This document shows, one piece after another, positions 1 through 64,000 of a DNA stretch of 64,000 nucleotides. The position numbers were made by a program, and so were the translations under genes. The stretch covers positions 372,001 through 436,000 of the forward strand of contig NZ_VLLE01000006.1 of the NCBI RefSeq assembly GCF_007830055.1. Reading direction: 5' to 3'. Below the pieces are notes generated by a model, which saw only the letters and a program-made list of their open reading frames with translations, had not been told where the DNA came from and made no database searches. Positions within the stretch are counted from its first letter, which is position 1. Each line of letters opens with the position of its first letter. This DNA is from Lacibacter cauensis (lineage in GTDB: Bacteria > Bacteroidota > Bacteroidia > Chitinophagales > Chitinophagaceae).

Positions 1-177
1 GATGCGGTTGTGCAGCAGGTTACCCGATACATCCTGTTTGTACAAATGATCGAAACTGATGTGTTGCATATTTTTGAGATAGCCGTTTACTTCCCATTTT
101 GATTTTTGTGAAGCACTATCCTGCCCGTAACAAACTGCAGCAAGACAAACAACTGCTATCAAACATATCGTTTTCAT
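1..177 (-). CDS. Secreted, probable outer-membrane protein (N-terminal part only)
   Basis: Only the first 59 codons lie in the window; the gene runs off the left edge. The ATG directly follows the TAA of the ABC ATPase gene with no spacer, so it is the last visible gene of the leftward operon that starts with the baeRF gene. Residues 1-18 form a Sec signal peptide (MKTICLIAVVCLAAVCYGQ), with cleavage likely before Q. The mature start contains WEVNGYLKNMQ, which resembles the first strand of Bacteroidota outer-membrane beta-barrels. The barrel assignment is inference. A partner role with the upstream LolA/FtsX/LolD-like genes is likely from context. Confidence 0.6.
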   Translation of the reverse strand, partial: MKTICLIAVVCLAAVCYGQDSASQKSKWEVNGYLKNMQHISFDHLYKQDVSGNLLHNRI

Positions 178-903
178 TTATACCGTTTCAAACTTATGCG
201 GTTGACTGATATCAACTGCTGCAGTATCGGAAGCAATCTTGCCATCAACCAATGTAATTACACGCCTTGCCCTGTTAATAACCCGTTGATCGTGTGTTGA
301 AAAAAGAAAAGTGATGTTTTCGTCTGCATTCAGCAGCGCCATAATATCTAATAGGTTAGCAGCAGATTTTGAATCAAGATTAGCTGTTGGCTCATCGGCT
401 AAAATAAACTGTGGTTTCGAAGCCAATGCTCTTGCAACTGCTACACGTTGCTGCTGACCACTGGATAATTGTGCAGGACGTACATTGAGTTTATCTTCCA
501 TTCCAATTTCTTTAAACAGCTGTTGTACACGTTGGTCCCGTTCTTGTTTGCTTTTCCCTTGCAGCAACATAATAAACTCCACATTTTCTTTTGCTGTTAA
601 CACAGGAATTAAATTGTACGACTGAAACACAAAGCCAATATTGTGTAAACGAAAATCAACCAGCTCACGAGGCGACAGTTCTGTAATATTCATTCCGTTG
701 ATGATAATGGTGCCTGCATCGGGCTTATCTAATCCGCCAATCATGTTCAGCAATGTTGTTTTACCCGAACCCGAAGGACCAACCAACGCAGTAAACTCAC
801 CACGTTGCAAATGCAGATGCACATTGTTTACAGCATATACAGGTATGGTATCGGGGTTGTAAACCCGGCTGATATTATGTACATCAATGACTGTGTTGTT
901 CAT
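178..903 (-). CDS. ABC transporter ATPase, LolD/MacB type
   Basis: This 241-residue ATP-binding subunit should energise the two FtsX-type permeases encoded just upstream (10-nt gap). Walker A GPSGSGKTT is at 42-50, the Q-loop glutamine at 94, the signature LSSGQQQR at 146-153, Walker B FILADE at 166-171 and the switch histidine at 204. The size and the TANLD D-loop fit the LolD/MacB ATPases that work in envelope lipoprotein or peptide transport rather than import. The signature has LSSGQ where LSGGQ is usual; serine there is tolerated in some ABC proteins. The substrate is unknown. The LolA-like protein in the same operon suggests a lipidated or outer-membrane cargo. Confidence 0.92.
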   Translation of the reverse strand: MNNTVIDVHNISRVYNPDTIPVYAVNNVHLHLQRGEFTALVGPSGSGKTTLLNMIGGLDKPDAGTIIINGMNITELSPRELVDFRLHNIGFVFQSYNLIPVLTAKENVEFIMLLQGKSKQERDQRVQQLFKEIGMEDKLNVRPAQLSSGQQQRVAVARALASKPQFILADEPTANLDSKSAANLLDIMALLNADENITFLFSTHDQRVINRARRVITLVDGKIASDTAAVDISQPHKFETV

Positions 904-913
904 GTTCTGTAGT

Positions 914-2134
914 TTATCTTCTTAATGCTTCAACAGGTTGCAGCTTCAATGCTTTTACAGCAGGAAACAAACAGGAAACAAGTGCAGTAGCTGTTACAAT
1001 CAGCAGTACAGCCGGTAATCGTTCGGCAGGAAATTCGGGATAAATCATAGTGCCAAAACCAAAATTGCTCATCATCTCTTTTCCCCAGCCGGAAAGATCA
1101 AGCCCTTTTGTATGAAAGTAAGCAGTAAGCAACCAACCCATCAGCACTCCAATGGGTGTACCTGCCAGCGTAAGCAACAATGTTTCACATAATACCAGGA
1201 TAAAAAGCTTTGAACGATTGGTGCCAAGCGCCATCATCATTCCTATTTCCCGAGTGCGTTCAAGAATAGCCATCAGCATGGTATTGATAATGCCAAAGGC
1301 CAATGCCAGCATAATAATGATCATGATGATGTACGAATACTGATCTACCGTATCAACCATCAGATCTGTTTCAGGCGAAATATCTTTCCACGATTCAACC
1401 AATACAGAAGGGAACAGCTGCTGCATGTTTTGCTGTACAGTTTTCAACGTTTCATCTTTGCTCAGCAACACCGCTATTTCATGAAAAGAAGCGTTGCTTA
1501 ACAACAATTCGTTGAGCTCATTCATACGCACATACACATTGCGTTCATCAAGTGGCGCATTAGCACTTTCATAAATGGCTGCAACCCGAAATGCTGCTGA
1601 AACAATGGCGCCTGATGTATCGGTAAACGTCAGCACTAATTTTGATCCCGGCTTTAATTTCATTTTTACTGCCAGTTTTTTCCCGATCATCACCTGGCTT
1701 TTTTTATTTTCATCGAACAACTTCCCGGCTGTTAACTTTTGTTTTAACTGCGACACCTTGTATTCTTCTTCCGGTATAATTCCGTTAATGGTTACCCCTG
1801 CACTACCGGTTGCAGTTGCCAGCATACCTGTCGTAATACTTCGTGCCGTTGCTGCTTTTACCTGCGGCATTTTTTTTATTGCCTGCAACACGTCATCGCC
1901 ATTGGCAATAACATACTTCGGATCGTAATCTTTTTTAAAGTTGGTATGATGCAGTTGAATATGTGCCACTTCTGAATCAATCACTGTACGCACACGGCTG
2001 TTCATCATGGCATCGTACAAAGAAAGTACGGCAATGCCTGCCAGCAAACCGGTAGCAATGGAGAACATGATCACCAGGCTACGCATTTTGTTGCGCCAGA
2101 TATTCCGCCATGCCATACGTAAAACCATACGCAC
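914..2134 (-). CDS. FtsX-like ABC permease (first of a pair)
   Basis: This 406-residue inner-membrane permease has the MacB/LolC/LolE layout: one N-terminal membrane helix (about 18-42), a large periplasmic MacB-type domain (about 43-265), then three C-terminal helices and the usual end LQPVEALRR. The REIGMMMALG segment after the second helix is the typical FtsX coupling region. The listed start is GTG; an in-frame ATG follows at 2128. The GTG gives an N-terminus that aligns in length with the neighbouring permease (both 15 residues up to NIWRN). It is 5 nt from that paralogue and 10 nt from the ATPase gene, so the two permeases probably form a heterodimer. Confidence 0.9.
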   Translation of the reverse strand: MRMVLRMAWRNIWRNKMRSLVIMFSIATGLLAGIAVLSLYDAMMNSRVRTVIDSEVAHIQLHHTNFKKDYDPKYVIANGDDVLQAIKKMPQVKAATARSITTGMLATATGSAGVTINGIIPEEEYKVSQLKQKLTAGKLFDENKKSQVMIGKKLAVKMKLKPGSKLVLTFTDTSGAIVSAAFRVAAIYESANAPLDERNVYVRMNELNELLLSNASFHEIAVLLSKDETLKTVQQNMQQLFPSVLVESWKDISPETDLMVDTVDQYSYIIMIIIMLALAFGIINTMLMAILERTREIGMMMALGTNRSKLFILVLCETLLLTLAGTPIGVLMGWLLTAYFHTKGLDLSGWGKEMMSNFGFGTMIYPEFPAERLPAVLLIVTATALVSCLFPAVKALKLQPVEALRR

Positions 2135-2139
2135 TTTAT

Positions 2140-3360
2140 TTATCGTTTCATTGCTGTAACAGGGTGCAAGCGAAAAACTTTATACACGGGGTACAGCGAT
2201 AGCACCGAACCAATCACCAGCACAATCAATCCCTGGCTGATGAAAATAGAAGCATCTGTTGATGTTGGAAAAATAGCTTCGAATCCAAACCGTTCGTAGG
2301 CCTTTGCACTTTCGCCACTTAAACGAATGGGATACTTCTGCATGATGTACACGATGGGTACACTTGTAAGAATACCCAACACACAACCGGCGAGCACTGT
2401 TAGCAGCGATTCTATTAACAGTAACAGCATCATCAACCGTTTATGCATACCAATGGCTACCAGCATCCCCATTTCATATTTCCTTTCAACCATCATCATC
2501 AGCAGTGTACTGAATACACCAAAACAAATAAGCATATACAACACACCCAGCACATACCGCATACTATCGGCATCGGCCTTGATGTGTTGTTTAATATCGG
2601 GCATAAGTTGCTCCCAGGTCATTATCTCATAATTACTGCCCAATGCCTGTTGAACGGTTGTTGCTGTTGCCTGTAATGATTTTGTTTCGTTTAACGAAAG
2701 CACATACGAAGTAACCATACCCGGTGCACCATAAAAATCCTGTGCTGTTACGAGTGCCATAAGCAGCGCTTTGTCGTTTAAATCGGGCGATCCGAATTTT
2801 AAAATTCCTTTTACAGCATATTTACCTGCAGCTGTTGCACCGTGATAGCCCTTTGCAATTAATACAATGGTATCGTTTACTTTCAGTTGAAGTCGATCAG
2901 CAAGTCCCTGTGCAAGTAACACACCGGCATCTGCAGCTTGCAAATAAGAACCGGCGATAAGTTTTTGTTTTAATCCTGTTACATTATTTTCTTCTTCAGC
3001 ATCAATACCTGCAACAAGGCATCCCTTGGTTACATCGGCCGACGAAGCCAATGCAAACGATTCGAGCCTTGCAGCTACTGCACGGATGTTTTGTTGTGAA
3101 AGAATTTTTTGTTTGGTTGAAGCAGAAACTTCGAAACTGTTATCCAGTATTTGTTCGTTCCAGTAACCGGCTTTGTGTACCTGCAGGTAACCGGTATAAA
3201 AACTAACTACATTTTTCACCAGGTTATCGAATGTGCCTGTTTGCAGACTGTTTGCTAAAACCGATAAAATGACCGCAAAAAAAACCGATGCCATTGTGAT
3301 AATCGTTCGGTTGCGGTTGCGCCAGATATTCTTCCATGCCAGTTTTGCCAGCCATTTCAT
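2140..3360 (-). CDS. FtsX-like ABC permease (second of a pair)
   Basis: This protein is also 406 residues, with the same four-helix FtsX layout: an N-terminal helix at about 19-42, a periplasmic domain, and three C-terminal helices containing YEMGMLVAIG, the counterpart of REIGMMMALG in its neighbour. It ends in LHPVTAMKR. Apart from the N-terminal motif (AWKNIWRN) and the membrane regions, the pair has diverged strongly, as LolC and LolE have. It probably pairs with the downstream permease and ATPase. It lies 24 nt after the LolA-like gene in one leftward transcription unit. Confidence 0.9.
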   Translation of the reverse strand: MKWLAKLAWKNIWRNRNRTIITMASVFFAVILSVLANSLQTGTFDNLVKNVVSFYTGYLQVHKAGYWNEQILDNSFEVSASTKQKILSQQNIRAVAARLESFALASSADVTKGCLVAGIDAEEENNVTGLKQKLIAGSYLQAADAGVLLAQGLADRLQLKVNDTIVLIAKGYHGATAAGKYAVKGILKFGSPDLNDKALLMALVTAQDFYGAPGMVTSYVLSLNETKSLQATATTVQQALGSNYEIMTWEQLMPDIKQHIKADADSMRYVLGVLYMLICFGVFSTLLMMMVERKYEMGMLVAIGMHKRLMMLLLLIESLLTVLAGCVLGILTSVPIVYIMQKYPIRLSGESAKAYERFGFEAIFPTSTDASIFISQGLIVLVIGSVLSLYPVYKVFRLHPVTAMKR

Positions 3361-3384
3361 TTGTTGTTTGTTTATGCTTCGGCA

Positions 3385-4155
3385 TCAACGAATCGTCTTC
3401 ATTTTTTCGGTTGTAAAAAATCCATCCTCAATTGAACGGTCGAACTGTACTGAACGGTAAATCATTTCTGTTTTATGATTTCGTTTTTCAACCGGAATCA
3501 TTTCAAAACGTGTAGGAATCAACCGCCCATCCATCAGCTTAATATCATAGCCATTCATGATGTTGATGAGTACGCCTTCTTCATCGTAAAAACGGGTGTG
3601 CAGTTCCAGGAAATCTGTTTTATCAATACAAACAATCAGCTTTCCCCATACCACTGCGGCAGTTGCTTTTGGAATCATACGGATGATGTAACAGTTGCGG
3701 CCGCTGATAACTGTATCGCCAAGGAGGGTATGGTCGTAATCATTTACAACAGACGATTCTTTTACCAGGTCGTCGTTGGTAAAATCAGTACCCATCCAGC
3801 TCTGGCTCATCATCGAGGGTGGCAGTTTAATGGTACGCTCCAGCGAAGGCATCCAGTTCCATACTTCTTTTTTACGTTTCAGAAAAACAATGCCCTTATC
3901 TTTTGCAGGTGCCTGCACGAGTATAAGCGAATAATCTGTTCCCTTGGTCCATGCTTTTGCATCCATGCTTCTGCTCCAGCCCGGCCGAATGGTTTTAATC
4001 GAAATTTCGACAATTGCTGTTTTACCTCTCATCTTCGCATCGGCCTTCTGTACAATTTCTGCAGCGGTTTGCGCAAACTGTACAAAAGGAAGCAGGCACC
4101 CGATGATAACAAGTACCTGCTTACAAATTTGTCTTGGATATCCGGTATCGTCCAT
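3385..4155 (-). CDS. LolA-like outer membrane lipoprotein-sorting protein
   Basis: A secreted protein of about 256 residues of the COG2834 type. These periplasmic proteins have a LolA-like half-barrel fold that binds acyl chains and are often encoded with FtsX- or RND-type exporters. The ATG at 4155 overlaps the upstream TGA by one base (TGATG), which suggests translational coupling; a TTG lies one codon earlier. A hydrophobic signal segment (VLVIIGCLLPFVQFA) is at about 15-29. The family features WNWMPSLERTIKLPP and SWMGTDFTNDDLV in the middle are clear. It likely carries or senses the cargo of the downstream FtsX/LolD complex (inference). Confidence 0.85.
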   Translation of the reverse strand: MDDTGYPRQICKQVLVIIGCLLPFVQFAQTAAEIVQKADAKMRGKTAIVEISIKTIRPGWSRSMDAKAWTKGTDYSLILVQAPAKDKGIVFLKRKKEVWNWMPSLERTIKLPPSMMSQSWMGTDFTNDDLVKESSVVNDYDHTLLGDTVISGRNCYIIRMIPKATAAVVWGKLIVCIDKTDFLELHTRFYDEEGVLINIMNGYDIKLMDGRLIPTRFEMIPVEKRNHKTEMIYRSVQFDRSIEDGFFTTEKMKTIR

Positions 4156-5252
4156 CAATAATAATTAATCAGTACAATGTGCTCATACGCATCCAACACT
4201 CCTTCATCTACAAACTCCACATCGCCGCCATACTCCAGTATTTTTTCCATTACATCATCCACTGCATCTTTGATATAAGAGAAACGATTATACAGCCCTT
4301 CTGTACCTTCAATATGCTCTGCAGTATCGCTGTGCTGTGCCGGGTACATGTAGTTTTTTTCTACAATCAGTAACTGTCCTTTTTTGCGGATAGCATCGTG
4401 CCAGACAGCTTTAATACCCACAGCCAGCTTCTTTTTATTGGCAGCTTCTTCAATACGGTTCAGCAGATCTTTCACCGTCACTTTCTTCCAATCACTAATT
4501 ACCGGCGCAAGCACTTTACCCAACACCGGCATTGTAGCTTCTTCATAATTACCATGCAGTACATCTACAATTGATTTTTCATGTTTGGTTAACTGTCTAA
4601 ATCTGCCGATTACACGTTCGGTACCCAATACAAACAAAGGCAAAGGATATGCATTCAATACCATATCTAATGACTGATCGGCATGACGCAGAAATTTCTC
4701 CAGCATAATTTCTTTCCGGTCTGATACATCAGAGAAATTAGCTACACGTTCGGGCATTTCATTTTCGTATGCTTCCACATGCTCGGGTTTGTCGGAAACA
4801 ATGCGTACCATTTCGCCACCATTACCCAGGTACATCCGCATCTCTTTTCCGCTCAGCAGCAGCACCAGGTATTTATGCAATTGTTTTTTACTGTAGATGA
4901 GATCACGTATTTCGAATGATTCATCAACAATAATCTTCTCTTCAACCGGCACATCCAGGTATAGCAGTTTTTGAAAAACAGGCGATACAAAAAGCGCAAT
5001 ACTTTTTTTATAAGTAGTGTAATCGATCTTATCAATTAACTGCTGCAACTTCTGCATCACAAGTCCTGATAATTCAGGTGGATAATCGGCTTGCAAAGTA
5101 TCCTGTACTTTTTTAGCAGCATGCTTAAGACTGTATTGCAGTTCGGCTTTTAAACCCATCTTGGGTTCAAACGGAAGAATGATAGAAACGGCAGGCCTGT
5201 AATGAAGCGCTTCTAATACTTCTCTTATTTCGGGAGCAATTGTTGTATTCAT
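4155..5252 (-). CDS. baeRF-family protein (release factor-like domain)
   Basis: This 365-residue protein has no signal peptide. Layout and motifs (N-terminal SIILPFEPK, central LYLDVPVEEKIIVDESFEIRDL, C-terminal VEFVDEGVLDAYEHIVLINYY) match the bacterial archaeo-eukaryotic release factor families (baeRF, probably family 3). These are homologues of eRF1 predicted, but poorly tested, to act on stalled or hibernating ribosomes. It is the first gene of the leftward operon and overlaps the LolA-like gene. Its promoter carries the shared tandem CRP/FNR-like boxes, which also serve divergent polX. The exact baeRF subfamily is assigned from memory of motifs. Confidence 0.75.
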   Translation of the reverse strand: MNTTIAPEIREVLEALHYRPAVSIILPFEPKMGLKAELQYSLKHAAKKVQDTLQADYPPELSGLVMQKLQQLIDKIDYTTYKKSIALFVSPVFQKLLYLDVPVEEKIIVDESFEIRDLIYSKKQLHKYLVLLLSGKEMRMYLGNGGEMVRIVSDKPEHVEAYENEMPERVANFSDVSDRKEIMLEKFLRHADQSLDMVLNAYPLPLFVLGTERVIGRFRQLTKHEKSIVDVLHGNYEEATMPVLGKVLAPVISDWKKVTVKDLLNRIEEAANKKKLAVGIKAVWHDAIRKKGQLLIVEKNYMYPAQHSDTAEHIEGTEGLYNRFSYIKDAVDDVMEKILEYGGDVEFVDEGVLDAYEHIVLINYY

Positions 5253-5271
5253 AACGCTGTATTTAAGAGAG

Positions 5272-5368
5272 GTAAGCTACTTGCAATTATTTACAATAAA
5301 AATGATTGACATCACAGAATTCTTTGATTCAACTCATCGTAAACAGCCTGCAGAATAGAGTTTCTTTG
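5272..5368. promoter_or_regulatory. Divergent promoter with tandem CRP/FNR-like boxes (baeRF and polX)
   Basis: Boxes TGATTGACATCA (5303-5314) and TGATTCAACTCA (5325-5336) have centres exactly 22 bp apart. Leftward, a -7-like element TAGCTTAC (reverse strand, 5279 to 5272) starts 29.5 bp from the nearer box centre. Rightward, TTTCTTTG (5361-5368) starts 30.5 bp from its nearer box centre. Both genes can therefore be driven from the same two boxes. Seen directly; binding by a CRP/FNR-type regulator is inference from family knowledge. Confidence 0.75.
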
Positions 5369-5376
5369 TTGAATAC

Positions 5377-6396
5377 ATGTTACATCCTGCACATAACCTG
5401 CAACTCGCAGCCATCTTTCACAGCATGGCCGATTGTTACAACTACCTTGGCAAGGAAGAGCGGTTTCGTGCCCTTGCGTATGAAAACGCAGCCAAAATGC
5501 TCTACAACATGCCCGAAGATGTAGCAGTGTACAACAACATTGCCAAGCTCGATGAACTGCAGGGCGTAGGTGAAAGTATTGCTGAAAAGATTCTTGAATT
5601 TTTACAGACAGGAACCATTAAAACTTATGAGCAGCTGAAAAAGAAAGTACCGTTTGCATTGCTGGAACTGATGAACATCACAGGTTTTGGTCCGGCAACT
5701 TTACGAACTTTACATAAGCAGCTGCACATTGGCACACTCGAAGAATTAGCAGAAGCACTGCAGCAAAACAGGTTACAGCATTTGAAAGGTTTCGGGTCAA
5801 AAAAAATCAGCAATATGCTGCGGGCCTTAAAACTGGAAAAAGAAGATCGTCAACGACTTCCTTTAGCTGAAGCCGAGCAAATTGCAAATAAACTTGTTGA
5901 ACAAGTGCGCAGCATACCGGGTGTACAACGTGCAGAACTGGCAGGCAGTTTGCGAAGAAGAAAAGAAACGATCGGCGATATTGACCTGGTTATAACAACA
6001 GATGCAAAAGACAGGAAAAAAATTGTACGCAAATTGATTGCATTGCCGGGTATCGAAAAAGTGATTGCTGCAGGAACTACCAAGATCAGTATTGTGTTGG
6101 CGCCGAAGCATATACAGGTTGATGCAAGGATTGTAAGGGATGACGAGTTTGGAGCAGCGATGCTTTATTTTACCGGATCGAAAGAACATAACATTCAGCT
6201 GCGCAGCATTGCCAGAGAACGTGGATTAAAAATTAACGAGTACGGCATTTTTACCAAGCAAGGCAAACGGGTAGCCGGCGCAACCGAACAAGAAATGTAC
6301 AATTACCTGGGCTTACATTATATACCACCCGAACAACGAGTTAATCAAGGCGAAATTGAACGGGCTAAACAATTGTCCAATGGAGCTACATATTAA
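5377..6396 (+). CDS. Family X DNA polymerase without PHP domain
   Basis: This 339-residue protein carries the polymerase half of bacterial PolX: an N-terminal 8-kDa-type helix-hairpin-helix region (LDELQGVGESIAEKI), a second HhH (LKGFGSKKISNML), then the nucleotidyltransferase core GSLRRRKETIGDIDLVI with metal-binding aspartates D201, D203 and D249, and the thumb segment FTGSKEHNIQLR. It ends right after YIPPEQRVNQGEIERA, where typical PolX (about 570 residues) continues into a PHP exonuclease. The 98 nt that follow encode no PHP, so it is a polymerase-only form. Role: gap-filling in base-excision or end-joining repair (family knowledge). The leader is predicted to be only a few nucleotides. 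Confidence 0.88.
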   Translation: MLHPAHNLQLAAIFHSMADCYNYLGKEERFRALAYENAAKMLYNMPEDVAVYNNIAKLDELQGVGESIAEKILEFLQTGTIKTYEQLKKKVPFALLELMNITGFGPATLRTLHKQLHIGTLEELAEALQQNRLQHLKGFGSKKISNMLRALKLEKEDRQRLPLAEAEQIANKLVEQVRSIPGVQRAELAGSLRRRKETIGDIDLVITTDAKDRKKIVRKLIALPGIEKVIAAGTTKISIVLAPKHIQVDARIVRDDEFGAAMLYFTGSKEHNIQLRSIARERGLKINEYGIFTKQGKRVAGATEQEMYNYLGLHYIPPEQRVNQGEIERAKQLSNGATY

Positions 6397-6407
6397 ATAA
6401 AAAATGC

Positions 6408-6475
6408 TGCTGACTGGAATCAGCAAATACGCTGTTGCGGGTCATAAACTGTAGCAGCAAACAACCTCATCTTTA
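6408..6475 (+). promoter_or_regulatory. CRP/FNR-like promoter of the universal stress protein gene
   Basis: A perfect palindrome TGCTGACTGGAATCAGCA (6408-6425, core TGA-N6-TCA, centre 6416.5) is followed 22 bp on by a degenerate box TGTTGCGGGTCA (6433-6444). A -7-like CATCTTTA starts at 6468, 29.5 bp from the second centre and 51.5 from the first. The geometry equals that of the other island promoters, though the proximal box and the -7 each deviate by one base. Confidence 0.6.
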
Positions 6476-6494
6476 ACAAACAAAATCATTCGTT

Positions 6495-7316
6495 ATGAAA
6501 AAGATTTTGCTGGCTTTCGACGGCACTCATTTTTCGAACGGAGCATTTGAATTTGCCCGCTGGCTGAATGAGATAGAGCCTGTACTGGTTACCGGCGCTT
6601 TCTTACCACAAGCACAGGCAGCAAATATGTGGAGTTATGCCGATGGTATGAGTGGCCCCATGTTTGTTCCGCTGGTGGAAGAACGTGATACCGAAGTAAT
6701 GAAGGCGAATATTTCAAAATTCGAAACCCTTTGTCAAAAACACAATATTGAATACCGTGTTCACGAAGACACGTTTGATTTTGCTTTACCTGAGCTTAAA
6801 GCAGAAACCAGGTTTGCCGATGTGTTGATTATAGGCAGTGAAGTGTTTTATGAAAAACTGAGTGGTAAGCTCAACGATTATCTGCACGATGTTTTACACA
6901 AATCGGAGTGCCCGGTAATTGTGGTTCCGGAAAACTATGAATTTCCAAAAACCAATGTTCTTTGTTACGATGGCAGCGATTCGAGTGTATATGCCATTAA
7001 GCAGTTTGCCTACCTCTTCCCCGATCTGGCGAAGAAACCAACACTGCTGGTGTACATACACAAAGATGGCACAAACGATCTTCCACAACAGGTAAACATC
7101 GAAGAGCTCACTGCAAGACACTTCAGTGATCTTACATTGATGAAACTGGATATGAGTGCCGACAGGTACTTCAGCACGTGGATGAACAACCGGGATGCAG
7201 CCATGCTGGTTGCCGGAAGTTTTGGCCGCTCTGCCCTCTCGGAACTTGTAAGAAAGAGCATGGTGAAAGATGTTATTACCGAGCATAAGCTTCCGGTATT
7301 TATTGCACACAGATAA
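6495..7316 (+). CDS. Universal stress protein, tandem UspA domains
   Basis: This 273-residue cytoplasmic protein has two Usp domains (about 1-143 and 150-273), starting MKKILLAFDGTHFSNGAFEF and ending in the Usp beta-strand LPVFIAHR. The first domain ends at KSECPVIVVPENYEFP. The second holds GSFGRSALSELVRKS, a variant of the nucleotide-binding loop G-x2-G-x9-G(S/T), so ATP binding cannot be assumed. Tandem Usp proteins are commonly induced by starvation, redox or low oxygen. It appears monocistronic: a strong terminator lies 35 bases after its stop and a CRP/FNR-like promoter lies upstream. Confidence 0.92.
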   Translation: MKKILLAFDGTHFSNGAFEFARWLNEIEPVLVTGAFLPQAQAANMWSYADGMSGPMFVPLVEERDTEVMKANISKFETLCQKHNIEYRVHEDTFDFALPELKAETRFADVLIIGSEVFYEKLSGKLNDYLHDVLHKSECPVIVVPENYEFPKTNVLCYDGSDSSVYAIKQFAYLFPDLAKKPTLLVYIHKDGTNDLPQQVNIEELTARHFSDLTLMKLDMSADRYFSTWMNNRDAAMLVAGSFGRSALSELVRKSMVKDVITEHKLPVFIAHR

Positions 7317-7350
7317 CACAGATAGATAGCAATTTGGTTGGTGATTGTTC

Positions 7351-7381
7351 GGGGCCGATGTCAATCGGCCCCTCTTTTTTT
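7351..7381 (+). terminator. Rho-independent terminator after the Usp gene
   Basis: A 9-bp stem GGGGCCGAT / ATCGGCCCC with a 4-nt loop at 7351-7372 is followed by a T-rich tract (TCTTTTTTT). It separates the Usp gene from the DUF2892 promoter. Confidence 0.92.
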
Positions 7382-7424
7382 ATGTTGATGATCAGTATTT
7401 GCCACAACCTGAATCAGTATCGTT

Positions 7425-7469
7425 TGTGACAAACTTCACACAGACTGGATTTTCTGCTCTATAGTTTTA
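7425..7469 (+). promoter_or_regulatory. Consensus CRP-type box and -7 element of the DUF2892 gene
   Basis: TGTGACAAACTTCACA (7425-7440, centre 7432.5) is a perfect TGTGA-N6-TCACA site, the best single box in the set. The -7-like TAGTTTTA begins at 7462, 29.5 bp from the box centre. A right half-site TCA (7414-7416) lies where the distal box would be, 22 bp upstream, but the left half (CAA) is missing. The predicted leader is about 18 nt. Confidence 0.78.
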
Positions 7470-7491
7470 CTGAAATAAAAAACAGAAGTAT

Positions 7492-7701
7492 ATGAAAAAG
7501 AACATGGGTAATACCGACAGAATTATTCGCCTCGTAATTGCAGGTGTATTGGCTTTCCTTTGGTTCCAGAATATTATTACCGATACATGGGGTATTGTAG
7601 CACTTGTTGTGGCTGCTGTATTTGCATTAACCAGCCTGGTAAGTTTTTGTCCACTGTATACACTCTTTGGTATAAACACCTGCAGTACAAAAACAAAATA
7701 G
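7492..7701 (+). CDS. DUF2892 small inner-membrane protein
   Basis: A 69-residue protein with the start MKKNMGNTDRIIRLVIAGVL and two membrane helices (about 12-30 and 34-52), typical of the DUF2892/YgaP-like membrane family. It ends with FCPLYTLFGINTC, in which the two cysteines are characteristic of the family. Its function is unknown. It has its own consensus CRP-type box and is followed after 62 nt by the membrane hydrolase gene on the same strand, so the two may be co-transcribed. Confidence 0.85.
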   Translation: MKKNMGNTDRIIRLVIAGVLAFLWFQNIITDTWGIVALVVAAVFALTSLVSFCPLYTLFGINTCSTKTK

Positions 7702-7763
7702 CCAGCCATACTGCAACTACTTGTAACCGTAGTTTCCTGTAATTTCACAGGGTAAACAGTACT

Positions 7764-8774
7764 ATGGATTCAATTACACACATTGCACTGGGTGCCTGTA
7801 TTGGCGAAGCTTTTTTTGAAAAAGGCTTCGGCAAAAAAGCTATGCTATGGGGTGCCTTGGCGCAAAGTATTCCCGATATTGATTTTGTTGCTTCGTTCTG
7901 GATGAGTACAGCAGATGATTTGCTGGCGCATCGGGGTTTTACCCATTCGCTTTTATTTGCGATACTGATTGTACCCATTATGGCAATGACAGCAGAGAAA
8001 ATTCATCGTCCGCATAACATTACGTTTAAAAAGTGGATGTTGTTTTTTACAGCCGAAGTGTTGATGCATTTGTTCCTCGATGGCTTCAATAATTATGGTG
8101 TAGGCTGGCTGGTACCTTTCAGCGATGTGCGTTTTTCGTTCAATACCTTGTATGTAGCCGATCCGTTCTTTTCAATATGGCCAGGCATTGCATTTCTGGT
8201 ATTATTTATCATTCACAGTCATCATCGGTTGCGTTCGTTATTATGGAAAATCGGCGTGTTTATTCCCTTCATTTATCTGGCTTACTGCGTAACCAATAAG
8301 CTGAGTATTGATAAAGATGTACGGCAGCAGTTTGCAGAACAGCACATTCCGCATCAACGTTACTTCACTACCCCATCACCGCTGAACAATTGGCTGTGGT
8401 ATGTAGTAAGTGGTGATGATAACGGATACTATGTTGGTTTTCGTTCGGTGTTCGACAGCAATCCGAAAATTGATTTTACTTTCTTTCCCCGTAACGATTC
8501 GTTATTAAAGCCGGTAGCCGATCATGAAGATCTGCAGCAACTCATTCGCTTTTCGCAACAGTTTTATACAGTTGAAAAATGGAACGATACATTGGTGTTC
8601 AACGATCTCCGCTTCGGACAAATTCTCGGCTGGCGTAATCCCAGGGAGAAATTCGTCTTCCATTATTTTTTACAACATCCCGACAACAACGAACTGATTG
8701 TACAACGTGGTCGCTTCACCGGATGGAACAAAGAAGAAGTGCTCTACTTGTTGAAGAGAGTAAGGGGGAATTGA
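7764..8774 (+). CDS. DUF457/YdjM-like membrane-bound metal-dependent hydrolase
   Basis: This 336-residue protein begins MDSITHIALGACIGEAFFEK and has the family's conserved metal-binding motifs: THIALG near the N-terminus, SIPDIDF at about 31-37, HRGFTHS at about 53-59, and the LMHLFLDGFNNYG segment. Four to five membrane helices follow in the N-terminal half. The C-terminal half is a soluble beta-rich extension. The YdjM family is a predicted inner-membrane hydrolase; the substrate is unknown. No CRP/FNR-like box lies directly upstream, so expression may come from the DUF2892 promoter. Confidence 0.85.
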   Translation: MDSITHIALGACIGEAFFEKGFGKKAMLWGALAQSIPDIDFVASFWMSTADDLLAHRGFTHSLLFAILIVPIMAMTAEKIHRPHNITFKKWMLFFTAEVLMHLFLDGFNNYGVGWLVPFSDVRFSFNTLYVADPFFSIWPGIAFLVLFIIHSHHRLRSLLWKIGVFIPFIYLAYCVTNKLSIDKDVRQQFAEQHIPHQRYFTTPSPLNNWLWYVVSGDDNGYYVGFRSVFDSNPKIDFTFFPRNDSLLKPVADHEDLQQLIRFSQQFYTVEKWNDTLVFNDLRFGQILGWRNPREKFVFHYFLQHPDNNELIVQRGRFTGWNKEEVLYLLKRVRGN

Positions 8775-8898
8775 GGAAACTGTTGCCGGTTTCTGGTTTC
8801 TTGTTTTTAGTTTATTGTTTCTGGTTATGGGTACAGCGTACAGCTTGAAGCAAGCAGCGTAACACTGTCGTCTGTCGACTATCGTCCATCGACCATCC
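8775..8898. other. Convergent intergenic spacer
   Basis: The 124 nt lie between the 3' ends of the hydrolase and phospholipase genes. They contain low-complexity TTTCTGGTTTC-like runs and a short repeated TCGTCTGTCGACTATCGTCC-type stretch. No clear terminator hairpin or gene is visible. Confidence 0.5.
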
Positions 8899-10080
8899 TC
8901 AGCTTCTTTGCCGGAAATAAAATGTAAACAGGAAAAAGATCAGCCTTATCATTTCGTAGCAAAGCCGTTGCCAGATACGTTTGATGAGGGTGTTGTGTTT
9001 TTCAAATTCTTTTTCGGTAATCTGTACACAATCATTTTGGATAATCTCGTCCAACACTTTTTCGGCCTGTTGGGCAAAAGCTGCATGCTGTACATCAAGA
9101 TTTAATTCAATACTTGCATAAGCGCTGATGTTATTAATGTTGTACGAACCGATGGTTACGAACTTGCCATCATAAGTGCTGAGTTTCCCATGCAATACAT
9201 TGGGTTGGTATTCGTACAGCTGAATATTGTTGCGAAACATCCAGCGATACAAATAACGTTCGGCATGTTTGGCCATCGATATATCGCTGGTGCCTGCAGT
9301 AATTACTTTTATCACAACACCACGTTTTGCAGCCTGCGCCAGGTTACGGCGAAAGGGAGTACCCGGCAAAAAATAACTCGACATCATGGTTATATGCGAG
9401 TTGGCTTTTCGGAACATCTCGAGGTAACTGCGGCTGATCTGGTTTTTTCTGCGCACCCAATCGTTACGCCGCACACGCACCAAACATTCTTCGCCACGCA
9501 AATGCAGTTGCGCTTCAATCTGCAACTGCTGTTTCTTTTTTTTGCCCCAGCCTGCTTTGTTCCATACTTCTATACACAAATTAAACAGCTCGGCGCTTAC
9601 TTCGCCTTTTGCATAAACTGCCCAGTCGAGCCATGCTTTCTGCCCGGGCATATCGTTATACCTGTTGGAAATATTTACACCTGCCACCATGCTGTGCACC
9701 GCATCAACAACCAGCAGTTTATGATGCAGTCTGCGGCCAACATAAAAATGCCTGCTGCGAAAAACCGGTTCAAACCAACGGAAAAAAATACCGGACTGTT
9801 TCAGTTGCAGAATAAATGCTTCTGGTAAATGTTGCGATGCATAACCATCCAGTAATAAAAAAACCTGCACACCTCTTTTTGCTGCAGCCATTAATGCATC
9901 AGCTACCAACGTACCTGTTTCGTCTGCATCAAAAATATAGGTTTGTAAATGCACCGTATGTTGTGCATTGTTTACAAGTTGAAGAAGCGTAGTAAAATAA
10001 GCTGTACCGCCACGGATTAACTGCACCTCGTTATGGGTACTGTAGGCTGAAGAAACAGGAAATAGTTTACCACCCGACAT
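8899..10080 (-). CDS. Phospholipase D-like / cardiolipin synthase family protein
   Basis: A 393-residue protein with two complete HKD motifs (HxKxxxxD): HHKLLVVD in the first half and HGKLSTYD in the second, each followed by the expected N/G region (GVNISNRY and GSYNINNIS). This is the bacterial cardiolipin synthase layout, but the N-terminal membrane hairpin of ClsA is absent. Only the C-terminal end (RLIFFLFTFYF) is hydrophobic. It probably transfers phosphatidyl groups or cleaves phosphodiesters at the membrane; the exact reaction is uncertain. The gene starts 16 nt after the first PPOX gene and is likely co-transcribed with it. Confidence 0.88.
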   Translation of the reverse strand: MSGGKLFPVSSAYSTHNEVQLIRGGTAYFTTLLQLVNNAQHTVHLQTYIFDADETGTLVADALMAAAKRGVQVFLLLDGYASQHLPEAFILQLKQSGIFFRWFEPVFRSRHFYVGRRLHHKLLVVDAVHSMVAGVNISNRYNDMPGQKAWLDWAVYAKGEVSAELFNLCIEVWNKAGWGKKKKQQLQIEAQLHLRGEECLVRVRRNDWVRRKNQISRSYLEMFRKANSHITMMSSYFLPGTPFRRNLAQAAKRGVVIKVITAGTSDISMAKHAERYLYRWMFRNNIQLYEYQPNVLHGKLSTYDGKFVTIGSYNINNISAYASIELNLDVQHAAFAQQAEKVLDEIIQNDCVQITEKEFEKHNTLIKRIWQRLCYEMIRLIFFLFTFYFRQRS

Positions 10081-10096
10081 GCAGCCAATTTACAGA

Positions 10097-10546
10097 TTAT
10101 CTTTTTTCGAACCTTCCTGTTTTTTCTTCTATAACAATTTTATACATGATGGGCTTTATCCTGTTTTCATCATCCAGTTCATGATCCACTTCATGATGTT
10201 CGCCATGCACTGTAGCACTCGTCATTAGCGGAAACACACGGTTAAACAAAACTGTGCGTGCTTTTTCTGCAGCTTCATCTTTCAGCTCTTCAAAGCGGCC
10301 CCGGATAATTACGCTTTGCCAGTTGGCCATATCATGCATTACATCCACCTCAAAACATACGTTTGGATTTTTGCGAAGCAACGACAACTTCATGCCTTCG
10401 TTTGTTTGTCCGTAAATAGTTACACCATCAAATGCATAGGTAACGGGCACGAGATAAGGTTGCACCGTATCGGTACAGGCCAAACGGCCTACAACCTGGC
10501 TTGCGAGCAAATTGTTCATCTGCTGCTCATTTAAACTTCCCAGCAT
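10097..10546 (-). CDS. PPOX-family FMN-binding protein (paralogue A)
   Basis: A 149-residue protein of the pyridoxamine 5'-phosphate oxidase-like split-barrel family. The start (MLGSLNEQQMNNLLASQVVGRLAC), the YLVPVTYAFDG strand, KNPNVCFEVD and NWQSVIIRGRFEEL are typical of small FMN- or F420-type flavoreductases. It is a close paralogue of the gene at 12812 (same length, same motifs). True PNPOx activity is unlikely; a redox or haem-related role is more plausible. It heads an operon with the phospholipase gene and shares its tandem boxes with divergent thioredoxin. Confidence 0.88.
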   Translation of the reverse strand: MLGSLNEQQMNNLLASQVVGRLACTDTVQPYLVPVTYAFDGVTIYGQTNEGMKLSLLRKNPNVCFEVDVMHDMANWQSVIIRGRFEELKDEAAEKARTVLFNRVFPLMTSATVHGEHHEVDHELDDENRIKPIMYKIVIEEKTGRFEKR

Positions 10547-10584
10547 GGCAATCGATATTAAAGGGTGAGGAATTGTTGATTCTA

Positions 10585-10680
10585 TAAATCTACTTTTACC
10601 TTTTCCGGCTGTTGCTGATGAGCATCAATTGCTCTGTTGACACATCTCATAGCAAAATGCAGTTCTAAATAATACATTTA
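10585..10680. promoter_or_regulatory. Divergent promoter with tandem boxes (PPOX A and thioredoxin)
   Basis: Boxes TGATGAGCATCA (10616-10627) and TGACACATCTCA (10638-10649) have centres 22 bp apart (10621.5, 10643.5). On the reverse strand TAGATTTA (10592 to 10585) starts 29.5 bp from the nearer centre. On the forward strand TACATTTA (10673-10680) starts 29.5 bp from the other. The geometry is exactly mirror-symmetric. The first box extends to CTGATGAGCATCAA, one mismatch from the E. coli FNR consensus. Confidence 0.8.
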
Positions 10681-10684
10681 GTGT

Positions 10685-10984
10685 ATGAATAATTTCGAAT
10701 CACATATATACGGCAGCAAGCCGGTGGTTGTTGATTTTTTTGCAGAGTGGTGTGGGCCCTGCAAGTTGATGACTCCCGTACTGCAACAGGTGAAAGATGC
10801 GGCAGGCGACCGTATAACTGTTTTGAAAATGGATATCGATAAGAATCCCGGTTTTACTCATCGCTATGGAGTACAGGCAGTACCAACGCTTATGATTTTT
10901 AAAGACGGACAAGTCATCTGGCGTAAAAGCGGCGTGGTACCTGCACACGAAATATTACAATACCTCAATACAGTGATGAGCTGA
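10685..10984 (+). CDS. trxA: Thioredoxin
   Basis: A 99-residue cytoplasmic disulfide reductase with the active site WCGPC at 22-26 and the cis-proline motif AVPTLMIF. The length is slightly short for thioredoxin (about 105). Asp17 occupies the buried-aspartate position of classic thioredoxins. The ATG lies only 5 nt after the -7-like element, so the transcript is predicted to be leaderless or nearly so. A strong terminator follows the gene, so it is monocistronic. It is probably one of several thioredoxins, this one tied to the low-oxygen regulon (inference). Confidence 0.92.
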   Translation: MNNFESHIYGSKPVVVDFFAEWCGPCKLMTPVLQQVKDAAGDRITVLKMDIDKNPGFTHRYGVQAVPTLMIFKDGQVIWRKSGVVPAHEILQYLNTVMS

Positions 10985-11009
10985 ATTGCTTTCAGAACAG
11001 CTGGTTATC

Positions 11010-11033
11010 GCCGGGCTTTGGCCCGGCTTTTTT
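11010..11033 (+). terminator. Rho-independent terminator after thioredoxin
   Basis: A stem GCCGGGC / GCCCGGC with a TTTG loop at 11010-11027 is followed by TTTTTT. It leaves only about 29 nt before the next ATG. Confidence 0.92.
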
Positions 11034-11062
11034 ATAACTGTTTTTGCTTACCTTAATTCCGC

Positions 11063-12721
11063 ATGATCTCATTATTCGATTTTTGGAAAGTGCTTGCCGG
11101 TGTTGCCATTTTTATGTTAGGCATGATGATGCTGGAAGAAGCATTGCAATTGCTGGCGGGCAGGCCGTTTAAATTATTTCTGCGTAAACACACTACGCAT
11201 AAATTAAAAGCCATTGGTGCAGGAGCTCTTGTTACAGCTGTATTGCAAAGCAGCAGCGTTGTAAACCTGATGCTGCTGGCATTTGTTGGTAGTGGCATTA
11301 TACAAATGGAAAATGGTTTGGCCATGATGCTGGGCAGCAACATCGGTACAACATTTACCAGTTGGATTGTGGCAACAGTTGGCTTTGAATTTAATTTAGA
11401 AAATCTTGCACTGCCAGCCACCGGCATTGCCGGTATTGCTATGATGTTGCTGAACAAGCACAGCAAATGGTTTCAGCTGAGTAAATTTTTCCTGGGCTTC
11501 AGCTTCCTGTTTGTGGGGTTGAACTTTATGAAAACCGCTGTAGAATCGATGGTACAGCAAACCGATCTCAGCAGGTTTAACGATTATTCGGTATTGCTGT
11601 TTTTATTGATCGGTGTTTTGATCACTGCTTTGATACAGGCCAGTTCTGCAACCATTGCATTAGTACTTGCTGCATTACATGCACATGCCATCGAATTACA
11701 ACCGGCTATGGCGATTGTACTTGGTGCAGAAATTGGCACCACCATTAAACTTTTTATTGCATCGGCAAAAGGTATTGCGGCCAAAAAACGTGTAGCGCTG
11801 GGTAATTTTTTAATGAACGTGCTTGTTTCGCTGCTGTTGATTTTTGTACTCGCTCCAATCGACAAGCTTATTACAAAACAACTGGGCGTTACCGATCCTG
11901 TGTATGCCTTAGTGGTGTTTCAAATATTCGTCAACCTCTTCAGCATTGTACTGTTTTACCCGTTTCTGCAGCCGTTTGGAAAATTTTTATCGGACCGCTT
12001 TCAAAGCAGTAACGATGAAACATTGTTCATTCACAAAATAAAACCGGGCGAAACAGAGTTGGCAGCGCAAGCGCTGCAAAAAGAAGCGGCTTATTTTCTG
12101 CAGCTGGTGACGGATTACGCCAAACGGATTTTTGAGCTGAATCATCTTGAAAATGCCAACAATACTTCCTTCAACAAAAAACCGGTAGAAGAGCAATACG
12201 AATTCATTAAGCATCTGCATGGCGATATCCTTGCTTTTTATGTAAAGCAACAGGCTGCACAGTTGCAACCGGAAGATGCAATGCGCCTGCAACGTTTTAT
12301 TTCTGCAGTACGCAATGGCATGTATGCAGCAAAGAGTATTAAAGATGCTTCGCTTGATGCGATCCTCCTGCGCAACTCATCGAACGATAAAAAATACAGT
12401 TACTATACCGAAAGCAGGGAACAGATCAAACATATTCTTACTACGCTCAACGAAATACTGCTGCAGCAAAAAACAGAACAAACAGCAGCAGATCTCATTC
12501 AACTTTACAAACACATCATTGAACGATATACGCAGGAGCTGAAAAAACTCTACCTGCAAAGCAGTATTGAACATTTAAACGAAACAGAAATCTCCACCAT
12601 CATCAATTACAACCGGGAGCTGTACACGGCCTACAAATCGCTGCTGCTTGCGGTGAAAGACCTGTTACTAACCGAACAAGAGGCGCAGCAGTTTGATGAA
12701 TTGCCCGGCTTTATCCGGTAG
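11063..12721 (+). CDS. Na/Pi cotransporter family protein with PhoU-like C-terminus
   Basis: This 552-residue protein has two Na/Pi-cotransporter repeats, each with the family signature: TAVLQSSSVVNLM (about 55-67) and TALIQASSATIAL (about 189-201). Both are followed by a GSNIGTTFT or GAEIGTTIK loop. About eight to nine membrane helices run to residue 305. The remaining 250 residues are a helical, cytoplasmic PhoU-like domain. It probably imports or exports phosphate with sodium. No CRP/FNR-like box is visible upstream, and the preceding terminator leaves almost no promoter space, so its expression signal is unclear. Confidence 0.9.
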   Translation: MISLFDFWKVLAGVAIFMLGMMMLEEALQLLAGRPFKLFLRKHTTHKLKAIGAGALVTAVLQSSSVVNLMLLAFVGSGIIQMENGLAMMLGSNIGTTFTSWIVATVGFEFNLENLALPATGIAGIAMMLLNKHSKWFQLSKFFLGFSFLFVGLNFMKTAVESMVQQTDLSRFNDYSVLLFLLIGVLITALIQASSATIALVLAALHAHAIELQPAMAIVLGAEIGTTIKLFIASAKGIAAKKRVALGNFLMNVLVSLLLIFVLAPIDKLITKQLGVTDPVYALVVFQIFVNLFSIVLFYPFLQPFGKFLSDRFQSSNDETLFIHKIKPGETELAAQALQKEAAYFLQLVTDYAKRIFELNHLENANNTSFNKKPVEEQYEFIKHLHGDILAFYVKQQAAQLQPEDAMRLQRFISAVRNGMYAAKSIKDASLDAILLRNSSNDKKYSYYTESREQIKHILTTLNEILLQQKTEQTAADLIQLYKHIIERYTQELKKLYLQSSIEHLNETEISTIINYNRELYTAYKSLLLAVKDLLLTEQEAQQFDELPGFIR

Positions 12722-12724
12722 CTA

Positions 12725-12789
12725 TGAGCAGCATCAAAACCGGTAATGACACCTATCATTACAAAACAACAAAAGGCTGAATAACTTTA
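12725..12789 (+). promoter_or_regulatory. CRP/FNR-like tandem-box promoter of PPOX B
   Basis: Boxes TGAGCAGCATCA (12725-12736) and TGACACCTATCA (12747-12758, inside the 20-base palindrome-like GTAATGA-N6-TCATTAC) have centres 22 bp apart. The -7-like TAACTTTA starts at 12782, 29.5 bp from the proximal centre. The distal box begins just 4 bases after the nptA-like stop codon. Confidence 0.8.
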
Positions 12790-12811
12790 TTGTTCCGTTA
12801 ATGATATTGCC

Positions 12812-13261
12812 ATGCTTGGTATACTCAGTAAAACAGAGATCGAGGAACTGCTGTACAGCAGTTCCCTCGGTCGTATTGGTTGCAGCTACAATGGTAAAAC
12901 CTATGTAGTGCCGGTTAATTATATTTACGATGGCCGCAGTGTAATAGCACATTCAACAGAAGGATTGAAGATCCAGATCATGCGCAAGAATCCATCGGTT
13001 TGTTTTGAAGTAGACGCTGTAAGCAATAATAAAAACTGGCAAAGCGTCATTGCACAAGGTACTTACATGGAACTTACCGGCGAACGTGAACGGTACGATG
13101 CCATGAAACTGTTTGTTGACCGTATGCTGAAATTAAAAATCAGTACTACTGCACATCCACCCGAACTGGAACCTGAACGCACACACAACAGCGGTTCTGC
13201 CAAACCGGTTATTTACCGCATTCTCCTTACAGAAAAAACGGGGCGTTACGAAAAAGAATAG
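12812..13261 (+). CDS. PPOX-family FMN-binding protein (paralogue B)
   Basis: A 149-residue split-barrel flavoprotein, paralogous along its whole length to the protein encoded at 10097-10546 (shared MLG start, VGR/LGR, VPVNYIYDG, RKNPSVCFEVD, NWQSVIAQG, EKTGRYEK end). The conserved cysteine in VCFEVD is present in both. The substrate is unknown; it is probably an FMN-dependent reductase or a haem/flavin-binding stress protein. It is transcribed alone from its own tandem-box promoter. Confidence 0.88.
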   Translation: MLGILSKTEIEELLYSSSLGRIGCSYNGKTYVVPVNYIYDGRSVIAHSTEGLKIQIMRKNPSVCFEVDAVSNNKNWQSVIAQGTYMELTGERERYDAMKLFVDRMLKLKISTTAHPPELEPERTHNSGSAKPVIYRILLTEKTGRYEKE

Positions 13262-13281
13262 TCCAACTTCATTGATCTGCA

Positions 13282-13324
13282 TGATGCTCATCATTGCAAA
13301 CAGCTTTTGTAAACAGTAACTTAG
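13282..13324 (+). promoter_or_regulatory. CRP/FNR-like promoter of the YtxH operon
   Basis: Box TGATGCTCATCA (13282-13293, centre 13287.5) lies 29.5 bp before the -7-like TAACTTAG (13317-13324). At the distal position, 22 bp upstream, only the right half TCA (13269-13271) is present. The predicted leader is about 35 nt. Confidence 0.68.
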
Positions 13325-13362
13325 AACCGATATAACAGTTTATTCACCTGTAAATATTTTTT

Positions 13363-13587
13363 ATGAACACAATTGGTAAAATCGCCATCGCTGCAGCAGC
13401 AGGTGTTGTTGCAGGTGCAGTTGCAGGTATTTTGTTAGCACCCGATAAAGGTGAAAACACACGTAAAAAAATTATGGACAGCGGCAAAAAGCTAACCGAC
13501 ACTGTTAAAGGCAAATTCGACGGGCTGAAGGTGAACGTTCGTGGTAAAGCCGAAGCAATGAAAGAAGAAATGGGTGAACTGGTATAA
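13363..13587 (+). CDS. YtxH domain-containing protein
   Basis: A 74-residue protein with the YtxH/gas-vesicle-like layout: an N-terminal glycine/alanine-rich helix (about 5-25, GKIAIAAAAGVVAGAVAGIL) continuing into APDKGENTRKK, then a charged amphipathic C-terminus. YtxH proteins are general-stress membrane or surface proteins of unknown biochemistry. It is the first gene of a three-gene operon (12-nt gap to the next) behind a CRP/FNR-like promoter. Confidence 0.85.
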   Translation: MNTIGKIAIAAAAGVVAGAVAGILLAPDKGENTRKKIMDSGKKLTDTVKGKFDGLKVNVRGKAEAMKEEMGELV

Positions 13588-13599
13588 CACAAACTGTTC

Positions 13600-13971
13600 A
13601 TGATGCAAGACACATTTGCCAAAGCCGAAGAACTGGCCGAACACGTAAAGGAATACATCCATAACCGTATGGATGTGGTGAAACTTGATACTGCTGAAAA
13701 AACATCGAAAGTGGCAGCATTCGTTATCGCAGCTATAACCGTTGCAGTATTTATTTTCAGTTTCTTGTTTTTTGCCAGCGTGGCTTTGGCATTTGTTTTT
13801 TCAAGAACAACCGGTTCGCTTGCTTGGGGCTTTTTAATTGTAGGTGGCATTTACCTGTTGCTGGGCATTATTATCTGGCTATTGAAAGACCGCATTATTC
13901 AACTGCCCATTATGAATGCATTGCTGCAGCAGTTGTTCCGGAACGAAGAGGAAGACGATGAAGAAAATTAA
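13600..13971 (+). CDS. Holin-like membrane protein (phage holin family / DUF1469-like)
   Basis: A 123-residue protein with an amphipathic N-terminal helix (about 1-38) and two strong membrane helices (about 43-68 and 75-97) joined by a short FSRTTGSLAW loop. The C-terminus is acidic (NEEEDDEEN). This matches the Holin-X/DUF1469 group, which is found in stress operons with YtxH proteins rather than in phage. No phage genes are nearby, so a lysis role is unlikely. It overlaps the next gene by 14 nt. Confidence 0.75.
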   Translation: MMQDTFAKAEELAEHVKEYIHNRMDVVKLDTAEKTSKVAAFVIAAITVAVFIFSFLFFASVALAFVFSRTTGSLAWGFLIVGGIYLLLGIIIWLLKDRIIQLPIMNALLQQLFRNEEEDDEEN

Positions 13972-14245
13972 AAACATAAAACAATTAAAAGCAAGGCGCA
14001 AACAACTGGAGCAACGAAAGGCTGAGCTGGAAAAAGCCATCCGTTACGATTGGCTGGATGTAAAAGAAAGTATTCGCCCAAAGAATGTAGCCGGGCAGGT
14101 GTTTGCAAGTATGTTCGAGAAAGAAAAAGTAAACGGCGAATCATCTTTGGCAGAAACCTTATCGCAACTGGCAGCTGTGCTTACAAAAATCGGCGTTGAA
14201 AAAGTCGAAGAAAAAGTAGCCGAATGGATGCATAAAAAGAAATAA
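13958..14245 (+). CDS. Small charged helical protein of the YtxH operon
   Basis: A protein of about 95 residues. The ATG at 13958 (MKKIKNIKQLKARRKQLEQR) is chosen over an upstream in-frame ATG at 13916, because the upstream extension (CCSSCSG...) lies entirely inside the holin-like gene and looks non-coding. The predicted structure is a coiled coil at about 8-30, then an amphipathic region ending in MHKKK. I do not recognise a family. Its position suggests a cytoplasmic partner of the YtxH and holin-like membrane proteins. Confidence 0.7.
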   Translation: MKKIKNIKQLKARRKQLEQRKAELEKAIRYDWLDVKESIRPKNVAGQVFASMFEKEKVNGESSLAETLSQLAAVLTKIGVEKVEEKVAEWMHKKK

Positions 14246-14386
14246 AGCCCGACTAACCCTGTATGCAATTGCAAGTAGCCGCCCCCAACCGGGTGGCTAT
14301 TTGATTGTTTAAAAGCAACGGCAAACAACATTGCTGCTTTCAAAAATCCAATTGTTAAAATCACTTGCGTCAACAGCATTTTTTTC

Positions 14387-14452
14387 TGACCTCAATCACA
14401 GCATTCGTTGATGTTTGTTCTTGAAAAAAGCGTTGCTGTAAACGTATCTTCA
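14387..14452 (+). promoter_or_regulatory. CRP/FNR-like promoter of hsp20
   Basis: Distal box TGACCTCAATCA (14387-14398, centre 14392.5) is complete. The proximal box TGATGTTTGTTC (14409-14420), 22 bp on, keeps only the left half well. The -7-like TATCTTCA starts at 14445, 30.5 bp from the proximal centre. This is the weakest of the set but in register. The rest of 14246-14495 shows no gene. Confidence 0.5.
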
Positions 14453-14483
14453 AACCGTTCAAACAATTACTCACACATAAACC

Positions 14484-14490
14484 AAGGAGG
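14484..14490 (+). promoter_or_regulatory. Strong Shine-Dalgarno sequence before hsp20
   Basis: AAGGAGG lies 5 nt before the ATG at 14496. A near-perfect anti-16S match is unusual in Bacteroidota, whose genes (including the neighbours here) mostly lack one. It decides the start in favour of the ATG over a GTG at 14490. Confidence 0.75.
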
Positions 14491-14495
14491 TGTAT

Positions 14496-14942
14496 ATGTC
14501 AACAAGAGCTATTACAAAACCTGGCATGTTACCAACAATGTTCGATGATTTTTTTAAACCCTGGAACGAATGGTTCGACAACAGCAGTTCTTTCCTCGGC
14601 CGCACTATGACAATGCCTGCTGTAAACATTGTTGAGAACAAAGAGGACTACATGGTATCTCTTGCTGTACCCGGAATGAAAAAAGATGATTTCAATATTG
14701 ATGTTGAAGGCAACATGCTCACCATCAGCAGCGAAAAAGAAGAAAGCAAAGAAGAAAAAGAAGATAAGTACACCCGTAAGGAATACAACTATTCTTCTTT
14801 CAGCCGCAGTTTTACTTTACCAGATGAAGTAAACAAAGAAAAAATTGAAGCGAAATACGAAGATGGTGTGTTGAAACTGATGCTTCCTAAAAAAGAGGAA
14901 GCGAAGAAGCTCGCAGCGGGCAAACATATCGCTGTAAAATAA
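14496..14942 (+). CDS. Hsp20 / alpha-crystallin small heat-shock protein
   Basis: This protein of about 148 residues has a short N-terminal arm (TMFDDFFKPWNEWF), an alpha-crystallin domain from about 45 to 140 (MPAVNIVENKEDYMVSLAVPG; LTISSEKEE; YEDGVLKLMLPKKEE) and a C-terminal HIAVK tail in place of a clear I-x-I/V motif. It is an ATP-independent holdase for unfolding proteins in the cytoplasm. It is monocistronic with its own terminator. In other bacteria alpha-crystallin genes are hallmark members of hypoxia regulons (family knowledge), which fits its CRP/FNR-like box. Confidence 0.93.
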   Translation: MSTRAITKPGMLPTMFDDFFKPWNEWFDNSSSFLGRTMTMPAVNIVENKEDYMVSLAVPGMKKDDFNIDVEGNMLTISSEKEESKEEKEDKYTRKEYNYSSFSRSFTLPDEVNKEKIEAKYEDGVLKLMLPKKEEAKKLAAGKHIAVK

Positions 14943-14970
14943 TCTCGCCGATGGCGGGATTGTAACCCGG

Positions 14971-15004
14971 GCCCTGCCGCAATAGATTTGTGGCGGGGCT
15001 TTTT
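14971..15004 (+). terminator. Rho-independent terminator after hsp20
   Basis: A 12-bp stem (GCCCTGCCGCAA / TTGTGGCGGGGC, including two G-T wobble pairs) with a TAGAT loop is followed by TTTTT. Confidence 0.88.
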
Positions 15005-15011
15005 GTATGCA

Positions 15012-15076
15012 TGAGCATCGTCAGTTTATTTTCTGATGATGGTCAGAAAGCAGCAAACGGGTCATTTCTAATTTGC
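15012..15076 (+). promoter_or_regulatory. CRP/FNR-like tandem-box promoter of ccoI
   Basis: Boxes TGAGCATCGTCA (15012-15023) and TGATGATGGTCA (15034-15045, in the palindrome TTCTGA-N6-TCAGAA) have centres 22 bp apart. The -7-like TAATTTGC starts at 15069, 29.5 bp from the proximal centre. The ATG at 15085 follows closely, so the leader would be very short. Confidence 0.75.
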
Positions 15077-15084
15077 AGCCTGTT

Positions 15085-17481
15085 ATGAGTACGAGTGTTC
15101 AACCAACCGTTCAATGCTATCACTGCGGTGAAGATTGTGTAACCGAAACCATTCAGCTGGCCGATAAAACGTTCTGCTGCCACGGTTGCAAAACCGTTTA
15201 CCAGGTGCTGAACCAGAGCGACCTGTGCAACTACTACGAACTCAACAAAAACCCCGGCACCACACAACGCATCACCGTCCGCAAAGACAAGTTCTCTTTC
15301 CTCGACGACGAAAAAATTCAACAGCAGATTGTATCCTTCCGCAACGAAGAGCAAACACATGTAACGTTTTATCTGCCGCAAATCCATTGCAGCTCCTGTT
15401 TGTGGCTGCTGGAAAACCTGCACCGGTTAAACAGTGATGTTGTTTCATCGAGAGTAAACTTTACCCGTAAGGAAGTTGAAATTGTGTTCAACCATAACCG
15501 CACTTCATTACGTACTGTTGCCGAGCTGTTAACCAGTATCGGTTACGAACCCTACATCAGCTTACAAAATCTGCAGCAGGCAAAACCACGCATCCAACGC
15601 AGTTTAATTTATCAACTCGGTGTGGCTGGTTTTTGTTTTGCCAACATCATGCTCATGAGCTTTCCCGAATACCTCGGACTCGAAGAAGCTGAAAAGAGCA
15701 TGCAGTACCTGTTTCGTTATTTCAATCTGATTTTATCGCTGCCTGTGCTGCTGTACAGCTCGCTTCCGTTTTACCAAAGTGCATGGGGCAGTTTAAAACA
15801 CAAGTACCTCAATATTGATGCGCCGATTGCATTGGCCATCATCATGACCTTTGGCCGCAGCTTATACGAAGTGCTGAGCAACACCGGTAGTGGCTATTTC
15901 GATTCCATGAGCGGCATTGTGTTCTTTATGCTGGTGGGTCGTGTGCTGCAGGAAAAAACCTATCAGCAACTTTCGTTCGAGCGGGATTACACTTCTTATT
16001 TTCCCATTGCAGTAACCGTTATCAAAGACAACAAAGAAACTCCTACTGCCTTGCCCGATATCAAAGTAGGCGATACCATTCTCATCCACAACGAAGAACT
16101 GATTCCGATTGATGGATTACTTACCAAAGGCAAAGCGTTGATCGATTATAGTTTTGTTACCGGCGAATCCTTACCTGTGCTGAAGGAAATGGGCGAACTG
16201 TTGTATGCAGGTGGAAAACAAACCGGCAGCAATATTGAATTGCTGGTAATGAAAGAAGTGGCGCAGAGCTATTTAACCCGTCTCTGGAACAACGATGATC
16301 AGCAAAAAACAGTCAAGGTTTCGTTTGTAGATGCGCTGAGCCGCTACTTTACCTGGATTGTTTTTGCACTGGCTGCAGCGGGTGCCTTGTACTGGAGCTT
16401 CTACGATGGAGGCCGTGCATGGAATGTGGTAACCACCATTTTAATTGTAGCTTGTCCTTGTGCATTGTTGCTAAGCAACAGTTTTACCAATGGCAATGTG
16501 TTACGCATACTCGGCAATAACAAATTCTACTTGCGTAATGCACAAACCATTGAAGAAATTGCCGATGCCAACCATATCGTATTCGATAAAACAGGTACGC
16601 TTACCACAACTGAAGCACAGGATATTTTATTTTCAGGCGAACCCTTCAGTGACGAGATAGCAGGCAGCATTGCTGCATTAGCTGCACAAAGCACACACCC
16701 GTTAAGTAAACTGCTGGCAAAAGAGTTTAAGCAAAACGGTGTGTTCGACGTAAAGCAATACAGGGAAACTACCGGCAAAGGCATCAGCGGTATTGTTAAC
16801 CAGCGCATCATTACTATGGGCTCTGCCGAATTTGTAACCGGCTATGCTTCGCAAAAATTTGAAGGCAGCATCGTGTATGTTTCGGTTGATGGCAGCCTGC
16901 TTGGCTACTTCAGCATACGCAATCATTATCGTACACACATTTTCGATCAGATAAATAAACTACGTAAGCAATACCGCATTTCCATTCTTTCGGGCGATAA
17001 TGAAAGCGAACGGTTAAACCTGCAGAAAGAATTGGGTATGGATGTGAAGTTGTTCTTTAACCAGCAACCACACGATAAACTCAACTATATCCGGGAGTTG
17101 CAGCAAAAAGGTCAGAAAGTGATTATGATTGGTGATGGCCTGAACGATGCCGGTGCCTTGAAACAAGCCGATGCGGGTATTGCCGTAACCGAAAGCACTA
17201 ACAATTTTACACCTGCCAGCGATGGTATATTGGAAGCTACACAACTCAGCCGGCTTACTGCTTATTTGAAGTTTACCAAAGCCAACAAACGTGTGGTATT
17301 GGCCAGCTTTGTACTTTCTATTTTGTACAATGTTATTGGTTTAAGCTTTGCGTTGAAAGGAGCTTTATCGCCCATGATCGCAGCTATTTTAATGCCTTCC
17401 AGCTCGCTCAGTATTATCTTGCTCACCTTCGGCGCTTCTTCGTTGTATGCTCGTTTGATTGGAATGGGAAGAAAGAAGTGA
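15085..17481 (+). CDS. ccoI: Copper-type P1B ATPase for cbb3 oxidase assembly (CcoI)
   Basis: This 798-residue heavy-metal P-type ATPase has an N-terminal treble-clef metal-binding domain (CYHCGEDC and CCHGCKTVYQ), then an HMA-like region with CSSCLWLLENL, eight membrane helices, the CPC metal-transport motif at 457-459, the phosphorylation loop DKTGTLT from D501, the HP motif THPLS and GDGLNDAGAL. This layout is that of CcoI/FixI, which delivers copper to the cbb3 oxidase. An upstream TTG (15073) would add four residues and overlaps the -7 element, so the ATG is preferred. The cbb3 genes follow after 270 nt. Confidence 0.93.
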   Translation: MSTSVQPTVQCYHCGEDCVTETIQLADKTFCCHGCKTVYQVLNQSDLCNYYELNKNPGTTQRITVRKDKFSFLDDEKIQQQIVSFRNEEQTHVTFYLPQIHCSSCLWLLENLHRLNSDVVSSRVNFTRKEVEIVFNHNRTSLRTVAELLTSIGYEPYISLQNLQQAKPRIQRSLIYQLGVAGFCFANIMLMSFPEYLGLEEAEKSMQYLFRYFNLILSLPVLLYSSLPFYQSAWGSLKHKYLNIDAPIALAIIMTFGRSLYEVLSNTGSGYFDSMSGIVFFMLVGRVLQEKTYQQLSFERDYTSYFPIAVTVIKDNKETPTALPDIKVGDTILIHNEELIPIDGLLTKGKALIDYSFVTGESLPVLKEMGELLYAGGKQTGSNIELLVMKEVAQSYLTRLWNNDDQQKTVKVSFVDALSRYFTWIVFALAAAGALYWSFYDGGRAWNVVTTILIVACPCALLLSNSFTNGNVLRILGNNKFYLRNAQTIEEIADANHIVFDKTGTLTTTEAQDILFSGEPFSDEIAGSIAALAAQSTHPLSKLLAKEFKQNGVFDVKQYRETTGKGISGIVNQRIITMGSAEFVTGYASQKFEGSIVYVSVDGSLLGYFSIRNHYRTHIFDQINKLRKQYRISILSGDNESERLNLQKELGMDVKLFFNQQPHDKLNYIRELQQKGQKVIMIGDGLNDAGALKQADAGIAVTESTNNFTPASDGILEATQLSRLTAYLKFTKANKRVVLASFVLSILYNVIGLSFALKGALSPMIAAILMPSSSLSIILLTFGASSLYARLIGMGRKK

Positions 17482-17555
17482 TGAGTGAGTGGTGGTGAGT
17501 GGTGGTGAGTGGTGGTGAGTGGTGGTGAGTGGTGAATAGTGAATAGTGAATAGGG
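17481..17555 (+). repeat. Tandem decamer repeat GGTGGTGAGT with GTGAATA tail
   Basis: Four perfect copies of GGTGGTGAGT at 17491-17530 directly follow the ccoI stop. Then come GGTGAATAGT and GAATAGTGAATAG. The copies are identical, so the array is recent or prone to slippage. It is not a CRISPR: there are no spacers. GTGAATA-type runs recur at about 55746-55775 and 55828-55856. Confidence 0.85.
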
Positions 17556-17647
17556 AGTATCTGCACTTTCGGTCTTCTAACTTCTGGTCTCGAATCTTTC
17601 AGACTTTCCGTCTTCCGGTCTTCCCACCTTCCATTTTAAATTTTTCC

Positions 17648-17732
17648 TGACCATGATCACCGGAGTTTGACAAGAGTCAATGATTTATCTGATTTGCGTC
17701 ATCTCTCACTACGTACCCTCCCGATAGTTTTA
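17648..17732 (+). promoter_or_regulatory. Triple CRP/FNR-like box promoter of the cbb3 oxidase operon
   Basis: Three boxes are present: TGACCATGATCA (17648-17659), TGACAAGAGTCA (17668-17679, in the perfect palindrome TTGACAAGAGTCAA) and TGATTTGCGTCA (17690-17701). The last two are 22 bp apart, the first two 20 bp. The -7-like TAGTTTTA starts at 17725, 29.5 bp from the last centre; TAGTTTTAC is identical to the DUF2892 promoter element. The leader before ccoS is about 15 nt. Confidence 0.8.
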
Positions 17733-17751
17733 CAGCCGAAAATAATCTTTT

Positions 17752-17940
17752 ATGAGTGTCATCTTCCTGTTGCTTATCGCCAGCGTATCTGTGGCTGCCC
17801 TTTTTTTGGGAGCATTTTTGTGGAGTGTGAAAAGTGGTCAGTACGACGATGAAACATCTCCACCTATGCGTATGCTGTTCGATCCGCCGCCGCCTTCTTC
17901 CTCCGGCACTTCAAGCGAAACCAATTCAACCCAACAATAA
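17752..17940 (+). CDS. ccoS: CcoS, cbb3 oxidase maturation protein
   Basis: A 62-residue protein with one N-terminal membrane helix (about 2-25) followed by FLWSVKSGQYDDETSPPMRMLFD. The GQYDD motif is diagnostic of CcoS, needed for cofactor insertion into the cbb3 catalytic subunit. The C-terminal tail is proline- and serine-rich. It is the first gene of the ccoS-NO-Q-P-G-H operon, 20 nt before ccoNO, behind the triple-box promoter. Confidence 0.93.
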   Translation: MSVIFLLLIASVSVAALFLGAFLWSVKSGQYDDETSPPMRMLFDPPPPSSSGTSSETNSTQQ

Positions 17941-17960
17941 ACAACAGACAAATTGAAATT

Positions 17961-20093
17961 ATGCAAACCGAAAAGTTTTATTACGACAACAAGATTGTAA
18001 AATACTTTGCCAATGCCACAGCGCTTTGGGGAGTAGTAGGTATGATTGTAGGTTTGTGGGTTGCCATCCAGTTTTATTTACCTGCTTCATCGCTCGATTA
18101 TGCAGGTACAACGTTTGGCCGCCTTCGTCCCATTCACACCAATGCCGTCATCTTTGCTTTTGTTGGCAACTGCATGTTTACCGGCATTTATTATTCGTTG
18201 CAGCGTCTTTGTAAATCAAGGATGTTCAGCGATACCTTAAGCTGGATCCATTTCTGGGGCTGGCAATCCATTATTGTTGCAGCTGCACTTACCTTATTCT
18301 TCGGTTTTACAACCGGTAAAGAATATGCAGAACTGGAATGGCCCATCGACATCATGATCACACTCATTTGGGTGGTGTTTGGTGTTAACATGTTTGGTAC
18401 CATCTTCAAAAGAAGAGAAAGTCACCTGTATGTTGCCATCTGGTTTTACATTGCTACCTGGATCACCGTTGCAATGTTGCACATTGTTAACTCGTTCGAA
18501 ATGCCCGTATCGCTGTTTAAAAGTTACAGCTGGTATGCAGGTGTGCAGGATGCGTTGGTACAATGGTGGTATGGTCACAATGCCGTTGCTTTCTTCTTAA
18601 CTACTCCTATTCTCGGTTTAATGTATTACTTCCTGCCAAAAGCAGCGAACCGTCCTGTTTATTCGTATCGTTTATCCATCATTCACTTCTGGGCACTCAT
18701 TTTCATTTACATCTGGGCTGGCCCGCACCACTTATTATATACAGCGTTACCCGATTGGGCACAATCGCTGGGTGTGGTGTTTAGTGTAATGTTGATTGCA
18801 CCAAGTTGGGGTGGTATGTTGAATGGTTTGTTTACACTGCGTGGTGCGTGGGATAAAGTGCGTGAAGAACCGGTGTTGAAATTTTTTGTAGTAGCTGTTA
18901 CCTGTTATGGTATGAGCACGTTTGAAGGACCGATGTTGAGTTTGAAAAGTGTAAATGCTATTGCACACTTTACCGATTGGATTATCGGGCACGTACACAT
19001 TGGTGGTTTAGGCTGGAATGGTTTTATGGCCTTTGGTATGCTGTACTGGCTGGTACCAAAAATGTGGGGCACTACTTTGTATTCAAAGAAACTTGCAACC
19101 AACCACTTCTGGTTGGGTACAATCGGTATCGTTATTTATGCTATTCCTTTATACTGGGCAGGTTTTGCACAAGCCGAAATGTGGAAGACGTTTACCGAAT
19201 CAGGTCAGTTAAAATTCCAGTTCCTGGAAACTGTTACCAACATCATACCCATGTACATTACACGTAGTGTAGGTGGTACACTGTACCTCATTGGCGCATT
19301 TATGATGGTGTATAATTTAATTAAAACAGCGAAGCAAGGTACGTTCATTGCAAATGAAGAAGCAGAAGCTGCTCCACTTGCCAAACACGAATCGCATGTA
19401 AAAGAATACTGGCACCGCTGGATTGAAAGAAAGCCTGCCACCTTATTAGTGTTCAGTTTAATTGTTGTAGCAATTGGTGGTATACTTGAAATTGTACCTA
19501 CATTCCTTATTAAATCGAACGTACCAACAATTACAAGCGTTAAGCCGTACACTCCGCTGGAACTGCAGGGTCGTGATATTTACATCCGTGAAGGTTGTTA
19601 TACCTGTCACTCACAAATGATCCGTCCGTTCCGTGATGAGGTTGCACGTTACGGCGAGTATTCAAAAGCAGGTGAATTTATTTACGATCATCCATTCCAA
19701 TGGGGCAGTAAACGTACAGGTCCGGATCTGGCACGTGAAGGTGGAAAATATCCCGACAGCTGGCATTACAACCACATGATGGACCCCCGCAGTATGTCGC
19801 CCGGTTCTATTATGCCAAACTATCCCTGGTTATTAGATAACGATCTGGATACGGCATCAACACCTGCAAAAATCAGGGCGATGCAAAAGCTGGGTGTTCC
19901 TTACGCAGAAGGTTTCGATGCAAAAGCAAACAAAGATTTAATGACACAGGCCAATGGTATCCGCATCAGTTTAAAGATGGATAAAATTGAAACGCCTGCC
20001 AACAAGGAAATCATCGCATTGATTGCTTACCTGCAGCGTTTGGGCAAGGATATTAAAGCAGAAAAGAAAACAGAAACTGCTGCCTCTAATTAA
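17961..20093 (+). CDS. ccoNO: Fused CcoN-CcoO, cbb3 cytochrome oxidase catalytic and haem-c subunits
   Basis: This 710-residue fusion has CcoN at about 1-480: twelve or more membrane helices with the haem and copper histidine segments THAVIFAFVGNCM-like (about 53), QWWYGHNAVAFFLT and HFTDWIIGHVHIG. A linker and one helix precede the CcoO part (about 500-710), which has one c-type haem site C546-YT-C549-H550 followed by SQMIRPF. Separate genes are usual in Proteobacteria; the fusion is common in Bacteroidota. It reduces oxygen to water with high affinity and pumps protons, for growth at low oxygen. Confidence 0.95.
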   Translation: MQTEKFYYDNKIVKYFANATALWGVVGMIVGLWVAIQFYLPASSLDYAGTTFGRLRPIHTNAVIFAFVGNCMFTGIYYSLQRLCKSRMFSDTLSWIHFWGWQSIIVAAALTLFFGFTTGKEYAELEWPIDIMITLIWVVFGVNMFGTIFKRRESHLYVAIWFYIATWITVAMLHIVNSFEMPVSLFKSYSWYAGVQDALVQWWYGHNAVAFFLTTPILGLMYYFLPKAANRPVYSYRLSIIHFWALIFIYIWAGPHHLLYTALPDWAQSLGVVFSVMLIAPSWGGMLNGLFTLRGAWDKVREEPVLKFFVVAVTCYGMSTFEGPMLSLKSVNAIAHFTDWIIGHVHIGGLGWNGFMAFGMLYWLVPKMWGTTLYSKKLATNHFWLGTIGIVIYAIPLYWAGFAQAEMWKTFTESGQLKFQFLETVTNIIPMYITRSVGGTLYLIGAFMMVYNLIKTAKQGTFIANEEAEAAPLAKHESHVKEYWHRWIERKPATLLVFSLIVVAIGGILEIVPTFLIKSNVPTITSVKPYTPLELQGRDIYIREGCYTCHSQMIRPFRDEVARYGEYSKAGEFIYDHPFQWGSKRTGPDLAREGGKYPDSWHYNHMMDPRSMSPGSIMPNYPWLLDNDLDTASTPAKIRAMQKLGVPYAEGFDAKANKDLMTQANGIRISLKMDKIETPANKEIIALIAYLQRLGKDIKAEKKTETAASN

Positions 20094-20099
20094 TCAACC

Positions 20100-20123
20100 G
20101 GAGCGGAACCCCGGTTCCGCTCC
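20100..20123 (+). other. Intercistronic hairpin between ccoNO and ccoQ
   Basis: A perfect 10-bp GC-rich stem GGAGCGGAAC / GTTCCGCTCC with a CCCG loop lies 6 nt after the ccoNO stop. No U-tract follows (TTAAAAT), so it is more likely an mRNA-stabilising or attenuating structure than a full terminator. It could set ccoNO mRNA above ccoP/ccoG mRNA (inference). Confidence 0.7.
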
Positions 20124-20137
20124 TTAAAATATCTGTC

Positions 20138-20296
20138 ATGAAATTTATACACTACCTCGAAAAGATCAGCAACGTAAGCATATATGGCTTAAGCTCGTTT
20201 CTCATCTTCTTCATCTTCTTCTGCGCTGTTTTCATTTATGTTATCAGTGCAAAGAAGAGTGATATGAATGAACAAAGTCGTATTCCATTGGACTAA
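20138..20296 (+). CDS. CcoQ-like small membrane subunit
   Basis: A short 52-residue frame, MKFIHYLEKISNVSIYGL... ending SRIPLD, with one membrane helix (about 18-41, rich in Phe/Ile) and a charged C-terminus with KKSDMNEQ. Position between ccoNO and ccoP, size and topology match CcoQ (FixQ), which stabilises the cbb3 complex. Sequence similarity of CcoQ proteins is weak, so the name rests on context. It starts 44 nt after ccoNO and ends 18 nt before ccoP. Confidence 0.75.
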   Translation: MKFIHYLEKISNVSIYGLSSFLIFFIFFCAVFIYVISAKKSDMNEQSRIPLD

Positions 20297-20314
20297 CTTT
20301 TAAAACAACGAACC

Positions 20315-21493
20315 ATGTTCACATACAAAAAACATTTTCTTTCATCGTTCTTACGCAAATTGTACATAGCTGCACCGCTGTTATTGCTGGGTACAGCAGC
20401 AACGGCACAGCAAACAGGAGGAGCACCCGCCCCTTCCATCTGGGATAATGCACTGGCGTTAACCATGCTCATCATCAGCCTGGTATTATTGCTGGTAATT
20501 GCATTACTCGCCAACGTGGTATTAGGTACTGCCAAACTTCATTTCGATAAACAAAAGAAAAGTGACAGTGCAACAAAAATTGTTGCTGTACTGCTTTTGT
20601 TTTTAGCACCTTCTCTGCTGCATGCACAGGATGCAGCAACCGATGCAGCTGCTGCAGCACCATCATCCATTGGTGGTTTAACACCGCTTACCTTTTGGGT
20701 ACTGGCAGGTGTGATTGCAGTTGAGTTGCTGGTTATTCTTGTAATGGGATTGTTTGTAAAACGTTTCCTTGCAAAAGAAAAAATTGCCATTGCTGCCGAA
20801 GCAGGTATTGCTGCTGAAGCAAAACCATCGGGCTTTAAAGTGTGGTGGGATAAGCTCAACAGCTTTAAACCAATGGAAAAAGAAGCAGACATCGATCTTG
20901 GTCACAACTACGATGGTATCCGTGAACTGGATAACCGTTTACCCCCATGGTGGTTGTATGGCTTTTATGTAACCATCATTATTGGTGCAATTTATTTATG
21001 GCGTTACCACATTTCTGAAACAGCTCCGTTGAGCAAACAGGAATTTGAAATTGCCATGAAAAAAGCGGATGAAGAAAAAGCCGCTTACCTCGCAAAATCG
21101 GCAAACAACGTTGACGAAAACACCGTTACAATTTTAAAAGAACCTGCTGCACTCGATGCGGGCAAAGCAACCTTTGTACAAATGTGTGCAGCCTGCCACG
21201 GTAAAGCCGGCGAAGGTGGTGTTGGACCCAATCTTACAGACGATTACTGGATCCATGGCGGCAGTATTAAAGATGTATTTAAAACCATTAAATACGGCTG
21301 GCCCGAAAAAGGGATGAAAGCATGGCAGGATGATTTTTCACCTGTACAGATTGCGCAGATCGCCAGCTATATTAAATCCCTGCACGGCACTAACCCTCCA
21401 AATGCAAAAGAAAAACAAGGCGATTTGTATAAAGAAGATGGTGCAGCACCTGCAGCAGACAGTACTGCAAAAAAAGATGTAGTTATTAAGTGA
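20315..21493 (+). CDS. ccoP: CcoP-type cytochrome c subunit of cbb3 oxidase
   Basis: A 392-residue protein with one c-type haem site C291-AA-C294-H295 (MCAACHGKAGEGG) in its C-terminal cytochrome domain. A CcoP membrane segment (RLPPWWLYGFYVTIIIGAIYLW) sits at about 212-230. Proteobacterial CcoP has two haems; one is usual in Bacteroidota. The first 155 residues are odd: a signal-like segment plus helix (15-32, 46-69) is repeated as a second signal-like segment plus helix (89-105 ending LLHAQD, 124-149). It accepts electrons from periplasmic donors and passes them to CcoNO. Confidence 0.9.
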   Translation: MFTYKKHFLSSFLRKLYIAAPLLLLGTAATAQQTGGAPAPSIWDNALALTMLIISLVLLLVIALLANVVLGTAKLHFDKQKKSDSATKIVAVLLLFLAPSLLHAQDAATDAAAAAPSSIGGLTPLTFWVLAGVIAVELLVILVMGLFVKRFLAKEKIAIAAEAGIAAEAKPSGFKVWWDKLNSFKPMEKEADIDLGHNYDGIRELDNRLPPWWLYGFYVTIIIGAIYLWRYHISETAPLSKQEFEIAMKKADEEKAAYLAKSANNVDENTVTILKEPAALDAGKATFVQMCAACHGKAGEGGVGPNLTDDYWIHGGSIKDVFKTIKYGWPEKGMKAWQDDFSPVQIAQIASYIKSLHGTNPPNAKEKQGDLYKEDGAAPAADSTAKKDVVIK

Positions 21494-21511
21494 TGTTGAA
21501 TTGATGATACT

Positions 21512-22930
21512 ATGAACAACGAAGAAAATATACAACAGGAACAAAAAAAGGAATCTTTCCGTGACCGGATTGCAACAGTTGATGCACAGGGAAAACGCAA
21601 ATGGATCTTTGCGCAAAAACCGAAAGGAAAGTTTTACAATATCCGCACATATGTAAGCTTTTTCTTCTTCCTCATTTTTGTAACCCTTCCGTTTATTCAC
21701 GTAAACGGAAGGCCCCTGTTTATGTTTAATATACCGCAGGCGAAATTCATCATCTTCGGTAAAGTGTTCTGGCCGCAGGACTTTTTCATCTTCGGTATTA
21801 TCATGATCACGTTTATCGTGTTCATTGTATTGTTTACAGCAGCATTCGGTCGATTGTTCTGCGGTTGGGTTTGTCCGCAAACCATTTTTATGGAAATGCT
21901 GTTCCGCAAACTGGAATATGCCATTGAAGGCGATGCAGCCAAACAAAAACTGATGGCTGCGGGCCCTTGGACCAGCGAAAAAATTGCACGCAAGGCTACC
22001 AAGCACATTGTGTTTTACCTGTTGGCATTCATTATTGCCAACTTTTTCCTGGCATATATTATTGGTGTAAAAGAGTTGTGGGCCATGATGCATCATCCGG
22101 CCGACAATGTGGGCAACATTGCCGCATTGATGGTTTTCTCTGCTGTATTTTATGCGGTGTATGCGTTCTTTCGTGAACAGGCTTGTACCGTTGTTTGTCC
22201 TTATGGCCGTTTACAAGGTGTGTTGCTCGATAAAAACTCCATGATTGTTGCTTACGATTACAAACGTGGCGAAGAGCGCAAAAAAATTAACAAGAGTGAA
22301 GAACGCACAGCAGGCGATTGTATCGACTGTCATCAATGCGTGAAAGTTTGTCCTACCGGTATCGATATCCGCAACGGTACACAAATGGAATGTGTAGGTT
22401 GTACAGCCTGCATCGATGCCTGCGATCATATGATGGAAAGTGTAGGCTTTAAAAAAGGATTGATTCGTTATGCCAGCGAAAACGGTATTGCCAATCATGA
22501 AAAGCTGCACTACACACGCCGTATGAAAATGTATACCGGCTTGTTGATTGTTTTAACCGGCTTACTGACTACTCTCCTGCTTTCGCAGAAAGATGTAAAA
22601 GCAACCGTAATGCGTACACCAGGGTTATTGTTCCAGGAAAAAGGAACAGACAGTATTTCAAACCTGTACAACATTAAGATCGTTAACAAAACCATGAACG
22701 ATATTCCGTTAACTGTTAAGCTTGAAGACCACAACGGAACAATTCAACAGGTAGGTAATACCATTCATGTAAAGAAAGAAGGACAAGGTGCAGGATCATT
22801 CTTCATCATCCTTCCCAAGGAGCAAATTAAACAACGTAAAACAGTAGTACATGTAAGCTTGTACGAAGGCGATAAAAAAATCACCACTGTGAAAACAAAT
22901 TTTCTCGGACCCATTTCATCAACCAATTAA
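21512..22930 (+). CDS. ccoG: CcoG, cbb3 oxidase assembly iron-sulfur protein
   Basis: This 472-residue membrane protein has the CcoG/RdxA layout: five membrane helices, CGWVCPQT and CTVVCPYGR motifs, a double 4Fe-4S ferredoxin domain (CIDCHQCVKVCP and CVGCTACIDACD) and a C-terminal Ig-like FixG_C domain from about 365. CcoG reduces copper(II) to copper(I) for cbb3 assembly (family knowledge). It starts 18 nt after ccoP and ends 11 nt before ccoH. Confidence 0.94.
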   Translation: MNNEENIQQEQKKESFRDRIATVDAQGKRKWIFAQKPKGKFYNIRTYVSFFFFLIFVTLPFIHVNGRPLFMFNIPQAKFIIFGKVFWPQDFFIFGIIMITFIVFIVLFTAAFGRLFCGWVCPQTIFMEMLFRKLEYAIEGDAAKQKLMAAGPWTSEKIARKATKHIVFYLLAFIIANFFLAYIIGVKELWAMMHHPADNVGNIAALMVFSAVFYAVYAFFREQACTVVCPYGRLQGVLLDKNSMIVAYDYKRGEERKKINKSEERTAGDCIDCHQCVKVCPTGIDIRNGTQMECVGCTACIDACDHMMESVGFKKGLIRYASENGIANHEKLHYTRRMKMYTGLLIVLTGLLTTLLLSQKDVKATVMRTPGLLFQEKGTDSISNLYNIKIVNKTMNDIPLTVKLEDHNGTIQQVGNTIHVKKEGQGAGSFFIILPKEQIKQRKTVVHVSLYEGDKKITTVKTNFLGPISSTN

Positions 22931-22941
22931 AACAATGCACT

Positions 22942-23385
22942 ATGACACTTAACTGGGGACATAAAGTAACACTGGGCTTTAGTGCTTTTGTACTATTCAT
23001 GTTTTTTATGGTGTACAAAAGCGTGCATACCGATTTTCAACTGGTATCGAAAGAATATTACAAAGATGAGCTTGCCTATCAGCAGGTAATTGATGGCACC
23101 AATCGTGCCAACGCATTAAGTACAACAGTAAGTGTGGCACAAAGCAACGAAGCCATTACCATTCAGCTGCCCGAAGAAATGAAAGGCAAAAAAATAAGCG
23201 GTAACATCTGGCTTTACTGTCCAACCAATGACAAGCTGGATCAGCGGTTAACCTTTACCGCCGATGCAGCTGCCCGCTACCAGCTAAACAGGAAAAGTGT
23301 TGCAGCGGGCAACTATGTAGTTAAAATTAACTGGACAGCAGATGGTACTGCATTTTACAACGAACAACCTTTTACAGTAAAATGA
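22942..23385 (+). CDS. ccoH: CcoH / FixH family protein
   Basis: A 147-residue protein with one N-terminal membrane helix (about 8-28) and a periplasmic beta-sandwich. YYKDELAYQQVIDGTNRA after the helix is the typical FixH motif. It is needed for stable cbb3 assembly with CcoI and CcoG. Its stop overlaps the start of the TauE/SafE gene (ATGA), indicating coupled translation. Confidence 0.9.
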   Translation: MTLNWGHKVTLGFSAFVLFMFFMVYKSVHTDFQLVSKEYYKDELAYQQVIDGTNRANALSTTVSVAQSNEAITIQLPEEMKGKKISGNIWLYCPTNDKLDQRLTFTADAAARYQLNRKSVAAGNYVVKINWTADGTAFYNEQPFTVK

Positions 23386-24089
23386 TGCTCGAAGCAATAA
23401 CAGGAGGTTTGCTGCTGGGCGCATTCAGCAGTTTGCATTGCATAGGCATGTGCGGACCGCTGGCTCTTGCGTTACCGGTACAGCATTTACCTGTTTGGCA
23501 GCAACGTTTTGCAGCCATTATGCATAACCTTGGCCGTATTGTTACGTACGCATTGTTTGGTTTATTATTTGGCTTTGCAGGACGTGGTTTGCAACTGGCC
23601 GGTTTTCAGCAGTGGCTATCCATCATCAGCGGTGCAGTTATTTTATTTTTTATCGTGAACTACTACCTGTTACGTAAAAGCTGGCAACCTGCATTTACAG
23701 TAAAACTAAATCAAGCCGTACAGCAACTGATGATTCGCCTGCTGAATAATAAAACCGCTAAAACCTATTTACTGTTTGGCATGGTCAACGGATTACTTCC
23801 TTGTGGTATGGTGTACGTTGCGCTTGCAGCGGCACTCAATTTCCGGGAAGTAGAAAACAGTGTTGTGTTCATGAGCAGCTTCGGAGCAGGTACTGTACCG
23901 TTATTATTACTGTTAACGGTGTTGGGGCACAGCGTTTCATTTTCGTTACGCAGTAAGATAAGAAAAGCCGTTCCGTACATTATGACGGTTATGGCTGTAC
24001 TGTTGATTTTACGTGGTTTAAACCTGGGTATTCCGTTTATAAGTCCTGTTTTGGCAGGCGCAACAGCTGCTCCGGTACAATGTCATTAA
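23382..24089 (+). CDS. Sulfite exporter TauE/SafE-like membrane protein (COG2836)
   Basis: A 235-residue membrane protein with about six helices. FSSLHCIGMCGPLALALP near the N-terminus and GMVNGLLPCGMVYVAL in the middle are the paired Cys motifs of the COG2836 branch, which is regularly encoded with cbb3 and copper ATPase genes. A role in copper or thiol handling during oxidase assembly is suggested; sulfite export is unproven for this branch. It is the last gene of the cco operon. Confidence 0.87.
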   Translation: MMLEAITGGLLLGAFSSLHCIGMCGPLALALPVQHLPVWQQRFAAIMHNLGRIVTYALFGLLFGFAGRGLQLAGFQQWLSIISGAVILFFIVNYYLLRKSWQPAFTVKLNQAVQQLMIRLLNNKTAKTYLLFGMVNGLLPCGMVYVALAAALNFREVENSVVFMSSFGAGTVPLLLLLTVLGHSVSFSLRSKIRKAVPYIMTVMAVLLILRGLNLGIPFISPVLAGATAAPVQCH

Positions 24090-24101
24090 AAAAGGTACAA
24101 G

Positions 24102-24166
24102 TGATGAGGATCATTAACGCTATTGACAACTGTTATAGAGAACCGCTGAGGCAAAATGTAGATTTG
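24102..24166 (+). promoter_or_regulatory. CRP/FNR-like tandem-box promoter of the coiled-coil gene
   Basis: Boxes TGATGAGGATCA (24102-24113) and TGACAACTGTTA (24124-24135, one base off) have centres 22 bp apart. The -7 element TAGATTTG (24159-24166) is a perfect TAnnTTTG and starts 29.5 bp from the proximal centre. Confidence 0.78.
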
Positions 24167-24203
24167 CTTACTTGTGGAACTCAATTGTTCACACAAAAAA
24201 ACA

Positions 24204-24599
24204 ATGATCACTATTGTTATGGGTAATAATAAAAAGCTTTTTCAATACCGTCACGAAAGTGATACGTGGAAGCGGTACCTGCAGTTTATACAGCAGGAGA
24301 ACAACCACTTGAAAACACGTCTCTCGCAGGTATTGCAACACGATACAGATGAGGAGTTCCTGGAACGTGCAGAGTACTTCCAAAGCAAGTTTATTGCTGA
24401 AGACGATACTGTGAACATGTTACGGCAGGATATTCATGAAATTGATCAAATGCTGTCGAAAGATAAAGTGGAAGATTCTTCACTTATAAAAGAACTGCAG
24501 AAGAAGCTGAAGAAGATGAACAAGGATATGGAGATTGTTGAACGCCAGTTTAACAAACTGAAAACTGATTTCAATACGTACTTAGCAGACAGCTTATAA
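24204..24599 (+). CDS. Uncharacterised coiled-coil protein under the island promoter
   Basis: A 131-residue soluble protein. The ATG at 24204 is preferred over a GTG at 24174, because the GTG lies within a few bases of the predicted transcription start. After MITIVMGNNKKLFQYRHESD come long charged helices: 24-45 and about 85-125 (KELQKKLKKMNKDMEIVERQ) with heptad-like spacing. I recognise no family. It is transcribed alone from a promoter with the exact architecture of the cbb3 and stress genes, so it is probably a structural or regulatory helper in low-oxygen physiology. Confidence 0.78.
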   Translation: MITIVMGNNKKLFQYRHESDTWKRYLQFIQQENNHLKTRLSQVLQHDTDEEFLERAEYFQSKFIAEDDTVNMLRQDIHEIDQMLSKDKVEDSSLIKELQKKLKKMNKDMEIVERQFNKLKTDFNTYLADSL

Positions 24600-24693
24600 T
24601 AATTTTCGCAGGAAATACAGCAGCATCTGGTGCATCGAGGGAGCATTCAGGTGCTGTTCCTTTTTATGCAGGTTGCAAAAAAGTATGTCAAAC

Positions 24694-24723
24694 AAAACGG
24701 GCTGCATTGTTGCAGCCCGTTTT
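24694..24723. terminator. Bidirectional terminator
   Basis: A 13-bp stem AAAACGGGCTGCA / TGCAGCCCGTTTT with a TTGT loop lies between the convergent coiled-coil and response-regulator genes. The flanking A and T tracts allow termination in both directions. Confidence 0.9.
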
Positions 24724-24751
24724 CTAGTTGAACAAGTTTCAGCGATTGTAA

Positions 24752-25807
24752 TTAATTGATGAGGTTTTCAAGTTTCTTCTCGTTAATAATAACAATGTTG
24801 CCTTCTTTAATATCGATAAGTTTTTCCGAACGGAAATCGCCCAATGTACGTATCAACGATTCAGTAGCTGTACCGGCAATGCTTGCCAGGTTTTCCCGGC
24901 TGATGTTGATGGAGAACTGTCCCTCACCTACCTGGTATTTCCGCTGCAGACTAATCAGTGCATCGGCAACTTTTTTGCGCAGCGAATTGTAAGCGAGCCC
25001 CAACAGGTGCTCTTCTTTTTCTGCAACATTTTTTGCCAGCAGCTGAATAAATTTTTGTGCCACCTGGCTGTTGCTGTTCATCAGTTCATCAAAATCAGCT
25101 TTGGGAATAATGGCCAGTTCACTGTCTTCCATTGCCTCTGCCGTTTCTTTGTAAGATCCACCTTCGAGCAAAGCAACATAACCCAGAAAATCGCCTTCGG
25201 TATACAAACCAACCACCAGTTCTTTACCATCGTCGTTGGTTTTAAACGTCTTTACTTTTCCTTTTACAATATAAAACAAACGTGCAGCTCGGTTACCCTC
25301 GTTATAAACTGTTTGCTTTTTCTTGTATTTGTTGATATCCCGGTCGGCTGTAAGCGATTCCAGTGCATCTTTCGATCCTGCTGCAGCCAGCAGTTTATTT
25401 ACACCTTCCAGACCCGAACCGTATTCTTCTTTCAACAGATCGGCTTTTTTAATACGGCCTTCAATGGCATTGAGCAATTCGGTACCGCTGAAAGGTTTGG
25501 TAATATAATCATCGGCACCCAGCTCCATACCCCTGCGCAAATCGCTGCGTTCAGTTTTGGCTGTAAGAAAAATAAAAGGAATATTTTTTACGGCTTCGTT
25601 TTTATGCAATGCATGCAACACACCATAACCATCCAGCACAGGCATCATAATATCGCACACAATCAGGTCGGGCTGTTCGGCCAAAGCTGTTTCAATACCA
25701 ATTTTTCCGTTGGGAGCAGTTACTACTTTGTAGTTGGCCAGTTCCAGTATTTCGGCCGTGTTCTCCCTGATGTCGTCGTTATCTTCAATAAGCAGAATTT
25801 TTTTCAT
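24752..25807 (-). CDS. Response regulator with CRP/FNR-type output (REC-cNBD-HTH)
   Basis: This 351-residue protein has a receiver domain at 1-122 with acidic pocket D9, phosphoacceptor D52, T82 and K104, then a linker. A cyclic-nucleotide-binding-like beta-roll follows at about 155-270 (NEGNRAARLFYIVKGKVK, YTEGDFLGYVALLEGG), and a Crp-type winged helix at about 275-345. The recognition helix TATESLIRTLGDF keeps the Glu316 and Arg320 that read the TGA/TCA core in CRP and FNR. No FNR-type cysteine cluster is visible at the N-terminus. It probably binds the TGA-N6-TCA boxes of this island when phosphorylated (inference). It is 14 nt downstream of its kinase gene. Confidence 0.9.
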   Translation of the reverse strand: MKKILLIEDNDDIRENTAEILELANYKVVTAPNGKIGIETALAEQPDLIVCDIMMPVLDGYGVLHALHKNEAVKNIPFIFLTAKTERSDLRRGMELGADDYITKPFSGTELLNAIEGRIKKADLLKEEYGSGLEGVNKLLAAAGSKDALESLTADRDINKYKKKQTVYNEGNRAARLFYIVKGKVKTFKTNDDGKELVVGLYTEGDFLGYVALLEGGSYKETAEAMEDSELAIIPKADFDELMNSNSQVAQKFIQLLAKNVAEKEEHLLGLAYNSLRKKVADALISLQRKYQVGEGQFSINISRENLASIAGTATESLIRTLGDFRSEKLIDIKEGNIVIINEKKLENLIN

Positions 25808-25821
25808 TCTTCTGTTGAGTT

Positions 25822-27048
25822 TTATTGTGCAGAACGTTTCTGAAAAGTAATAATAAATTCGGTGCCTTTATCAGCCTCGCTGTGGCAGGTTATTTTTCCA
25901 TTCATTAATTCGGCGTATTTCGATACAATATGCAGTCCTAAACCGGTGCCTTGTATATTAATCGCATTGGCCGCACGGAAAAAGCGCTCAAACAAATGCT
26001 CCTGGTCTTCTTTTGAAATACCGATACCGCTGTCTTTTATCCGCAATTCAATTGCAGCAGGCGTAACGGTTGTAGCAAGACTTATTTCGCTGTTTTCAGG
26101 CGAAAACTTAATGGCATTCGAAAGTAAATTGAGGCTGATGTGCTTGAACATGCCGGGATCGAGTTCTACCTGTGTTTCGCCACTGTGCTTATAGGTAATT
26201 TGCTGCCCCACTTTACACATCGAGCGCATTTCGGAAATGGTATCGGATAAATTTTTCTCCAGGTCGAACACACTGAAACGGGCCTGTATTTTTCCTTCTT
26301 CGATCTTGCCTACATTGAGGAAGTCGTTCAGAATATCGGTGAGCAGGTTTACCGATGAAATGATCCGTTGAATATGCTTCTCCCGTTTGGGCTGATCTTC
26401 GCTGCTGGTATATTTCTGCAGCAGGTACACCGACGACAGCACGGTACTTAGCGGCGTGCGGAACTCATGCGATGCTACCGAAACAAATCTCGACTTCAGT
26501 TCGCCCAGCTCCCGCTCCTTGTTCAACGCTGCACGCAGGTCTTTATCTTTCTCTTCAATTTCATCAATCTTTTCGTTCAGTATCTGCACTGTTTCCTGCA
26601 GCGATATGGTACGGGCCTCCACTTTTTCTTCCAACTCTTCGTTCAACTGCAGCAATGCCTGTTCTGCTTTTTTGCGTGCGGTAATATCGTTTACAAAGGC
26701 CACCACAAAAAATTCATTCTCCACCTCGTAATTACCAAGGCTCACCTCTACCGGGAACTCGGTGCCGTCTTTTTTGGTAGCAAACAAATCAAGACCAATG
26801 CCCATCGGCCTGCTTTTAGGCTCGTGCATATAATGCTCACGCTGGTGCACATGGCGGTGATGAAAACGGGCAGGTATAAGTATTTCAATTTTTTTACCCA
26901 GTATTTCATCTTTCGATCCATACCCGAATTGAGCAACGCCAAACTGGTTAACCGATACAATGGTTGCCTCGGCGTTTACAAGAATAATTCCAATGCTGGC
27001 ATGATCGAATAATGTTTGAAAAAGTTTTGCTTCGGCAATAGACTGCAT
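25822..27048 (-). CDS. PAS-domain sensor histidine kinase
   Basis: A 408-residue cytosolic kinase without membrane helices. A PAS domain (about 8-125) is followed by a coiled-coil linker (130-185), a HisKA domain with SHEFRTPLS (H194), and HATPase_c with the N-box LNLLSNAIKFSP, G1 DSGIGI and G2 GTGLGL. In the PAS domain, H66 aligns with the haem-ligand His200 of FixL when the GIG motif is used as anchor, but FixL Arg220 is Leu86 here. Many non-haem PAS domains share this pattern, so haem binding is only a possibility. It is co-transcribed with its CRP-type response regulator. Confidence 0.9.
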   Translation of the reverse strand: MQSIAEAKLFQTLFDHASIGIILVNAEATIVSVNQFGVAQFGYGSKDEILGKKIEILIPARFHHRHVHQREHYMHEPKSRPMGIGLDLFATKKDGTEFPVEVSLGNYEVENEFFVVAFVNDITARKKAEQALLQLNEELEEKVEARTISLQETVQILNEKIDEIEEKDKDLRAALNKERELGELKSRFVSVASHEFRTPLSTVLSSVYLLQKYTSSEDQPKREKHIQRIISSVNLLTDILNDFLNVGKIEEGKIQARFSVFDLEKNLSDTISEMRSMCKVGQQITYKHSGETQVELDPGMFKHISLNLLSNAIKFSPENSEISLATTVTPAAIELRIKDSGIGISKEDQEHLFERFFRAANAINIQGTGLGLHIVSKYAELMNGKITCHSEADKGTEFIITFQKRSAQ

Positions 27049-27322
27049 ACGTAATATTCTGTATGTGCTTAGTGTTTAAAGATATCCAGGTAATGCACGT
27101 TTCTTAATCCGGTAAAGGTACTGATTACGAAGGGAGTTTTTGTTTTTAACGCTGCTTTCTTTACTGATTTATTTAATTAATTTGTCCGGGATTTCGGACC
27201 GCATTGCTATTTTTCCGATGTGCAGAGCACTGGCGTTACTACAGCCTGCCTTACCTGCCATTATAAGTAAATACGATGAGCGCCCGGATACCTGTTTTTC
27301 TTTAATTTTTGAACTGTTAAAT

Positions 27323-28519
27323 ATGTCAACCGAAATAAAATGCCCTAACTGTGGCCACGAATTTGAACCAACCGACAGCATACGGGAGGAAGTGCAGAAA
27401 GAATTGCGTACGAAAATGACCGAATGGCAAAAGCAACAGCAGCAGAAATTTGATGCGCAGTTGCTGGAAGAGAAAAAGAAAACACAAAAAGAAACCGAAG
27501 AACTCATCCGCAAAAACATTGCCTCCGATTTTGAAAACAAACTTCGCCTGCTGGAACAGAACAATAAAGACAACGAAGAAAAACTGAAAGAAGCACGACA
27601 GCAACAGGTTGAAATTTTAAAGCGTGAACAGGAGCTGAAAAACAAAGAAGCAGAACTGGAACTGTCGGTACAGAAAAAATTGCAGGAAGAACGGGAAAAA
27701 CTATCGGGCGAAATACGCAAGCTGGAAGAGCAACGTATTGCCGCCAAAGAAACCGAATACCAGCTGCGGTTAAAAGAAATGGAAAAGCAACTGGAAGACC
27801 AGAAAAAACTGGCCGAAGAAATGAAACGGAAAGCCGAGCAAGGCTCCATGCAGCTGCAGGGTGAGGTGCAGGAATTGTTGCTGGAAGATTTGTTAAAGCA
27901 ATCGTTCCCCTACGATTCCATTGCAGAAGTAGGCAAAGGTGTAAAGGGCGCCGATTGTATTTTACTTGTACGCAATAAGTTTGGACAGGAATGCGGTAAA
28001 ATTATTTTTGAAAGTAAACGTACCAAAGATTTCTCCGAGCAGTGGATAGAAAAACTGAAAGCCGATATGCGCAGTCAATCGGCCGATATTGCTGTGATTG
28101 TTACACAAGCCATGCCCAAAGGCCTTGACAGCTTTGGCGAAAAAGACGGTGTGTGGGTCTGCAGCTTCAGCGAGGTAAAAGCACTCACACATGTTTTAAG
28201 AGACAGTATTGTGCGTATTGCACAGGCAACAAAAGGCCAGGAAAACAAAGGCGAAAAAATGCAGATGCTGTACGACTATTTAACCGGTAATGAATTTGCC
28301 GAGCAATGGAAAGCCATTCGTGAAGGTTTTATGAGTATGAAAATTTCCATTCAGAAAGAACGTGATGCGATGGAAAAACTCTGGAAACAACGGGAGAAAC
28401 AATTGGAAAAAGTTTTGCTGAACGCAGCACATATACGTGGCTCGGTAGAAGGTATTGCAGGCAGCGATGTAAATATCAATCTTTTGGAAGATTCAACCGA
28501 TCTGTTAACCGACGATTAA
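27323..28519 (+). CDS. DUF2130 domain-containing protein
   Basis: A protein of about 398 residues starting MSTEIKCPNCGHEF (ATG at 27323). Upstream in-frame codons to 27140 encode an implausible hydrophobic extension. It has a one-knuckle CPNCG zinc site, a long coiled coil (about 25-190, very rich in Glu/Lys/Gln), then the DUF2130 core (VQELLLEDLLKQSFPYDSI; CGKIIFESKRTKDFSEQWI) and a helical end. The core has a PD-(D/E)xK-nuclease-like look (FESKRTK). Its function is unknown. It is divergent from the kinase gene and directly followed by the peptidase gene. Confidence 0.85.
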   Translation: MSTEIKCPNCGHEFEPTDSIREEVQKELRTKMTEWQKQQQQKFDAQLLEEKKKTQKETEELIRKNIASDFENKLRLLEQNNKDNEEKLKEARQQQVEILKREQELKNKEAELELSVQKKLQEEREKLSGEIRKLEEQRIAAKETEYQLRLKEMEKQLEDQKKLAEEMKRKAEQGSMQLQGEVQELLLEDLLKQSFPYDSIAEVGKGVKGADCILLVRNKFGQECGKIIFESKRTKDFSEQWIEKLKADMRSQSADIAVIVTQAMPKGLDSFGEKDGVWVCSFSEVKALTHVLRDSIVRIAQATKGQENKGEKMQMLYDYLTGNEFAEQWKAIREGFMSMKISIQKERDAMEKLWKQREKQLEKVLLNAAHIRGSVEGIAGSDVNINLLEDSTDLLTDD

Positions 28520-28520
28520 A

Positions 28521-29528
28521 ATGCCGCAAGACCCTACTCCTGTTGTAATCACCTTTAAAGATTCTACGTACACCATCTATTCCCTTGCGGAATATGATTT
28601 GCTGCCCGATTCTGTAAAAGGCGGACCGGAAGAACGTAAACTTATCGAATCTTCTTTCCAAGCATCAACCGAAACAAACGATGATGGTTTGCCGTTTGCA
28701 TTCTTTTGGTTTATAGCCATCATTATTCTCATTCTTTATCATATTATAAAAGATCTTAAAAAAGAAAAATACAGGCCTTCAACTCCGTTTAATCCCGATG
28801 CAGATAACAGCAACAGTAATACCTCACCTGCCTGTTATGTGTACAGGGGAAAAGAATTACGTTTTAGTACTGCTGAACTGCACAACGTCTGCAATAAGTA
28901 TAATGCGTACTACAACCAACTTGCGCCAAACAATCAGCAATTGTTTCTTGAACGGCTGCAACAGTTTATCCGCAGTAAAGATTTCTATATTCATGCACCT
29001 GTGGCTTATAAAGAAATGCCCATTCTTGTTTCTTCATCTGCAGTACAAATCACATTTGGATTAGAAGATTACCTGTTACCGCATTTCTCTACCATCGTTA
29101 TCCATCCGGCAGAATATTTTGCGTACGAACCATTGCGTGTATTAGTGGGTAATGTACAGGGCGATGTGATTACACTCTCATGGAAACATTTTCTGCACGA
29201 TTATCAGAACCCAACAGATGGTAAGAATGTGGGCTTGCATGAAATGGCACATGCATTACAGGTACAATATCTTTTTCGAAAACCGAACCGGCATAACGAT
29301 TTTAAAGTAGACTATGAACATTACGACCGGTTAGATGATGAGGTGCAACAAAACGAACGTTTAAAAAGCAATCGCCTTTTTGATGACAATGCACTCAAGA
29401 ACAAAAATGAATTCTGGGCGACATCGGTTGAATTGTTTTTTGAAAAACCTGCAGAACTTAAACTGCAATATCCAAAACTATACGATGCTATTTGCGTGGT
29501 GCTGAACCAAGATCCGTTAACGGTCTGA
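28521..29528 (+). CDS. M90 (MtfA-like) zinc metallopeptidase
   Basis: A 335-residue protein with one membrane helix at about 55-75, so probably anchored with a cytosolic peptidase domain. The zinc motif HEMAHALQ (HExxH) at about 236-243 and the downstream ATSVELFFEKP glutamate region match the MtfA/M90 family of Mlc-interacting peptidases. The first 50 residues are unlike E. coli MtfA. It starts one base after the DUF2130 stop, so the two are one transcription unit. Confidence 0.82.
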   Translation: MPQDPTPVVITFKDSTYTIYSLAEYDLLPDSVKGGPEERKLIESSFQASTETNDDGLPFAFFWFIAIIILILYHIIKDLKKEKYRPSTPFNPDADNSNSNTSPACYVYRGKELRFSTAELHNVCNKYNAYYNQLAPNNQQLFLERLQQFIRSKDFYIHAPVAYKEMPILVSSSAVQITFGLEDYLLPHFSTIVIHPAEYFAYEPLRVLVGNVQGDVITLSWKHFLHDYQNPTDGKNVGLHEMAHALQVQYLFRKPNRHNDFKVDYEHYDRLDDEVQQNERLKSNRLFDDNALKNKNEFWATSVELFFEKPAELKLQYPKLYDAICVVLNQDPLTV

Positions 29529-29593
29529 ATTGCTTTAACATTCTCTTCATGAATATTATTTCCTGTTTACCGCATCTTTGCAAAAACTTTTTT

Positions 29594-30055
29594 ATGAAAA
29601 AATTCCTTATCATCCCATTTGCATTATTCTTTATGCAAACAAGTAATGCGCAATCGGCCAAAGCTGTTTTTGTTGAAGGTGGCGGCCCGGGTCTTGCATC
29701 GTTCAACTTCGACACCCGTTTCTCCGGAAAAGAAGGTGGTATTGGTGGCCGTATTGGTATTGGTGGTTTTAACGTTAATGGTGAAGGCGCTGTATTTGTT
29801 CCGCTTACATTAAACTACATTGTTAGTAAAGACAAAGCCAATTATTTTGAAATTGGTGCAGGCGCAACGCTTGTTCCTTCTTCATCTGCCGTGGAATCGG
29901 GACCATTTAAAAACACATCCGGTCACCTCAATTTTGGCTACCGCTTTCAACCCGAAAAAGGTGGTTTGTTTTTCCGGGCAACTATCAACCCCATTTTTGG
30001 CCAAAACTTTTTCTGGCCTTACTATGGCGGTCTATCGCTGGGTTACAAATTTTAA
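29594..30055 (+). CDS. Secreted beta-rich protein, probably outer-membrane barrel
   Basis: A protein of about 153 residues starting MKKFLIIPFALFFMQTSNAQ, a clear signal peptide ending at NAQ. Upstream in-frame ATGs would place the signal internally and are rejected. The mature part has alternating beta-strands, glycine-rich turns (GGIGGRIGIGGFNVNGEG) and the last residue Phe (GLSLGYKF), as in small outer-membrane barrels. The family is not identified. A terminator follows. Confidence 0.72.
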   Translation: MKKFLIIPFALFFMQTSNAQSAKAVFVEGGGPGLASFNFDTRFSGKEGGIGGRIGIGGFNVNGEGAVFVPLTLNYIVSKDKANYFEIGAGATLVPSSSAVESGPFKNTSGHLNFGYRFQPEKGGLFFRATINPIFGQNFFWPYYGGLSLGYKF

Positions 30056-30075
30056 GTCAAACTATTCAACTAAAC

Positions 30076-30106
30076 TAAAAACGGAATGCAATGCATTCCG
30101 TTTTTT
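30076..30106. terminator. Bidirectional terminator
   Basis: Stem AAAACGGAAT / ATTCCGTTTT with inner GC pairs, followed by TTTTTT. It lies between the convergent barrel protein and ChlI-like genes. Confidence 0.85.
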
Positions 30107-30124
30107 ATTTCTGCTTTTTAGCTT

Positions 30125-31645
30125 TTAATTCAGATCATCATCGTTGTAATCTTCTGCATCATCATCGTCGTGTGCAGTGGGTCCAAGATTGATCATGCTG
30201 CCAACAAGATCGTTGAACTCAATACGGCCTTCCACTACTTTTTTACTGATGAGAGAATACGCCGAAAGCCCATGCAGCACAAACTCCATCAACAATGCCG
30301 ATTGTTGTTCGTTGGCTCCTTTAAAGTATTTTTTCACCAACGGATACAAACCATCTACACTGTACAACTGCTGAATTTTTTCTTCATCTTTTGTATTCAT
30401 CAAAAGGGTAAGCTTATTTCCTTTATCAAACCAGTTGGTAATAGACTTGTACGGATTATCGGTTGCAGCATCGCCTCTGCGTTGTTTTTTTATTTGTTCC
30501 GGATTGGGGAAGTACTGCAGAAACTGTGCACGGATGGCTTTGTCGAGCAAATGAAATGCTACTTGAAAAGGACCTTCCTGCTCACCTTCGTACACCAGCT
30601 CAATTTTACCGGTAATCGATGGAATTATACCAATCAGATCGCTCATCCACACCTGCGTTTTCTTTTCTTTGTTTTGAATAGCACGCAGCTCGGCTGTACT
30701 TATCAGGTTTTCATACGCAGAAATGGTAAGCCTTGCACTCACACCACTTTTCTTATCTACATATTCGCTGTTACGTGCTTCAAAAGCAACCTGCTCCACA
30801 ATGCGTTTTACAAGATCACTAACCTCAACAATCTTTTCCTGTTCAGGATGAATAACCGCTTCCTGCTCGGTAATGGCTAACCCTGTTTCAATTGTTTTTG
30901 GGTAGTGCGTTAATATCTGGCTTTCGATCCGGTCTTTCAACGGCGTAACAATCGATCCACGATTGGTATAATCTTCCGGATTAGCTGTAAACACAAACAA
31001 GATATCAAGTGGCAAACGCAGTTTAAAGCCACGTATCTGCACATCACCTTCTTCTAAAATATTAAAGAGCGATACCTGTATACGTGCCTGCAGATCGGGT
31101 ATTTCGTTAATAACAAATACACAACGGTTGCTGCGTGGAATAATACCGTAGTGGATCACCCGTTCATCAGCAAAGCTCAGTTTTAAATTGGCTGCTTTAA
31201 TAGGATCGATATCGCCAATCAAATCGGCCACGCTCACATCAGGTGTGGCCAGCTTTTCGCCATAACGTTGTGTACGGCTGATCCATTCAATGGGCGTATC
31301 ATCGCCTTTTGCTGCAATCAGTTCTTTTGCGTAATGCGAAATCGGATGAAAGGGATCATCATTCACTTCACTGCCTGCAACAATAGGAATGTATTCATCC
31401 AATAACTCTGTCATTAAACGGGCCATCCTTGTTTTGGCCTGCCCACGTAACCCGAGAAATAAAATATTGTGGCGTGATAATAAGGCACGCTCCACATCCG
31501 GAATTACCGAATCTTCATAACCCAATACGCCATGAAAAACATTTTCGTTCTGTTTCAGTTTCGCAATTAAGTTTTGCCTTACTTCTTCTTTAATGCTTTT
31601 TGATTGATAGCCGCTTTTCTTTAACTCGCCTAATGTCTGAACCAT
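30125..31645 (-). CDS. AAA ATPase, magnesium chelatase subunit I-like
   Basis: A 506-residue AAA+ protein of the ChlI/BchI group. It has a Walker A-like GLRGQAKTRM, Walker B VINEIPDL, sensor region ILFVFTANPEDYTNRG and a helical lid. A C-terminal acidic tail (DDDDAEDYNDDD) is notable. No chlorophyll or cobalamin genes are near, so this is a stand-alone chaperone-like ATPase paired with a VWA protein, as in MoxR/VWA systems. It lies 33 nt downstream of the VWA gene. Confidence 0.88.
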   Translation of the reverse strand: MVQTLGELKKSGYQSKSIKEEVRQNLIAKLKQNENVFHGVLGYEDSVIPDVERALLSRHNILFLGLRGQAKTRMARLMTELLDEYIPIVAGSEVNDDPFHPISHYAKELIAAKGDDTPIEWISRTQRYGEKLATPDVSVADLIGDIDPIKAANLKLSFADERVIHYGIIPRSNRCVFVINEIPDLQARIQVSLFNILEEGDVQIRGFKLRLPLDILFVFTANPEDYTNRGSIVTPLKDRIESQILTHYPKTIETGLAITEQEAVIHPEQEKIVEVSDLVKRIVEQVAFEARNSEYVDKKSGVSARLTISAYENLISTAELRAIQNKEKKTQVWMSDLIGIIPSITGKIELVYEGEQEGPFQVAFHLLDKAIRAQFLQYFPNPEQIKKQRRGDAATDNPYKSITNWFDKGNKLTLLMNTKDEEKIQQLYSVDGLYPLVKKYFKGANEQQSALLMEFVLHGLSAYSLISKKVVEGRIEFNDLVGSMINLGPTAHDDDDAEDYNDDDLN

Positions 31646-31678
31646 GATAATTTTTAGTAATTAGTAGTTGTGAATGTT

Positions 31679-32776
31679 TTAATAAACCGTTTTCCGCTTC
31701 CCGCTTTCGAAATCTTTAAAAATAAATGCACCCAGTTTATCCAGTGATGCAAAGAAGGCTTTGCCGTTGTTCATTTCGGTAAACTCCTGTACAAATTTTT
31801 GTAAGTAAGGATCGGTAGCAATCATAAACGTGGTAATCGGTATTTTCAGCTTTTTGCATTGTGCTGCAAGATTAATACAACGGTTCACCACTTTCCTGTC
31901 GAGGCCAAAACTGTTCTTGTAATATTTCTTACCAATTTTTAAACAGGTTGGTTTTCCATCGGTGATCATGAAGATTTGCTTGTTCGGATTTCTTCTGCGG
32001 CGCAATATATCCATCGCCAGTTCCAGTCCTGCAACAGTGTTGGTATGATAAGGCCCCACCTGCAGGTAAGGCAAATCTTTTACTTCAATGGGCCATGCAT
32101 CGTTGCCAAACACCACAATGTCCAATGTGTCTTTGGGGTATTTCGTTTGAATCAATTCGCTCAGCGCCATGGCTACTTTCTTTGCAGGCGTAATCCTGTC
32201 TTCGCCATAGAGAATCATCGAATGCGAAATATCAATCATCAACACGGTTGATGTTTGCGTTTTGAAATCTGTTTCACGGATTTCCAAATCATCTTCACGC
32301 ATCATAAAACTATCAATGCCGTGATTGATCTGTGCATTGCGGATAGAATTGGTAAAATCAATCTGCTCCAATGTGTCGCCAAACTGGAAAGGTCTTGTTT
32401 CAGGATTTATTTCATCGCCTTGTCCCGGTTTAAATGTTTGGTGATTGCCTTGTTTTGTTTTCTTCAGCTTACCGAATATTTCTTCCAGCGATTGCTTGCG
32501 GATGGTCTGCTCTGTTTTTGCTGTTACTTTAAATTCGCCTGTAGCAGGGTTTTCATCAAGATAACCTTGCTGCTTCAGATCATCGATGAAATCGCCAATG
32601 CCATATTCATCGTTGGTGAGTTGAAACTTACGATCGAGCTGGTTAAGCCAATCCAATGCCTCTGCAACATCGCCACTGGTATATGTCAGCAATTGTGTAA
32701 ATAAGTCGAGCAACTGCTCAAACTTCGATTTCCCATTCTCCGCAGGATCATATTTTGAAAAAAAGTGTCCAATCAT
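31679..32776 (-). CDS. VWA domain protein, partner of the ChlI-like ATPase
   Basis: A protein of about 365 residues; the start at 32776 (MIGHFFSKYDPAENG) is preferred over a longer frame. The N-terminal half is helical. The VWA domain (about 165-365) has the MIDAS motif DISHS and the later T and D positions (MITDGKPT). Such proteins bind magnesium and act as substrate adaptors for ChlI/MoxR-type ATPases. The two genes form a leftward pair; the client protein is unknown. Confidence 0.87.
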   Translation of the reverse strand: MIGHFFSKYDPAENGKSKFEQLLDLFTQLLTYTSGDVAEALDWLNQLDRKFQLTNDEYGIGDFIDDLKQQGYLDENPATGEFKVTAKTEQTIRKQSLEEIFGKLKKTKQGNHQTFKPGQGDEINPETRPFQFGDTLEQIDFTNSIRNAQINHGIDSFMMREDDLEIRETDFKTQTSTVLMIDISHSMILYGEDRITPAKKVAMALSELIQTKYPKDTLDIVVFGNDAWPIEVKDLPYLQVGPYHTNTVAGLELAMDILRRRRNPNKQIFMITDGKPTCLKIGKKYYKNSFGLDRKVVNRCINLAAQCKKLKIPITTFMIATDPYLQKFVQEFTEMNNGKAFFASLDKLGAFIFKDFESGKRKTVY

Positions 32777-32918
32777 AACTATACAATTTACTTCAAAAAC
32801 AGCAATTGCTTTTTGCCGTTTGGAAGCGTGACAGAGAAATAACAAAAACCGAACCCGAAAAGTTCTTGCCGTTTTTACAGGCGTTTGTTTATTTTACGAG
32901 CAGAAAAAACACATATTC

Positions 32919-33512
32919 ATGCGTCGCACCGTTCATTTTGTCATTAGCCTGGTTTGTTTTGTCTTCGTTTGTACATCCTGCAGCCAACCCAAATTGTTGT
33001 TGAAACCAAAAGCAACCATTGATACACTGCACCTCGAGCTCGATCTTAAACTGGTGCAGCAATACGAGTACCGGCAGGCGCTGATTAAAAAGATGACAAA
33101 GTTTGTGGAGGTGTACAACAGCGAGCAACATCCGTTTAAACTTTCGCTCAACAGCGGAGCAACCACCACCAGTTGTCAACTGAAAGTAGTACGGGTAAAA
33201 TTCATTGGCACTAAAGAAAACATTATCGGCACTGCCATCAGCATTGCGGGCTTAAGCACTGCAACAATACTAACGGCTACAGGTTTTGCAGTTCCGTTTG
33301 GCTGGGTATATATTCCTTCGGCACGCACAAGTTTGCAACCAACTCTCAGCAGCGATATCAGCGAGGGGGTAAATTTTCAACGGGTTGGCATTTCATCAAT
33401 CGGCATGTACCGGCCGCTTAGCAAACAGATCGATAAACAAAGCACCAAGTTTGTGAAGTACATTGTAACAATGGTGCAGGGCCTGGAAGCCGAATATGTA
33501 AAAACACGATAA
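32919..33512 (+). CDS. Putative lipoprotein, unknown family
   Basis: A 197-residue protein with a lipoprotein signal: positively charged start, hydrophobic core and lipobox CTSC (cysteine at about 21), followed by SQPKLLLKPK. The rest is soluble apart from a glycine/alanine stretch (ENIIGTAISIAGLSTATILT) that could touch the membrane. I recognise no family. It is divergent from the VWA gene and ends at a shared terminator. Confidence 0.7.
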   Translation: MRRTVHFVISLVCFVFVCTSCSQPKLLLKPKATIDTLHLELDLKLVQQYEYRQALIKKMTKFVEVYNSEQHPFKLSLNSGATTTSCQLKVVRVKFIGTKENIIGTAISIAGLSTATILTATGFAVPFGWVYIPSARTSLQPTLSSDISEGVNFQRVGISSIGMYRPLSKQIDKQSTKFVKYIVTMVQGLEAEYVKTR

Positions 33513-33558
33513 ACACAATTCACCTCCTTCAGGACAGCATTCAAACTGTACATAAAAA

Positions 33559-33590
33559 AGAACCCCGGATTTACCGGGGTTTCTTTTTTA
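33559..33590. terminator. Bidirectional terminator
   Basis: Stem AACCCCGG / CCGGGGTT with an ATTTA loop; T-rich tract to the right and A-rich to the left. It serves the convergent lipoprotein and DUF2723 genes. Confidence 0.88.
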
Positions 33591-36500
33591 TTTTTTCTGT
33601 GTGTCTGTCGTATTCTTTATTGTTTGTGGTACTTCCTTGCTTTGCAGCGTATCTGCACCCGGTTTAACACCCTGTACATATTGCTTCACTGCCTGGTCAA
33701 TACCCTCAATCAATTGTTTGGCTACCTGGTATTCGTATTCAGATGGTGTAGTGCCATCGCCATCAACATAACTTTCATAGAAAGCGATCTGTTGCTGCAG
33801 ATCTTTCTTCACCTTTTCCATTACACGTTTACCCAATTCAATATCGCCTGCCTGGAAAGCCGTTAACGCAAAGTAGAAACTCTTCTCGTTATGATCGTTA
33901 CCATAACGTGATGCCAATGCATACGGTACGTTCTGATCTTTGATCATCTGATCGGCACGTTGCAGAATTTTCTTTGCATCTTCTTTACGGCCGGCAGCCA
34001 GTAAGTTCATTGCAAGAATTGTGTGAGCGTTACGGATGTTCACCATGTGTCTTCGGTTCTCTTCATCAAAATAAACATCCTCTTTCTGTGCACCGCCGTA
34101 CTTAAACTTGTTCATTACTTTATCAAACATCCAGTCTGTATTCGCTGTAGCTCTTGCATTTGCCACAGGCACCAGGCGGAAGGTTAAACCATCCTGACGC
34201 AGATAATCATCAAAACCAAGCTGGTAAGGTTGTGTAAAGTAAATCGGACGTTTCCAGTTGTTTGCTGCGATGATGTTGAGAATTGCGGCATCGTTTTTAA
34301 AGAGATAAGATTTACCTACCTGGAAACGCAATTCTTTTACTACACTATCCGAAGGATTAACGGTTTTGTTCTGACGAACCACTGTTTCATTCACCGGTAC
34401 AGAAAAACGGTTACTGAAGAAGTAGTTAAGCAGCTCACCACCTTGTGGCGAACGATACATTTTTGTTTCAGCATCACTGCCCACCTGCTCTTTCATCATT
34501 TTATACAGATCGTGGTAGCTGCTGTCTGTTTGCGATACAGGAATGTAATAGCTCACATTGCGTTTATCACCAGCAATCTGTTCTTCGTTCCAGATTACAT
34601 CAATCGGATCGCTTTCGTTTACTTTATAACGAAGCTGGTTAATGTACCAATCAGTTCCTAACAAGCTGGTGTTGATTACACGCACATCGGGACGGATACC
34701 TTTTACTTCCTGTGCATACCACAACGGATAGGTATCGTTGTCGCCCACTGTAAACAGGATGGCGTTTGGTGCACAGCTTTCGAGATAGTTGGTTGCAAGA
34801 TCCGGCGCAATGGTTTTCTTGCTACGGTCATGATCGTCCCAGTTTTGTTGTGCCATTAACAACGGTACAGCCAGTAAACAAAGTGCTGCTGCAAGGTAAG
34901 TACCTGCTGCACCCTTTACTATTTTCTCAAACCATTCTTTTACCTGTATAAATCCAAGACCAATCCAAACAGCAAATGCATAGAAGCTTCCAACATATGC
35001 GTAATCACGCTCACGTGGTTGCGGACCAGCCTGGTTCAAATACAATACAATTGCAAGACCGGTAAAGAAGAATAACAAGCCAACAATGAGTGTATCTTTC
35101 TGATGTTTTGAATACTGATACAGAATACCAAGTATGCCGAGTATAAAAGGTAACAAGTAATACTTGTTGTTTGCTTTATTATCGTTGAGGCTGTCGGGCA
35201 TTAATTTCTGGTTGCCCAAACGTGCATTATCTAAAAATGAAATACCGCTTATCCAGTTACCGTTGCGGCGTTCGCCCAAGCCCTGTACATCGTTTTGTTT
35301 ACCGGCGAAGTTCCACATGAAATAGCGGAAGTACATAATGTTCACCTGGTAACCGAAGAAGAACTTAAAGTTATCGGCCATATTCGGATCACGTTCGTAA
35401 CTGATGCGACCTTGTTGGTCACGCATTTTACCAATACCTAAAAACTGAGCGTAGTAATCTGCATGTCCTTGATCGTTACTTGCATCCCACACACGGGGGA
35501 ACACCATTGTTTGATCGGCAGGATAAACAGGCTTACGTTTTTTACCTGTTACTTCATATTTATCGCCAACACGTTGGTAACTGTCACCATCTTCTGCATA
35601 CTCTTCCACTTCCGAAGTAAACTTCTGTCCTTTCAGCAAAGGCACATCACCATACTGCTCACGGCTGAGGTAACTAACCAATGCCAGCGGATTGTTTACA
35701 TCGTTCATATCAATACCGGGATCGGCATTGGCACGAATCATTGTTGTGATGTATGCTGAGTAACCGATGAGCATAAATGCAAAACTCCACAAACCTAAAC
35801 GTAAGAAACGGTAATGATTTTCTTTTGCCCAACGTAAGCCAACCCAGATGAGTACAGCCAATAACACAAAGAAGAAAATAAACCCTGAAAAGAAAGGCAA
35901 TCCGAAGCTGTTAACAAACATACGATCGAACAAACCTGCACCACTGATGCTCCACTGGATAACTGCTTTTTGCACTAACCCGGTAATTGCACAACCAATA
36001 AGGAAAGCGATAATACCACCTGTCCATGTAGGTTTGTAACGGCGGAAATAGTACACCATCACAATTGCAGGCAAGGTTAAGAGGTTTAACAAGTGTACAC
36101 CAATACTTAAACCCATCATAAAGAAGATCAAAACGATCCAACGTTCGGCCGATGTACGTTTTACATCATCATCACCAGCCAATGTATCTTCATGTTCCCA
36201 TTTCAAAATCATCCAGAACACTACTGCAGTAAAGAAAGATGATAATGCATATACTTCACCTTCTACAGCACTAAACCAAAACGAATCGCTGAAGGTATAA
36301 GCTAAACCACCAATTGCACCTGCTGCCATAATGGTAAACAACTGTACACCCTGGATTTCTTCGTTTCCTTTTTGTACCAATCTGCGGCCGAAGTGTGTGA
36401 TGGTCCAGAAAAGGAACATAATGGTAAAACCACTTGACAATGCAGAAAGGAGGTTTACACCAATGGCTGCATCGCCGGGAGTAAACAATGTAAACAAACG

Positions 36501-36680
36501 ACCGAGCATAATAAACAACGGTGCGCCCGGAGGGTGCGGAATACCCAGTTTGTATGCACAGGAAATAAACTCACCTGTATCCCACAAACTACCTGTGGGT
36601 TCCATTGTTAACACGTAAACTGCACAGGAAATAAGACCAATGATCCAGCCTGTAATGTTGTTGACCTTTTGAAAATTCAT
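33588..36680 (-). CDS. DUF2723 membrane protein (putative protein O-glycosyltransferase)
   Basis: A 1030-residue protein. The N-terminal third has about eleven membrane helices and the GT-C-like start (VLTMEPTGSLWDTGEFISCAYKLGIPHPPGAP) with an early Asp-Glu region typical of DUF2723 (related to eukaryotic TMEM260 O-mannosyltransferase). A middle soluble domain and a helical TPR-like end follow. It probably glycosylates secreted proteins, common in Bacteroidota. It is transcribed alone, with an upstream short hairpin (36704-36717). Confidence 0.87.
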   Translation of the reverse strand: MNFQKVNNITGWIIGLISCAVYVLTMEPTGSLWDTGEFISCAYKLGIPHPPGAPLFIMLGRLFTLFTPGDAAIGVNLLSALSSGFTIMFLFWTITHFGRRLVQKGNEEIQGVQLFTIMAAGAIGGLAYTFSDSFWFSAVEGEVYALSSFFTAVVFWMILKWEHEDTLAGDDDVKRTSAERWIVLIFFMMGLSIGVHLLNLLTLPAIVMVYYFRRYKPTWTGGIIAFLIGCAITGLVQKAVIQWSISGAGLFDRMFVNSFGLPFFSGFIFFFVLLAVLIWVGLRWAKENHYRFLRLGLWSFAFMLIGYSAYITTMIRANADPGIDMNDVNNPLALVSYLSREQYGDVPLLKGQKFTSEVEEYAEDGDSYQRVGDKYEVTGKKRKPVYPADQTMVFPRVWDASNDQGHADYYAQFLGIGKMRDQQGRISYERDPNMADNFKFFFGYQVNIMYFRYFMWNFAGKQNDVQGLGERRNGNWISGISFLDNARLGNQKLMPDSLNDNKANNKYYLLPFILGILGILYQYSKHQKDTLIVGLLFFFTGLAIVLYLNQAGPQPRERDYAYVGSFYAFAVWIGLGFIQVKEWFEKIVKGAAGTYLAAALCLLAVPLLMAQQNWDDHDRSKKTIAPDLATNYLESCAPNAILFTVGDNDTYPLWYAQEVKGIRPDVRVINTSLLGTDWYINQLRYKVNESDPIDVIWNEEQIAGDKRNVSYYIPVSQTDSSYHDLYKMMKEQVGSDAETKMYRSPQGGELLNYFFSNRFSVPVNETVVRQNKTVNPSDSVVKELRFQVGKSYLFKNDAAILNIIAANNWKRPIYFTQPYQLGFDDYLRQDGLTFRLVPVANARATANTDWMFDKVMNKFKYGGAQKEDVYFDEENRRHMVNIRNAHTILAMNLLAAGRKEDAKKILQRADQMIKDQNVPYALASRYGNDHNEKSFYFALTAFQAGDIELGKRVMEKVKKDLQQQIAFYESYVDGDGTTPSEYEYQVAKQLIEGIDQAVKQYVQGVKPGADTLQSKEVPQTIKNTTDTQKK

Positions 36681-36878
36681 ATGAAGCTTAGGTTTAGTAT
36701 TGGCCCGCTATGGCGGGAAGCAGGCAAAAATAAGGAGATGAGTGTATAAACCACTATTTCAACAAGCTTTTAACAGCAGAACCTGATCAATTGATTTTTT
36801 GGCTGATGAGCGTACCGAACAATGGGCATCTTCGTTGTGTCACTCACTTGTACAGCATAACATGCAGGAGCCGATACT
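36681..36878. other. Intergenic region without recognised gene
   Basis: The 198 nt between the DUF2723 start and the SAM hydrolase stop hold a small CCCGC / GCGGG hairpin near 36704-36717 and otherwise no convincing gene or RNA. Confidence 0.5.
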
Positions 36879-37700
36879 TTACTCAAAGTAAACCCGTACT
36901 GTTTGATAAAGCAGACGGCTTTGTGTGTACTGGCTGGTACTTTTTTCGGAGAAGCCCTGCAATCCCAACAGCCCTGCTGCATTACCCTTGTTAATGGCTA
37001 CTTCCAGGTAGCCGGCTGCATTAAACAATGCCAGCTTTTCGCCTTCGGGTACATCTGCATAGGTTTCGCTGATGCGGTCAATCACTTCATCCCGCTTAAA
37101 CACAATTTTAAAGCGCCGGCCTTTGCGTTGCGTTTCAAATTCTTCCTGAGTTATATTGACGATTACATTTTCAAAGTGATCGATGGAGATGATCTGCCCT
37201 TCGATGTACTGGCTGTTGGTAAGCGGCCGCACCGGGTTGCGTACCTGGATCGATACGGAGGCATCACCAATTTCGGGCAATGTTTTACCGGCTGCCAGCT
37301 GCAGTACTGCTTTTCCAAACACTTCGGCACAAGCAAGGGTATTGCGTGGTTTTGTTTTATCGAGTGGTAAGGCAACAACCTGTTCGGGCGTTTCTTCCAG
37401 TATCATCGTAATAAGGCCATTATCGGCCAGCAGATAATACTGGCTGTTGTGTTTTACCAACAGCAAATGATCGGGTTGATACTGAAACAGATTTACCAAA
37501 ATAAGATGAAAACTGTGCTGCGGAAACAACCTGGTTGCATTGCGGATGATATAGGCAGCCTGCGGATCGTTAAATGGCGAAAGCTGATGGGTAATATCAA
37601 TCAGTTGAAACGAAGGATCTTGTTGCAACAATACTGCTTTTACGGCCCCGGCAAGGTAGTCCTGCTCTCCGATGTCTGATGTGAGGGTTAGTAAAGCCAT
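36879..37700 (-). CDS. SAM hydrolase / hydroxide adenosyltransferase (DUF62)
   Basis: A 273-residue enzyme of the DUF62 family that cleaves S-adenosylmethionine to adenosine and methionine using hydroxide. The N-terminal LTLTSDIGEQDYLAGAVKA and VDITHQLSPFN-like segment (DITHQLSPFNDPQAA) carry the conserved Asp and His, and the C-terminal barrel contains NVIVNI. The fluorinase-specific loop is not seen. It is transcribed alone, opposite to no immediate neighbour. Confidence 0.9.
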   Translation of the reverse strand: MALLTLTSDIGEQDYLAGAVKAVLLQQDPSFQLIDITHQLSPFNDPQAAYIIRNATRLFPQHSFHLILVNLFQYQPDHLLLVKHNSQYYLLADNGLITMILEETPEQVVALPLDKTKPRNTLACAEVFGKAVLQLAAGKTLPEIGDASVSIQVRNPVRPLTNSQYIEGQIISIDHFENVIVNITQEEFETQRKGRRFKIVFKRDEVIDRISETYADVPEGEKLALFNAAGYLEVAINKGNAAGLLGLQGFSEKSTSQYTQSRLLYQTVRVYFE

Positions 37701-37782
37701 TGATGCGAAAAAGAGTTGAAACGAAAGATAAACAATAATCAGTTGCAGAAAGCGGCATTCATCTTTCTAACAGCGCACAAAT

Positions 37783-38586
37783 TTATTTAATCAGCTTTCC
37801 TTCTTTAAAGAAAAATTTGTGAATGTATTTATCGGCTAATTGGGGAAGAAACTTACTCATCCATACCGTTGCTTTACCGGTAAAGGTTAACACCACCGCA
37901 CGTTTCCGTTTGGCAATGGCATTAAAAATATGTTGGGCACATTCTTCAGCACTCATCAGTTTCGATTCGTCCATCGGTGTTTCGCCTATTGGTTTACCCG
38001 AACCATCCAATGCAACCGAGCGGATATTAGTGGCAATGAAACCCGGCGATACCCACAACACATTTACATCATGGTCTTTCATTTCAACACGCAACGCTTC
38101 GAGCCAACCTTGCATGGCAAATTTTGATGCAGAGTATGCACTGCGTCCGGGAATACCTCTGTTACCAACTATTGACGAAATACCTGCAACAGATCCTTTT
38201 CGTTGAATGATATACGGCAATGCTGCCTTTGTAGCATAAACAGTACCCCAGAAATTTACATCCATCAGTCGTTTATAGGCCGATGTTTCTGAATCGATGA
38301 TTAAAGCACGCATGGATAAGCCTGCGTTGTTGATTAATACATCAATACCGCCGAATGCTTTTACGGTTGTAGCAATAAAACGATTACAATCCTGTTCATT
38401 GCTTACATCTGCAACAAATGTATGAATGGGCCTACCTGCAAACTCCTGCTGCAAGGCATACAGTTTATCATTGTTTCTTCCACAGGTTGCCACTTTAGCG
38501 CCTTTACTGAGGAATAATGTTACCAATGCTTTACCAATGCCATCGCTACCACCTGTAATAACCACCACCTTATCCTGAAAATCCAT
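37783..38586 (-). CDS. SDR-family oxidoreductase
   Basis: A 267-residue short-chain dehydrogenase with the nucleotide-binding glycine motif GGSDGIGKAL (about 12-21), NNAGLS (about 86), the catalytic Ser in SSIVGNRG and the YSASKFAMQG motif (Tyr155-Lys159 region). The end RKRAVVLTFTGKATVWMSKFLPQLADKYI resembles DHRS7/SDR lipid reductases, but the substrate is unknown. NAD(P)-dependent and cytosolic or membrane-associated. Confidence 0.9.
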   Translation of the reverse strand: MDFQDKVVVITGGSDGIGKALVTLFLSKGAKVATCGRNNDKLYALQQEFAGRPIHTFVADVSNEQDCNRFIATTVKAFGGIDVLINNAGLSMRALIIDSETSAYKRLMDVNFWGTVYATKAALPYIIQRKGSVAGISSIVGNRGIPGRSAYSASKFAMQGWLEALRVEMKDHDVNVLWVSPGFIATNIRSVALDGSGKPIGETPMDESKLMSAEECAQHIFNAIAKRKRAVVLTFTGKATVWMSKFLPQLADKYIHKFFFKEGKLIK

Positions 38587-38656
38587 GCTTTGTATTTTGA
38601 TACGTACAAAAGTAGTATAAACAGAAAAGCCTCCGTGTGGAGGCTTTTGTTTTCTG

Positions 38657-38729
38657 TGATCCCGCTGGGACTCGAACCCAGGACCCCAACATTAAAAGTG
38701 TCGTGCTCTACCAACTGAGCTACGGAATC
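38657..38729 (-). tRNA. tRNA-Lys (TTT anticodon)
   Basis: The reverse strand gives a full cloverleaf: acceptor GATTCCG / CGGGATC (one G-T pair), D arm GCTCAGTTGGTAGAGC, anticodon stem CGACA / TGTTG with loop CTTTTAA (anticodon TTT), T arm CTGGG-TTCGAGT-CCCAG and discriminator A. The CCA end is not encoded. Confidence 0.96.
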
Positions 38730-38865
38730 TCAAAACGTTTCCGTTTTTTTGGGAGTGCAAAAATAGGGTAATTACAATTGCCTCCAAATTTTTTAAACTA
38801 AAATGTTTGTACTTTTTTCTTCCTGTTGCTGTGTAATTTCTTCAAACCCAACAGCAGCAAGCATT

Positions 38866-39813
38866 CTACTCCAATTCCTCGCTCACAAATTTTTCTTTCA
38901 TTTTTTCCAGCAGCTTCGTTTCAATCATCTTTGTTGCAAGATGAATCATGTTTACGAATGCTTTTGATGTGGAAATACCATGACCCACAATTACCGGTTT
39001 ATCTATTCCGAGAATGGGTGTACCGCCGTATGTTTCAAAATTAAAACGCTTGAAATAATCATCCTCATCCAGGTTGCGTGATTTTGAAATATCAAAGATC
39101 GATTCGCCCAGTTTTAAAATCACATTGCCTGTAAATCCATCACACACCATTACATCGGCTTTACCGGTTAAAATTTCACGGCCTTCAATATTACCAATAA
39201 AGTTGATGAGCTTACTTTCTTTCAACAACGGGTAAGCAGCTTGTGCCAACAAGTTTCCCTTTCCTTCTTCTTCACCAATATTAATTAACCCCACCGCAGG
39301 GTTTTCAATTTCAAGAATGTTTTGTGCGTAGATGCTGCCTAAGATGGCATTCTGCAATAAATTCTCCGGTTTACAATCGGCCTGCATACCTACATCGAGG
39401 ATTAACCCATAACCACCTTCAACTTTAGGAATAACTGTTGAAATAGTTGGACGCTGCACACCTTCTATGGCACGGATAGTATAAAATACCCCCACCATCA
39501 TGGCTCCGGTGTTCCCGGCACTGATGAATGCATCAATTTTACCTTCGGCCAGCAACTGCATTCCTTTGTTCATGGAAGAGTTGGGCTTATCCCGTAAAGC
39601 TTTTGTTGGCGATTCCTGCATGTCTACAACTTCGGTGGTATGCAAAAAAGCAATATTGGGAGGTACCGAAACAAAATGCCTGCGCATGATGGCTTCATCG
39701 CCAATCAGCAGCAATTTAATTCCGGGGGTAGCATCGGCTAAAAACAAATCTACGCCCAACAGCGGCTGCTGAGGGGCGTAGTCGCCACCCATCATGTCAA
39801 TACCTATGACCAT
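38866..39813 (-). CDS. plsX: PlsX, acyl-ACP:phosphate acyltransferase
   Basis: A 315-residue peripheral membrane enzyme that makes acyl-phosphate from acyl-ACP for phospholipid synthesis. MVIGIDMMGGDYAPQ at the start, the GNTGAMM motif and the RPTISTVIPKVEGGYGLILDVG segment are typical. Downstream of yceD and rpmF in the conserved yceD-rpmF-plsX order (23 nt from rpmF). Confidence 0.94.
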   Translation of the reverse strand: MVIGIDMMGGDYAPQQPLLGVDLFLADATPGIKLLLIGDEAIMRRHFVSVPPNIAFLHTTEVVDMQESPTKALRDKPNSSMNKGMQLLAEGKIDAFISAGNTGAMMVGVFYTIRAIEGVQRPTISTVIPKVEGGYGLILDVGMQADCKPENLLQNAILGSIYAQNILEIENPAVGLINIGEEEGKGNLLAQAAYPLLKESKLINFIGNIEGREILTGKADVMVCDGFTGNVILKLGESIFDISKSRNLDEDDYFKRFNFETYGGTPILGIDKPVIVGHGISTSKAFVNMIHLATKMIETKLLEKMKEKFVSEELE

Positions 39814-39836
39814 GCAGGTAAGTTAATTATAAAAGC

Positions 39837-40031
39837 TTATGCTTTTGCGGGAGCTTTTTCAGCTACTAATTTTCCTTTGTAGTACAGTTTACCTTCGCTC
39901 ACGTGTGCACGATGACGGGGATGTGTTTCGCCCGTAGTGCTGTCTTTTGTTAAAGTAACACTCACTGCTGTATAGTGTGTACGACGTTTCGCACTGCGTT
40001 GTTGTGAATGTCTGCGCTTTGGATTTGGCAT
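39837..40031 (-). CDS. rpmF: Ribosomal protein bL32
   Basis: A 64-residue protein starting MPNPKRRHSQQRSAKRRTHY, the classic bL32 start. No cysteines are present at all, so it is the zinc-free (C-minus) form. It lies 11 nt downstream of yceD and before plsX. Confidence 0.95.
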   Translation of the reverse strand: MPNPKRRHSQQRSAKRRTHYTAVSVTLTKDSTTGETHPRHRAHVSEGKLYYKGKLVAEKAPAKA

Positions 40032-40042
40032 ATCTTTAAATT

Positions 40043-40579
40043 TTACTCGTTTCTAAATTTATCTAACCCCTTCCAGAGGGATTTATTTTCGTTTTCCTGC
40101 GGGTTCATCTGAGCCAGCTTGGCCAGCACTTCTTTATTGCAGTGCGGTCCGCCAATCTCACTTTCCCTGCACATCTTTTGCATGGGTATGCTGAGGTTAA
40201 TAAACTCGAAGATCCAGTTTTTCACATGCAGATGACTTTCTGTACGTGAAATATAGAACACATCCGGACTTTCCTCTTCCTCATTCATCTTCTCCGGTTC
40301 ATCGGTCATTTTCACCAGCATTTCGAATTCGTCCCACAGTTCCAAAGGCAAATCGTTTCCGCAACGGTCGCAAAGAACGCCAACGGCACCTCCTACCTCA
40401 AACTTCAGCAGCATAAACCCGGTATTCTTTTCTAATTCCAGCTTTACGTTTGCTTTACAGTTTTTAAAGTCCTGTTTTCCGAATTCTTCAAAGAACCTGT
40501 CGTCAATTTCGTAATGAAACTGATGCGTGCCGGGTTTTAACCCTACAAATGCTATTTCAAATTCCCGGCGGCTCGACAT
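40043..40579 (-). CDS. YceD/DUF177 family protein
   Basis: A protein of about 178 residues. The ATG at 40579 (MSSRREFEIAFVGLKPGTH) is preferred over a longer non-conserved extension. The DUF177 core contains CDRCGNDLPLELWDEF, with a C-x2-C pair and later CRESEIGGPHCN. In other bacteria YceD is linked to 23S rRNA accumulation or processing and is genetically next to rpmF, as here. Confidence 0.9.
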   Translation of the reverse strand: MSSRREFEIAFVGLKPGTHQFHYEIDDRFFEEFGKQDFKNCKANVKLELEKNTGFMLLKFEVGGAVGVLCDRCGNDLPLELWDEFEMLVKMTDEPEKMNEEEESPDVFYISRTESHLHVKNWIFEFINLSIPMQKMCRESEIGGPHCNKEVLAKLAQMNPQENENKSLWKGLDKFRNE

Positions 40580-40831
40580 AATACCCCTTTTTAAAGAGTT
40601 TGCAAAGGTAACCGAAATACAGATTGCTGCCAAAGGAAATATTGGTTTTCTTTCAGCAAGAACCAAGGCCAAACAGGGTTGCACCGGGGATTGGGATAAA
40701 AGTAGCGGGCTTTCGTCAATAATCCGGTTGCTGAGATTAACCTACCCGCAAGTCTTGTTCATTGACAATCAAATGCTAAACCTTGTTTGCTGCAAACCGG
40801 CAAACCGGTTTCTACCGTACATTTGATTTCG

Positions 40832-41917
40832 ATGACCTACGGCAAACTTATACGTCTATCGCTGCTCATAGCGCTCCTCATCCTTGCCCTGTTTATATTT
40901 TTTGTATCGGGCAACCATGTGTGGATTGAGAAGAATTATGCCAACGGGTTTTACCCCGGGCTGAGCCGTTTTTTACGGTTGCTTTTTGGCTGGCTTCCCT
41001 TTAGCCTGGGCGATGTGTTGTACAGCATTGTTGCAGTAACGGTACTTTGGCAACTGGGCAAATTTGTTGTTCGCCTGTTTCATAAAACCGACAGCTGGCG
41101 AAAAAAATTGGCGCCTTTACTTACAGCAGGCATGATCCTGCTGTTTGTGTATGTCTATTTTTATCTTTTCTGGGGGCTGAATTACTATCGACAGGGAATT
41201 GAACAGCAGCTTGGGTTAAAAAACGGCAAGTTTAAAAAGCAAGAGCTCATCGATCTCAATCAATACCTTCTTACGCAGGTAAACAGCCGCAAACAGGTTT
41301 GCCTGCAGAAGAAAGATACCATCATGCAAAACGACCGCATGTTTCAATCGGCATTGCAAGGCTATCAAACACTTGAAAAACAATTTTCATTTCTACGGTA
41401 CAAGCAGGCATCGCTAAAACCATCGATGTTTGGGAAGATAGGCAACTATGTAGGGTTCCAGGGATATTACAACCCATTCACCGGCGAAGGACAGGTGAAT
41501 ACAGCAATCCCCAACTTCCTGCAACCTTATGTTGTTTGTCATGAAATGGCGCACCAGATTGGTTACGCCAGCGAAAGCGAAGCCAATTTTGTTGGTTTTC
41601 TTTCGGCCACACATTCACCCGATACCTTGATGCAATACTCCAGCTATCTCGACATGTTTTTATATGCATGGGGTAACCTCAGGGCTGTTGATTCAACTGC
41701 AGCAAAACAATTTGGCGAGCAACTGCACCCCGGTGTGAAACGAGACTTGGCAGCGTATAAGAAGTTTGTATACGATCATCGCACCTTCATCAGCGATTGG
41801 ACTGATAAACTTTACGATTACTACCTGAAGCAAAACCGCCAACGCAAAGGCATTGAAAGTTATGGCGAGGTAACAGGCTGGGTGTTGGCGTACCGGCATA
41901 AATACGGGCTTAAGTAA
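40832..41917 (+). CDS. DUF3810 membrane protein with HExxH motif
   Basis: A protein of about 361 residues from the ATG at 40832 (MTYGKLIRLS); an upstream TTG start is less likely. Three N-terminal membrane helices lead to a soluble domain with HEMAHQIGYASESEANFV, a gluzincin-type zinc motif (HExxH then E). DUF3810 is a predicted membrane peptidase whose substrate is unknown. A TACATTTG (-7 type) at 40818 gives a very short leader. Confidence 0.85.
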   Translation: MTYGKLIRLSLLIALLILALFIFFVSGNHVWIEKNYANGFYPGLSRFLRLLFGWLPFSLGDVLYSIVAVTVLWQLGKFVVRLFHKTDSWRKKLAPLLTAGMILLFVYVYFYLFWGLNYYRQGIEQQLGLKNGKFKKQELIDLNQYLLTQVNSRKQVCLQKKDTIMQNDRMFQSALQGYQTLEKQFSFLRYKQASLKPSMFGKIGNYVGFQGYYNPFTGEGQVNTAIPNFLQPYVVCHEMAHQIGYASESEANFVGFLSATHSPDTLMQYSSYLDMFLYAWGNLRAVDSTAAKQFGEQLHPGVKRDLAAYKKFVYDHRTFISDWTDKLYDYYLKQNRQRKGIESYGEVTGWVLAYRHKYGLK

Positions 41918-41970
41918 GTCCTATCTTTGCTTACAGCAATCCTGTTTCTATCACTGCTTAATTCAACTGC

Positions 41971-43074
41971 ATGCGCTTTACATTTTTATCACTCATTTTT
42001 CTGTTTTCATTTTTCGTTGCCGGCGCACAGGAAAGCAGTTTCTTTTCCATTAAAAAAGACAGTTCCGGTTTTCTGTTAACAGAAAAAGGAGCAGCACATC
42101 TTGCTTCGCTTCCGTTGAAATGTATTGAACAGGAATACCCTAACAAAACCAACCATCTTTCTAACAGCGACAGTGATCATGTATTAAAACCACATGAATT
42201 GCATCCATCGTTTTACGGCTGTTTAGACTGGCACTCATCGATACACGGGCATTGGATGCTGGTGAAACTGTTGAAAGCATTTCCCAACCTCAAAAATGCA
42301 ACTACCATACGCACTGTTCTCAACAGGAGTTTTGCTGCAGAAAATATTCTGAAAGAAGTGAAGTATTTTGATCTGCCGCTTGCTGCAAGCTGGGAACGTA
42401 CCTATGGTTGGGCATGGCTGTTAAAGCTCGATGAAGAATTAATTCAATGGGATGATGCCGATGCAAAAACATGGCACGCAAACCTGCAACCCCTCACTAT
42501 AAAGATTGTTGAACTGTGGACGAAATTTTTACCCAAGCAAACCTATCCCAACAGAACAGGTGTTCATCCAAATACTGCTTTCGGATTGGTGTTTGCACTT
42601 GATTATGCCAGAGCAGCACGCAACACTGCATTTGAACTAACCATTGTACAAAGCGCTTTAACCATTTACAAAAAAGATAAAAATGCACCTGCATCGTGGG
42701 AACCCAATGGATCTGATTTTCTTTCGCCATCACTGGAAGTAGCCGACCTGATGCGAAGAGTATTACCGAAAAAAGATTTTATTCCCTGGTTTAATCAATA
42801 CATCACTGCAGCATCATTAAAGCACTTGGGTATTTTACCCGTAGTGTCAGACAGAAATGATTATCAGATTGTACACCTCGATGGTCTTTGCTTTAGCCGC
42901 AGCTGGTGTATGAATGGCATTGCCAAAGCATTACCTGCAGGTGACCCTCGCAAAAAACAATTGATGCGTGCTGCCATCAATCATCTTACAGCTGCATTGC
43001 CCAATATTGTAAACGGAGGTTATGGTGGCGAACACTGGCTGGCCAGCTTTGCTGTTTATGCCTTGTTCCAGTAA
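41971..43074 (+). CDS. DUF2891 secreted protein
   Basis: A 367-residue exported protein with a signal peptide (RFTFLSLIFLFSFFVAGAQ) and the DUF2891 hallmark HPSFYGCLDWHSSIHGHW. The alpha-helical, tryptophan-rich body resembles an alpha/alpha-barrel of glycosidase-like proteins, but no activity is established. It stands between DUF3810 (53 nt upstream, with TATCTTTG in between) and the convergent dcd gene. Confidence 0.87.
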   Translation: MRFTFLSLIFLFSFFVAGAQESSFFSIKKDSSGFLLTEKGAAHLASLPLKCIEQEYPNKTNHLSNSDSDHVLKPHELHPSFYGCLDWHSSIHGHWMLVKLLKAFPNLKNATTIRTVLNRSFAAENILKEVKYFDLPLAASWERTYGWAWLLKLDEELIQWDDADAKTWHANLQPLTIKIVELWTKFLPKQTYPNRTGVHPNTAFGLVFALDYARAARNTAFELTIVQSALTIYKKDKNAPASWEPNGSDFLSPSLEVADLMRRVLPKKDFIPWFNQYITAASLKHLGILPVVSDRNDYQIVHLDGLCFSRSWCMNGIAKALPAGDPRKKQLMRAAINHLTAALPNIVNGGYGGEHWLASFAVYALFQ

Positions 43075-43076
43075 GC

Positions 43077-43613
43077 CTAAAACTTATTCTTCCACATCAT
43101 ACTTTCAACCGGTTTGTTTGGCTGGCCGCTGTACTTGGCATTGGCTTTCTGGTTATACTTCACTTCAATTTCTCCTTCAACAGGGAAATAAATGAGCTGA
43201 CCAATCGGCATCCCTTTGTACACCTTCACGGGTTGCTTAACAGAAATTTCGAGTGTCCAGTTGCCACAAAAGCCAACATCACCTTTGCCTGCAGTTGCAT
43301 GGATATCGATACCCAAACGACCGGTAGATGATTTGCCTTCGAGGAAAGGAACATGTGCATGTGTTTCGGTGTATTCCAGCGTTACACCCAAATAAAAGAT
43401 ATGCGGATATAAAACAATCCCTTCATCAGGAATTTCGAAGTATTCAATTTCGTTGTGCTTCTTGGCATCAATCATGTGTTCCTTGTAGGTAGCAAGTGTA
43501 CTTCCCAAATGCACATCGTACGAATTGGAACCAAGACAGCTTCTGTCGTACGGCTCAATCTTAATTGTTCCTTTCTCCATTTCCTCCAGGATTCTTTTAT
43601 CCGATAAAATCAT
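43077..43613 (-). CDS. dcd: dCTP deaminase
   Basis: A 178-residue enzyme from the ATG at 43613 (MILSDKRILEEMEKG). An extension to 43658 is rejected. The core SSTGRLGIDIHATAGKGDVG and FCGNWTLEI carry the substrate-binding and catalytic Glu. It converts dCTP to dUTP in thymidylate synthesis; a bifunctional deaminase-dUTPase is possible but not decided. Divergent from the phosphopantetheinyl transferase gene. Confidence 0.94.
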   Translation of the reverse strand: MILSDKRILEEMEKGTIKIEPYDRSCLGSNSYDVHLGSTLATYKEHMIDAKKHNEIEYFEIPDEGIVLYPHIFYLGVTLEYTETHAHVPFLEGKSSTGRLGIDIHATAGKGDVGFCGNWTLEISVKQPVKVYKGMPIGQLIYFPVEGEIEVKYNQKANAKYSGQPNKPVESMMWKNKF

Positions 43614-43679
43614 ATACTTCTCTTTAGATTTGTAGGCATTGAAATACTGAACCCGCAAGCTAATTTCTAAATTCTACAT

Positions 43680-44309
43680 TTGGCACTCGTTTATCAACAT
43701 ACTATCAACAGCGGAACCAAAGCCGGTCTTTGGCGCATCGAAGAACCGGAAGAATTTTTTCTGGAAAAAGTACCGCTGAAGCGGGATGTATCGCATCCGC
43801 ACAAACGTTTACAACACCTTGCAGGCCGTTACCTGTTACCGATGTTGTTTGAAGATTTTCCGTTGGAAGAAATTTTAATTGCCGATACCCGCAAGCCATT
43901 TCTGCCCGATGAGAAATACCATTTCTCTATTTCGCATTGCGGCGATTATGCAGCAGCCATCGTTAGCTCAACACAACGGGTAGGTGTAGATATTGAAAAA
44001 GCATCGGATAAAATTCTGCGGGTGAGTCATAAGTTTTTAACCGAGCGTGAAAAAATGTTGCTCGATGAGCAGATGAGTGCACAACAGTTGCTGCAACTGA
44101 CATCGTTGCTATGGAGCACAAAAGAATCGTTGTTTAAATGGTATGGCGATGGTGGTGTAGATTTCCGGGAACATATGCACATTGAAAACATTGAAGGCTC
44201 TGATGAAGAAGGAAAACTCATCTGCAGTTTTCGTAAACACGAATCAATGTCCTTAACTGTACACTATCGTTTTCTGCACGATTTAGTGATGAGCTGGGTA
44301 GTGAGTTAA
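43680..44309 (+). CDS. 4'-phosphopantetheinyl transferase superfamily protein
   Basis: A 209-residue Sfp-type enzyme that loads the phosphopantetheine arm of CoA onto carrier proteins. The motifs FSISHCGDYAAAIVS, VGVDIEK (Mg-binding Asp and Glu) and WSTKESLFKWYG are all present. The predicted start is TTG (MALVYQHTIN); the next ATG would remove the conserved first 54 residues. One of two or more such enzymes is normal. Confidence 0.88.
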   Translation: MALVYQHTINSGTKAGLWRIEEPEEFFLEKVPLKRDVSHPHKRLQHLAGRYLLPMLFEDFPLEEILIADTRKPFLPDEKYHFSISHCGDYAAAIVSSTQRVGVDIEKASDKILRVSHKFLTEREKMLLDEQMSAQQLLQLTSLLWSTKESLFKWYGDGGVDFREHMHIENIEGSDEEGKLICSFRKHESMSLTVHYRFLHDLVMSWVVS

Positions 44310-44368
44310 GAAGGCTACTCGCTCTGCTTTTGTACTTGCATGCAGCGAGCAGCTAACAGCTTGCGGCT

Positions 44369-45391
44369 TTACACAATATTCACCTCCCGTTCCAGCTCCA
44401 CTCCAAACTTTGCTTTTACACTTTGCAAAATCTCTTCACTCAACTCATAAATTTCTTTACCGGTTGCTTTACCGTAATTCACCAATACCAATGCCTGTTT
44501 TGCATGACAACCTGCATCGCCTTTGCGATACCCCTTCCAGCCGCATTGCTCAATTAACCAACCGGCTGCCAGTTTCATGGTACCATCTGCATTTACATAA
44601 GCAACAAGCTGTGCAAACTCATTCTTCAGCTGATCGTATTGTTCTTTGCTGATGGATGGATTTTTAAAGAAACTTCCTGCATTACCAATCTGTTTCGGAT
44701 CGGGCAACTTCGAAGAGCGGATATTGATCACCGCCTGCGAGATAGCAGCAATACTCAACTCCTTCACTCCCATTTTTTCCAGCTCTTCATTAATAGCACC
44801 GTAGCTCGTTTGAAAGATGGGATTTTTTCTAAGCCTGTACGTAACCGTTAGTATCACAAACTGGTCTTTAAACTTTCGCTTGAACACACTTTCACGATAA
44901 CCGAATGCACAATCAGCAGCAGAAAATCGTACTACAGTTTTGTCATTGAGATGGTAAGCTTCCAGCTCTTCAAACACATCTTTTATTTCAGCACCATAGG
45001 CACCAATATTCTGCATAGGACTTGCGCCCGCATTACCCGGTATCAAACTTAAATTCTCCACGCCTGCCCAACCCTGCTGCACACAATGCAGCACAAAGCT
45101 GTGCCAGTTTACACCTGCACCCACTTTTACATATACAAACTGTTCATCTTCTTTTACCAGCTCAATGCCTGTAATACCATTCTTGAGTACCAATGCATGC
45201 ACATCCTGTGTAAACAAAACATTACTGCCGCCACCGAGTATCATGCGGGGTATGCGTGGCGAAAGATGATGAACGTATTGCAGAATTTCCTGCAGCTGTG
45301 TTACCGAATTAAAATCGGCAAATAGTTTTGCTTTTGCATCAATACCGAATGTATTGTATTGCCGGAGTGAAAGATTTTCGTGAATTTGCAT
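44369..45391 (-). CDS. murB: UDP-N-acetylmuramate dehydrogenase
   Basis: A protein of about 340 residues from the ATG at 45391 (MQIHENLSLRQYNTFGID). It has the FAD-binding motif ILGGGSNVLF, IPGNAGASPMQNIGAYG and the catalytic Ser region GNAGSFFKNP. It reduces UDP-GlcNAc-enolpyruvate to UDP-MurNAc in peptidoglycan synthesis. The start lies 22 nt from the divergent NAD(P)-binding gene. Confidence 0.94.
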   Translation of the reverse strand: MQIHENLSLRQYNTFGIDAKAKLFADFNSVTQLQEILQYVHHLSPRIPRMILGGGSNVLFTQDVHALVLKNGITGIELVKEDEQFVYVKVGAGVNWHSFVLHCVQQGWAGVENLSLIPGNAGASPMQNIGAYGAEIKDVFEELEAYHLNDKTVVRFSAADCAFGYRESVFKRKFKDQFVILTVTYRLRKNPIFQTSYGAINEELEKMGVKELSIAAISQAVINIRSSKLPDPKQIGNAGSFFKNPSISKEQYDQLKNEFAQLVAYVNADGTMKLAAGWLIEQCGWKGYRKGDAGCHAKQALVLVNYGKATGKEIYELSEEILQSVKAKFGVELEREVNIV

Positions 45392-45413
45392 GTACTTGCA
45401 AAATAAAGCAATT

Positions 45414-46070
45414 ATGAACGGACAAACTGCAGTTGTAATTGGCGCCACCGGATTAGTAGGGTCATCATTGGTTCAACAACTATTAAACGACGATGCATTT
45501 GATCTTGTACGCATTCTTGTGCGGCGAACAGTCAACCTCCAACATCCTAAACTGGAAGTATGTATTACCGATTTTTCAAATTACGAACAATACCAGCAAC
45601 AACTGGGAACGGGCAATTGTATTTTCTGCTGCATCGGTACGACCATGGCACAGGTGAAAGGCGATAAAGCATTGTACCGCACTATCGATTTCGATATTCC
45701 GGTTAATGCGGCACGTTTTGGAAAGGCTGCCGGCTTTCAACAATATTTACTGGTTTCTGCAATTGGTGCCAACAGCAGTTCCCGCTTTTTCTATCCCCGT
45801 TTAAAAGGCGAAGTAGAAGATGTAATTGCAGGATTCAATTTTAACAGCCTGCACATTTTCCGTCCATCGTTTTTGTTGGGCAACCGCACCGAACAACGCA
45901 CGGGAGAAAAAATCGGGATTGCACTTTTTCGGTTATTTAAATTTCTTACACCGTCCAATTACAAAGGCATTAATGTTGCTGATGTAGCAAAAGCAATGAT
46001 CCGTGCAAACAAACAAAACAACGCCGGCGTACATGTTTACTACTACAGCCAAATGGTTGAAAATAACTGA
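45414..46070 (+). CDS. NAD(P)H-binding Rossmann protein (atypical SDR)
   Basis: A protein of about 218 residues from the ATG at 45414 (MNGQTAVVIGATGLVGSSL), the atypical-SDR GATGxVG motif. The middle CIGTTMAQVKGDKALYRTID and IGANSSSRFFYPRLKGEVED (with a Tyr-x4-Lys-like pair) resemble HTATIP2/TIP30-like oxidoreductase relatives. Substrate unknown. Divergent from murB. Confidence 0.86.
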   Translation: MNGQTAVVIGATGLVGSSLVQQLLNDDAFDLVRILVRRTVNLQHPKLEVCITDFSNYEQYQQQLGTGNCIFCCIGTTMAQVKGDKALYRTIDFDIPVNAARFGKAAGFQQYLLVSAIGANSSSRFFYPRLKGEVEDVIAGFNFNSLHIFRPSFLLGNRTEQRTGEKIGIALFRLFKFLTPSNYKGINVADVAKAMIRANKQNNAGVHVYYYSQMVENN

Positions 46071-46149
46071 AACAGTCAGATTTCTGACTTAAACTGCTTA
46101 TCTTGAGGAAGCAATCAACAGTTTAATTAGCTTTACAAAAAATTAGAAA

Positions 46150-46548
46150 ATGAATTTATTTGTCGCCGGCTTACCCTATGATGTAGATGACGCCGAATTA
46201 GAAGAAATCTTTGAAAAGTTTGGCAAAGTAGTATCGGCCAAAATTTCAATTGACCGTGAAACCGGAAAAAGCCGTGGCTTTGGTTTTGTAACAATGGAAA
46301 ATGAAGCAGATGGTAATGATGCCATTGAGCTTTTAAACGATATTCAGCTGGGCCGCAGCAAGAAACCTCTTGTTGTGAAGAAAGCCGAAGACCGACCAGG
46401 TGGCGGAAGCGGCGGCGGTGGTGGTTATCGCCCCGGTGGTGGCGGTGGCGGCTATCGTCCTGGCGGCGGTGGCGGTGGTTATCGTCCCGGCGGTGGTGGT
46501 GGTAACAGAGGTGGCGGTGGCTACGGCGGCGGCGGTCGTCGTTACTAA
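46150..46548 (+). CDS. Glycine-rich RNA-binding protein with RRM domain
   Basis: A 132-residue protein with an RRM at 1-80: RNP2 LFVAGL (3-8) and RNP1 KSRGFGFV (40-47) with the key aromatic residues. The C-terminal 45 residues are glycine-rich with repeats of GGGGYRPGGG (about three copies), like plant GRPs and cyanobacterial Rbp proteins. It probably acts as an RNA chaperone, often cold- or stress-induced. Terminator just downstream. Confidence 0.92.
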   Translation: MNLFVAGLPYDVDDAELEEIFEKFGKVVSAKISIDRETGKSRGFGFVTMENEADGNDAIELLNDIQLGRSKKPLVVKKAEDRPGGGSGGGGGYRPGGGGGGYRPGGGGGGYRPGGGGGNRGGGGYGGGGRRY

Positions 46549-46569
46549 ACACAACAACACATTCTTTCA

Positions 46570-46597
46570 AAATCCCTTCTTACCGGAGGGATTTTTT
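46570..46597 (+). terminator. Rho-independent terminator after the RRM gene
   Basis: Stem AAATCCCT / AGGGATTT around a 9-nt loop, followed by a T-run (TTTTTTATTT). Confidence 0.75.
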
Positions 46598-46899
46598 ATT
46601 TGTATTCATCAACAAGACCTGAATAGAAAAATTAATATGTCGTAAAATTCCGATGAAATTTTACGGAAAAAAATCGGTCAAAAGTACCCTAGAAAGTAAG
46701 CTGAACTGTAACGAAATTTGTATCAGAAGTTAAGAATCCAATTCCTGATTGAAAATCCGTACTCTATTCGAACTGACAGAAAATTTAAATCCTTTGAAAA
46801 CTAAAAGTTTAGAATTCGTATCCATGTAAACGTAAACTATCCATCAACCCTATTAAAAATCGACTATTTACCTTTTGATGGAAAAAATTTACTCTAAGT
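46598..46899. other. AT-rich gap, no gene; inverted repeat present
   Basis: About 300 nt without a plausible reading frame and clearly more A+T-rich than its surroundings. It holds an inverted repeat CGTAAAATT / AATTTTACG (46641-46665, 7-nt loop), which could be an RNA hairpin. A small RNA or a relic is possible; neither can be shown from sequence alone. Confidence 0.5.
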
Positions 46900-46926
46900 C
46901 AAAACCCTCCGTAATGGAGGGTTTTG
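46900..46926. terminator. Hairpin terminator downstream of the efflux operon
   Basis: An 11-bp stem CAAAACCCTCC / GGAGGGTTTTG with a GTAAT loop, T-rich on both strands. It lies 34 bases beyond the last gene of the leftward efflux operon and is probably bidirectional. Confidence 0.85.
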
Positions 46927-46959
46927 CATTTGTAACCTGTTTGTATCATCATCGTTTAA

Positions 46960-47397
46960 TCAATGCACATAATTCTTCATGGGCACTACCAACACAGGTA
47001 TGGGCGAATGACGAACCACATACTCGGCCGTACTGCCGATTAACGTATGCGACATACCAGTGCGGCCATGTGTACCCAGTATGATCATGGTTGCTTTGCT
47101 CTCAATAGCGTGGTTAATAATATCCTGCTTTGGATCGCCGATAAATACCACTACATCCGATTTTACTTCCGGGTGCTGTTCTTTTACCTGTGTAAGTATA
47201 TTGTTGGCGACGTATTGACGAGCTTCCCACTGGTCATCAAAATTCATACTGATATCGGTGGGCATGTATTCGATATTTTTATTAATGATGGTCATTAACT
47301 CAACTTCCGCATGCATTTTTTCTGCCAGCTTCAATGCATAGTTAAACAGCAGTTCACGTTGTTCGCTGAGATCGGTTGCTATAATCAGTTTGTTCAT
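46960..47397 (-). CDS. Universal stress protein, single domain
   Basis: A 145-residue Usp with the canonical ATP-binding loop GTHGRTGMSHTLIGS (G-x2-G-x9-G-S) near the C-terminus, unlike the tandem Usp at 6495. It is 22 nt after the MFS gene and appears to be the last gene of the TetR/TolC/HlyD/MFS operon, so it would be co-expressed with the efflux pump. Confidence 0.92.
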   Translation of the reverse strand: MNKLIIATDLSEQRELLFNYALKLAEKMHAEVELMTIINKNIEYMPTDISMNFDDQWEARQYVANNILTQVKEQHPEVKSDVVVFIGDPKQDIINHAIESKATMIILGTHGRTGMSHTLIGSTAEYVVRHSPIPVLVVPMKNYVH

Positions 47398-47419
47398 AAA
47401 AAAATTTTAAGCAGTTCTG

Positions 47420-48997
47420 TTACTCCATGTGTACTTCTATCTTTTCACCCATTTTTTCTTTGCTGTTGCGTATAAGTAAGATGACGGGGATGCAGATGAT
47501 CACTGCCAGCCCCACCGTCCAGAACACATTATTGTAACTGATGATGGATTGTTGTTTGAATAAAGACGCATCGAGCAGTTTATACGCCATTTGCTGTGCA
47601 TCATCCTTAAAATAGCCCTGTGCTGCAAAATTCTGCGTAAGCAGATTTGCCTTTTCCTGAAAAGGTTCGTTATAAATATTAAAATGCTGCACGAGGTAAT
47701 TATCGTTCTGTGCATTACGATGTGTAAGAAACACGTTCATAATAGCAATACCAACAGCACCACCCAACTGGCGGATCATATTGCTCAAACCGGCACCTTG
47801 CGCAAGATTTAATCCTTTCAATCCTTTCAACGAAAGCACCATTGCCGGCGACATCATAAAACCAATTCCAAACCCACGTAAAATAAATGGCCAGAAGAAA
47901 TTATGTTCGCTCGAATCGGGCGAAGAAAAACTCATCAATATTGCAAAGCCAAAGATCATAAAAGCCCCGGCGATCATGATCGTTTTCGGATTAATGTCTT
48001 TCGCCATTAACCGCCCAACCACCAACATGGATATTGCCGATGCCAACGCACCGGAGATAAGAAAGTTACCCGTCATGGTTGCCGTCCATCCCAAACCGAT
48101 TTGTGCAAATAAAGGAAACACAAAAACTGTTGCCAGTAAGATCAATCCCACAATAAAATTCAATACCGATCCCAATGCAAGATTCCAGCTTGCCAGTAAA
48201 CGGATATTCACTGCAGGAAATTCGTAGGTCCACTCCCGCCAGATAAATGCAATAAAACTAATTGCAGTAATGAGCGAAAGAATAACGATCTCTTTACTTT
48301 CAAACCAATCCTTTGTTGTTCCTTCTTCTAACACATACTGCAAACCACCCACCGCCATTACCAATAAAACAATACCTGCCCAATCGATCTTGGGCGGTTT
48401 CATGGCACCAATTTTATCTTTTACAAATCGCCATGATAAATACGCTGCTACAAAACCAATCGGAATGTTGATGAAGAAAATCCAGTGCCAGGAAAAATTA
48501 TCGGTAAGGTAACCGCCAAGCGTTGGTCCAAAAGTTGGACCAAGAATAACACCCATACCAAAAATGGCATTGGCTGTTCCAATCTTTTCCGGAGGAAATG
48601 CTTCAACAATAATAGTTTGTCCGGTTGTAAGCAAAGCACCGCCGCCAATACCTTGTATAAAACGCCAGATTACTAATGTTACCAACGAATCGGCCGTACC
48701 ACAAAAGAAAGAAGCAATGGTAAAGATGAGGATTGAAATGGTAAAGTAATTTCTTCTACCAAACAAGTTGTTGAGCATACTTGCCAACGGAATCATAATC
48801 ACATTCGAAATAGCATACGATGTTACAGCCCACGCAATTTCGGTAGTGGTAGCACCAAGGCTTCCACTTATTTCACGCAGCGAAACGTTTACAATGGATG
48901 TGTCGATCAGTTGTAACAACGATGCACTGATGGCTGTAACAATTAATATTGCACGCTCTGCCCCTACTGGGTATTGCGTTAATTCTTTTGCCTGCAT
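47420..48997 (-). CDS. DHA2-family MFS efflux transporter (EmrB/QacA type)
   Basis: A 525-residue drug:H+ antiporter with 14 predicted membrane helices. Helix-1 motif DTSIVNVSLREI (motif D1) and the motif C region GMGVILGPTFGPTLGGYL are present. It begins 2 nt after the HlyD gene ends; with HlyD and TolC it makes a tripartite pump spanning both membranes, like EmrAB-TolC. Substrate unknown; probably lipophilic toxic compounds. Confidence 0.93.
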   Translation of the reverse strand: MQAKELTQYPVGAERAILIVTAISASLLQLIDTSIVNVSLREISGSLGATTTEIAWAVTSYAISNVIMIPLASMLNNLFGRRNYFTISILIFTIASFFCGTADSLVTLVIWRFIQGIGGGALLTTGQTIIVEAFPPEKIGTANAIFGMGVILGPTFGPTLGGYLTDNFSWHWIFFINIPIGFVAAYLSWRFVKDKIGAMKPPKIDWAGIVLLVMAVGGLQYVLEEGTTKDWFESKEIVILSLITAISFIAFIWREWTYEFPAVNIRLLASWNLALGSVLNFIVGLILLATVFVFPLFAQIGLGWTATMTGNFLISGALASAISMLVVGRLMAKDINPKTIMIAGAFMIFGFAILMSFSSPDSSEHNFFWPFILRGFGIGFMMSPAMVLSLKGLKGLNLAQGAGLSNMIRQLGGAVGIAIMNVFLTHRNAQNDNYLVQHFNIYNEPFQEKANLLTQNFAAQGYFKDDAQQMAYKLLDASLFKQQSIISYNNVFWTVGLAVIICIPVILLIRNSKEKMGEKIEVHME

Positions 48998-48999
48998 AC

Positions 49000-50088
49000 T
49001 TAATTTATTTCTACATCAACAAAAGCACTTAAACCGGGTGCCAGCAAATGTTCTTTATCCTCTGTTTTATCTAACTTAATGCGAACGGGCATGCGCTGTG
49101 TAACTTTTACAAAGTTGCCGGTTGCATTATCGGGGGGAAGCAATGCAAACCTGGCACCTGTTGCTCCACCAATCGATTCAATTACACCGGTGAGTTTCAG
49201 ATCAGGATATGCATCCAGTTTGATCTTTACCTTTTCGCCTGTACGCAGTTTATTGAGTTGTGTTTCTTTAAAGTTTGCAACCACCCAAAGATTATTGATC
49301 TCAACTGCAGAACAAACCGGCTGACCATACTGGATCAACTGTCCTACTTCAATCGACTTCTTTGATACAACGCCATCGTATGGAGCAATGATTGCCGTGT
49401 GTTGTAACTGTGTTTCTGCCAATTCCAATTCTGCAATACGCTGTTGCACCAATGCAGTTGCAACACTCACCTGTCCCTCTTGCGCCTGTGCTGATGATTG
49501 TGTACCTGTTGCCTGTGTTGTAGCTGCAGCGTACTGACGTTGCGCCATTTCTACCATTGCATTGGCACTTTGCCACTCTGCTTTTACAGCATCCAGTTGT
49601 TGTTGCGTGGCTGCACCTTCTGCAAACATTTTTTCAACACGTGCTAATTCCTTTTGTGCTTTTTCTAAACGTGCCTGTGCTGCATTAATGTTGGATTGCA
49701 ATGCTGATGAATTAATAGCTGATGCAGATGCATTTTGCTTCGCAGCCATTGCTGCCGAACGGGAAATACCTGTTTGCGCCTCTGCACTCAGCAGCATTGC
49801 CTTTGCCTGCATCACTTTTGCTTTGTAATCTTTGTTATCGATCAGCGCCAGCGTATCGCCTTTCTTTACAAACTGGTTATCGGCAAAACGTACTTCTGTT
49901 ACAAAACCCGATACAGCACTGCGTACCGATGTAATGGTTGCATCCACCTGCGCATTATCTGTTGTTTCGTGGTGCTGGGCTTTGATCCATGCACGTACGC
50001 CAAAGAATGCAGCAACTGCCACAACAATAAGAATGATAGCGAGATTAACGGGTTTTAATTTTGATTTTTTTACAACTTCTTCCTGCAT
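49000..50088 (-). CDS. HlyD/EmrA-type periplasmic adaptor
   Basis: A 362-residue membrane-fusion protein with an N-terminal membrane helix (about 13-31), a biotinyl-lipoyl-like beta-hairpin split by a long alpha-hairpin (about 85-210, rich in Ala/Gln), then the second lipoyl half (IIAPYDGVVSKKSIEVGQLI) and a beta-barrel (VEINNLWVVANFKETQL). It links the MFS pump to TolC. Confidence 0.94.
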   Translation of the reverse strand: MQEEVVKKSKLKPVNLAIILIVVAVAAFFGVRAWIKAQHHETTDNAQVDATITSVRSAVSGFVTEVRFADNQFVKKGDTLALIDNKDYKAKVMQAKAMLLSAEAQTGISRSAAMAAKQNASASAINSSALQSNINAAQARLEKAQKELARVEKMFAEGAATQQQLDAVKAEWQSANAMVEMAQRQYAAATTQATGTQSSAQAQEGQVSVATALVQQRIAELELAETQLQHTAIIAPYDGVVSKKSIEVGQLIQYGQPVCSAVEINNLWVVANFKETQLNKLRTGEKVKIKLDAYPDLKLTGVIESIGGATGARFALLPPDNATGNFVKVTQRMPVRIKLDKTEDKEHLLAPGLSAFVDVEIN

Positions 50089-50115
50089 TGTATTTAATTA
50101 TTATCGTGATGAATA

Positions 50116-51360
50116 TTAATAACCTGCCAGCGCATTGTACTGCACTTTGGCAATGGCCTGTTGCACCTGATGAAAAAGTAAATTCAGTTCAGCTGTGTTT
50201 TCTGCATTGAGTTCTGTTACGTACTCGGTTGAGGTGATGGCGCCGTTTTCGAGCTGACTGGAAGCGACCTGCAGAATCTCTTTGCGCTTGTTTACAATTT
50301 CACGGTCTTTTAAAATGATGGATTGATATTTATTGATCTCTGTTTGTTTCTGGTTCATCGCTGTCTGCAGGTTTAATTCGAACGTTGCCTGCTGCTGCGC
50401 AACAATCTGCTTATTGATAGCAATAGAATGTTGTTTTATTTTTTGGGTAGCTGCGTTGTTAATACTCCAGTTAATACCAACACCTGCAATACCATATGGC
50501 CTGAAACTCTGGTTGAGAAAATTGTAACCGGGCCGTCCGTAAAAGCCTTGTCCGAATAAAAACAGTTTGGCCCTGTTCTCTTTCTTCAACAATTTATCCT
50601 GCATACCAAGCAAGTTTAACTGCGATTGAAACAATTTTAATTCAGGACGGTTAACAGCAGTTTGAATAGTTTCGGTTGCAGGCATTAAAAACTCGTTTGC
50701 AGCTGTAACTGCAGTTCCTGTTAATAACGAAAGCTCCTGTGTAAGTCCGTCAACTGTTGCATCAATATCTGTCAGTTTTTGTTCAGTACTTAAAATTTCC
50801 GATTCAAGAATCAACAGGTTACTCTTTAATACGGCTCCGTTTGCTACTGCACTGGCAACTTTCTTTCGTTGTGTTTCCAGTTCCGATTTACGAACCTGCA
50901 AAATCTTTTTATTCTCCTTTTGCAATAAAATATTTCCGTAAATAACTGTAACACGCTCCCTTACTTTCTGCAATTCAATATCGAGCTGATGAAGTCCATT
51001 CTCTGTTTTTTCTTTTTCAATTTCCTTTCTTGTGCGTAACACATCAAACTCCGTTAAAGGATAACGCAAATCAACTCCGATATTGTAGTTATCAGGTTTA
51101 GGCCCAACAATACCGGGAAAATTAAACTTCGTTACTTCACTTTGGTAAGTGGCCTGCCCCGTTACACTTGCCTGCGGAAATTCGTTGCTGTGAATCATCT
51201 TCTCCGATTCTTTTCCTAACGCCCTTACATATTCTTTTTGTTTGGTTGCGGGATAATGCTCTATGGCCTTATCCACCATTTGTTCTAAGCGCAGCTGTTG
51301 TGCGTTGGCGATAGCAATGCCTGAAAAGGCAACGATGCCTGTAAATAGTCTCTTCAACAT
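50116..51360 (-). CDS. TolC-family outer-membrane efflux protein
   Basis: A 414-residue protein with a signal peptide (cleaved near ANAQ, about 21), the two-fold repeated outer-membrane-factor layout with long helices, and Ala/Gln/Lys-rich coiled coils. The start FTGIVAFSGIAIANAQ is a typical signal. It forms the outer channel of the efflux pump encoded downstream. It is 3 nt after the TetR gene. Confidence 0.93.
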   Translation of the reverse strand: MLKRLFTGIVAFSGIAIANAQQLRLEQMVDKAIEHYPATKQKEYVRALGKESEKMIHSNEFPQASVTGQATYQSEVTKFNFPGIVGPKPDNYNIGVDLRYPLTEFDVLRTRKEIEKEKTENGLHQLDIELQKVRERVTVIYGNILLQKENKKILQVRKSELETQRKKVASAVANGAVLKSNLLILESEILSTEQKLTDIDATVDGLTQELSLLTGTAVTAANEFLMPATETIQTAVNRPELKLFQSQLNLLGMQDKLLKKENRAKLFLFGQGFYGRPGYNFLNQSFRPYGIAGVGINWSINNAATQKIKQHSIAINKQIVAQQQATFELNLQTAMNQKQTEINKYQSIILKDREIVNKRKEILQVASSQLENGAITSTEYVTELNAENTAELNLLFHQVQQAIAKVQYNALAGY

Positions 51361-51363
51361 TCC

Positions 51364-51963
51364 TTATTTCATTTTCTTGATTGCGTGAATAAAAAAATCT
51401 GCAGCCACTTCTGCATACGACTGCATCAACTCATCGTATTGCTTTGGTGAAAGCCTTAACGCTTTCTGCAACATTTGTTGATTAATGGCCGGGAAACAAC
51501 AAATAGAATTAAGCAGAACATACAAGTGCCGGGTGTCGATCTTCCTGATCTTTCCTTCTGCCTGTACACTATCGAAGTAGGTAACAAATTTGTTTTGTGC
51601 TTTTGCCCGTTTAATACGCTCTTCCAGAATCGAAGGATCACGGTTTACTTCACGGATAATAAACAGCATTTTTCCCTGCTTGATAAAATGTACCAGGTCG
51701 TGTGTAAAGCGCTTGATCTTTTCCTCCCAGTTCAACTGGTCATCGGCCCAGGTACTGATCAACGGAACATATTCATCCAAGGCATCATTAAAAATCTTTT
51801 CAAACAAATTGTCCTTACTGCGGAAATAGTAATGCAACGAAGCTTTACTGATACCGGCAGCATCGGCTATGCTTTGCATGCGTGTACCATTGTATCCTTT
51901 GGTTTCAAACTCCTTACGGGCCGTTTCCAGGATCATTTTTTCTGTATCGGAGGATAACTGCAT
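51364..51963 (-). CDS. TetR-family regulator of the efflux operon
   Basis: A 199-residue repressor with a TetR helix-turn-helix at about 27-48 (MQSIADAAGISKASLHYYF) and an alpha-helical ligand domain with a DUF-like Phe/Tyr-rich core. It is the first gene of its own operon and has a strong palindromic operator just upstream, so autoregulation and control of the divergent FUSC gene are likely. Confidence 0.93.
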   Translation of the reverse strand: MQLSSDTEKMILETARKEFETKGYNGTRMQSIADAAGISKASLHYYFRSKDNLFEKIFNDALDEYVPLISTWADDQLNWEEKIKRFTHDLVHFIKQGKMLFIIREVNRDPSILEERIKRAKAQNKFVTYFDSVQAEGKIRKIDTRHLYVLLNSICCFPAINQQMLQKALRLSPKQYDELMQSYAEVAADFFIHAIKKMK

Positions 51964-51978
51964 AGTTTAATCAATTGG

Positions 51979-51996
51979 TTTGACCATTTGGTCAAA
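51979..51996. promoter_or_regulatory. TetR-type operator between tetR and FUSC gene
   Basis: A perfect 8-2-8 palindrome TTTGACCATTTGGTCAAA, 16 bp upstream of the tetR ATG. Such sequences are typical TetR-family operators. It lies 75 bp from the divergent FUSC ATG. Confidence 0.85.
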
Positions 51997-52070
51997 TGCA
52001 AAGCTAAGGAACTTCCCGTTAATACAATTGTCATTTTTCAGTAACTCTCCAAATCATTTAGCTTTGTACT

Positions 52071-53156
52071 ATGCCTGCTTCGTTTAAACAATTGGTAAAG
52101 AATGAGTTTATTGCACTGCTCGAGTTGAAAAAATCGGAGCGGCTCTGGCATATTCCTGTACTGGCATCATTGTGTGTGGGCATTCCGTTACTGATTGGTT
52201 TGTTTTTTTACCGGCTCGATTATGGTATACTTGCCAGTACCGGCGGCATGGTGATCCTTTACCTGCCTTCCTCTGCCTCTATTGCACAGCGCATGATCAC
52301 CCTTGTGGTTTGCTCGTTTGGTCTTGCATTCTCCTTTGGTGTGAGTATTGCAGCAAGCTTTAACCCGTACATATCGGCATTGGTGCTGGGCGTCATTGCG
52401 TTTGCAGCTCATTGGGTTACCCGTTACTTTCAAATGAAACCACCGGGTGGCTTTTTCTTTGTGATGATTGCTGCTATTGCCAGCAGCATGCAATTCGACT
52501 TTAATACCATCCCTACACGTATCGGCCTCATCGTTATGAGCGGCATGCTTACCTGCGTGTTGGCCTTCTTTTACAGTTTATACATTATCAAAAAAGGAAA
52601 GTTCACACAGGATACAACTTCGCTTGTAACCAATCCGTATACAAAATTGGTTGAATCGATCATTATTGGTGTGGTACTGGCCATCTCCTTATTGGCAAGT
52701 CATTTACTGAAACTCGAAAAACCCTATTGGGTTCCTATTTCCTGTGCAGCAGTAATGCAAGGCATCAGCCTGCAGCATGTATGGCAAAGAAGTATCCAGC
52801 GTATACTCGGAACATTTATTGGCTTGGGTGTAGCGTGGGTACTGTTGCAATTAGAACTGACAGCATTAACTGTTTGCATCAGCATTATGCTGTTGCAGTT
52901 TATTGTAGAAATGCTGATTGTGCGACATTACGGATTAGCTGTGATTCTTATTACACCGCTTACCTTGTTTTTAGCAGAAGCCGGCAGTGCCATGAATGCC
53001 GATCCGAATTATCTAATTGCAACCCGCCTGCTTGACACCGTTATTGGAAGTGTAATTGGTTTGTTAGGCGGATGGTTTTTACATAACCAGCAGGTAAGAG
53101 AAAGTACAGAACGCAGAATACGGAAGACGAGGGTGGCGATTTGGCGAAGAGGTTGA
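52071..53156 (+). CDS. FUSC-family inner membrane protein
   Basis: A 361-residue protein with about ten to eleven membrane helices in two blocks (30-175 and 195-340) and the FUSC-type motif PYWVPISCAAVMQG with WQRSIQRILGTFIG. FUSC relatives include aromatic-acid and fusaric-acid exporters. The divergent TetR operator suggests it is part of the same defence module. A TAGCTTTG -7 element (52059-52066) ends just 4 bases before the ATG. Confidence 0.88.
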   Translation: MPASFKQLVKNEFIALLELKKSERLWHIPVLASLCVGIPLLIGLFFYRLDYGILASTGGMVILYLPSSASIAQRMITLVVCSFGLAFSFGVSIAASFNPYISALVLGVIAFAAHWVTRYFQMKPPGGFFFVMIAAIASSMQFDFNTIPTRIGLIVMSGMLTCVLAFFYSLYIIKKGKFTQDTTSLVTNPYTKLVESIIIGVVLAISLLASHLLKLEKPYWVPISCAAVMQGISLQHVWQRSIQRILGTFIGLGVAWVLLQLELTALTVCISIMLLQFIVEMLIVRHYGLAVILITPLTLFLAEAGSAMNADPNYLIATRLLDTVIGSVIGLLGGWFLHNQQVRESTERRIRKTRVAIWRRG

Positions 53157-53183
53157 TTAAGTAAACTAACGATAAAACAATCA

Positions 53184-53290
53184 GCAGATCCTTCTTTCCT
53201 CAGGATGACAAGTTGATTGATCTTTATACTGAAGTTGAAATGCTGCACTACTAATCTTCATTGCTGTCTTCCCGACAAAGGAGGAATCTG
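53184..53290. repeat. REP-like inverted repeat pair (copies 1 and 2)
   Basis: Two 26-nt arms in inverted order, CAGATCCTTCTTTCCTCAGG... (53184-53209) and TGTCTTCCCGACAAAGGAGG... (53265-53290), separated by 55 nt. They are relatives of the elements at 56616 and 61628. The first arm can fold on itself (ATCCT / AGGAT). No gene is visible in this gap. Confidence 0.7.
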
Positions 53291-53306
53291 GTGCTGTCTT
53301 TAGCTT

Positions 53307-55745
53307 TTACATTGCATCCACATCCGCTATCAACACCACACTTTTAAAATTGGGATGATTATGCAACAGCACCGTTTGTGCATGAATCATTTCTTTGCAT
53401 TGATGAATCAAGTGTGCATCCTTCGGCAGCTTTAACACCAGTTCCATGATGTACTGGTTACGCACCCTGTTCACCACCGGTTCTGCCGGGCCAACCATAT
53501 AATTGGCAAACAAGGGTCGCATGTTTTCGCCAACTAATTGTGCCGCTGCTTCTACGGTTTCTTTTTGCTTGTGCTTAAACGTAATCTGTATAATGCGTGT
53601 AAACGGCGGATAATAAAACTGTCGCCTTGCCTGCAACTCAACAGAGAAAAACAATTTGTAATCATGTGCCTTTACAAACTGCAATACAGGATGATTGGTA
53701 TTGGCCACCTGTATCATCACATGTCCATCTGCATCTTTTCGTCCGGCACGGCCGCTCACCTGCTCCATCAATTGAAAAGCACGTTCGTTCACACGAAAAT
53801 CGGCGAAGCTTAACAAACTGTCTGCATCAAGAATACCCACCAGGTTTACATTTTCAAAGTCCAAACCCTTCACCACCATTTGTGTACCTACTAAAATATC
53901 AATGCGGTGTTGTTCGAATTGTTGTATGAGTTGATCATGTGCCGTCTTGCCACTCACCGTATCATAATCCATACGTGCAATCTTTGCTTTGGGAAACAGT
54001 TCTTGTAATTGCTCCTCCACTTTCTCAGTTCCAAAATTGTGCTGCATAAAATCGTGACTGCCGCATGCTTCACATGTTGAAACGGTTGGATAAACAGTAC
54101 CGCAGTAATGGCACTGCAGTTTATGCTTGAACTTATGATAGGTTAAACTCACATCGCAATAACGGCAATGCGGAATCCAGCCGCAGGTTTTACAAACCTG
54201 GTGTGGCGTGTAACCCCGACGGTTTTGAAATAAGATAACCTGCTTCTCTTTCGCCAGGGATTTTTCAATGGCTTCCTGCAAAGCAGGAGCAATCATTACT
54301 TTTTCTTTTGTTTGTTTGAATAATGGTTTGGTATCAACCAGTTCAATAGTTGGCAATGCACCTTCTCCAAAACGCTCCATCAATTCTACCAAACCATATT
54401 TTCCAACATGCGTATTGTAATACGATTCTACTGAAGGCGTACCACTTCCTAACAACATTTTGGCACCAAACACAGAGGCATAATAAGCAGCCGCATCTCT
54501 TGCATTGTAGCGTGGTGCAGGTTGTTGTTGTTTGTAACTGCTGTCGTGTTCTTCATCACAAACAATTAAACCCAGATCAGCAAATGGAAGAAAGAGCGAA
54601 CTCCTTGCACCCAGTACCACTTTCATTTCGCCATTCTTGATCTTGTTCCAGATTTCAATACGTTCGTTCTGGTTGAACTTGCTGTGATAAATACCGATGT
54701 AACCACCAAAATGCTTCTGCAACCGGCGAATAATCTGTGCAGTTAAAGCAATTTCCGGCAACAGGTACAACACCTGCTTTCCTTTGCGGATATATTCTTC
54801 AATAAGTTTAATGTATAGCTGCGTTTTGCCACTACCAGTTACACCGTGCAATAAACAAACAGGCTTTGCTTCGAACGACTTGCGTATTTCATCTAACGAT
54901 GTTTGTTGTGCAGACGTTAATTCAAAATCGATGGATATATTCCTTGGCAAGTTGAGTAAACGATCAACAGCACGTTTTTCTAAAAATAAAATTCCTTTCT
55001 CTACCAATCCCTTCAACTGTGCATCACTGGCTTTACTTTTTTTGAGCAAAGCTGTTTTGCTTACTTCGCCTTCTGTTCTTATCAGGTGCAGATAGCTTAA
55101 CAGTAATTCCATTTGCTTGGGTGCACGACTCCAGTTGTTGAGCAGTTCGCTCAACTGATCTTCATTATCGTATTGGGGATTGAGTAAGACGAAGGTTTCT
55201 TTCTTGGCCGAGTAGGTTTCTTTCAACGATTCCCACACAAAACAAACACGCTTTTCAATCAATCGTTTTACAACGGGATAAATATGCGAACTGTCGAGTA
55301 TCTGCTGCACTTCTGGCAACTTCAGCTCCTTGCGAATGAGCAATGCTTCTGCCACTAAATACTCATCATGATCGAGTGTAGAAAAATCTTCGCCGATCTC
55401 CTCATTATAAACCAAGATGGTTTCACTACTGAGTTTAAAATGCGCAGGTAATGCAGCTGCCATCACTTCACCTTCTGTGCACAAATAATAATCCGCTATC
55501 CATTGCCACAATTTCAACTGCTCTTCGTGGATGATGGGTTCAACATCCAGCACATTCAGAATAAATTTCGGGTCGAATGCCGCAGGTTTGTTGTTGTGTA
55601 ATGTTTTAATAACGCCGGCATAACGTTTTTTCCGCAGTTCCACTTCCACCCGTACACCCACACGTACCTGTTCCTGCAAACGATCGGGAATGCTCCAGGT
55701 ATAATTTTTCGGAAGAGCGAGTGGTATGATGATTTCTGCGTACAC
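53307..55745 (-). CDS. priA: Primosomal protein N' (replication restart helicase PriA)
   Basis: An 812-residue helicase starting with GTG (MYAEIIIPLALPKNYTW), a normal PriA start. Walker A is GVTGSGKTQLY, the DEEH box is CDEEHDSSYK, and zinc-binding cysteines lie in CKTCGWIPHCRYC and CHYCGTVYPTVSTCEACG. It reloads the replisome at stalled forks. Monocistronic; it ends near the REP-like repeats. Confidence 0.94.
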   Translation of the reverse strand: MYAEIIIPLALPKNYTWSIPDRLQEQVRVGVRVEVELRKKRYAGVIKTLHNNKPAAFDPKFILNVLDVEPIIHEEQLKLWQWIADYYLCTEGEVMAAALPAHFKLSSETILVYNEEIGEDFSTLDHDEYLVAEALLIRKELKLPEVQQILDSSHIYPVVKRLIEKRVCFVWESLKETYSAKKETFVLLNPQYDNEDQLSELLNNWSRAPKQMELLLSYLHLIRTEGEVSKTALLKKSKASDAQLKGLVEKGILFLEKRAVDRLLNLPRNISIDFELTSAQQTSLDEIRKSFEAKPVCLLHGVTGSGKTQLYIKLIEEYIRKGKQVLYLLPEIALTAQIIRRLQKHFGGYIGIYHSKFNQNERIEIWNKIKNGEMKVVLGARSSLFLPFADLGLIVCDEEHDSSYKQQQPAPRYNARDAAAYYASVFGAKMLLGSGTPSVESYYNTHVGKYGLVELMERFGEGALPTIELVDTKPLFKQTKEKVMIAPALQEAIEKSLAKEKQVILFQNRRGYTPHQVCKTCGWIPHCRYCDVSLTYHKFKHKLQCHYCGTVYPTVSTCEACGSHDFMQHNFGTEKVEEQLQELFPKAKIARMDYDTVSGKTAHDQLIQQFEQHRIDILVGTQMVVKGLDFENVNLVGILDADSLLSFADFRVNERAFQLMEQVSGRAGRKDADGHVMIQVANTNHPVLQFVKAHDYKLFFSVELQARRQFYYPPFTRIIQITFKHKQKETVEAAAQLVGENMRPLFANYMVGPAEPVVNRVRNQYIMELVLKLPKDAHLIHQCKEMIHAQTVLLHNHPNFKSVVLIADVDAM

Positions 55746-55836
55746 GGTGAATGGTCAATAGTGAATGGTGAATACGCAATTTAGTGAGTAAGACCTGAAT
55801 GTAGCAGCAAAATTATTGGAAGCCGAAATTGACCAT
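55746..55836. repeat. GTGAATGGT-type intergenic repeat
   Basis: Runs of GTGAATGG / TCAATAGTGAATGGTGAATA follow the priA start, and ATTCACAATTCACCATTCACC lies at about 55835-55856, partly entering the next gene's 3' end. Similar to the tail of the array at 17531-17555. No gene function is seen. Confidence 0.55.
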
Positions 55837-56607
55837 TCACAATTCACCATTCACCACCCAACTTGCCTTGTATTCCTTCAGTTTAGTCTCCATTACATCG
55901 TACACTTTTTGTTTGAACGCCTGTACATCAAACGGTGTGTAGCCTTCCGGGGAAATTTCTTCGAGGTAAACTGTCCGCAGCTTACCGGGGGTCAACGAAA
56001 AAATGCTGCGCCAGTGCAACCGATCCACTGCATCTAAAAAGAGCAGAGGTTTGATGGGTGTTTGCGTTTCAATAGCCAACCGAAAAGCACCATCGTAAAA
56101 GTCGATTAATGGCTTATCAGTCATGTTAAAAGTGCCTTCGGGAGCGATGTAGATGGATATTTCATGACTCAATACCGAACGCAGCGTCTTTACACTCTTA
56201 GCCCTGTTTTCTGCACTGCCACGCAACACAGGTACAACAGCTGCATTGTAGATGAGACCGAACACCGGTATCTTTCCCATTTCCGCTTTTCCCAGAATAC
56301 GCAGGGGCTGACGAATGGCTTTCAGCATCTGCGGTATATCCATGTATGAATTGTGATTGCTGACAAAGATGTACGGCTGATGTGCCCTGATCTCCTGTTC
56401 AACAATTCGTTTGTGAGAAATTCCGATCAGGAACAACCATACATCCGCCCACCAATGCACAATGCGCATGACTGCATTGCCCCCTTTGATCTTACCAAAG
56501 AAAGAAGCAACGAGTACAAATGGAACAACCATCATCATCATGATCAGAAAAAGGATCATGGCGTAGATGACGTAAAGGATTTGCAGTGGTTTGAGTAAAA
56601 TTTTCAT
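55837..56607 (-). CDS. 1-acyl-glycerol-3-phosphate acyltransferase family (PlsC-like)
   Basis: A 256-residue membrane enzyme with an N-terminal helix (about 8-32), the catalytic HX4D motif NHNSYMD (about 85-91) and EGTFN (PEGTF motif) later. It transfers an acyl chain to lysophosphatidic acid or another lysolipid. The stop lies within the GTGAATGGT-type repeat. Monocistronic. Confidence 0.92.
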   Translation of the reverse strand: MKILLKPLQILYVIYAMILFLIMMMMVVPFVLVASFFGKIKGGNAVMRIVHWWADVWLFLIGISHKRIVEQEIRAHQPYIFVSNHNSYMDIPQMLKAIRQPLRILGKAEMGKIPVFGLIYNAAVVPVLRGSAENRAKSVKTLRSVLSHEISIYIAPEGTFNMTDKPLIDFYDGAFRLAIETQTPIKPLLFLDAVDRLHWRSIFSLTPGKLRTVYLEEISPEGYTPFDVQAFKQKVYDVMETKLKEYKASWVVNGEL

Positions 56608-56615
56608 GTATATAT

Positions 56616-56690
56616 TGTCATGTCGACGAAGGAGACATCTGTTTGGCTATATACAAATGACCGGCAGATCCCTCCTTCGTCGGGATGACA
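56616..56690. repeat. REP-like inverted repeat pair (copies 3 and 4)
   Basis: Left arm TGTCATGTCGACGAAGGAGA... (56616-56641) and right arm CAGATCCCTCCTTCGTCGGG... (56665-56690) are inverted, 22 of 26 positions matching. Each arm folds on itself with different but paired bases: ATGTC / GACAT on the left, ATCCC / GGGAT on the right. Confidence 0.8.
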
Positions 56691-56695
56691 GATCA

Positions 56696-57154
56696 TTACT
56701 TACAACTCGGGCACGCCCACTCATTCTCTAAATCAATCACCGTTACAATGGTTAAATGCCGTTGTTTCGGAGCAACAATAATACGTACATACTGCCTGTC
56801 TCGTGAAGTAATTCCTTCCAATGCATACTTCGGACCTTGCGCTGCATCCAGTTCACTCTTCCTGTAATTCACTTCGGCTTTCTGTACAATTTCTTTCACT
56901 TCCTCCTGCGTAATATGCCTGCACTTCATACGGCAACGTGCATGCTTGGTGAAATAATAATCAGCTGACGGATCACGAAAAACATCCAGGTTGGTTTTCT
57001 GATTATCTGTTTTGCGATCGTTATCGCTTACATCTTCTGTTCGTGGTTTTCGTTTATCGTTATCAGTTAGCTGATCCTTACTATTGCAGCGACGGATGAG
57101 TACGGCTGCCAGCAGTAACAGAATCAGCAGCAGATATGGAAGCGCTTTTTTCAT
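56696..57154 (-). CDS. DUF4258 domain protein, membrane-anchored
   Basis: A protein of about 152 residues from the ATG at 57154 (MKKALPYLLLILLLLAAVLI): one N-terminal membrane helix, a charged low-complexity linker (30-65), then the DUF4258 core FTKHARCRMKCRHITQEEV with LTIVTVIDL, ending in a CPSC pair. DUF4258 has a RelE/HigB-like fold in some cases; toxin activity is not supported here. Unknown function. Confidence 0.83.
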   Translation of the reverse strand: MKKALPYLLLILLLLAAVLIRRCNSKDQLTDNDKRKPRTEDVSDNDRKTDNQKTNLDVFRDPSADYYFTKHARCRMKCRHITQEEVKEIVQKAEVNYRKSELDAAQGPKYALEGITSRDRQYVRIIVAPKQRHLTIVTVIDLENEWACPSCK

Positions 57155-57267
57155 GTTTGTGTTTGCTGTACAATAATATTGTTTTTCGGTGAGATGTGCA
57201 GTTGTGCTACCCAAAACAACGGCGGGTGACTCACCCAACCAAAAACTATAAACCAGAAACTAAAAAC

Positions 57268-60114
57268 TTATTCTAACAAATACTTAATATCATCCAGCGT
57301 TAAACTCTTTACAAATCCTTCTTCGGCTGTGATCAGATCCTCCGCTAATTTCTTTTTCCCTGCCGCCATTTTCATGATCTTTTCTTCAATACTGTCCTTA
57401 CAGATCATGCGGTAGGCAAACACATGCGATTGCTGACCGATCCGATGTGTACGATCGATGGCCTGGTTCTCCACTGCTGTATTCCACCAGGGATCGAAGA
57501 GGAATACATAATCAGCAGCCGTTAATGTAAGACCGGCATTGCCTGCTTTCAAACTCAACAGGAATACCGCTACATCGCTTGCTTCCTTCTGAAATTCGGA
57601 GACCAATTCTTGTCGCTCAGCAATTTTTGTTTGTCCATCGAGGCGAATGTATTTGATGCCTTCTTTTTGCAGATCACGTTCGAGCAAATCGAGCATGGAA
57701 GTAAACTGGCTAAACACCAATGCACGATGTTGCGGTATGATGGTTTTCAATTCATCTATGAGCACTTTGGTTTTAATACTGTCGTACGCAAACACATCTT
57801 CATCAGTAACCAGTTCGCAACTGTTACAGATCTGGCGAAGCTTTGTCAAACCAGCCAGCACACTCATCTTGCCTTTGTTCAACCCGTTTTCGCTGATGTC
57901 CATTAAAATATTGCCACGCACATTTTCTTTAATGCTTTCGTACGCTGCACGCTGATCGGCTTCCATTTCACACCAGAGAATCGATTCTGTTTTGGCAGGA
58001 AGATCGGGCGCTGCCTGTTCTTTGGTTCGGCGTAATACAAACGGGCGGATGAGTTTTTGCAAAGCAGCTGCTTTTTCTGCATCAGCTTTTTGCTCAATAG
58101 GAATCGCATATTCTCTTCTGAAAAATTCGTTGCTGCCCAGTAAACCGGGTAACAGAAAATGCATCTGGCTGAAAAGATCACCTGTACCGTTCATCACCGG
58201 TGTACCGCTCAGGGCGATTTTTGTTTTTGCAACCAACTGCCATGTTGCTTTGGTTATTTGTGCAGATGGGTTTTTGATATTCTGACTTTCATCCACCACC
58301 ACCGTATTCCACGGAATGGTTTGCAGCAGTTCAACATCCTGCCTTAATGTTCCATAGCTGGTAATGATGATGCGGTTTGTTTCATCTTTCAATTCTTCTT
58401 CATCTCTGCCTGCACCATGAAACACAACCGCCTTTACATCTGGTGCAAATTTTTCTAATTCCTTTTGCCAGTTGTACAACAAACTTGCAGGAGCAACAAC
58501 CAAGTGTTGATCGGTTGGTTGCTCTTCAATTTTATGCAAGAGAAAAGTGATCGTCTGTAATGTTTTACCCAAACCCATATCATCGGCTAAACAACCGCTG
58601 CCACCGATCTCTGACAACAAACGCAACCACTCATATCCTTTCTGTTGATAAGGACGCAACTGTTGCACCGTTAAACCTTTGGGCAATGCATACAATGGAG
58701 CTTCCTGCTTTTCCCATTGCTTCCATTTGCTGTACCACGTTGCACTGATGTCTGTTTGAATCGATGCATCTGCAGATGTTTCACCTGTTGCTTCACTCAT
58801 CAGCAACCACTTCGGCACCAGTAATTCTTCTTTGCGCACTTTACCGTGGCGGATCATCATGCCGTATTGCTTCAACCATTCTTCACCCAACACCCCCAGG
58901 CTTCCATCTTTCAACATCACTGCTTTCTGTCCGTTCATTAAACTTTTTTGCAGATAGTTTAATGGTATGGCTTCTTTTCCAAACTTCACCGTCATGGCTA
59001 CGCAAATCCAGTTCCCTTCCACTTCCTGTTTACTGATCACCGTTTCTGCAATATGCGGCGAGTAACGGAAATGCTTCATCAGATCAATACCGAGCAAGTC
59101 GATATTCAACTCAAGCAGTTTGTGATACACTTTCAGGAACCAACCTTTCTTTTGCGCTTCTGCAAAATTCAAATAGAAAAAACCATTGCTTTGATTGGTA
59201 AACTTTTCATGGAGTGAACGAAGAAACCCCACCAACTCCACTTCTTTCTGTTTATGCCGAACAATCGAAATTGTTTTATCTCCTGAAGTTTGTTTGGTTA
59301 TTTCTTCAAACGGACCATCAACCACATACCCATCGTACACAAACCGTGGTTCGAGTTTTAAGAATGTATTATTGAGTTCGCTGAGCATTACCTGCGGCTG
59401 CGGCTCTGCAATCAACTCTTCCCCTTTTGCAATAACGGATGCATCTACTTTCAACTCCCACTCTCTTAATTTATTCAACACCTGTTCAAATGCAGCAGGA
59501 TCATTGGTTGTCCACTTCGTTGCATCCTGTTGCTGCAACCATTCAATAGCATCATGACTTTTTGAAGTGAGTTGATAATAACAGGATTCTGTCTCTACTA
59601 AAAAATGATACCGTTTAAATGCACTTAACGGCATGCGTTCTTTCCCTTTCACCACATACACTTCTAATTGATATTGCTCTTCATTTGTTGTTGCATGAAA
59701 AGCCAATTCAACAGGATACGCATAAAAAACACATTTCACTGTTTGCGCAGCAGGATGATAAAACTCTACGCCTTGCAATTGCCGCACTGCACTGATCATC
59801 GATTGCAGTTTACGGGTCATTGCTTTTTTCTGCATCAAGGCCCGTTCTTTTTCATCTTTGATGTATTGCGATTGTCCGACAATATCGGCTTCGGTTTTCT
59901 GCCATTCCCATTTCGAAAATCCGAGCAGTGTTTTTATTCCTTCATCGGTTAAATTCGGGAAATATACTTTCAGGTGTGCACGGTTCAGCGGCTGCTCACC
60001 CGGCGTTACACCGGTGGGCGTTTTAATCAGTTGCCTGATCTCCAGCATGGGCCGCTTGGTAAACAAATGCTTCGGCTGAAAGAGTAAATATGTTTTGGTA
60101 TTACGGTTATCCAT
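57268..60114 (-). CDS. SNF2-family DNA-dependent helicase
   Basis: A protein of about 948 residues from the ATG at 60114 (MDNRNTKTYLLFQPKH); the upstream extension to 60246 is not conserved-looking. N-terminal 480 residues are a bacterial SNF2-associated region. The helicase has motif I DDMGLGKTLQ, motif II VVDESQNIKN, and C-lobe motifs SQFTSMLDLL and QAIDRTHRIGQ. Role in chromatin-like or transcription remodelling (RapA-like) is possible but unproven. Confidence 0.92.
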   Translation of the reverse strand: MDNRNTKTYLLFQPKHLFTKRPMLEIRQLIKTPTGVTPGEQPLNRAHLKVYFPNLTDEGIKTLLGFSKWEWQKTEADIVGQSQYIKDEKERALMQKKAMTRKLQSMISAVRQLQGVEFYHPAAQTVKCVFYAYPVELAFHATTNEEQYQLEVYVVKGKERMPLSAFKRYHFLVETESCYYQLTSKSHDAIEWLQQQDATKWTTNDPAAFEQVLNKLREWELKVDASVIAKGEELIAEPQPQVMLSELNNTFLKLEPRFVYDGYVVDGPFEEITKQTSGDKTISIVRHKQKEVELVGFLRSLHEKFTNQSNGFFYLNFAEAQKKGWFLKVYHKLLELNIDLLGIDLMKHFRYSPHIAETVISKQEVEGNWICVAMTVKFGKEAIPLNYLQKSLMNGQKAVMLKDGSLGVLGEEWLKQYGMMIRHGKVRKEELLVPKWLLMSEATGETSADASIQTDISATWYSKWKQWEKQEAPLYALPKGLTVQQLRPYQQKGYEWLRLLSEIGGSGCLADDMGLGKTLQTITFLLHKIEEQPTDQHLVVAPASLLYNWQKELEKFAPDVKAVVFHGAGRDEEELKDETNRIIITSYGTLRQDVELLQTIPWNTVVVDESQNIKNPSAQITKATWQLVAKTKIALSGTPVMNGTGDLFSQMHFLLPGLLGSNEFFRREYAIPIEQKADAEKAAALQKLIRPFVLRRTKEQAAPDLPAKTESILWCEMEADQRAAYESIKENVRGNILMDISENGLNKGKMSVLAGLTKLRQICNSCELVTDEDVFAYDSIKTKVLIDELKTIIPQHRALVFSQFTSMLDLLERDLQKEGIKYIRLDGQTKIAERQELVSEFQKEASDVAVFLLSLKAGNAGLTLTAADYVFLFDPWWNTAVENQAIDRTHRIGQQSHVFAYRMICKDSIEEKIMKMAAGKKKLAEDLITAEEGFVKSLTLDDIKYLLE

Positions 60115-60325
60115 AGAAAAACAAGGGCGGCAAAAATAAGGGGTTAGTCTATGGTTGCCAACCTTTTGGAGGGAAGCAAGCATTTTAGTTTTTCCACAGC
60201 GGAATATATATCCCCGCCTTCGAAGGGGCATCGGTGTGTTACACACTGGTAAAGACAGACAGGGGTGGGTTTTCGATCATTCATTACAATCCTTTCTCAG
60301 TTCTTTGCTATCTTTGCAGCCCTTT

Positions 60326-61615
60326 ATGGCAGCAGCAAAAACAGTCGCATTTCACACATTGGGTTGTAAACTCAACTATTCCGAAACATCCACACTCAGC
60401 CGGCAGATGGAGAGTGAAGGTTTTGAGAAAAAAGAGTTTGATGACCTGGCCGATGTGTATGTTATCAATACCTGCTCTGTTACCGATAATGCTGATAAAG
60501 AATGTCGCCAGCTTGTTCGCCGTATTCAACGCAAGTCGCCGGAAAGTTTAGTGGTAATCACCGGTTGTTATGCGCAATTAAAACCAAAAGAAATAGCAGA
60601 GATTCCCGGTGTTGATTTAGTGTTGGGCGCTGCAGAAAAATTCAATATTGTTTCGCACATTAAAGAATTGGCGAAAGGCGATAGTGCAAAGATCAGCAGT
60701 TGCGAAATTGAAGATGTGAGCGGATTCAATGCATCGTATTCCATCAACGACCGTACACGTACATTTTTAAAAGTACAGGACGGTTGCGATTATACCTGTT
60801 CGTTCTGCACCATTCCGCAGGCACGTGGCAAAAGCAGAAGTGATAATGTGGCGAACGTAATTGCCAACGCCAAAGAAATTGCAGCTGGCGGCAGTAAAGA
60901 AATTGTGTTGACGGGTGTAAATCTTGGTGATTTTGGCAAAGGTGCTGATGGAAATGGTTCGCTTTCCATTTATAACCGTGAAGAAAATTTCTTTGATCTT
61001 ATTCAGCAGTTAGATGAAGTGGAAGGTATTGAACGTTACCGCATTTCTTCGATTGAACCGAACCTGCTCACCAACGAGATTATTGAATTTGTAAGCAGGA
61101 GCAAAAAGTTCATGCCGCATTTTCATATACCGCTGCAAAGCGGAAGCAATACTATTTTAGGTATGATGCGCCGCCGTTACAAGCGTGAACTCTATGCCGA
61201 ACGTGTGGCCTTGATTAAAGAACTGATGCCGCATTGCTGTATTGGTGTGGATGTGATCGTCGGTTTCCCGGGCGAAACCGACGAACTGTTTAAGGAAACA
61301 TTTGAGTTCCTTCATTCGCTCGACGTATCGTATTTACATGTGTTCACTTATTCCGAGCGGGATAATACCCATGCATTAACGCTAGGACCAGTTGTACCGA
61401 CGACCACCCGTTACGAACGTAACAAAGCACTTCGCAATCTTTCTTACATGAAGATGCAATACTTTACCGAACAACATGCAGGTGAAACAAGACCCGTATT
61501 ATTTGAAGGACATAGCAAGAATGGTATGATGGAAGGTTACACCGACAACTACATTAAGATCACAACGCCTTACAAAGAAGAATGGGTGAATGAGATTGTG
61601 GATTGGAAGATATAA
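60326..61615 (+). CDS. mtaB: tRNA t6A37 methylthiotransferase MtaB
   Basis: A 429-residue radical SAM enzyme from the ATG at 60326 (MAAAKTVAFHTLGCKLNYSET). N-terminal UPF0004 domain with three Fe-S cysteines (LGCKLN, NTCSVT, GCYAQ), radical SAM motif CDYTCSFC, and a C-terminal TRAM-like region. It adds a methylthio group to t6A at position 37 of ANN-decoding tRNAs. TATCTTTG (60309-60316) is a fitting -7 element. Confidence 0.94.
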   Translation: MAAAKTVAFHTLGCKLNYSETSTLSRQMESEGFEKKEFDDLADVYVINTCSVTDNADKECRQLVRRIQRKSPESLVVITGCYAQLKPKEIAEIPGVDLVLGAAEKFNIVSHIKELAKGDSAKISSCEIEDVSGFNASYSINDRTRTFLKVQDGCDYTCSFCTIPQARGKSRSDNVANVIANAKEIAAGGSKEIVLTGVNLGDFGKGADGNGSLSIYNREENFFDLIQQLDEVEGIERYRISSIEPNLLTNEIIEFVSRSKKFMPHFHIPLQSGSNTILGMMRRRYKRELYAERVALIKELMPHCCIGVDVIVGFPGETDELFKETFEFLHSLDVSYLHVFTYSERDNTHALTLGPVVPTTTRYERNKALRNLSYMKMQYFTEQHAGETRPVLFEGHSKNGMMEGYTDNYIKITTPYKEEWVNEIVDWKI

Positions 61616-61625
61616 GCTCAATTGT

Positions 61626-61655
61626 ACTTGTCATCCCGAGGAACGAGGGATCTCC
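61626..61655 (+). repeat. REP-like element (copy 5)
   Basis: TTGTCATCCCGAGGAACGAG... with GGGATCT, the same 26-nt type as at 53184, 53265, 56616 and 56665. It folds as ATCCC / GGGAT. It is a single copy just after the mtaB stop. Confidence 0.75.
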
Positions 61656-61683
61656 TGAATTCTTGTACAGCTGTCACAGAGAT

Positions 61684-61962
61684 TTACTCCTGGTGAGCCC
61701 ACACTTCTTCAAATTCTGTTTTTTCTATTTTGAAATCTTTGAATTCATCGACATCTAAAGTATTATTCGAAAGTGCACCGTATTCATCTTCAACATTATT
61801 TTGATCATACTTCAACACTTTCCCATTTTCATATACTTCTATTTGCCTAAGGACCTCGCCATTGGAATCTGTTTCAAAATAGTAAGTTGATGTTCCCCAT
61901 GAATCAGTAAGAGGGTCTCCAGTTGATTCGTCCCAGAATCTTTTAAAATAATTGAAAGTCAT
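61684..61962 (-). CDS. Small acidic protein, DUF6881-like
   Basis: A 92-residue, acidic, soluble protein (WDESTGDPLTDSWGTSTYYFETDSNGEVLRQIEVYENGKVLKYD). The core FETDSNGEVLRQIEVYENG resembles DUF6881, a family seen beside polymorphic toxins as probable immunity proteins; I am not certain of the match. Base composition looks more A+T-rich than its neighbours. It is 21 nt downstream of the Rrf2 gene. Confidence 0.6.
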   Translation of the reverse strand: MTFNYFKRFWDESTGDPLTDSWGTSTYYFETDSNGEVLRQIEVYENGKVLKYDQNNVEDEYGALSNNTLDVDEFKDFKIEKTEFEEVWAHQE

Positions 61963-61983
61963 ATCTAAAAAAACACAAGAAAG

Positions 61984-62460
61984 TTACTTCAACAACTCTT
62001 CCATATTCCGCTGTAAAATCGCTTCCAGTTTCAACTCCACTTCTTTTTCATTCACCATCAGATCCTTCAGCGTTAATTTATTGAGGAGATTATCGAGTGT
62101 GTACTGAATCATTTTCCAAAGCGAACGTGTGCTGCAATCCACTGAGTTGGTACACAAACGTCCAAGCCCTGTGTGTGCATCACAAAACTGTTGATCGAAC
62201 AAGGTTCCACCCAATGCTTTCAACACATCATTAATCACAATCTGTTCTGCAGGCTTGGCCAACACATACCCGCCTTTGTAACCGGGTGTACTGTTAATAA
62301 ACCCTTCCATACGCAGGGTGCGGCAAATCTTTGCCACATGCGGTTCCGTCAGCTTCTCCGCTTCACTCAATTGCGGAATACTCAAACCTTCAACGGGATT
62401 AGCCGATGCAATGCGGATGAGGATCCTGATTCCGTATTCTTCTGATGAAGTAATTTTCAT
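61984..62460 (-). CDS. Rrf2-family transcription regulator (IscR-like)
   Basis: A 158-residue regulator with an N-terminal winged helix (SSEEYGIRILIRIA; LTEPHVAKICRTLR) and three cysteines C93, C103 and C109 spaced like the Fe-S ligands of IscR (C92, C98, C104). It probably senses Fe-S status and controls the suf genes just upstream. It is last or nearly last in the leftward suf operon. Confidence 0.9.
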   Translation of the reverse strand: MKITSSEEYGIRILIRIASANPVEGLSIPQLSEAEKLTEPHVAKICRTLRMEGFINSTPGYKGGYVLAKPAEQIVINDVLKALGGTLFDQQFCDAHTGLGRLCTNSVDCSTRSLWKMIQYTLDNLLNKLTLKDLMVNEKEVELKLEAILQRNMEELLK

Positions 62461-62477
62461 GCTTTACAATTAAGATG

Positions 62478-63029
62478 TTATTCCTGTGTTGCTAATGGAT
62501 CTACCTGGTATAAATTTTTGAAATACGTTCTTAACTCTTCACGCTCTGCATCGGTTGTTTGCTTTGTGCAGTGTTCGTTGTAAGCAGCGATCAATGCATC
62601 AGCAATGGTACCGGCATCGGTTGTTTCTATCTGGTGACGTTGCAGGTGCAACAATACGTTGCCATCTTTCAACAACAGTACATTGGGTGAAGAAGGTGTA
62701 ACACCGTTGAGGTATTTCTCACGGAAATGCACAACCGCTTCTTTTTCCATACCTGCAAACAGTGTTGCTTTTATATCGGGCACCACGTGATTAAAAAAGC
62801 TGAGCAATGCACCGGGACGGCTCACTCTTGCGCTGCAACCGCATACGCTGTTCAATACAACCAGGATCGTTTTGCCAGGATTACCTGCGAGAACTTTCTC
62901 CACATCTTCCACCGTCATCATTTGCTCAAAGCCTGCATCAACTAACTCCTTGCGATAAGGAGCTGCAATTTGTTCGGGATAGCTGGGACCTTGGTTGCCC
63001 ATTAAACTATCTAATGAGATCATTGCCAT
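62478..63029 (-). CDS. BrxA/BrxB-type bacilliredoxin
   Basis: A 183-residue thioredoxin-fold protein with the active site CGC in LNSVCGCSARVSRPG, the hallmark of the BrxA/BrxB (YphP/YqiW) family that removes bacillithiol or similar thiols from proteins. Bacillithiol use in Bacteroidota is plausible. It carries a C-terminal tail longer than the Bacillus proteins (about 145). A 129-nt spacer with a REP-like repeat separates it from the DUF59 gene. Confidence 0.9.
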   Translation of the reverse strand: MAMISLDSLMGNQGPSYPEQIAAPYRKELVDAGFEQMMTVEDVEKVLAGNPGKTILVVLNSVCGCSARVSRPGALLSFFNHVVPDIKATLFAGMEKEAVVHFREKYLNGVTPSSPNVLLLKDGNVLLHLQRHQIETTDAGTIADALIAAYNEHCTKQTTDAEREELRTYFKNLYQVDPLATQE

Positions 63030-63044
63030 ATTTTAAGTTTTGCT

Positions 63045-63153
63045 CACAGATTACACAGAAATACACGGATGTAATCTGTGGGTGATTGTTACTATTTTAA
63101 TTTGCCCATTGAATTAACAGAAGATATCAGTGTTCATCTGTGTAATCCGTGAG
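63045..63153. repeat. Palindromic intergenic repeat CACAGATTACA
   Basis: Hairpin stem CACAGATTACA (63045-63055) / TGTAATCTGTG (63070-63080), then a third related arm ATCTGTGTAATCCGTGAG (63136-63153). It fills most of the gap between the bacilliredoxin and DUF59 genes. A different sequence family from the 26-nt REP elements. Confidence 0.75.
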
Positions 63154-63158
63154 CCACT

Positions 63159-63470
63159 CTACATAAATCCTAATTCCAAAGCTGCCACTTCACTCATCAT
63201 ACTCTTCTCCCACTTCGGCGTCCAGGTAATCATCACGTTTACATCGGTAACACCTTCCACTTCTCTGGTTTTCTGATCTACTTCCACAGGCAACGATTGG
63301 GCTGCAGGGCAACTGGGTGCTGTCAACGTCATCGTGATGTTGACATAACCTTTATCGTTGATGTCGATATTATAGATCAATCCAAGATCATAGATATTCA
63401 CCGGCAACTCGGGATCAAATACTGTTTGCAGTTTTTCGATGATCTTTTCTTTCAGTGCTTCTTTGTCCAT
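63159..63470 (-). CDS. DUF59/MIP18-type Fe-S assembly protein (SufT-like)
   Basis: A protein of about 103 residues from the ATG at 63470 (MDKEALKEKIIEKLQTV); a GTG lies one codon earlier. The family core DPELPVNIYDLGLIY, and the conserved Cys in TAPSCPAAQSLP, are present. It acts in Fe-S cluster maturation and transfer. It lies 18 nt after sufE. Confidence 0.93.
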   Translation of the reverse strand: MDKEALKEKIIEKLQTVFDPELPVNIYDLGLIYNIDINDKGYVNITMTLTAPSCPAAQSLPVEVDQKTREVEGVTDVNVMITWTPKWEKSMMSEVAALELGFM

Positions 63471-63491
63471 CACAAATCGTTTTACTTCTTC

Positions 63492-63932
63492 TTAATTCAT
63501 TCCTGCCTTTGCCTGGTAAACAGTAGCATCCAGTTTCATTTGTTTCACCATGCTCAGCAAGCCATTGCTTCTTGTTTGTGCCAGGTGTTGCTTCATACCG
63601 ATTTTATCAATAAAGTCGAGCTTTGCATTGATGATCTCCTGTGGTGCATGTCCGCTCAATACACGAATGAGCATACTCACCAATCCCTTTACAATCACTG
63701 CATCGCTTTCTGCACGGTAGTACACTTTTCCATCCTTCAACTCACTTACCATCCATACCGTACTCTGGCAACCTTTGATCTTGTTTTCGTCTTTCTTATG
63801 TTCGTCTTCCAGCGGCTTCAATTTCTTACCCATGTCGATGATGTATTCATATTTCTCATCCCATGAATCAAACAACGAAAACTCATCCACAATTTCTTCT
63901 TCTGTTTCTGCTATTGATTTTATTTCGCTCAT
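63492..63932 (-). CDS. sufE: SufE sulfur acceptor
   Basis: A 146-residue SufE with the active cysteine in IKGCQSTVW, which takes persulfide sulfur from SufS. The ATG overlaps the sufS TGA (ATGA), so translation is probably coupled. Confidence 0.94.
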   Translation of the reverse strand: MSEIKSIAETEEEIVDEFSLFDSWDEKYEYIIDMGKKLKPLEDEHKKDENKIKGCQSTVWMVSELKDGKVYYRAESDAVIVKGLVSMLIRVLSGHAPQEIINAKLDFIDKIGMKQHLAQTRSNGLLSMVKQMKLDATVYQAKAGMN

Positions 63933-64000
63933 CGTAATAACTTAATTGCTTTATGTAAGCCTGCGATCATTACATCTACTTCTTCTTTGGTATTATACAT
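63929..64000 (-). CDS. sufS: SufS cysteine desulfurase, C-terminal end only
   Basis: The last 23 codons plus TGA are present: MYNTKEEVDVMIAGLHKAIK and LLR. This YNTKEEVD...GL ending is typical of SufS, and sufE follows. The rest of the gene lies beyond the right edge. Confidence 0.85.
   Translation of the reverse strand: MYNTKEEVDVMIAGLHKAIKLLR

Follow-up and report, generated by a model that had tools for sequence, protein, structure and literature searches.

The window analysed here, a 64,000-nucleotide stretch of the Lacibacter cauensis genome, carries twelve promoters in which TGA-N6-TCA boxes lie upstream of a TAnnTTT -7 element, and raises the question of which protein reads these boxes, upon which signal and for which genes. 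Re-measured from the sequence, the geometry claimed in the first-pass annotation came out at the same values: counted from the end of the proximal box, the first T of the -7 element is the 24th nucleotide, 29.5 bp away from the box centre, in ten promoters (baeRF, Usp, DUF2892, PPOX A, trx, PPOX B, YtxH, ccoI, ccoS and coiled-coil) and the 25th (30.5 bp) at polX and hsp20 (Table 1). Ten box pairs serve the twelve promoters, polX and baeRF having one pair in common (5303-5336) and trx and PPOX A another (10616-10649). The distal box is perfect in ten promoters (two mismatches each at DUF2892 and YtxH), the proximal box in nine (one mismatch at Usp and coil, two at hsp20) and the -7 element in six; at polX, Usp, hsp20, baeRF, YtxH and ccoI one of its five defined letters is off.

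Table 1. Promoters, target genes and proposed regulators in the window (window coordinates; box letters kept refer to the sister genome G083).
Feature	Position	Strand	Elements	Basis
baeRF promoter	5272..5336	-	distal box 5325-5336, proximal 5303-5314, -7 TAGCTTAC 5279-5272	12/12 box letters kept
polX promoter	5303..5368	+	boxes 5303-5314, 5325-5336 (common with baeRF), -7 TTTCTTTG 5361-5368, 30.5 bp	sequence, G083 alignment
Usp promoter	6411..6475	+	boxes 6411-6422, 6433-6444 (1 mismatch), -7 CATCTTTA 6468-6475	10/12 box letters kept, gapped alignment
DUF2892 (YgaP-like TM) promoter	7405..7469	+	degenerate distal 7405-7416, proximal 7427-7438, -7 TAGTTTTA 7462-7469	sequence
PPOX A promoter	10585..10649	-	boxes 10638-10649, 10616-10627, -7 TAGATTTA 10592-10585	sequence, G083 alignment
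Thioredoxin promoter	10616..10680	+	boxes 10616-10627, 10638-10649, -7 TACATTTA 10673-10680	sequence, G083 alignment
PPOX B promoter	12725..12789	+	boxes 12725-12736, 12747-12758, -7 TAACTTTA 12782-12789	sequence, G083 alignment
YtxH-like promoter	13260..13324	+	degenerate distal 13260-13271, proximal 13282-13293, -7 TAACTTAG 13317-13324	sequence, G083 alignment
Hsp20 promoter	14387..14452	+	distal 14387-14398, proximal 14409-14420 (2 mismatches), -7 TATCTTCA 14445-14452, 30.5 bp	sequence, G083 alignment
ccoI (P-type ATPase) promoter	15012..15076	+	boxes 15012-15023, 15034-15045, -7 TAATTTGC 15069-15076	12/12 box letters kept
ccoS/ccoNO promoter	17648..17732	+	boxes 17668-17679, 17690-17701, extra box 17648-17659, -7 TAGTTTTA 17725-17732	12/12 box letters kept
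Coiled-coil protein promoter	24102..24166	+	boxes 24102-24113, 24124-24135 (1 mismatch), -7 TAGATTTG 24159-24166	sequence, G083 alignment
baeRF family 3 protein, distant relative of ribosome-hibernation factor Balon	4155..5252	-		Pfam PF18845, NCBIfam NF052287
LolA-like protein in same-strand run headed by baeRF				Pfam PF17131
Universal stress protein (Usp)	6495..7316	+		PF00582
Hsp20 small heat-shock protein	14490..14942	+		PF00011
cbb3 oxidase genes: ccoI, ccoS, ccoNO fusion, ccoP, ccoG, ccoH, DsbD_2-like	15073..24089	+		Pfam, reading
Coiled-coil protein, 131-141 aa by start chosen	24174..24599	+		sequence
REC-CRP regulator (Response_reg, cNMP_binding, HTH_Crp_2), 351 aa, proposed reader of the boxes	24752..25807	-		Pfam
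Sensor histidine kinase PAS-HisKA-HATPase, upstream of REC-CRP on its strand	25822..27048	-		Pfam, PDB match

Such boxes might be due to chance, or be a composition artefact of AT-rich intergenic DNA. Indeed, the box alone is only slightly enriched in the window (30 vs a shuffle mean of 21.2, a count reached by 4 of 100 shuffles), and a single box with its -7 element (up to one mismatch) is barely commoner genome-wide than its control (93 vs 73), for which reason the single-box scan was dropped as a means of finding the regulon. With up to two mismatches in the tandem and one in the -7 element, however, the window holds 14 tandem plus -7 matches against a mean of 0.395 (maximum 3) in 200 dinucleotide shuffles, in agreement with the earlier claim that the geometry is unlikely to be accidental; for two of these 14, the ccoS and hsp20 pairs read in reverse, no gene could be assigned. 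Exact pairs number five, against a shuffle mean of 0.005. The signal is the phased pair and its register, not the box alone. Genome-wide, exact TGA-N6-TCA-N10-TGA-N6-TCA pairs occur seven times, all inside 63 kb, and the reversed control gives none. The 'compact' 19-kb island first described (5.3-24.2 kb) was drawn too narrowly, as the cluster continues on the upstream side as far as C5:326724 (45 kb outside the window), and a dispersed candidate site lies at C1:106529.

The same spacing recurs in relatives. Near their genes for REC-CRP, a receiver domain fused to a CRP/FNR-type protein, the gap is 10 bp in 44 box pairs and no other gap from 0 to 60 occurs more than twice, while six control palindromes (96-298 occurrences vs 440 boxes) give no pair at 10 bp. 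The pair with its -7 element is found 312 times in the relatives' sequence vs 5-20 times for four control palindromes in the same sequence, and exact pairs in 98 whole family genomes number 540 vs 11 for the reversed pattern. The shuffles, reversed patterns, control palindromes and spacing spectrum, together with the footprint that follows, refute the chance reading, to which we attach virtually no weight.

We used a sister genome of the same genus, G083, for footprint comparison. Identity is 135/144 (94%) in the boxes, where two divergent pairs are taken twice (111/120 when counted once), 56/60 (93%) in the -7 elements, 170/278 (61%) in the spacer and 144/264 (55%) in box interiors plus inter-box sequence. 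The DUF2892 site is not conserved (9/12 box letters); the list of twelve sites in the first-pass annotation thus stands as regards geometry, but one of its members is not kept in the sister. In 104 REC-CRP loci of relatives, the motif was looked for within 350 bp upstream of homologues of the target genes. It was present for Hsp20 (19/24), ccoNO (20/26), ccoS (19/25), baeRF (5/6), Usp (12/20), ccoI (13/25) and the coiled-coil gene (19/41), and upstream of 0/98 distal cco operon genes and in 141/6000 random windows. It was absent from the few trx (0/2), YdjM (0/3) and PLD (0/3) homologues, and these loci contained no PolX homologue. The REC-CRP gene itself has a site upstream in 0/104 loci and the kinase gene in 9/93, arguing against autoregulation of this form.

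We next consider how a protein bound here could act. At class II promoters of E. coli CRP/FNR, the box is centred ~41.5 bp before the start, its half-sites have a TGA...TCA core and the protein carries an E-x3-R recognition helix. If transcription starts ~12 nt past the first T of the -7 element, as we infer, the system described here would share all three features, with the box centre at about -41.5. Unlike the E. coli sites, they precede a Bacteroidota -7 element (TAnnTTTG), lack a strongly conserved outer TG or T and are tandem, with a second box directly behind at 22 bp; the FNR cysteines are also missing. An AT-rich UP-like element behind the distal box, sought as an explanation of the tandem, was not seen (AT 0.58-0.65 throughout). 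A protein bound at -41.5 could block polymerase, since position is no proof of activation, and the boxes might then be repressor sites. Against this, TAnnTTT is sharply placed past 88 tandem ends in relatives (20 at offset 23, 2 at 24, at most 2 at any other), and the logo past the box shows nothing like a clear -33 TTTG consensus, with just one T reaching 0.77. Both observations fit activator-dependent promoters, and we regard repression as improbable.

The likely reader of the boxes is the REC-CRP protein encoded at 24752-25807 on the minus strand. By its sequence it is a member of the CRP/FNR superfamily, with a cNMP-binding fold (PF00027, E 5.2e-23) and a Crp-type helix-turn-helix (PF13545, E 2e-14), in whose recognition helix E316 and R320 (E-x3-R) are present in 105/105 aligned rows. 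Its receiver has the response-regulator set of acid pair, phosphoacceptor Asp, Thr/Ser and Lys: D9, D52 and K104 are each kept in 105/105 rows, as are E/D at 8 and T/S at 82. An FNR-type N-terminal cysteine cluster is absent from the window protein, whose sole Cys (position 51) is in the receiver domain. CRP contacts cAMP through Arg-Ser at E. coli positions 82-83; aligned by eye, these fall on K220-E221, with K in 43/105 rows and E/D at 221 in 102/105. Residue 315 of the recognition helix (K/T) covaries with half-site base -1, the one it should contact (p 1.4e-5; the other five positions p>=0.065), and does so also with loci permuted (p 0.0002), the K/T split being partly phylogenetic.

Sites and regulator also occur together. 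The motif is present in 23/32 phylum genomes with REC-CRP vs 21/166 without, 17 of these 21 having a single match. Within the family, exact pairs average 6.98 in 64 genomes with REC-CRP and without a cysteine-bearing FNR-like protein, and 0.67 in 18 genomes with neither. These results, with the spacing statistics, the sister footprint, the target-family enrichment in 104 loci and the residue-base covariation, support the earlier reading of a CRP/FNR regulon with class II register, the class I role suggested there for the distal box being a prediction. The reader could nevertheless be another CRP/FNR protein, such as an iron-sulphur FNR, with REC-CRP a mere neighbour. Some genomes without REC-CRP are rich in sites (G066 8, G087 6, G080 5), so another protein can read them. 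In these three and in G031, which likewise has sites but no REC-CRP, there is an FNR-like protein that combines CxxC-N8-C with a recognition helix (GTATES/T-x-IR) resembling that of REC-CRP. In G087 this gene lies directly upstream of ccoI, and sites in the same register are found at ccoI and ccoS/NO. On the other side, exact pairs average only 3.25 in the eight family genomes with the cysteine protein, and the best match to a cysteine-FNR query in the window genome (42% identical) lacks the cysteines and has the helix GTARENVIR, while a second CRP/FNR protein has GTTYESLFR; these are the two helices read, and two further weak CRP-half matches lie at C6:197081 and C2:1113471. Such a reader is unlikely for the window, and REC-CRP is preferred. 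The idea that tandem boxes require a REC domain lost weight, since tandem sites also occur where the cysteine FNR is the sole regulator of the two. Nor was the idea retained that gene fusion swapped the sensor repeatedly: in a tree built from CRP halves, 54 sampled REC-CRP rows separate from the FNR-like group (0.987), with no useful support for the REC node (0.0), so that a single origin of the fusion is compatible with the tree but not proven by it.

One family, f5, seemed to contradict REC-CRP as reader: nine of its REC-CRP genomes have no tandem plus -7 site, and their REC-CRP neighbourhoods no 10-bp box pair. The contradiction turned round when single boxes proved to lie in the same register, with the -7 element at offset 23 in 38/234 f5 boxes (both strands) and at most four at any other offset. 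Single box plus -7 matches number 300 vs a control of 33 in 11 f5 genomes with REC-CRP, and 90 vs 27 in 7 without, with overlapping per-genome counts (12-58 and 9-20, respectively). Because f5 keeps single boxes in register without the 10-bp pair, the general element would seem to be the proximal box, to which the distal one was added in particular lineages.

What do these promoters control? Among 297 sites of relatives, no named target group is larger than the cbb3 genes (ccoNO 26, ccoI 16). Usp proteins together account for 35, and the coiled-coil family, behind 33, is the commonest single family of the window. The window coiled-coil protein has no Pfam match; it aligns with six coiled-coil proteins behind f5 sites (hhalign 93%, E 2.8e-7, 11% identity), a homology that is a lead only because of coiled-coil bias. 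Reading alone assigns two FtsX-like proteins and a LolD-like ATPase to the run headed by baeRF. Over residues 13-365, the baeRF protein fits NF052287 of NCBIfam ('AOC03_06830 family ribosome hibernation factor') with E 3.2e-59 and 201.2 bits, below the 330-bit cutoff. We take AOC03_06830 to be the Balon gene. The window protein would thus be a relative of Balon, a candidate hibernation-factor homologue under the curated cutoff, and its stretch likewise holds Hsp20 and stress genes. In the Balon paper (PMC10901736), the tag AOC03_06830 occurs once, and Balon genes are reported beside Hsp20 genes and in hypoxia contexts, so that 'never linked before', as the first-pass annotation put it, is too strong for baeRF.

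A homologous kinase adjoins REC-CRP on the same strand in 96/104 loci. In FixL-type heme PAS domains, a proximal histidine binds heme and the GIGR motif provides a distal arginine. The best PDB match of the window kinase PAS is the FixL heme PAS (E 5.3e-15), and its His66 aligns, as a sequence position only, with the FixL heme histidine (His in 81/96 kinase rows, gap in 14, Asn in 1). The GIGR arginine is replaced by Leu86, and this position varies (M 37, R 21, L 19 of 96 rows). With the same operator and regulator, the signal might hence be redox, nitric oxide, carbon monoxide, growth arrest or another stress: heme binding is a prediction, and Hsp20, Usp and hibernation genes are of the general stress type. 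Oxygen is favoured by the lead of the cbb3 genes among named targets and by best PAS matches that include the oxygen sensors FixL and DosP; a different signal is a serious alternative, if an unlikely one.

Altogether, we consider it probable that the boxes are operators of REC-CRP through which a low-oxygen signal from the kinase drives class II activation of a microaerobic and dormancy programme. As oxygen falls, the kinase, with a predicted heme in its FixL-like PAS, would phosphorylate the REC-CRP receiver. A REC-CRP dimer would bind TGAY-N4-RTCA centred 29.5 bp before the -7 element, replace the -33 contact and recruit RNA polymerase. A second dimer, sitting two helical turns (22 bp) further up along one face of the DNA, may raise occupancy or contact, possibly by cooperativity. 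The programme would comprise the cbb3 oxidase and its assembly genes, Hsp20, Usp, PPOX and thioredoxin, as well as the Balon-related protein, PHP-less PolX, lipid-transport genes and the coiled-coil protein.

By analogy, the wiring resembles a shortened FixL-FixJ-FixK cascade and the content that of DosR. The mycobacterial dormancy regulon of DosS/DosT-DosR is a two-component low-oxygen system over Hsp20, Usp, flavin/PPOX-type proteins and a ribosome-hibernation factor; its response regulator, DosR, is of the NarL type and uses another operator. Here, a similar type of system would govern the same protein kinds, with a relative of a ribosome-hibernation factor among them, but the output is a CRP/FNR protein and we claim likeness in content, not homology. 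The Balon homologue Rv2629 is induced by hypoxia, according to PMC10901736. As described in PMC7888657, rhizobia have FixL-FixJ-FixK and hFixL-FxkR-FixK cascades with FnrN and the anaerobox TTGAT-N4-ATCAA. Common to both settings (PMC7888657) are a heme-PAS-like kinase, a receiver domain, a CRP/FNR activator, a TGA-N6-TCA-type box, fixNOQP/fixGHIS (cco) targets and, as a parallel reader of that box, a cysteine FNR (FnrN in rhizobia, a putative reader in some relatives here). FixJ is a separate receiver regulator that induces a separate fixK, whereas in the window receiver and CRP form one 351-aa protein, which does away with the transcription step in between. The boxes also differ, being mostly tandem, 22 bp apart and without a fixed outer T; activating anaeroboxes are given at -32 to -34 in the convention of that paper (PMC7888657).

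More tentatively, the FixL-FixJ-FixK relay may have collapsed in Bacteroidota into a kinase and REC-CRP, with phosphorylation driving contiguous dimer arrays on two, sometimes three, 22-bp-phased boxes as a sharp low-oxygen switch to DosR-like dormancy with ribosome hibernation. The operators would have been kept and the sensor exchanged, most sampled genera using phosphorelay REC-CRP and others an iron-sulphur FNR whose recognition helix is the same: one operator code, two unrelated oxygen sensors. We hold this to be possible rather than probable. Among the literature matches listed (title and start of abstract), none described, for Bacteroidota, a tandem operator with 22-bp spacing or a regulator of the REC-CRP type, and none among those listed a low-oxygen regulator of Chitinophagaceae-type Bacteroidota.

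At this locus, then, respiration and survival genes have in common a precisely spaced box pair, and its most likely reader joins a two-component receiver and a CRP/FNR-type DNA-binding protein in a single chain. A candidate regulator, kinase, operator and gene set are now directly testable, and a relative of the Balon factor and several uncharacterised proteins are tied to respiration genes. The coiled-coil family becomes a clear target for study, and the finding offers a natural experiment in which one operator is seemingly served by two kinds of sensor.

The twelve promoters that the first-pass annotation had grouped under one CRP/FNR-like architecture (polX, baeRF, Usp, DUF2892, PPOX A, trx, PPOX B, YtxH, hsp20, ccoI, ccoS and coiled-coil) were measured anew on the sequence. 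This bore out the stated distances from box (TGA-N6-TCA) to -7 element (TAnnTTT-like), which are 29.5 bp in ten promoters and 30.5 bp in the other two. Behind them lie ten tandem pairs (two boxes with a 10-bp gap), two of which are common to divergent promoters. The shuffle control that had been proposed also upheld the pattern. When up to two box mismatches and one -7 mismatch were allowed, the window contained 14 tandem plus -7 matches (two being reverse readings without an assignable gene), whereas 200 dinucleotide shuffles averaged 0.395 and never exceeded 3. There were 5 exact pairs vs a mean of 0.005, and lone boxes were unremarkable (30 vs a mean of 21.2 expected).

We examined 39 neighbourhoods (764 kb, outside the genus) of the proposed box reader, REC-CRP, a protein with receiver, cNMP-binding and HTH_Crp_2 domains. 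The 10-bp gap accounted for 44 exact pairs and no other gap from 0 to 60 for more than two, and none of six control palindromes formed a 10-bp pair in these neighbourhoods. When the 44 pairs were read in both directions, TAnnTTT lay at offset 23 in 20 of the 88 tandem ends, at 24 in 2, and no other offset was seen more than twice. Around single boxes, it peaked at offsets 23 (16 cases) and 45 (32); as 45 is 23 + 22, the latter look like pairs whose proximal box has been lost. Across 125 sources (the window, four flanking stretches and 120 stretches of relatives, with some genomes supplying more than one), a pair plus -7 rule that admits offsets 23 and 24 only gave 312 matches, 297 of them distinct (266 at offset 23 and 31 at 24). 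Four control palindromes gave 11, 20, 16 and 5. In the resulting consensus both boxes read TGAY-N4-RTCA, with weak conservation of the base preceding each TGA; the proximal box is followed by a T (0.77), and the -7 reads TAntTTTG. No clear -33 TTTG consensus was seen in the aligned sites. Of 296 sites, 15 had a third box 22 bp upstream of the distal one; any other offset held 0 to 10 such boxes, with offsets 44 and 46 at 10.

In the whole Lacibacter cauensis genome (4.95 Mb, 10 contigs), all seven exact 10-bp-gap pairs fell inside C5:326724-389701, on the window's own contig (the window is C5:372001-436000), and the reversed-pattern control gave none. Two of the seven lie outside the window, one of them reading as an array of three boxes spaced by 22 bp each, the third with one mismatch, followed by a AATATTTG -7 (YceI site, see table). 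Both are found, as read by eye, at the syntenic place in the same-genus genome G083, including the triple array. With at most one mismatch per site in total, 11 pair plus -7 sites were found in the genome, 9 on C5 364783-396165 and 2 elsewhere. The protein behind one of these two (C1:106529) is akin (25% identity, E 5e-16) to a family that makes up a sizeable target cluster among relatives (11 sites spread over 11 loci).

Sites and genes touched by the analysis (C, contigs of the L. cauensis genome; L, other stretches, mostly from relatives)
Feature	Position	Observation
Exact pair	C5:364783	upstream of MlaE-type permease
Exact pair	C5:326724	upstream of YceI-like protein (Pfam)
Dispersed site	C1:106529	precedes uncharacterised 133-aa protein
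Dispersed site, candidate	C2:128400	almost on a start codon
Weak tandem candidate	L010:15862-15895 (C5 about 367862, 4 kb before window)	one perfect and one 2-mismatch box, both strands
trx start	window 10673-10685	leaderless, if starts lie 12 nt past first T of -7
polX start	window 5361-5377	nearly leaderless, same proviso
ccoI start	window 15069-15085	nearly leaderless, same proviso
After ccoI stop codon	window 17482-17535	brief tandem repeat run resembling GTGAGTGGTG
PolX-type polymerase	window 5377-6396	339 aa, without PHP-domain match, within stress regulon
ccoN-ccoO fusion	window 17961-20093	one 710-aa protein (COX1 + FixO domains)
Coiled-coil protein	window 24174-24599	no Pfam match
Coiled-coil homologue	L112:11202-11624:-	
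~134-aa family, behind tandem sites in 11 loci	L093:8930-9334:+	no Pfam or NCBIfam match
Same family, own genome C1	L290:1609-2010:-	
Another uncharacterised family	L135:11443-12135:-	12 sites in 12 loci; no Pfam match

Conservation followed the motif. Compared with G083, whose REC-CRP is 93% identical, 135 of 144 defined box letters were identical in the twelve promoters vs 144 of 264 letters inside or between boxes (111/120 and 117/220 once the two shared pairs, which enter the former counts twice, are counted once), together with 56/60 -7 letters and 170/278 between proximal box and -7. One promoter departs from this: the DUF2892 site keeps 9/12 box letters, with both halves of its proximal box changed. 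For the subset of promoters comparable in three further stretches (L113-L115), boxes were 79-88% identical vs 38-54% inside or between them; the -7 letters (64-95%) were clearly distinct in L115 only, partly owing to poor alignments. A fourth stretch, L112, is too close to be very informative (98%, 90% and 100%, spacer 76%). The REC-CRP of Lacibacter luteus (Chitinophagaceae, Bacteroidota) is 99% identical to the window's in the best segment.

The window regulator is itself a REC-cNMP-HTH_Crp_2 protein. Its receiver residues are intact (D9, D52 and K104 in 105/105 alignment rows, position 82 a T or S in all of them), and no PDB entry among the best 60 of 330 matches spanned both halves in its best stretch. 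E316 and R320 of the recognition helix, kept in 105/105 rows, correspond to the pair that contacts the GA of TGA in CRP and FNR of E. coli. The outer base is read by R180 in CRP and S212 in FNR; the window protein has T315 and I319 where these readers stand, consistent with the lack of a strong outer base in the box. Base -1 of the half-site covaries with residue 315, which is T for 164 sites and K for 33 (p 1.4e-5; p 0.0002 with loci as units, a test that leaves in shared ancestry among K loci). With K315, C makes up 0.13 of the bases there, compared with 0.29 for T315, and purines 0.76, compared with 0.53; at each of the five remaining flanking positions p was 0.065 or higher. The drop in C is seen both inside Chitinophaga (10 K, 6 T loci) and outside it (13 K, 62 T loci).

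Motif and regulator also co-occur. Among 98 family genomes (97 genera; 72 REC-CRP calls, one of them, G078, a fragment at a contig end), exact pairs averaged 6.98 per genome with REC-CRP only (n=64), 6.88 with REC-CRP and a cysteine FNR (n=8), 3.25 with the cysteine FNR only (n=8) and 0.67 with neither (n=18). Across 198 genomes of the phylum, the pair plus -7 was present in 23/32 with REC-CRP vs 21/166 without, 17 of the latter 21 having one match only; the reversed control gave 9 matches in all 198. All nine REC-CRP genomes without the motif belong to one family (f5), and none of their REC-CRP neighbourhoods held a 10-bp pair. In these neighbourhoods, TAnnTTT nevertheless stood exactly at offset 23 in 38/234 boxes (at most 4 at other offsets), and genome-wide single box plus -7 counts were 300 vs a control of 33 in 11 f5 genomes with REC-CRP and 90 vs 27 in 7 without (12-58 and 9-20 per genome, overlapping). 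Since f5 single boxes keep the register without pairs, comparison of these genomes suggests that the proximal box and register look general and that the second box would be an addition in other lineages.

Four genomes (G066, G087, G031 and G080) have sites without REC-CRP; each encodes an FNR-like protein that combines a CxxC-N8-C cluster with a recognition helix nearly the same as REC-CRP's. A protein at least 57% identical to one of the four was found in 16/98 family genomes, with the cluster recognised by pattern in 14 of the 16; the best match in the window's genome is 42% identical and has no cysteine. In G087 the gene for the cysteine FNR adjoins ccoI, and tandem boxes with the same register are present in the promoters of ccoI and ccoS/NO.

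A downstream ORF could be assigned for 290 of 297 sites. Of these ORFs, 143 have a counterpart among the window's proteins: coiled-coil 33, ccoNO 26, Hsp20 20, ccoI 16, kinase 16, Usp 13, baeRF 7, PPOX 7 and five others 1 each. Small first genes (ccoS, DUF2892, trx) are under-counted because the rule takes the longest nearby ORF, and REC-CRP neighbours are favoured because all stretches were picked for holding REC-CRP. The other 147 ORFs group into clusters, foremost another Usp (22), two uncharacterised families (12 and 11), cytochrome c (6), an Rrf2 regulator (5) and many singletons. In the reverse test, the motif was sought up to 350 bp upstream of homologues in 104 unique REC-CRP loci and was found for baeRF 5/6, DUF2892 5/6, YtxH 2/2, Hsp20 19/24, ccoNO 20/26, ccoS 19/25, Usp 12/20, PPOX A 3/5, PPOX B 1/3, ccoI 13/25, coiled-coil 19/41 and kinase 9/93 (random-window background 141/6000). 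It was absent upstream of REC-CRP itself (0/104), distal cco genes (0/98), trx (0/2), YdjM (0/3) and PLD (0/3), and no PolX homologue was found in these loci. The coiled-coil gene is convergent with and adjoins the REC-CRP gene in many relative loci, and coiled-coil proteins behind f5 single-box sites may be distant relatives of the window's (hhalign probability 93%).

A kinase homologous to the window's adjoins REC-CRP on the same strand in 96/104 loci, upstream in 87. The PAS domain of the window kinase finds its closest PDB match in the FixL heme PAS (1d06, E 5.3e-15), with DosP among the next ones, and its His66 aligns with the FixL heme histidine. This His is kept in 81/96 rows (14 gaps, 1 Asn), though a His may also occur here in non-heme PAS domains. 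The FixL distal arginine position is Leu in the window and variable elsewhere (M 37, R 21, L 19 of 96 rows), so that heme is plausible, with oxygen a candidate ligand.

For the window's baeRF protein, the NCBIfam model 'AOC03_06830 family ribosome hibernation factor' gave E 3.2e-59 at 201 bits, short of its 330-bit cutoff; AOC03_06830 is the Balon gene. Balon genes are reported to neighbour Hsp20 genes, and hypoxia reportedly induces the mycobacterial homologues (PMC10901736). The split between REC-CRP and the cysteine FNR resembles that between FixK and FnrN on rhizobial anaeroboxes (PMC7888657). The REC-CRP/kinase system looks wired like a shortened Fix cascade, and the regulon looks functionally like that of DosR. 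Binding, phosphorylation, heme, activation and starts are predictions. Altogether, the joining of baeRF with cbb3, Hsp20, Usp and PPOX genes makes this regulon look like a low-oxygen dormancy programme.
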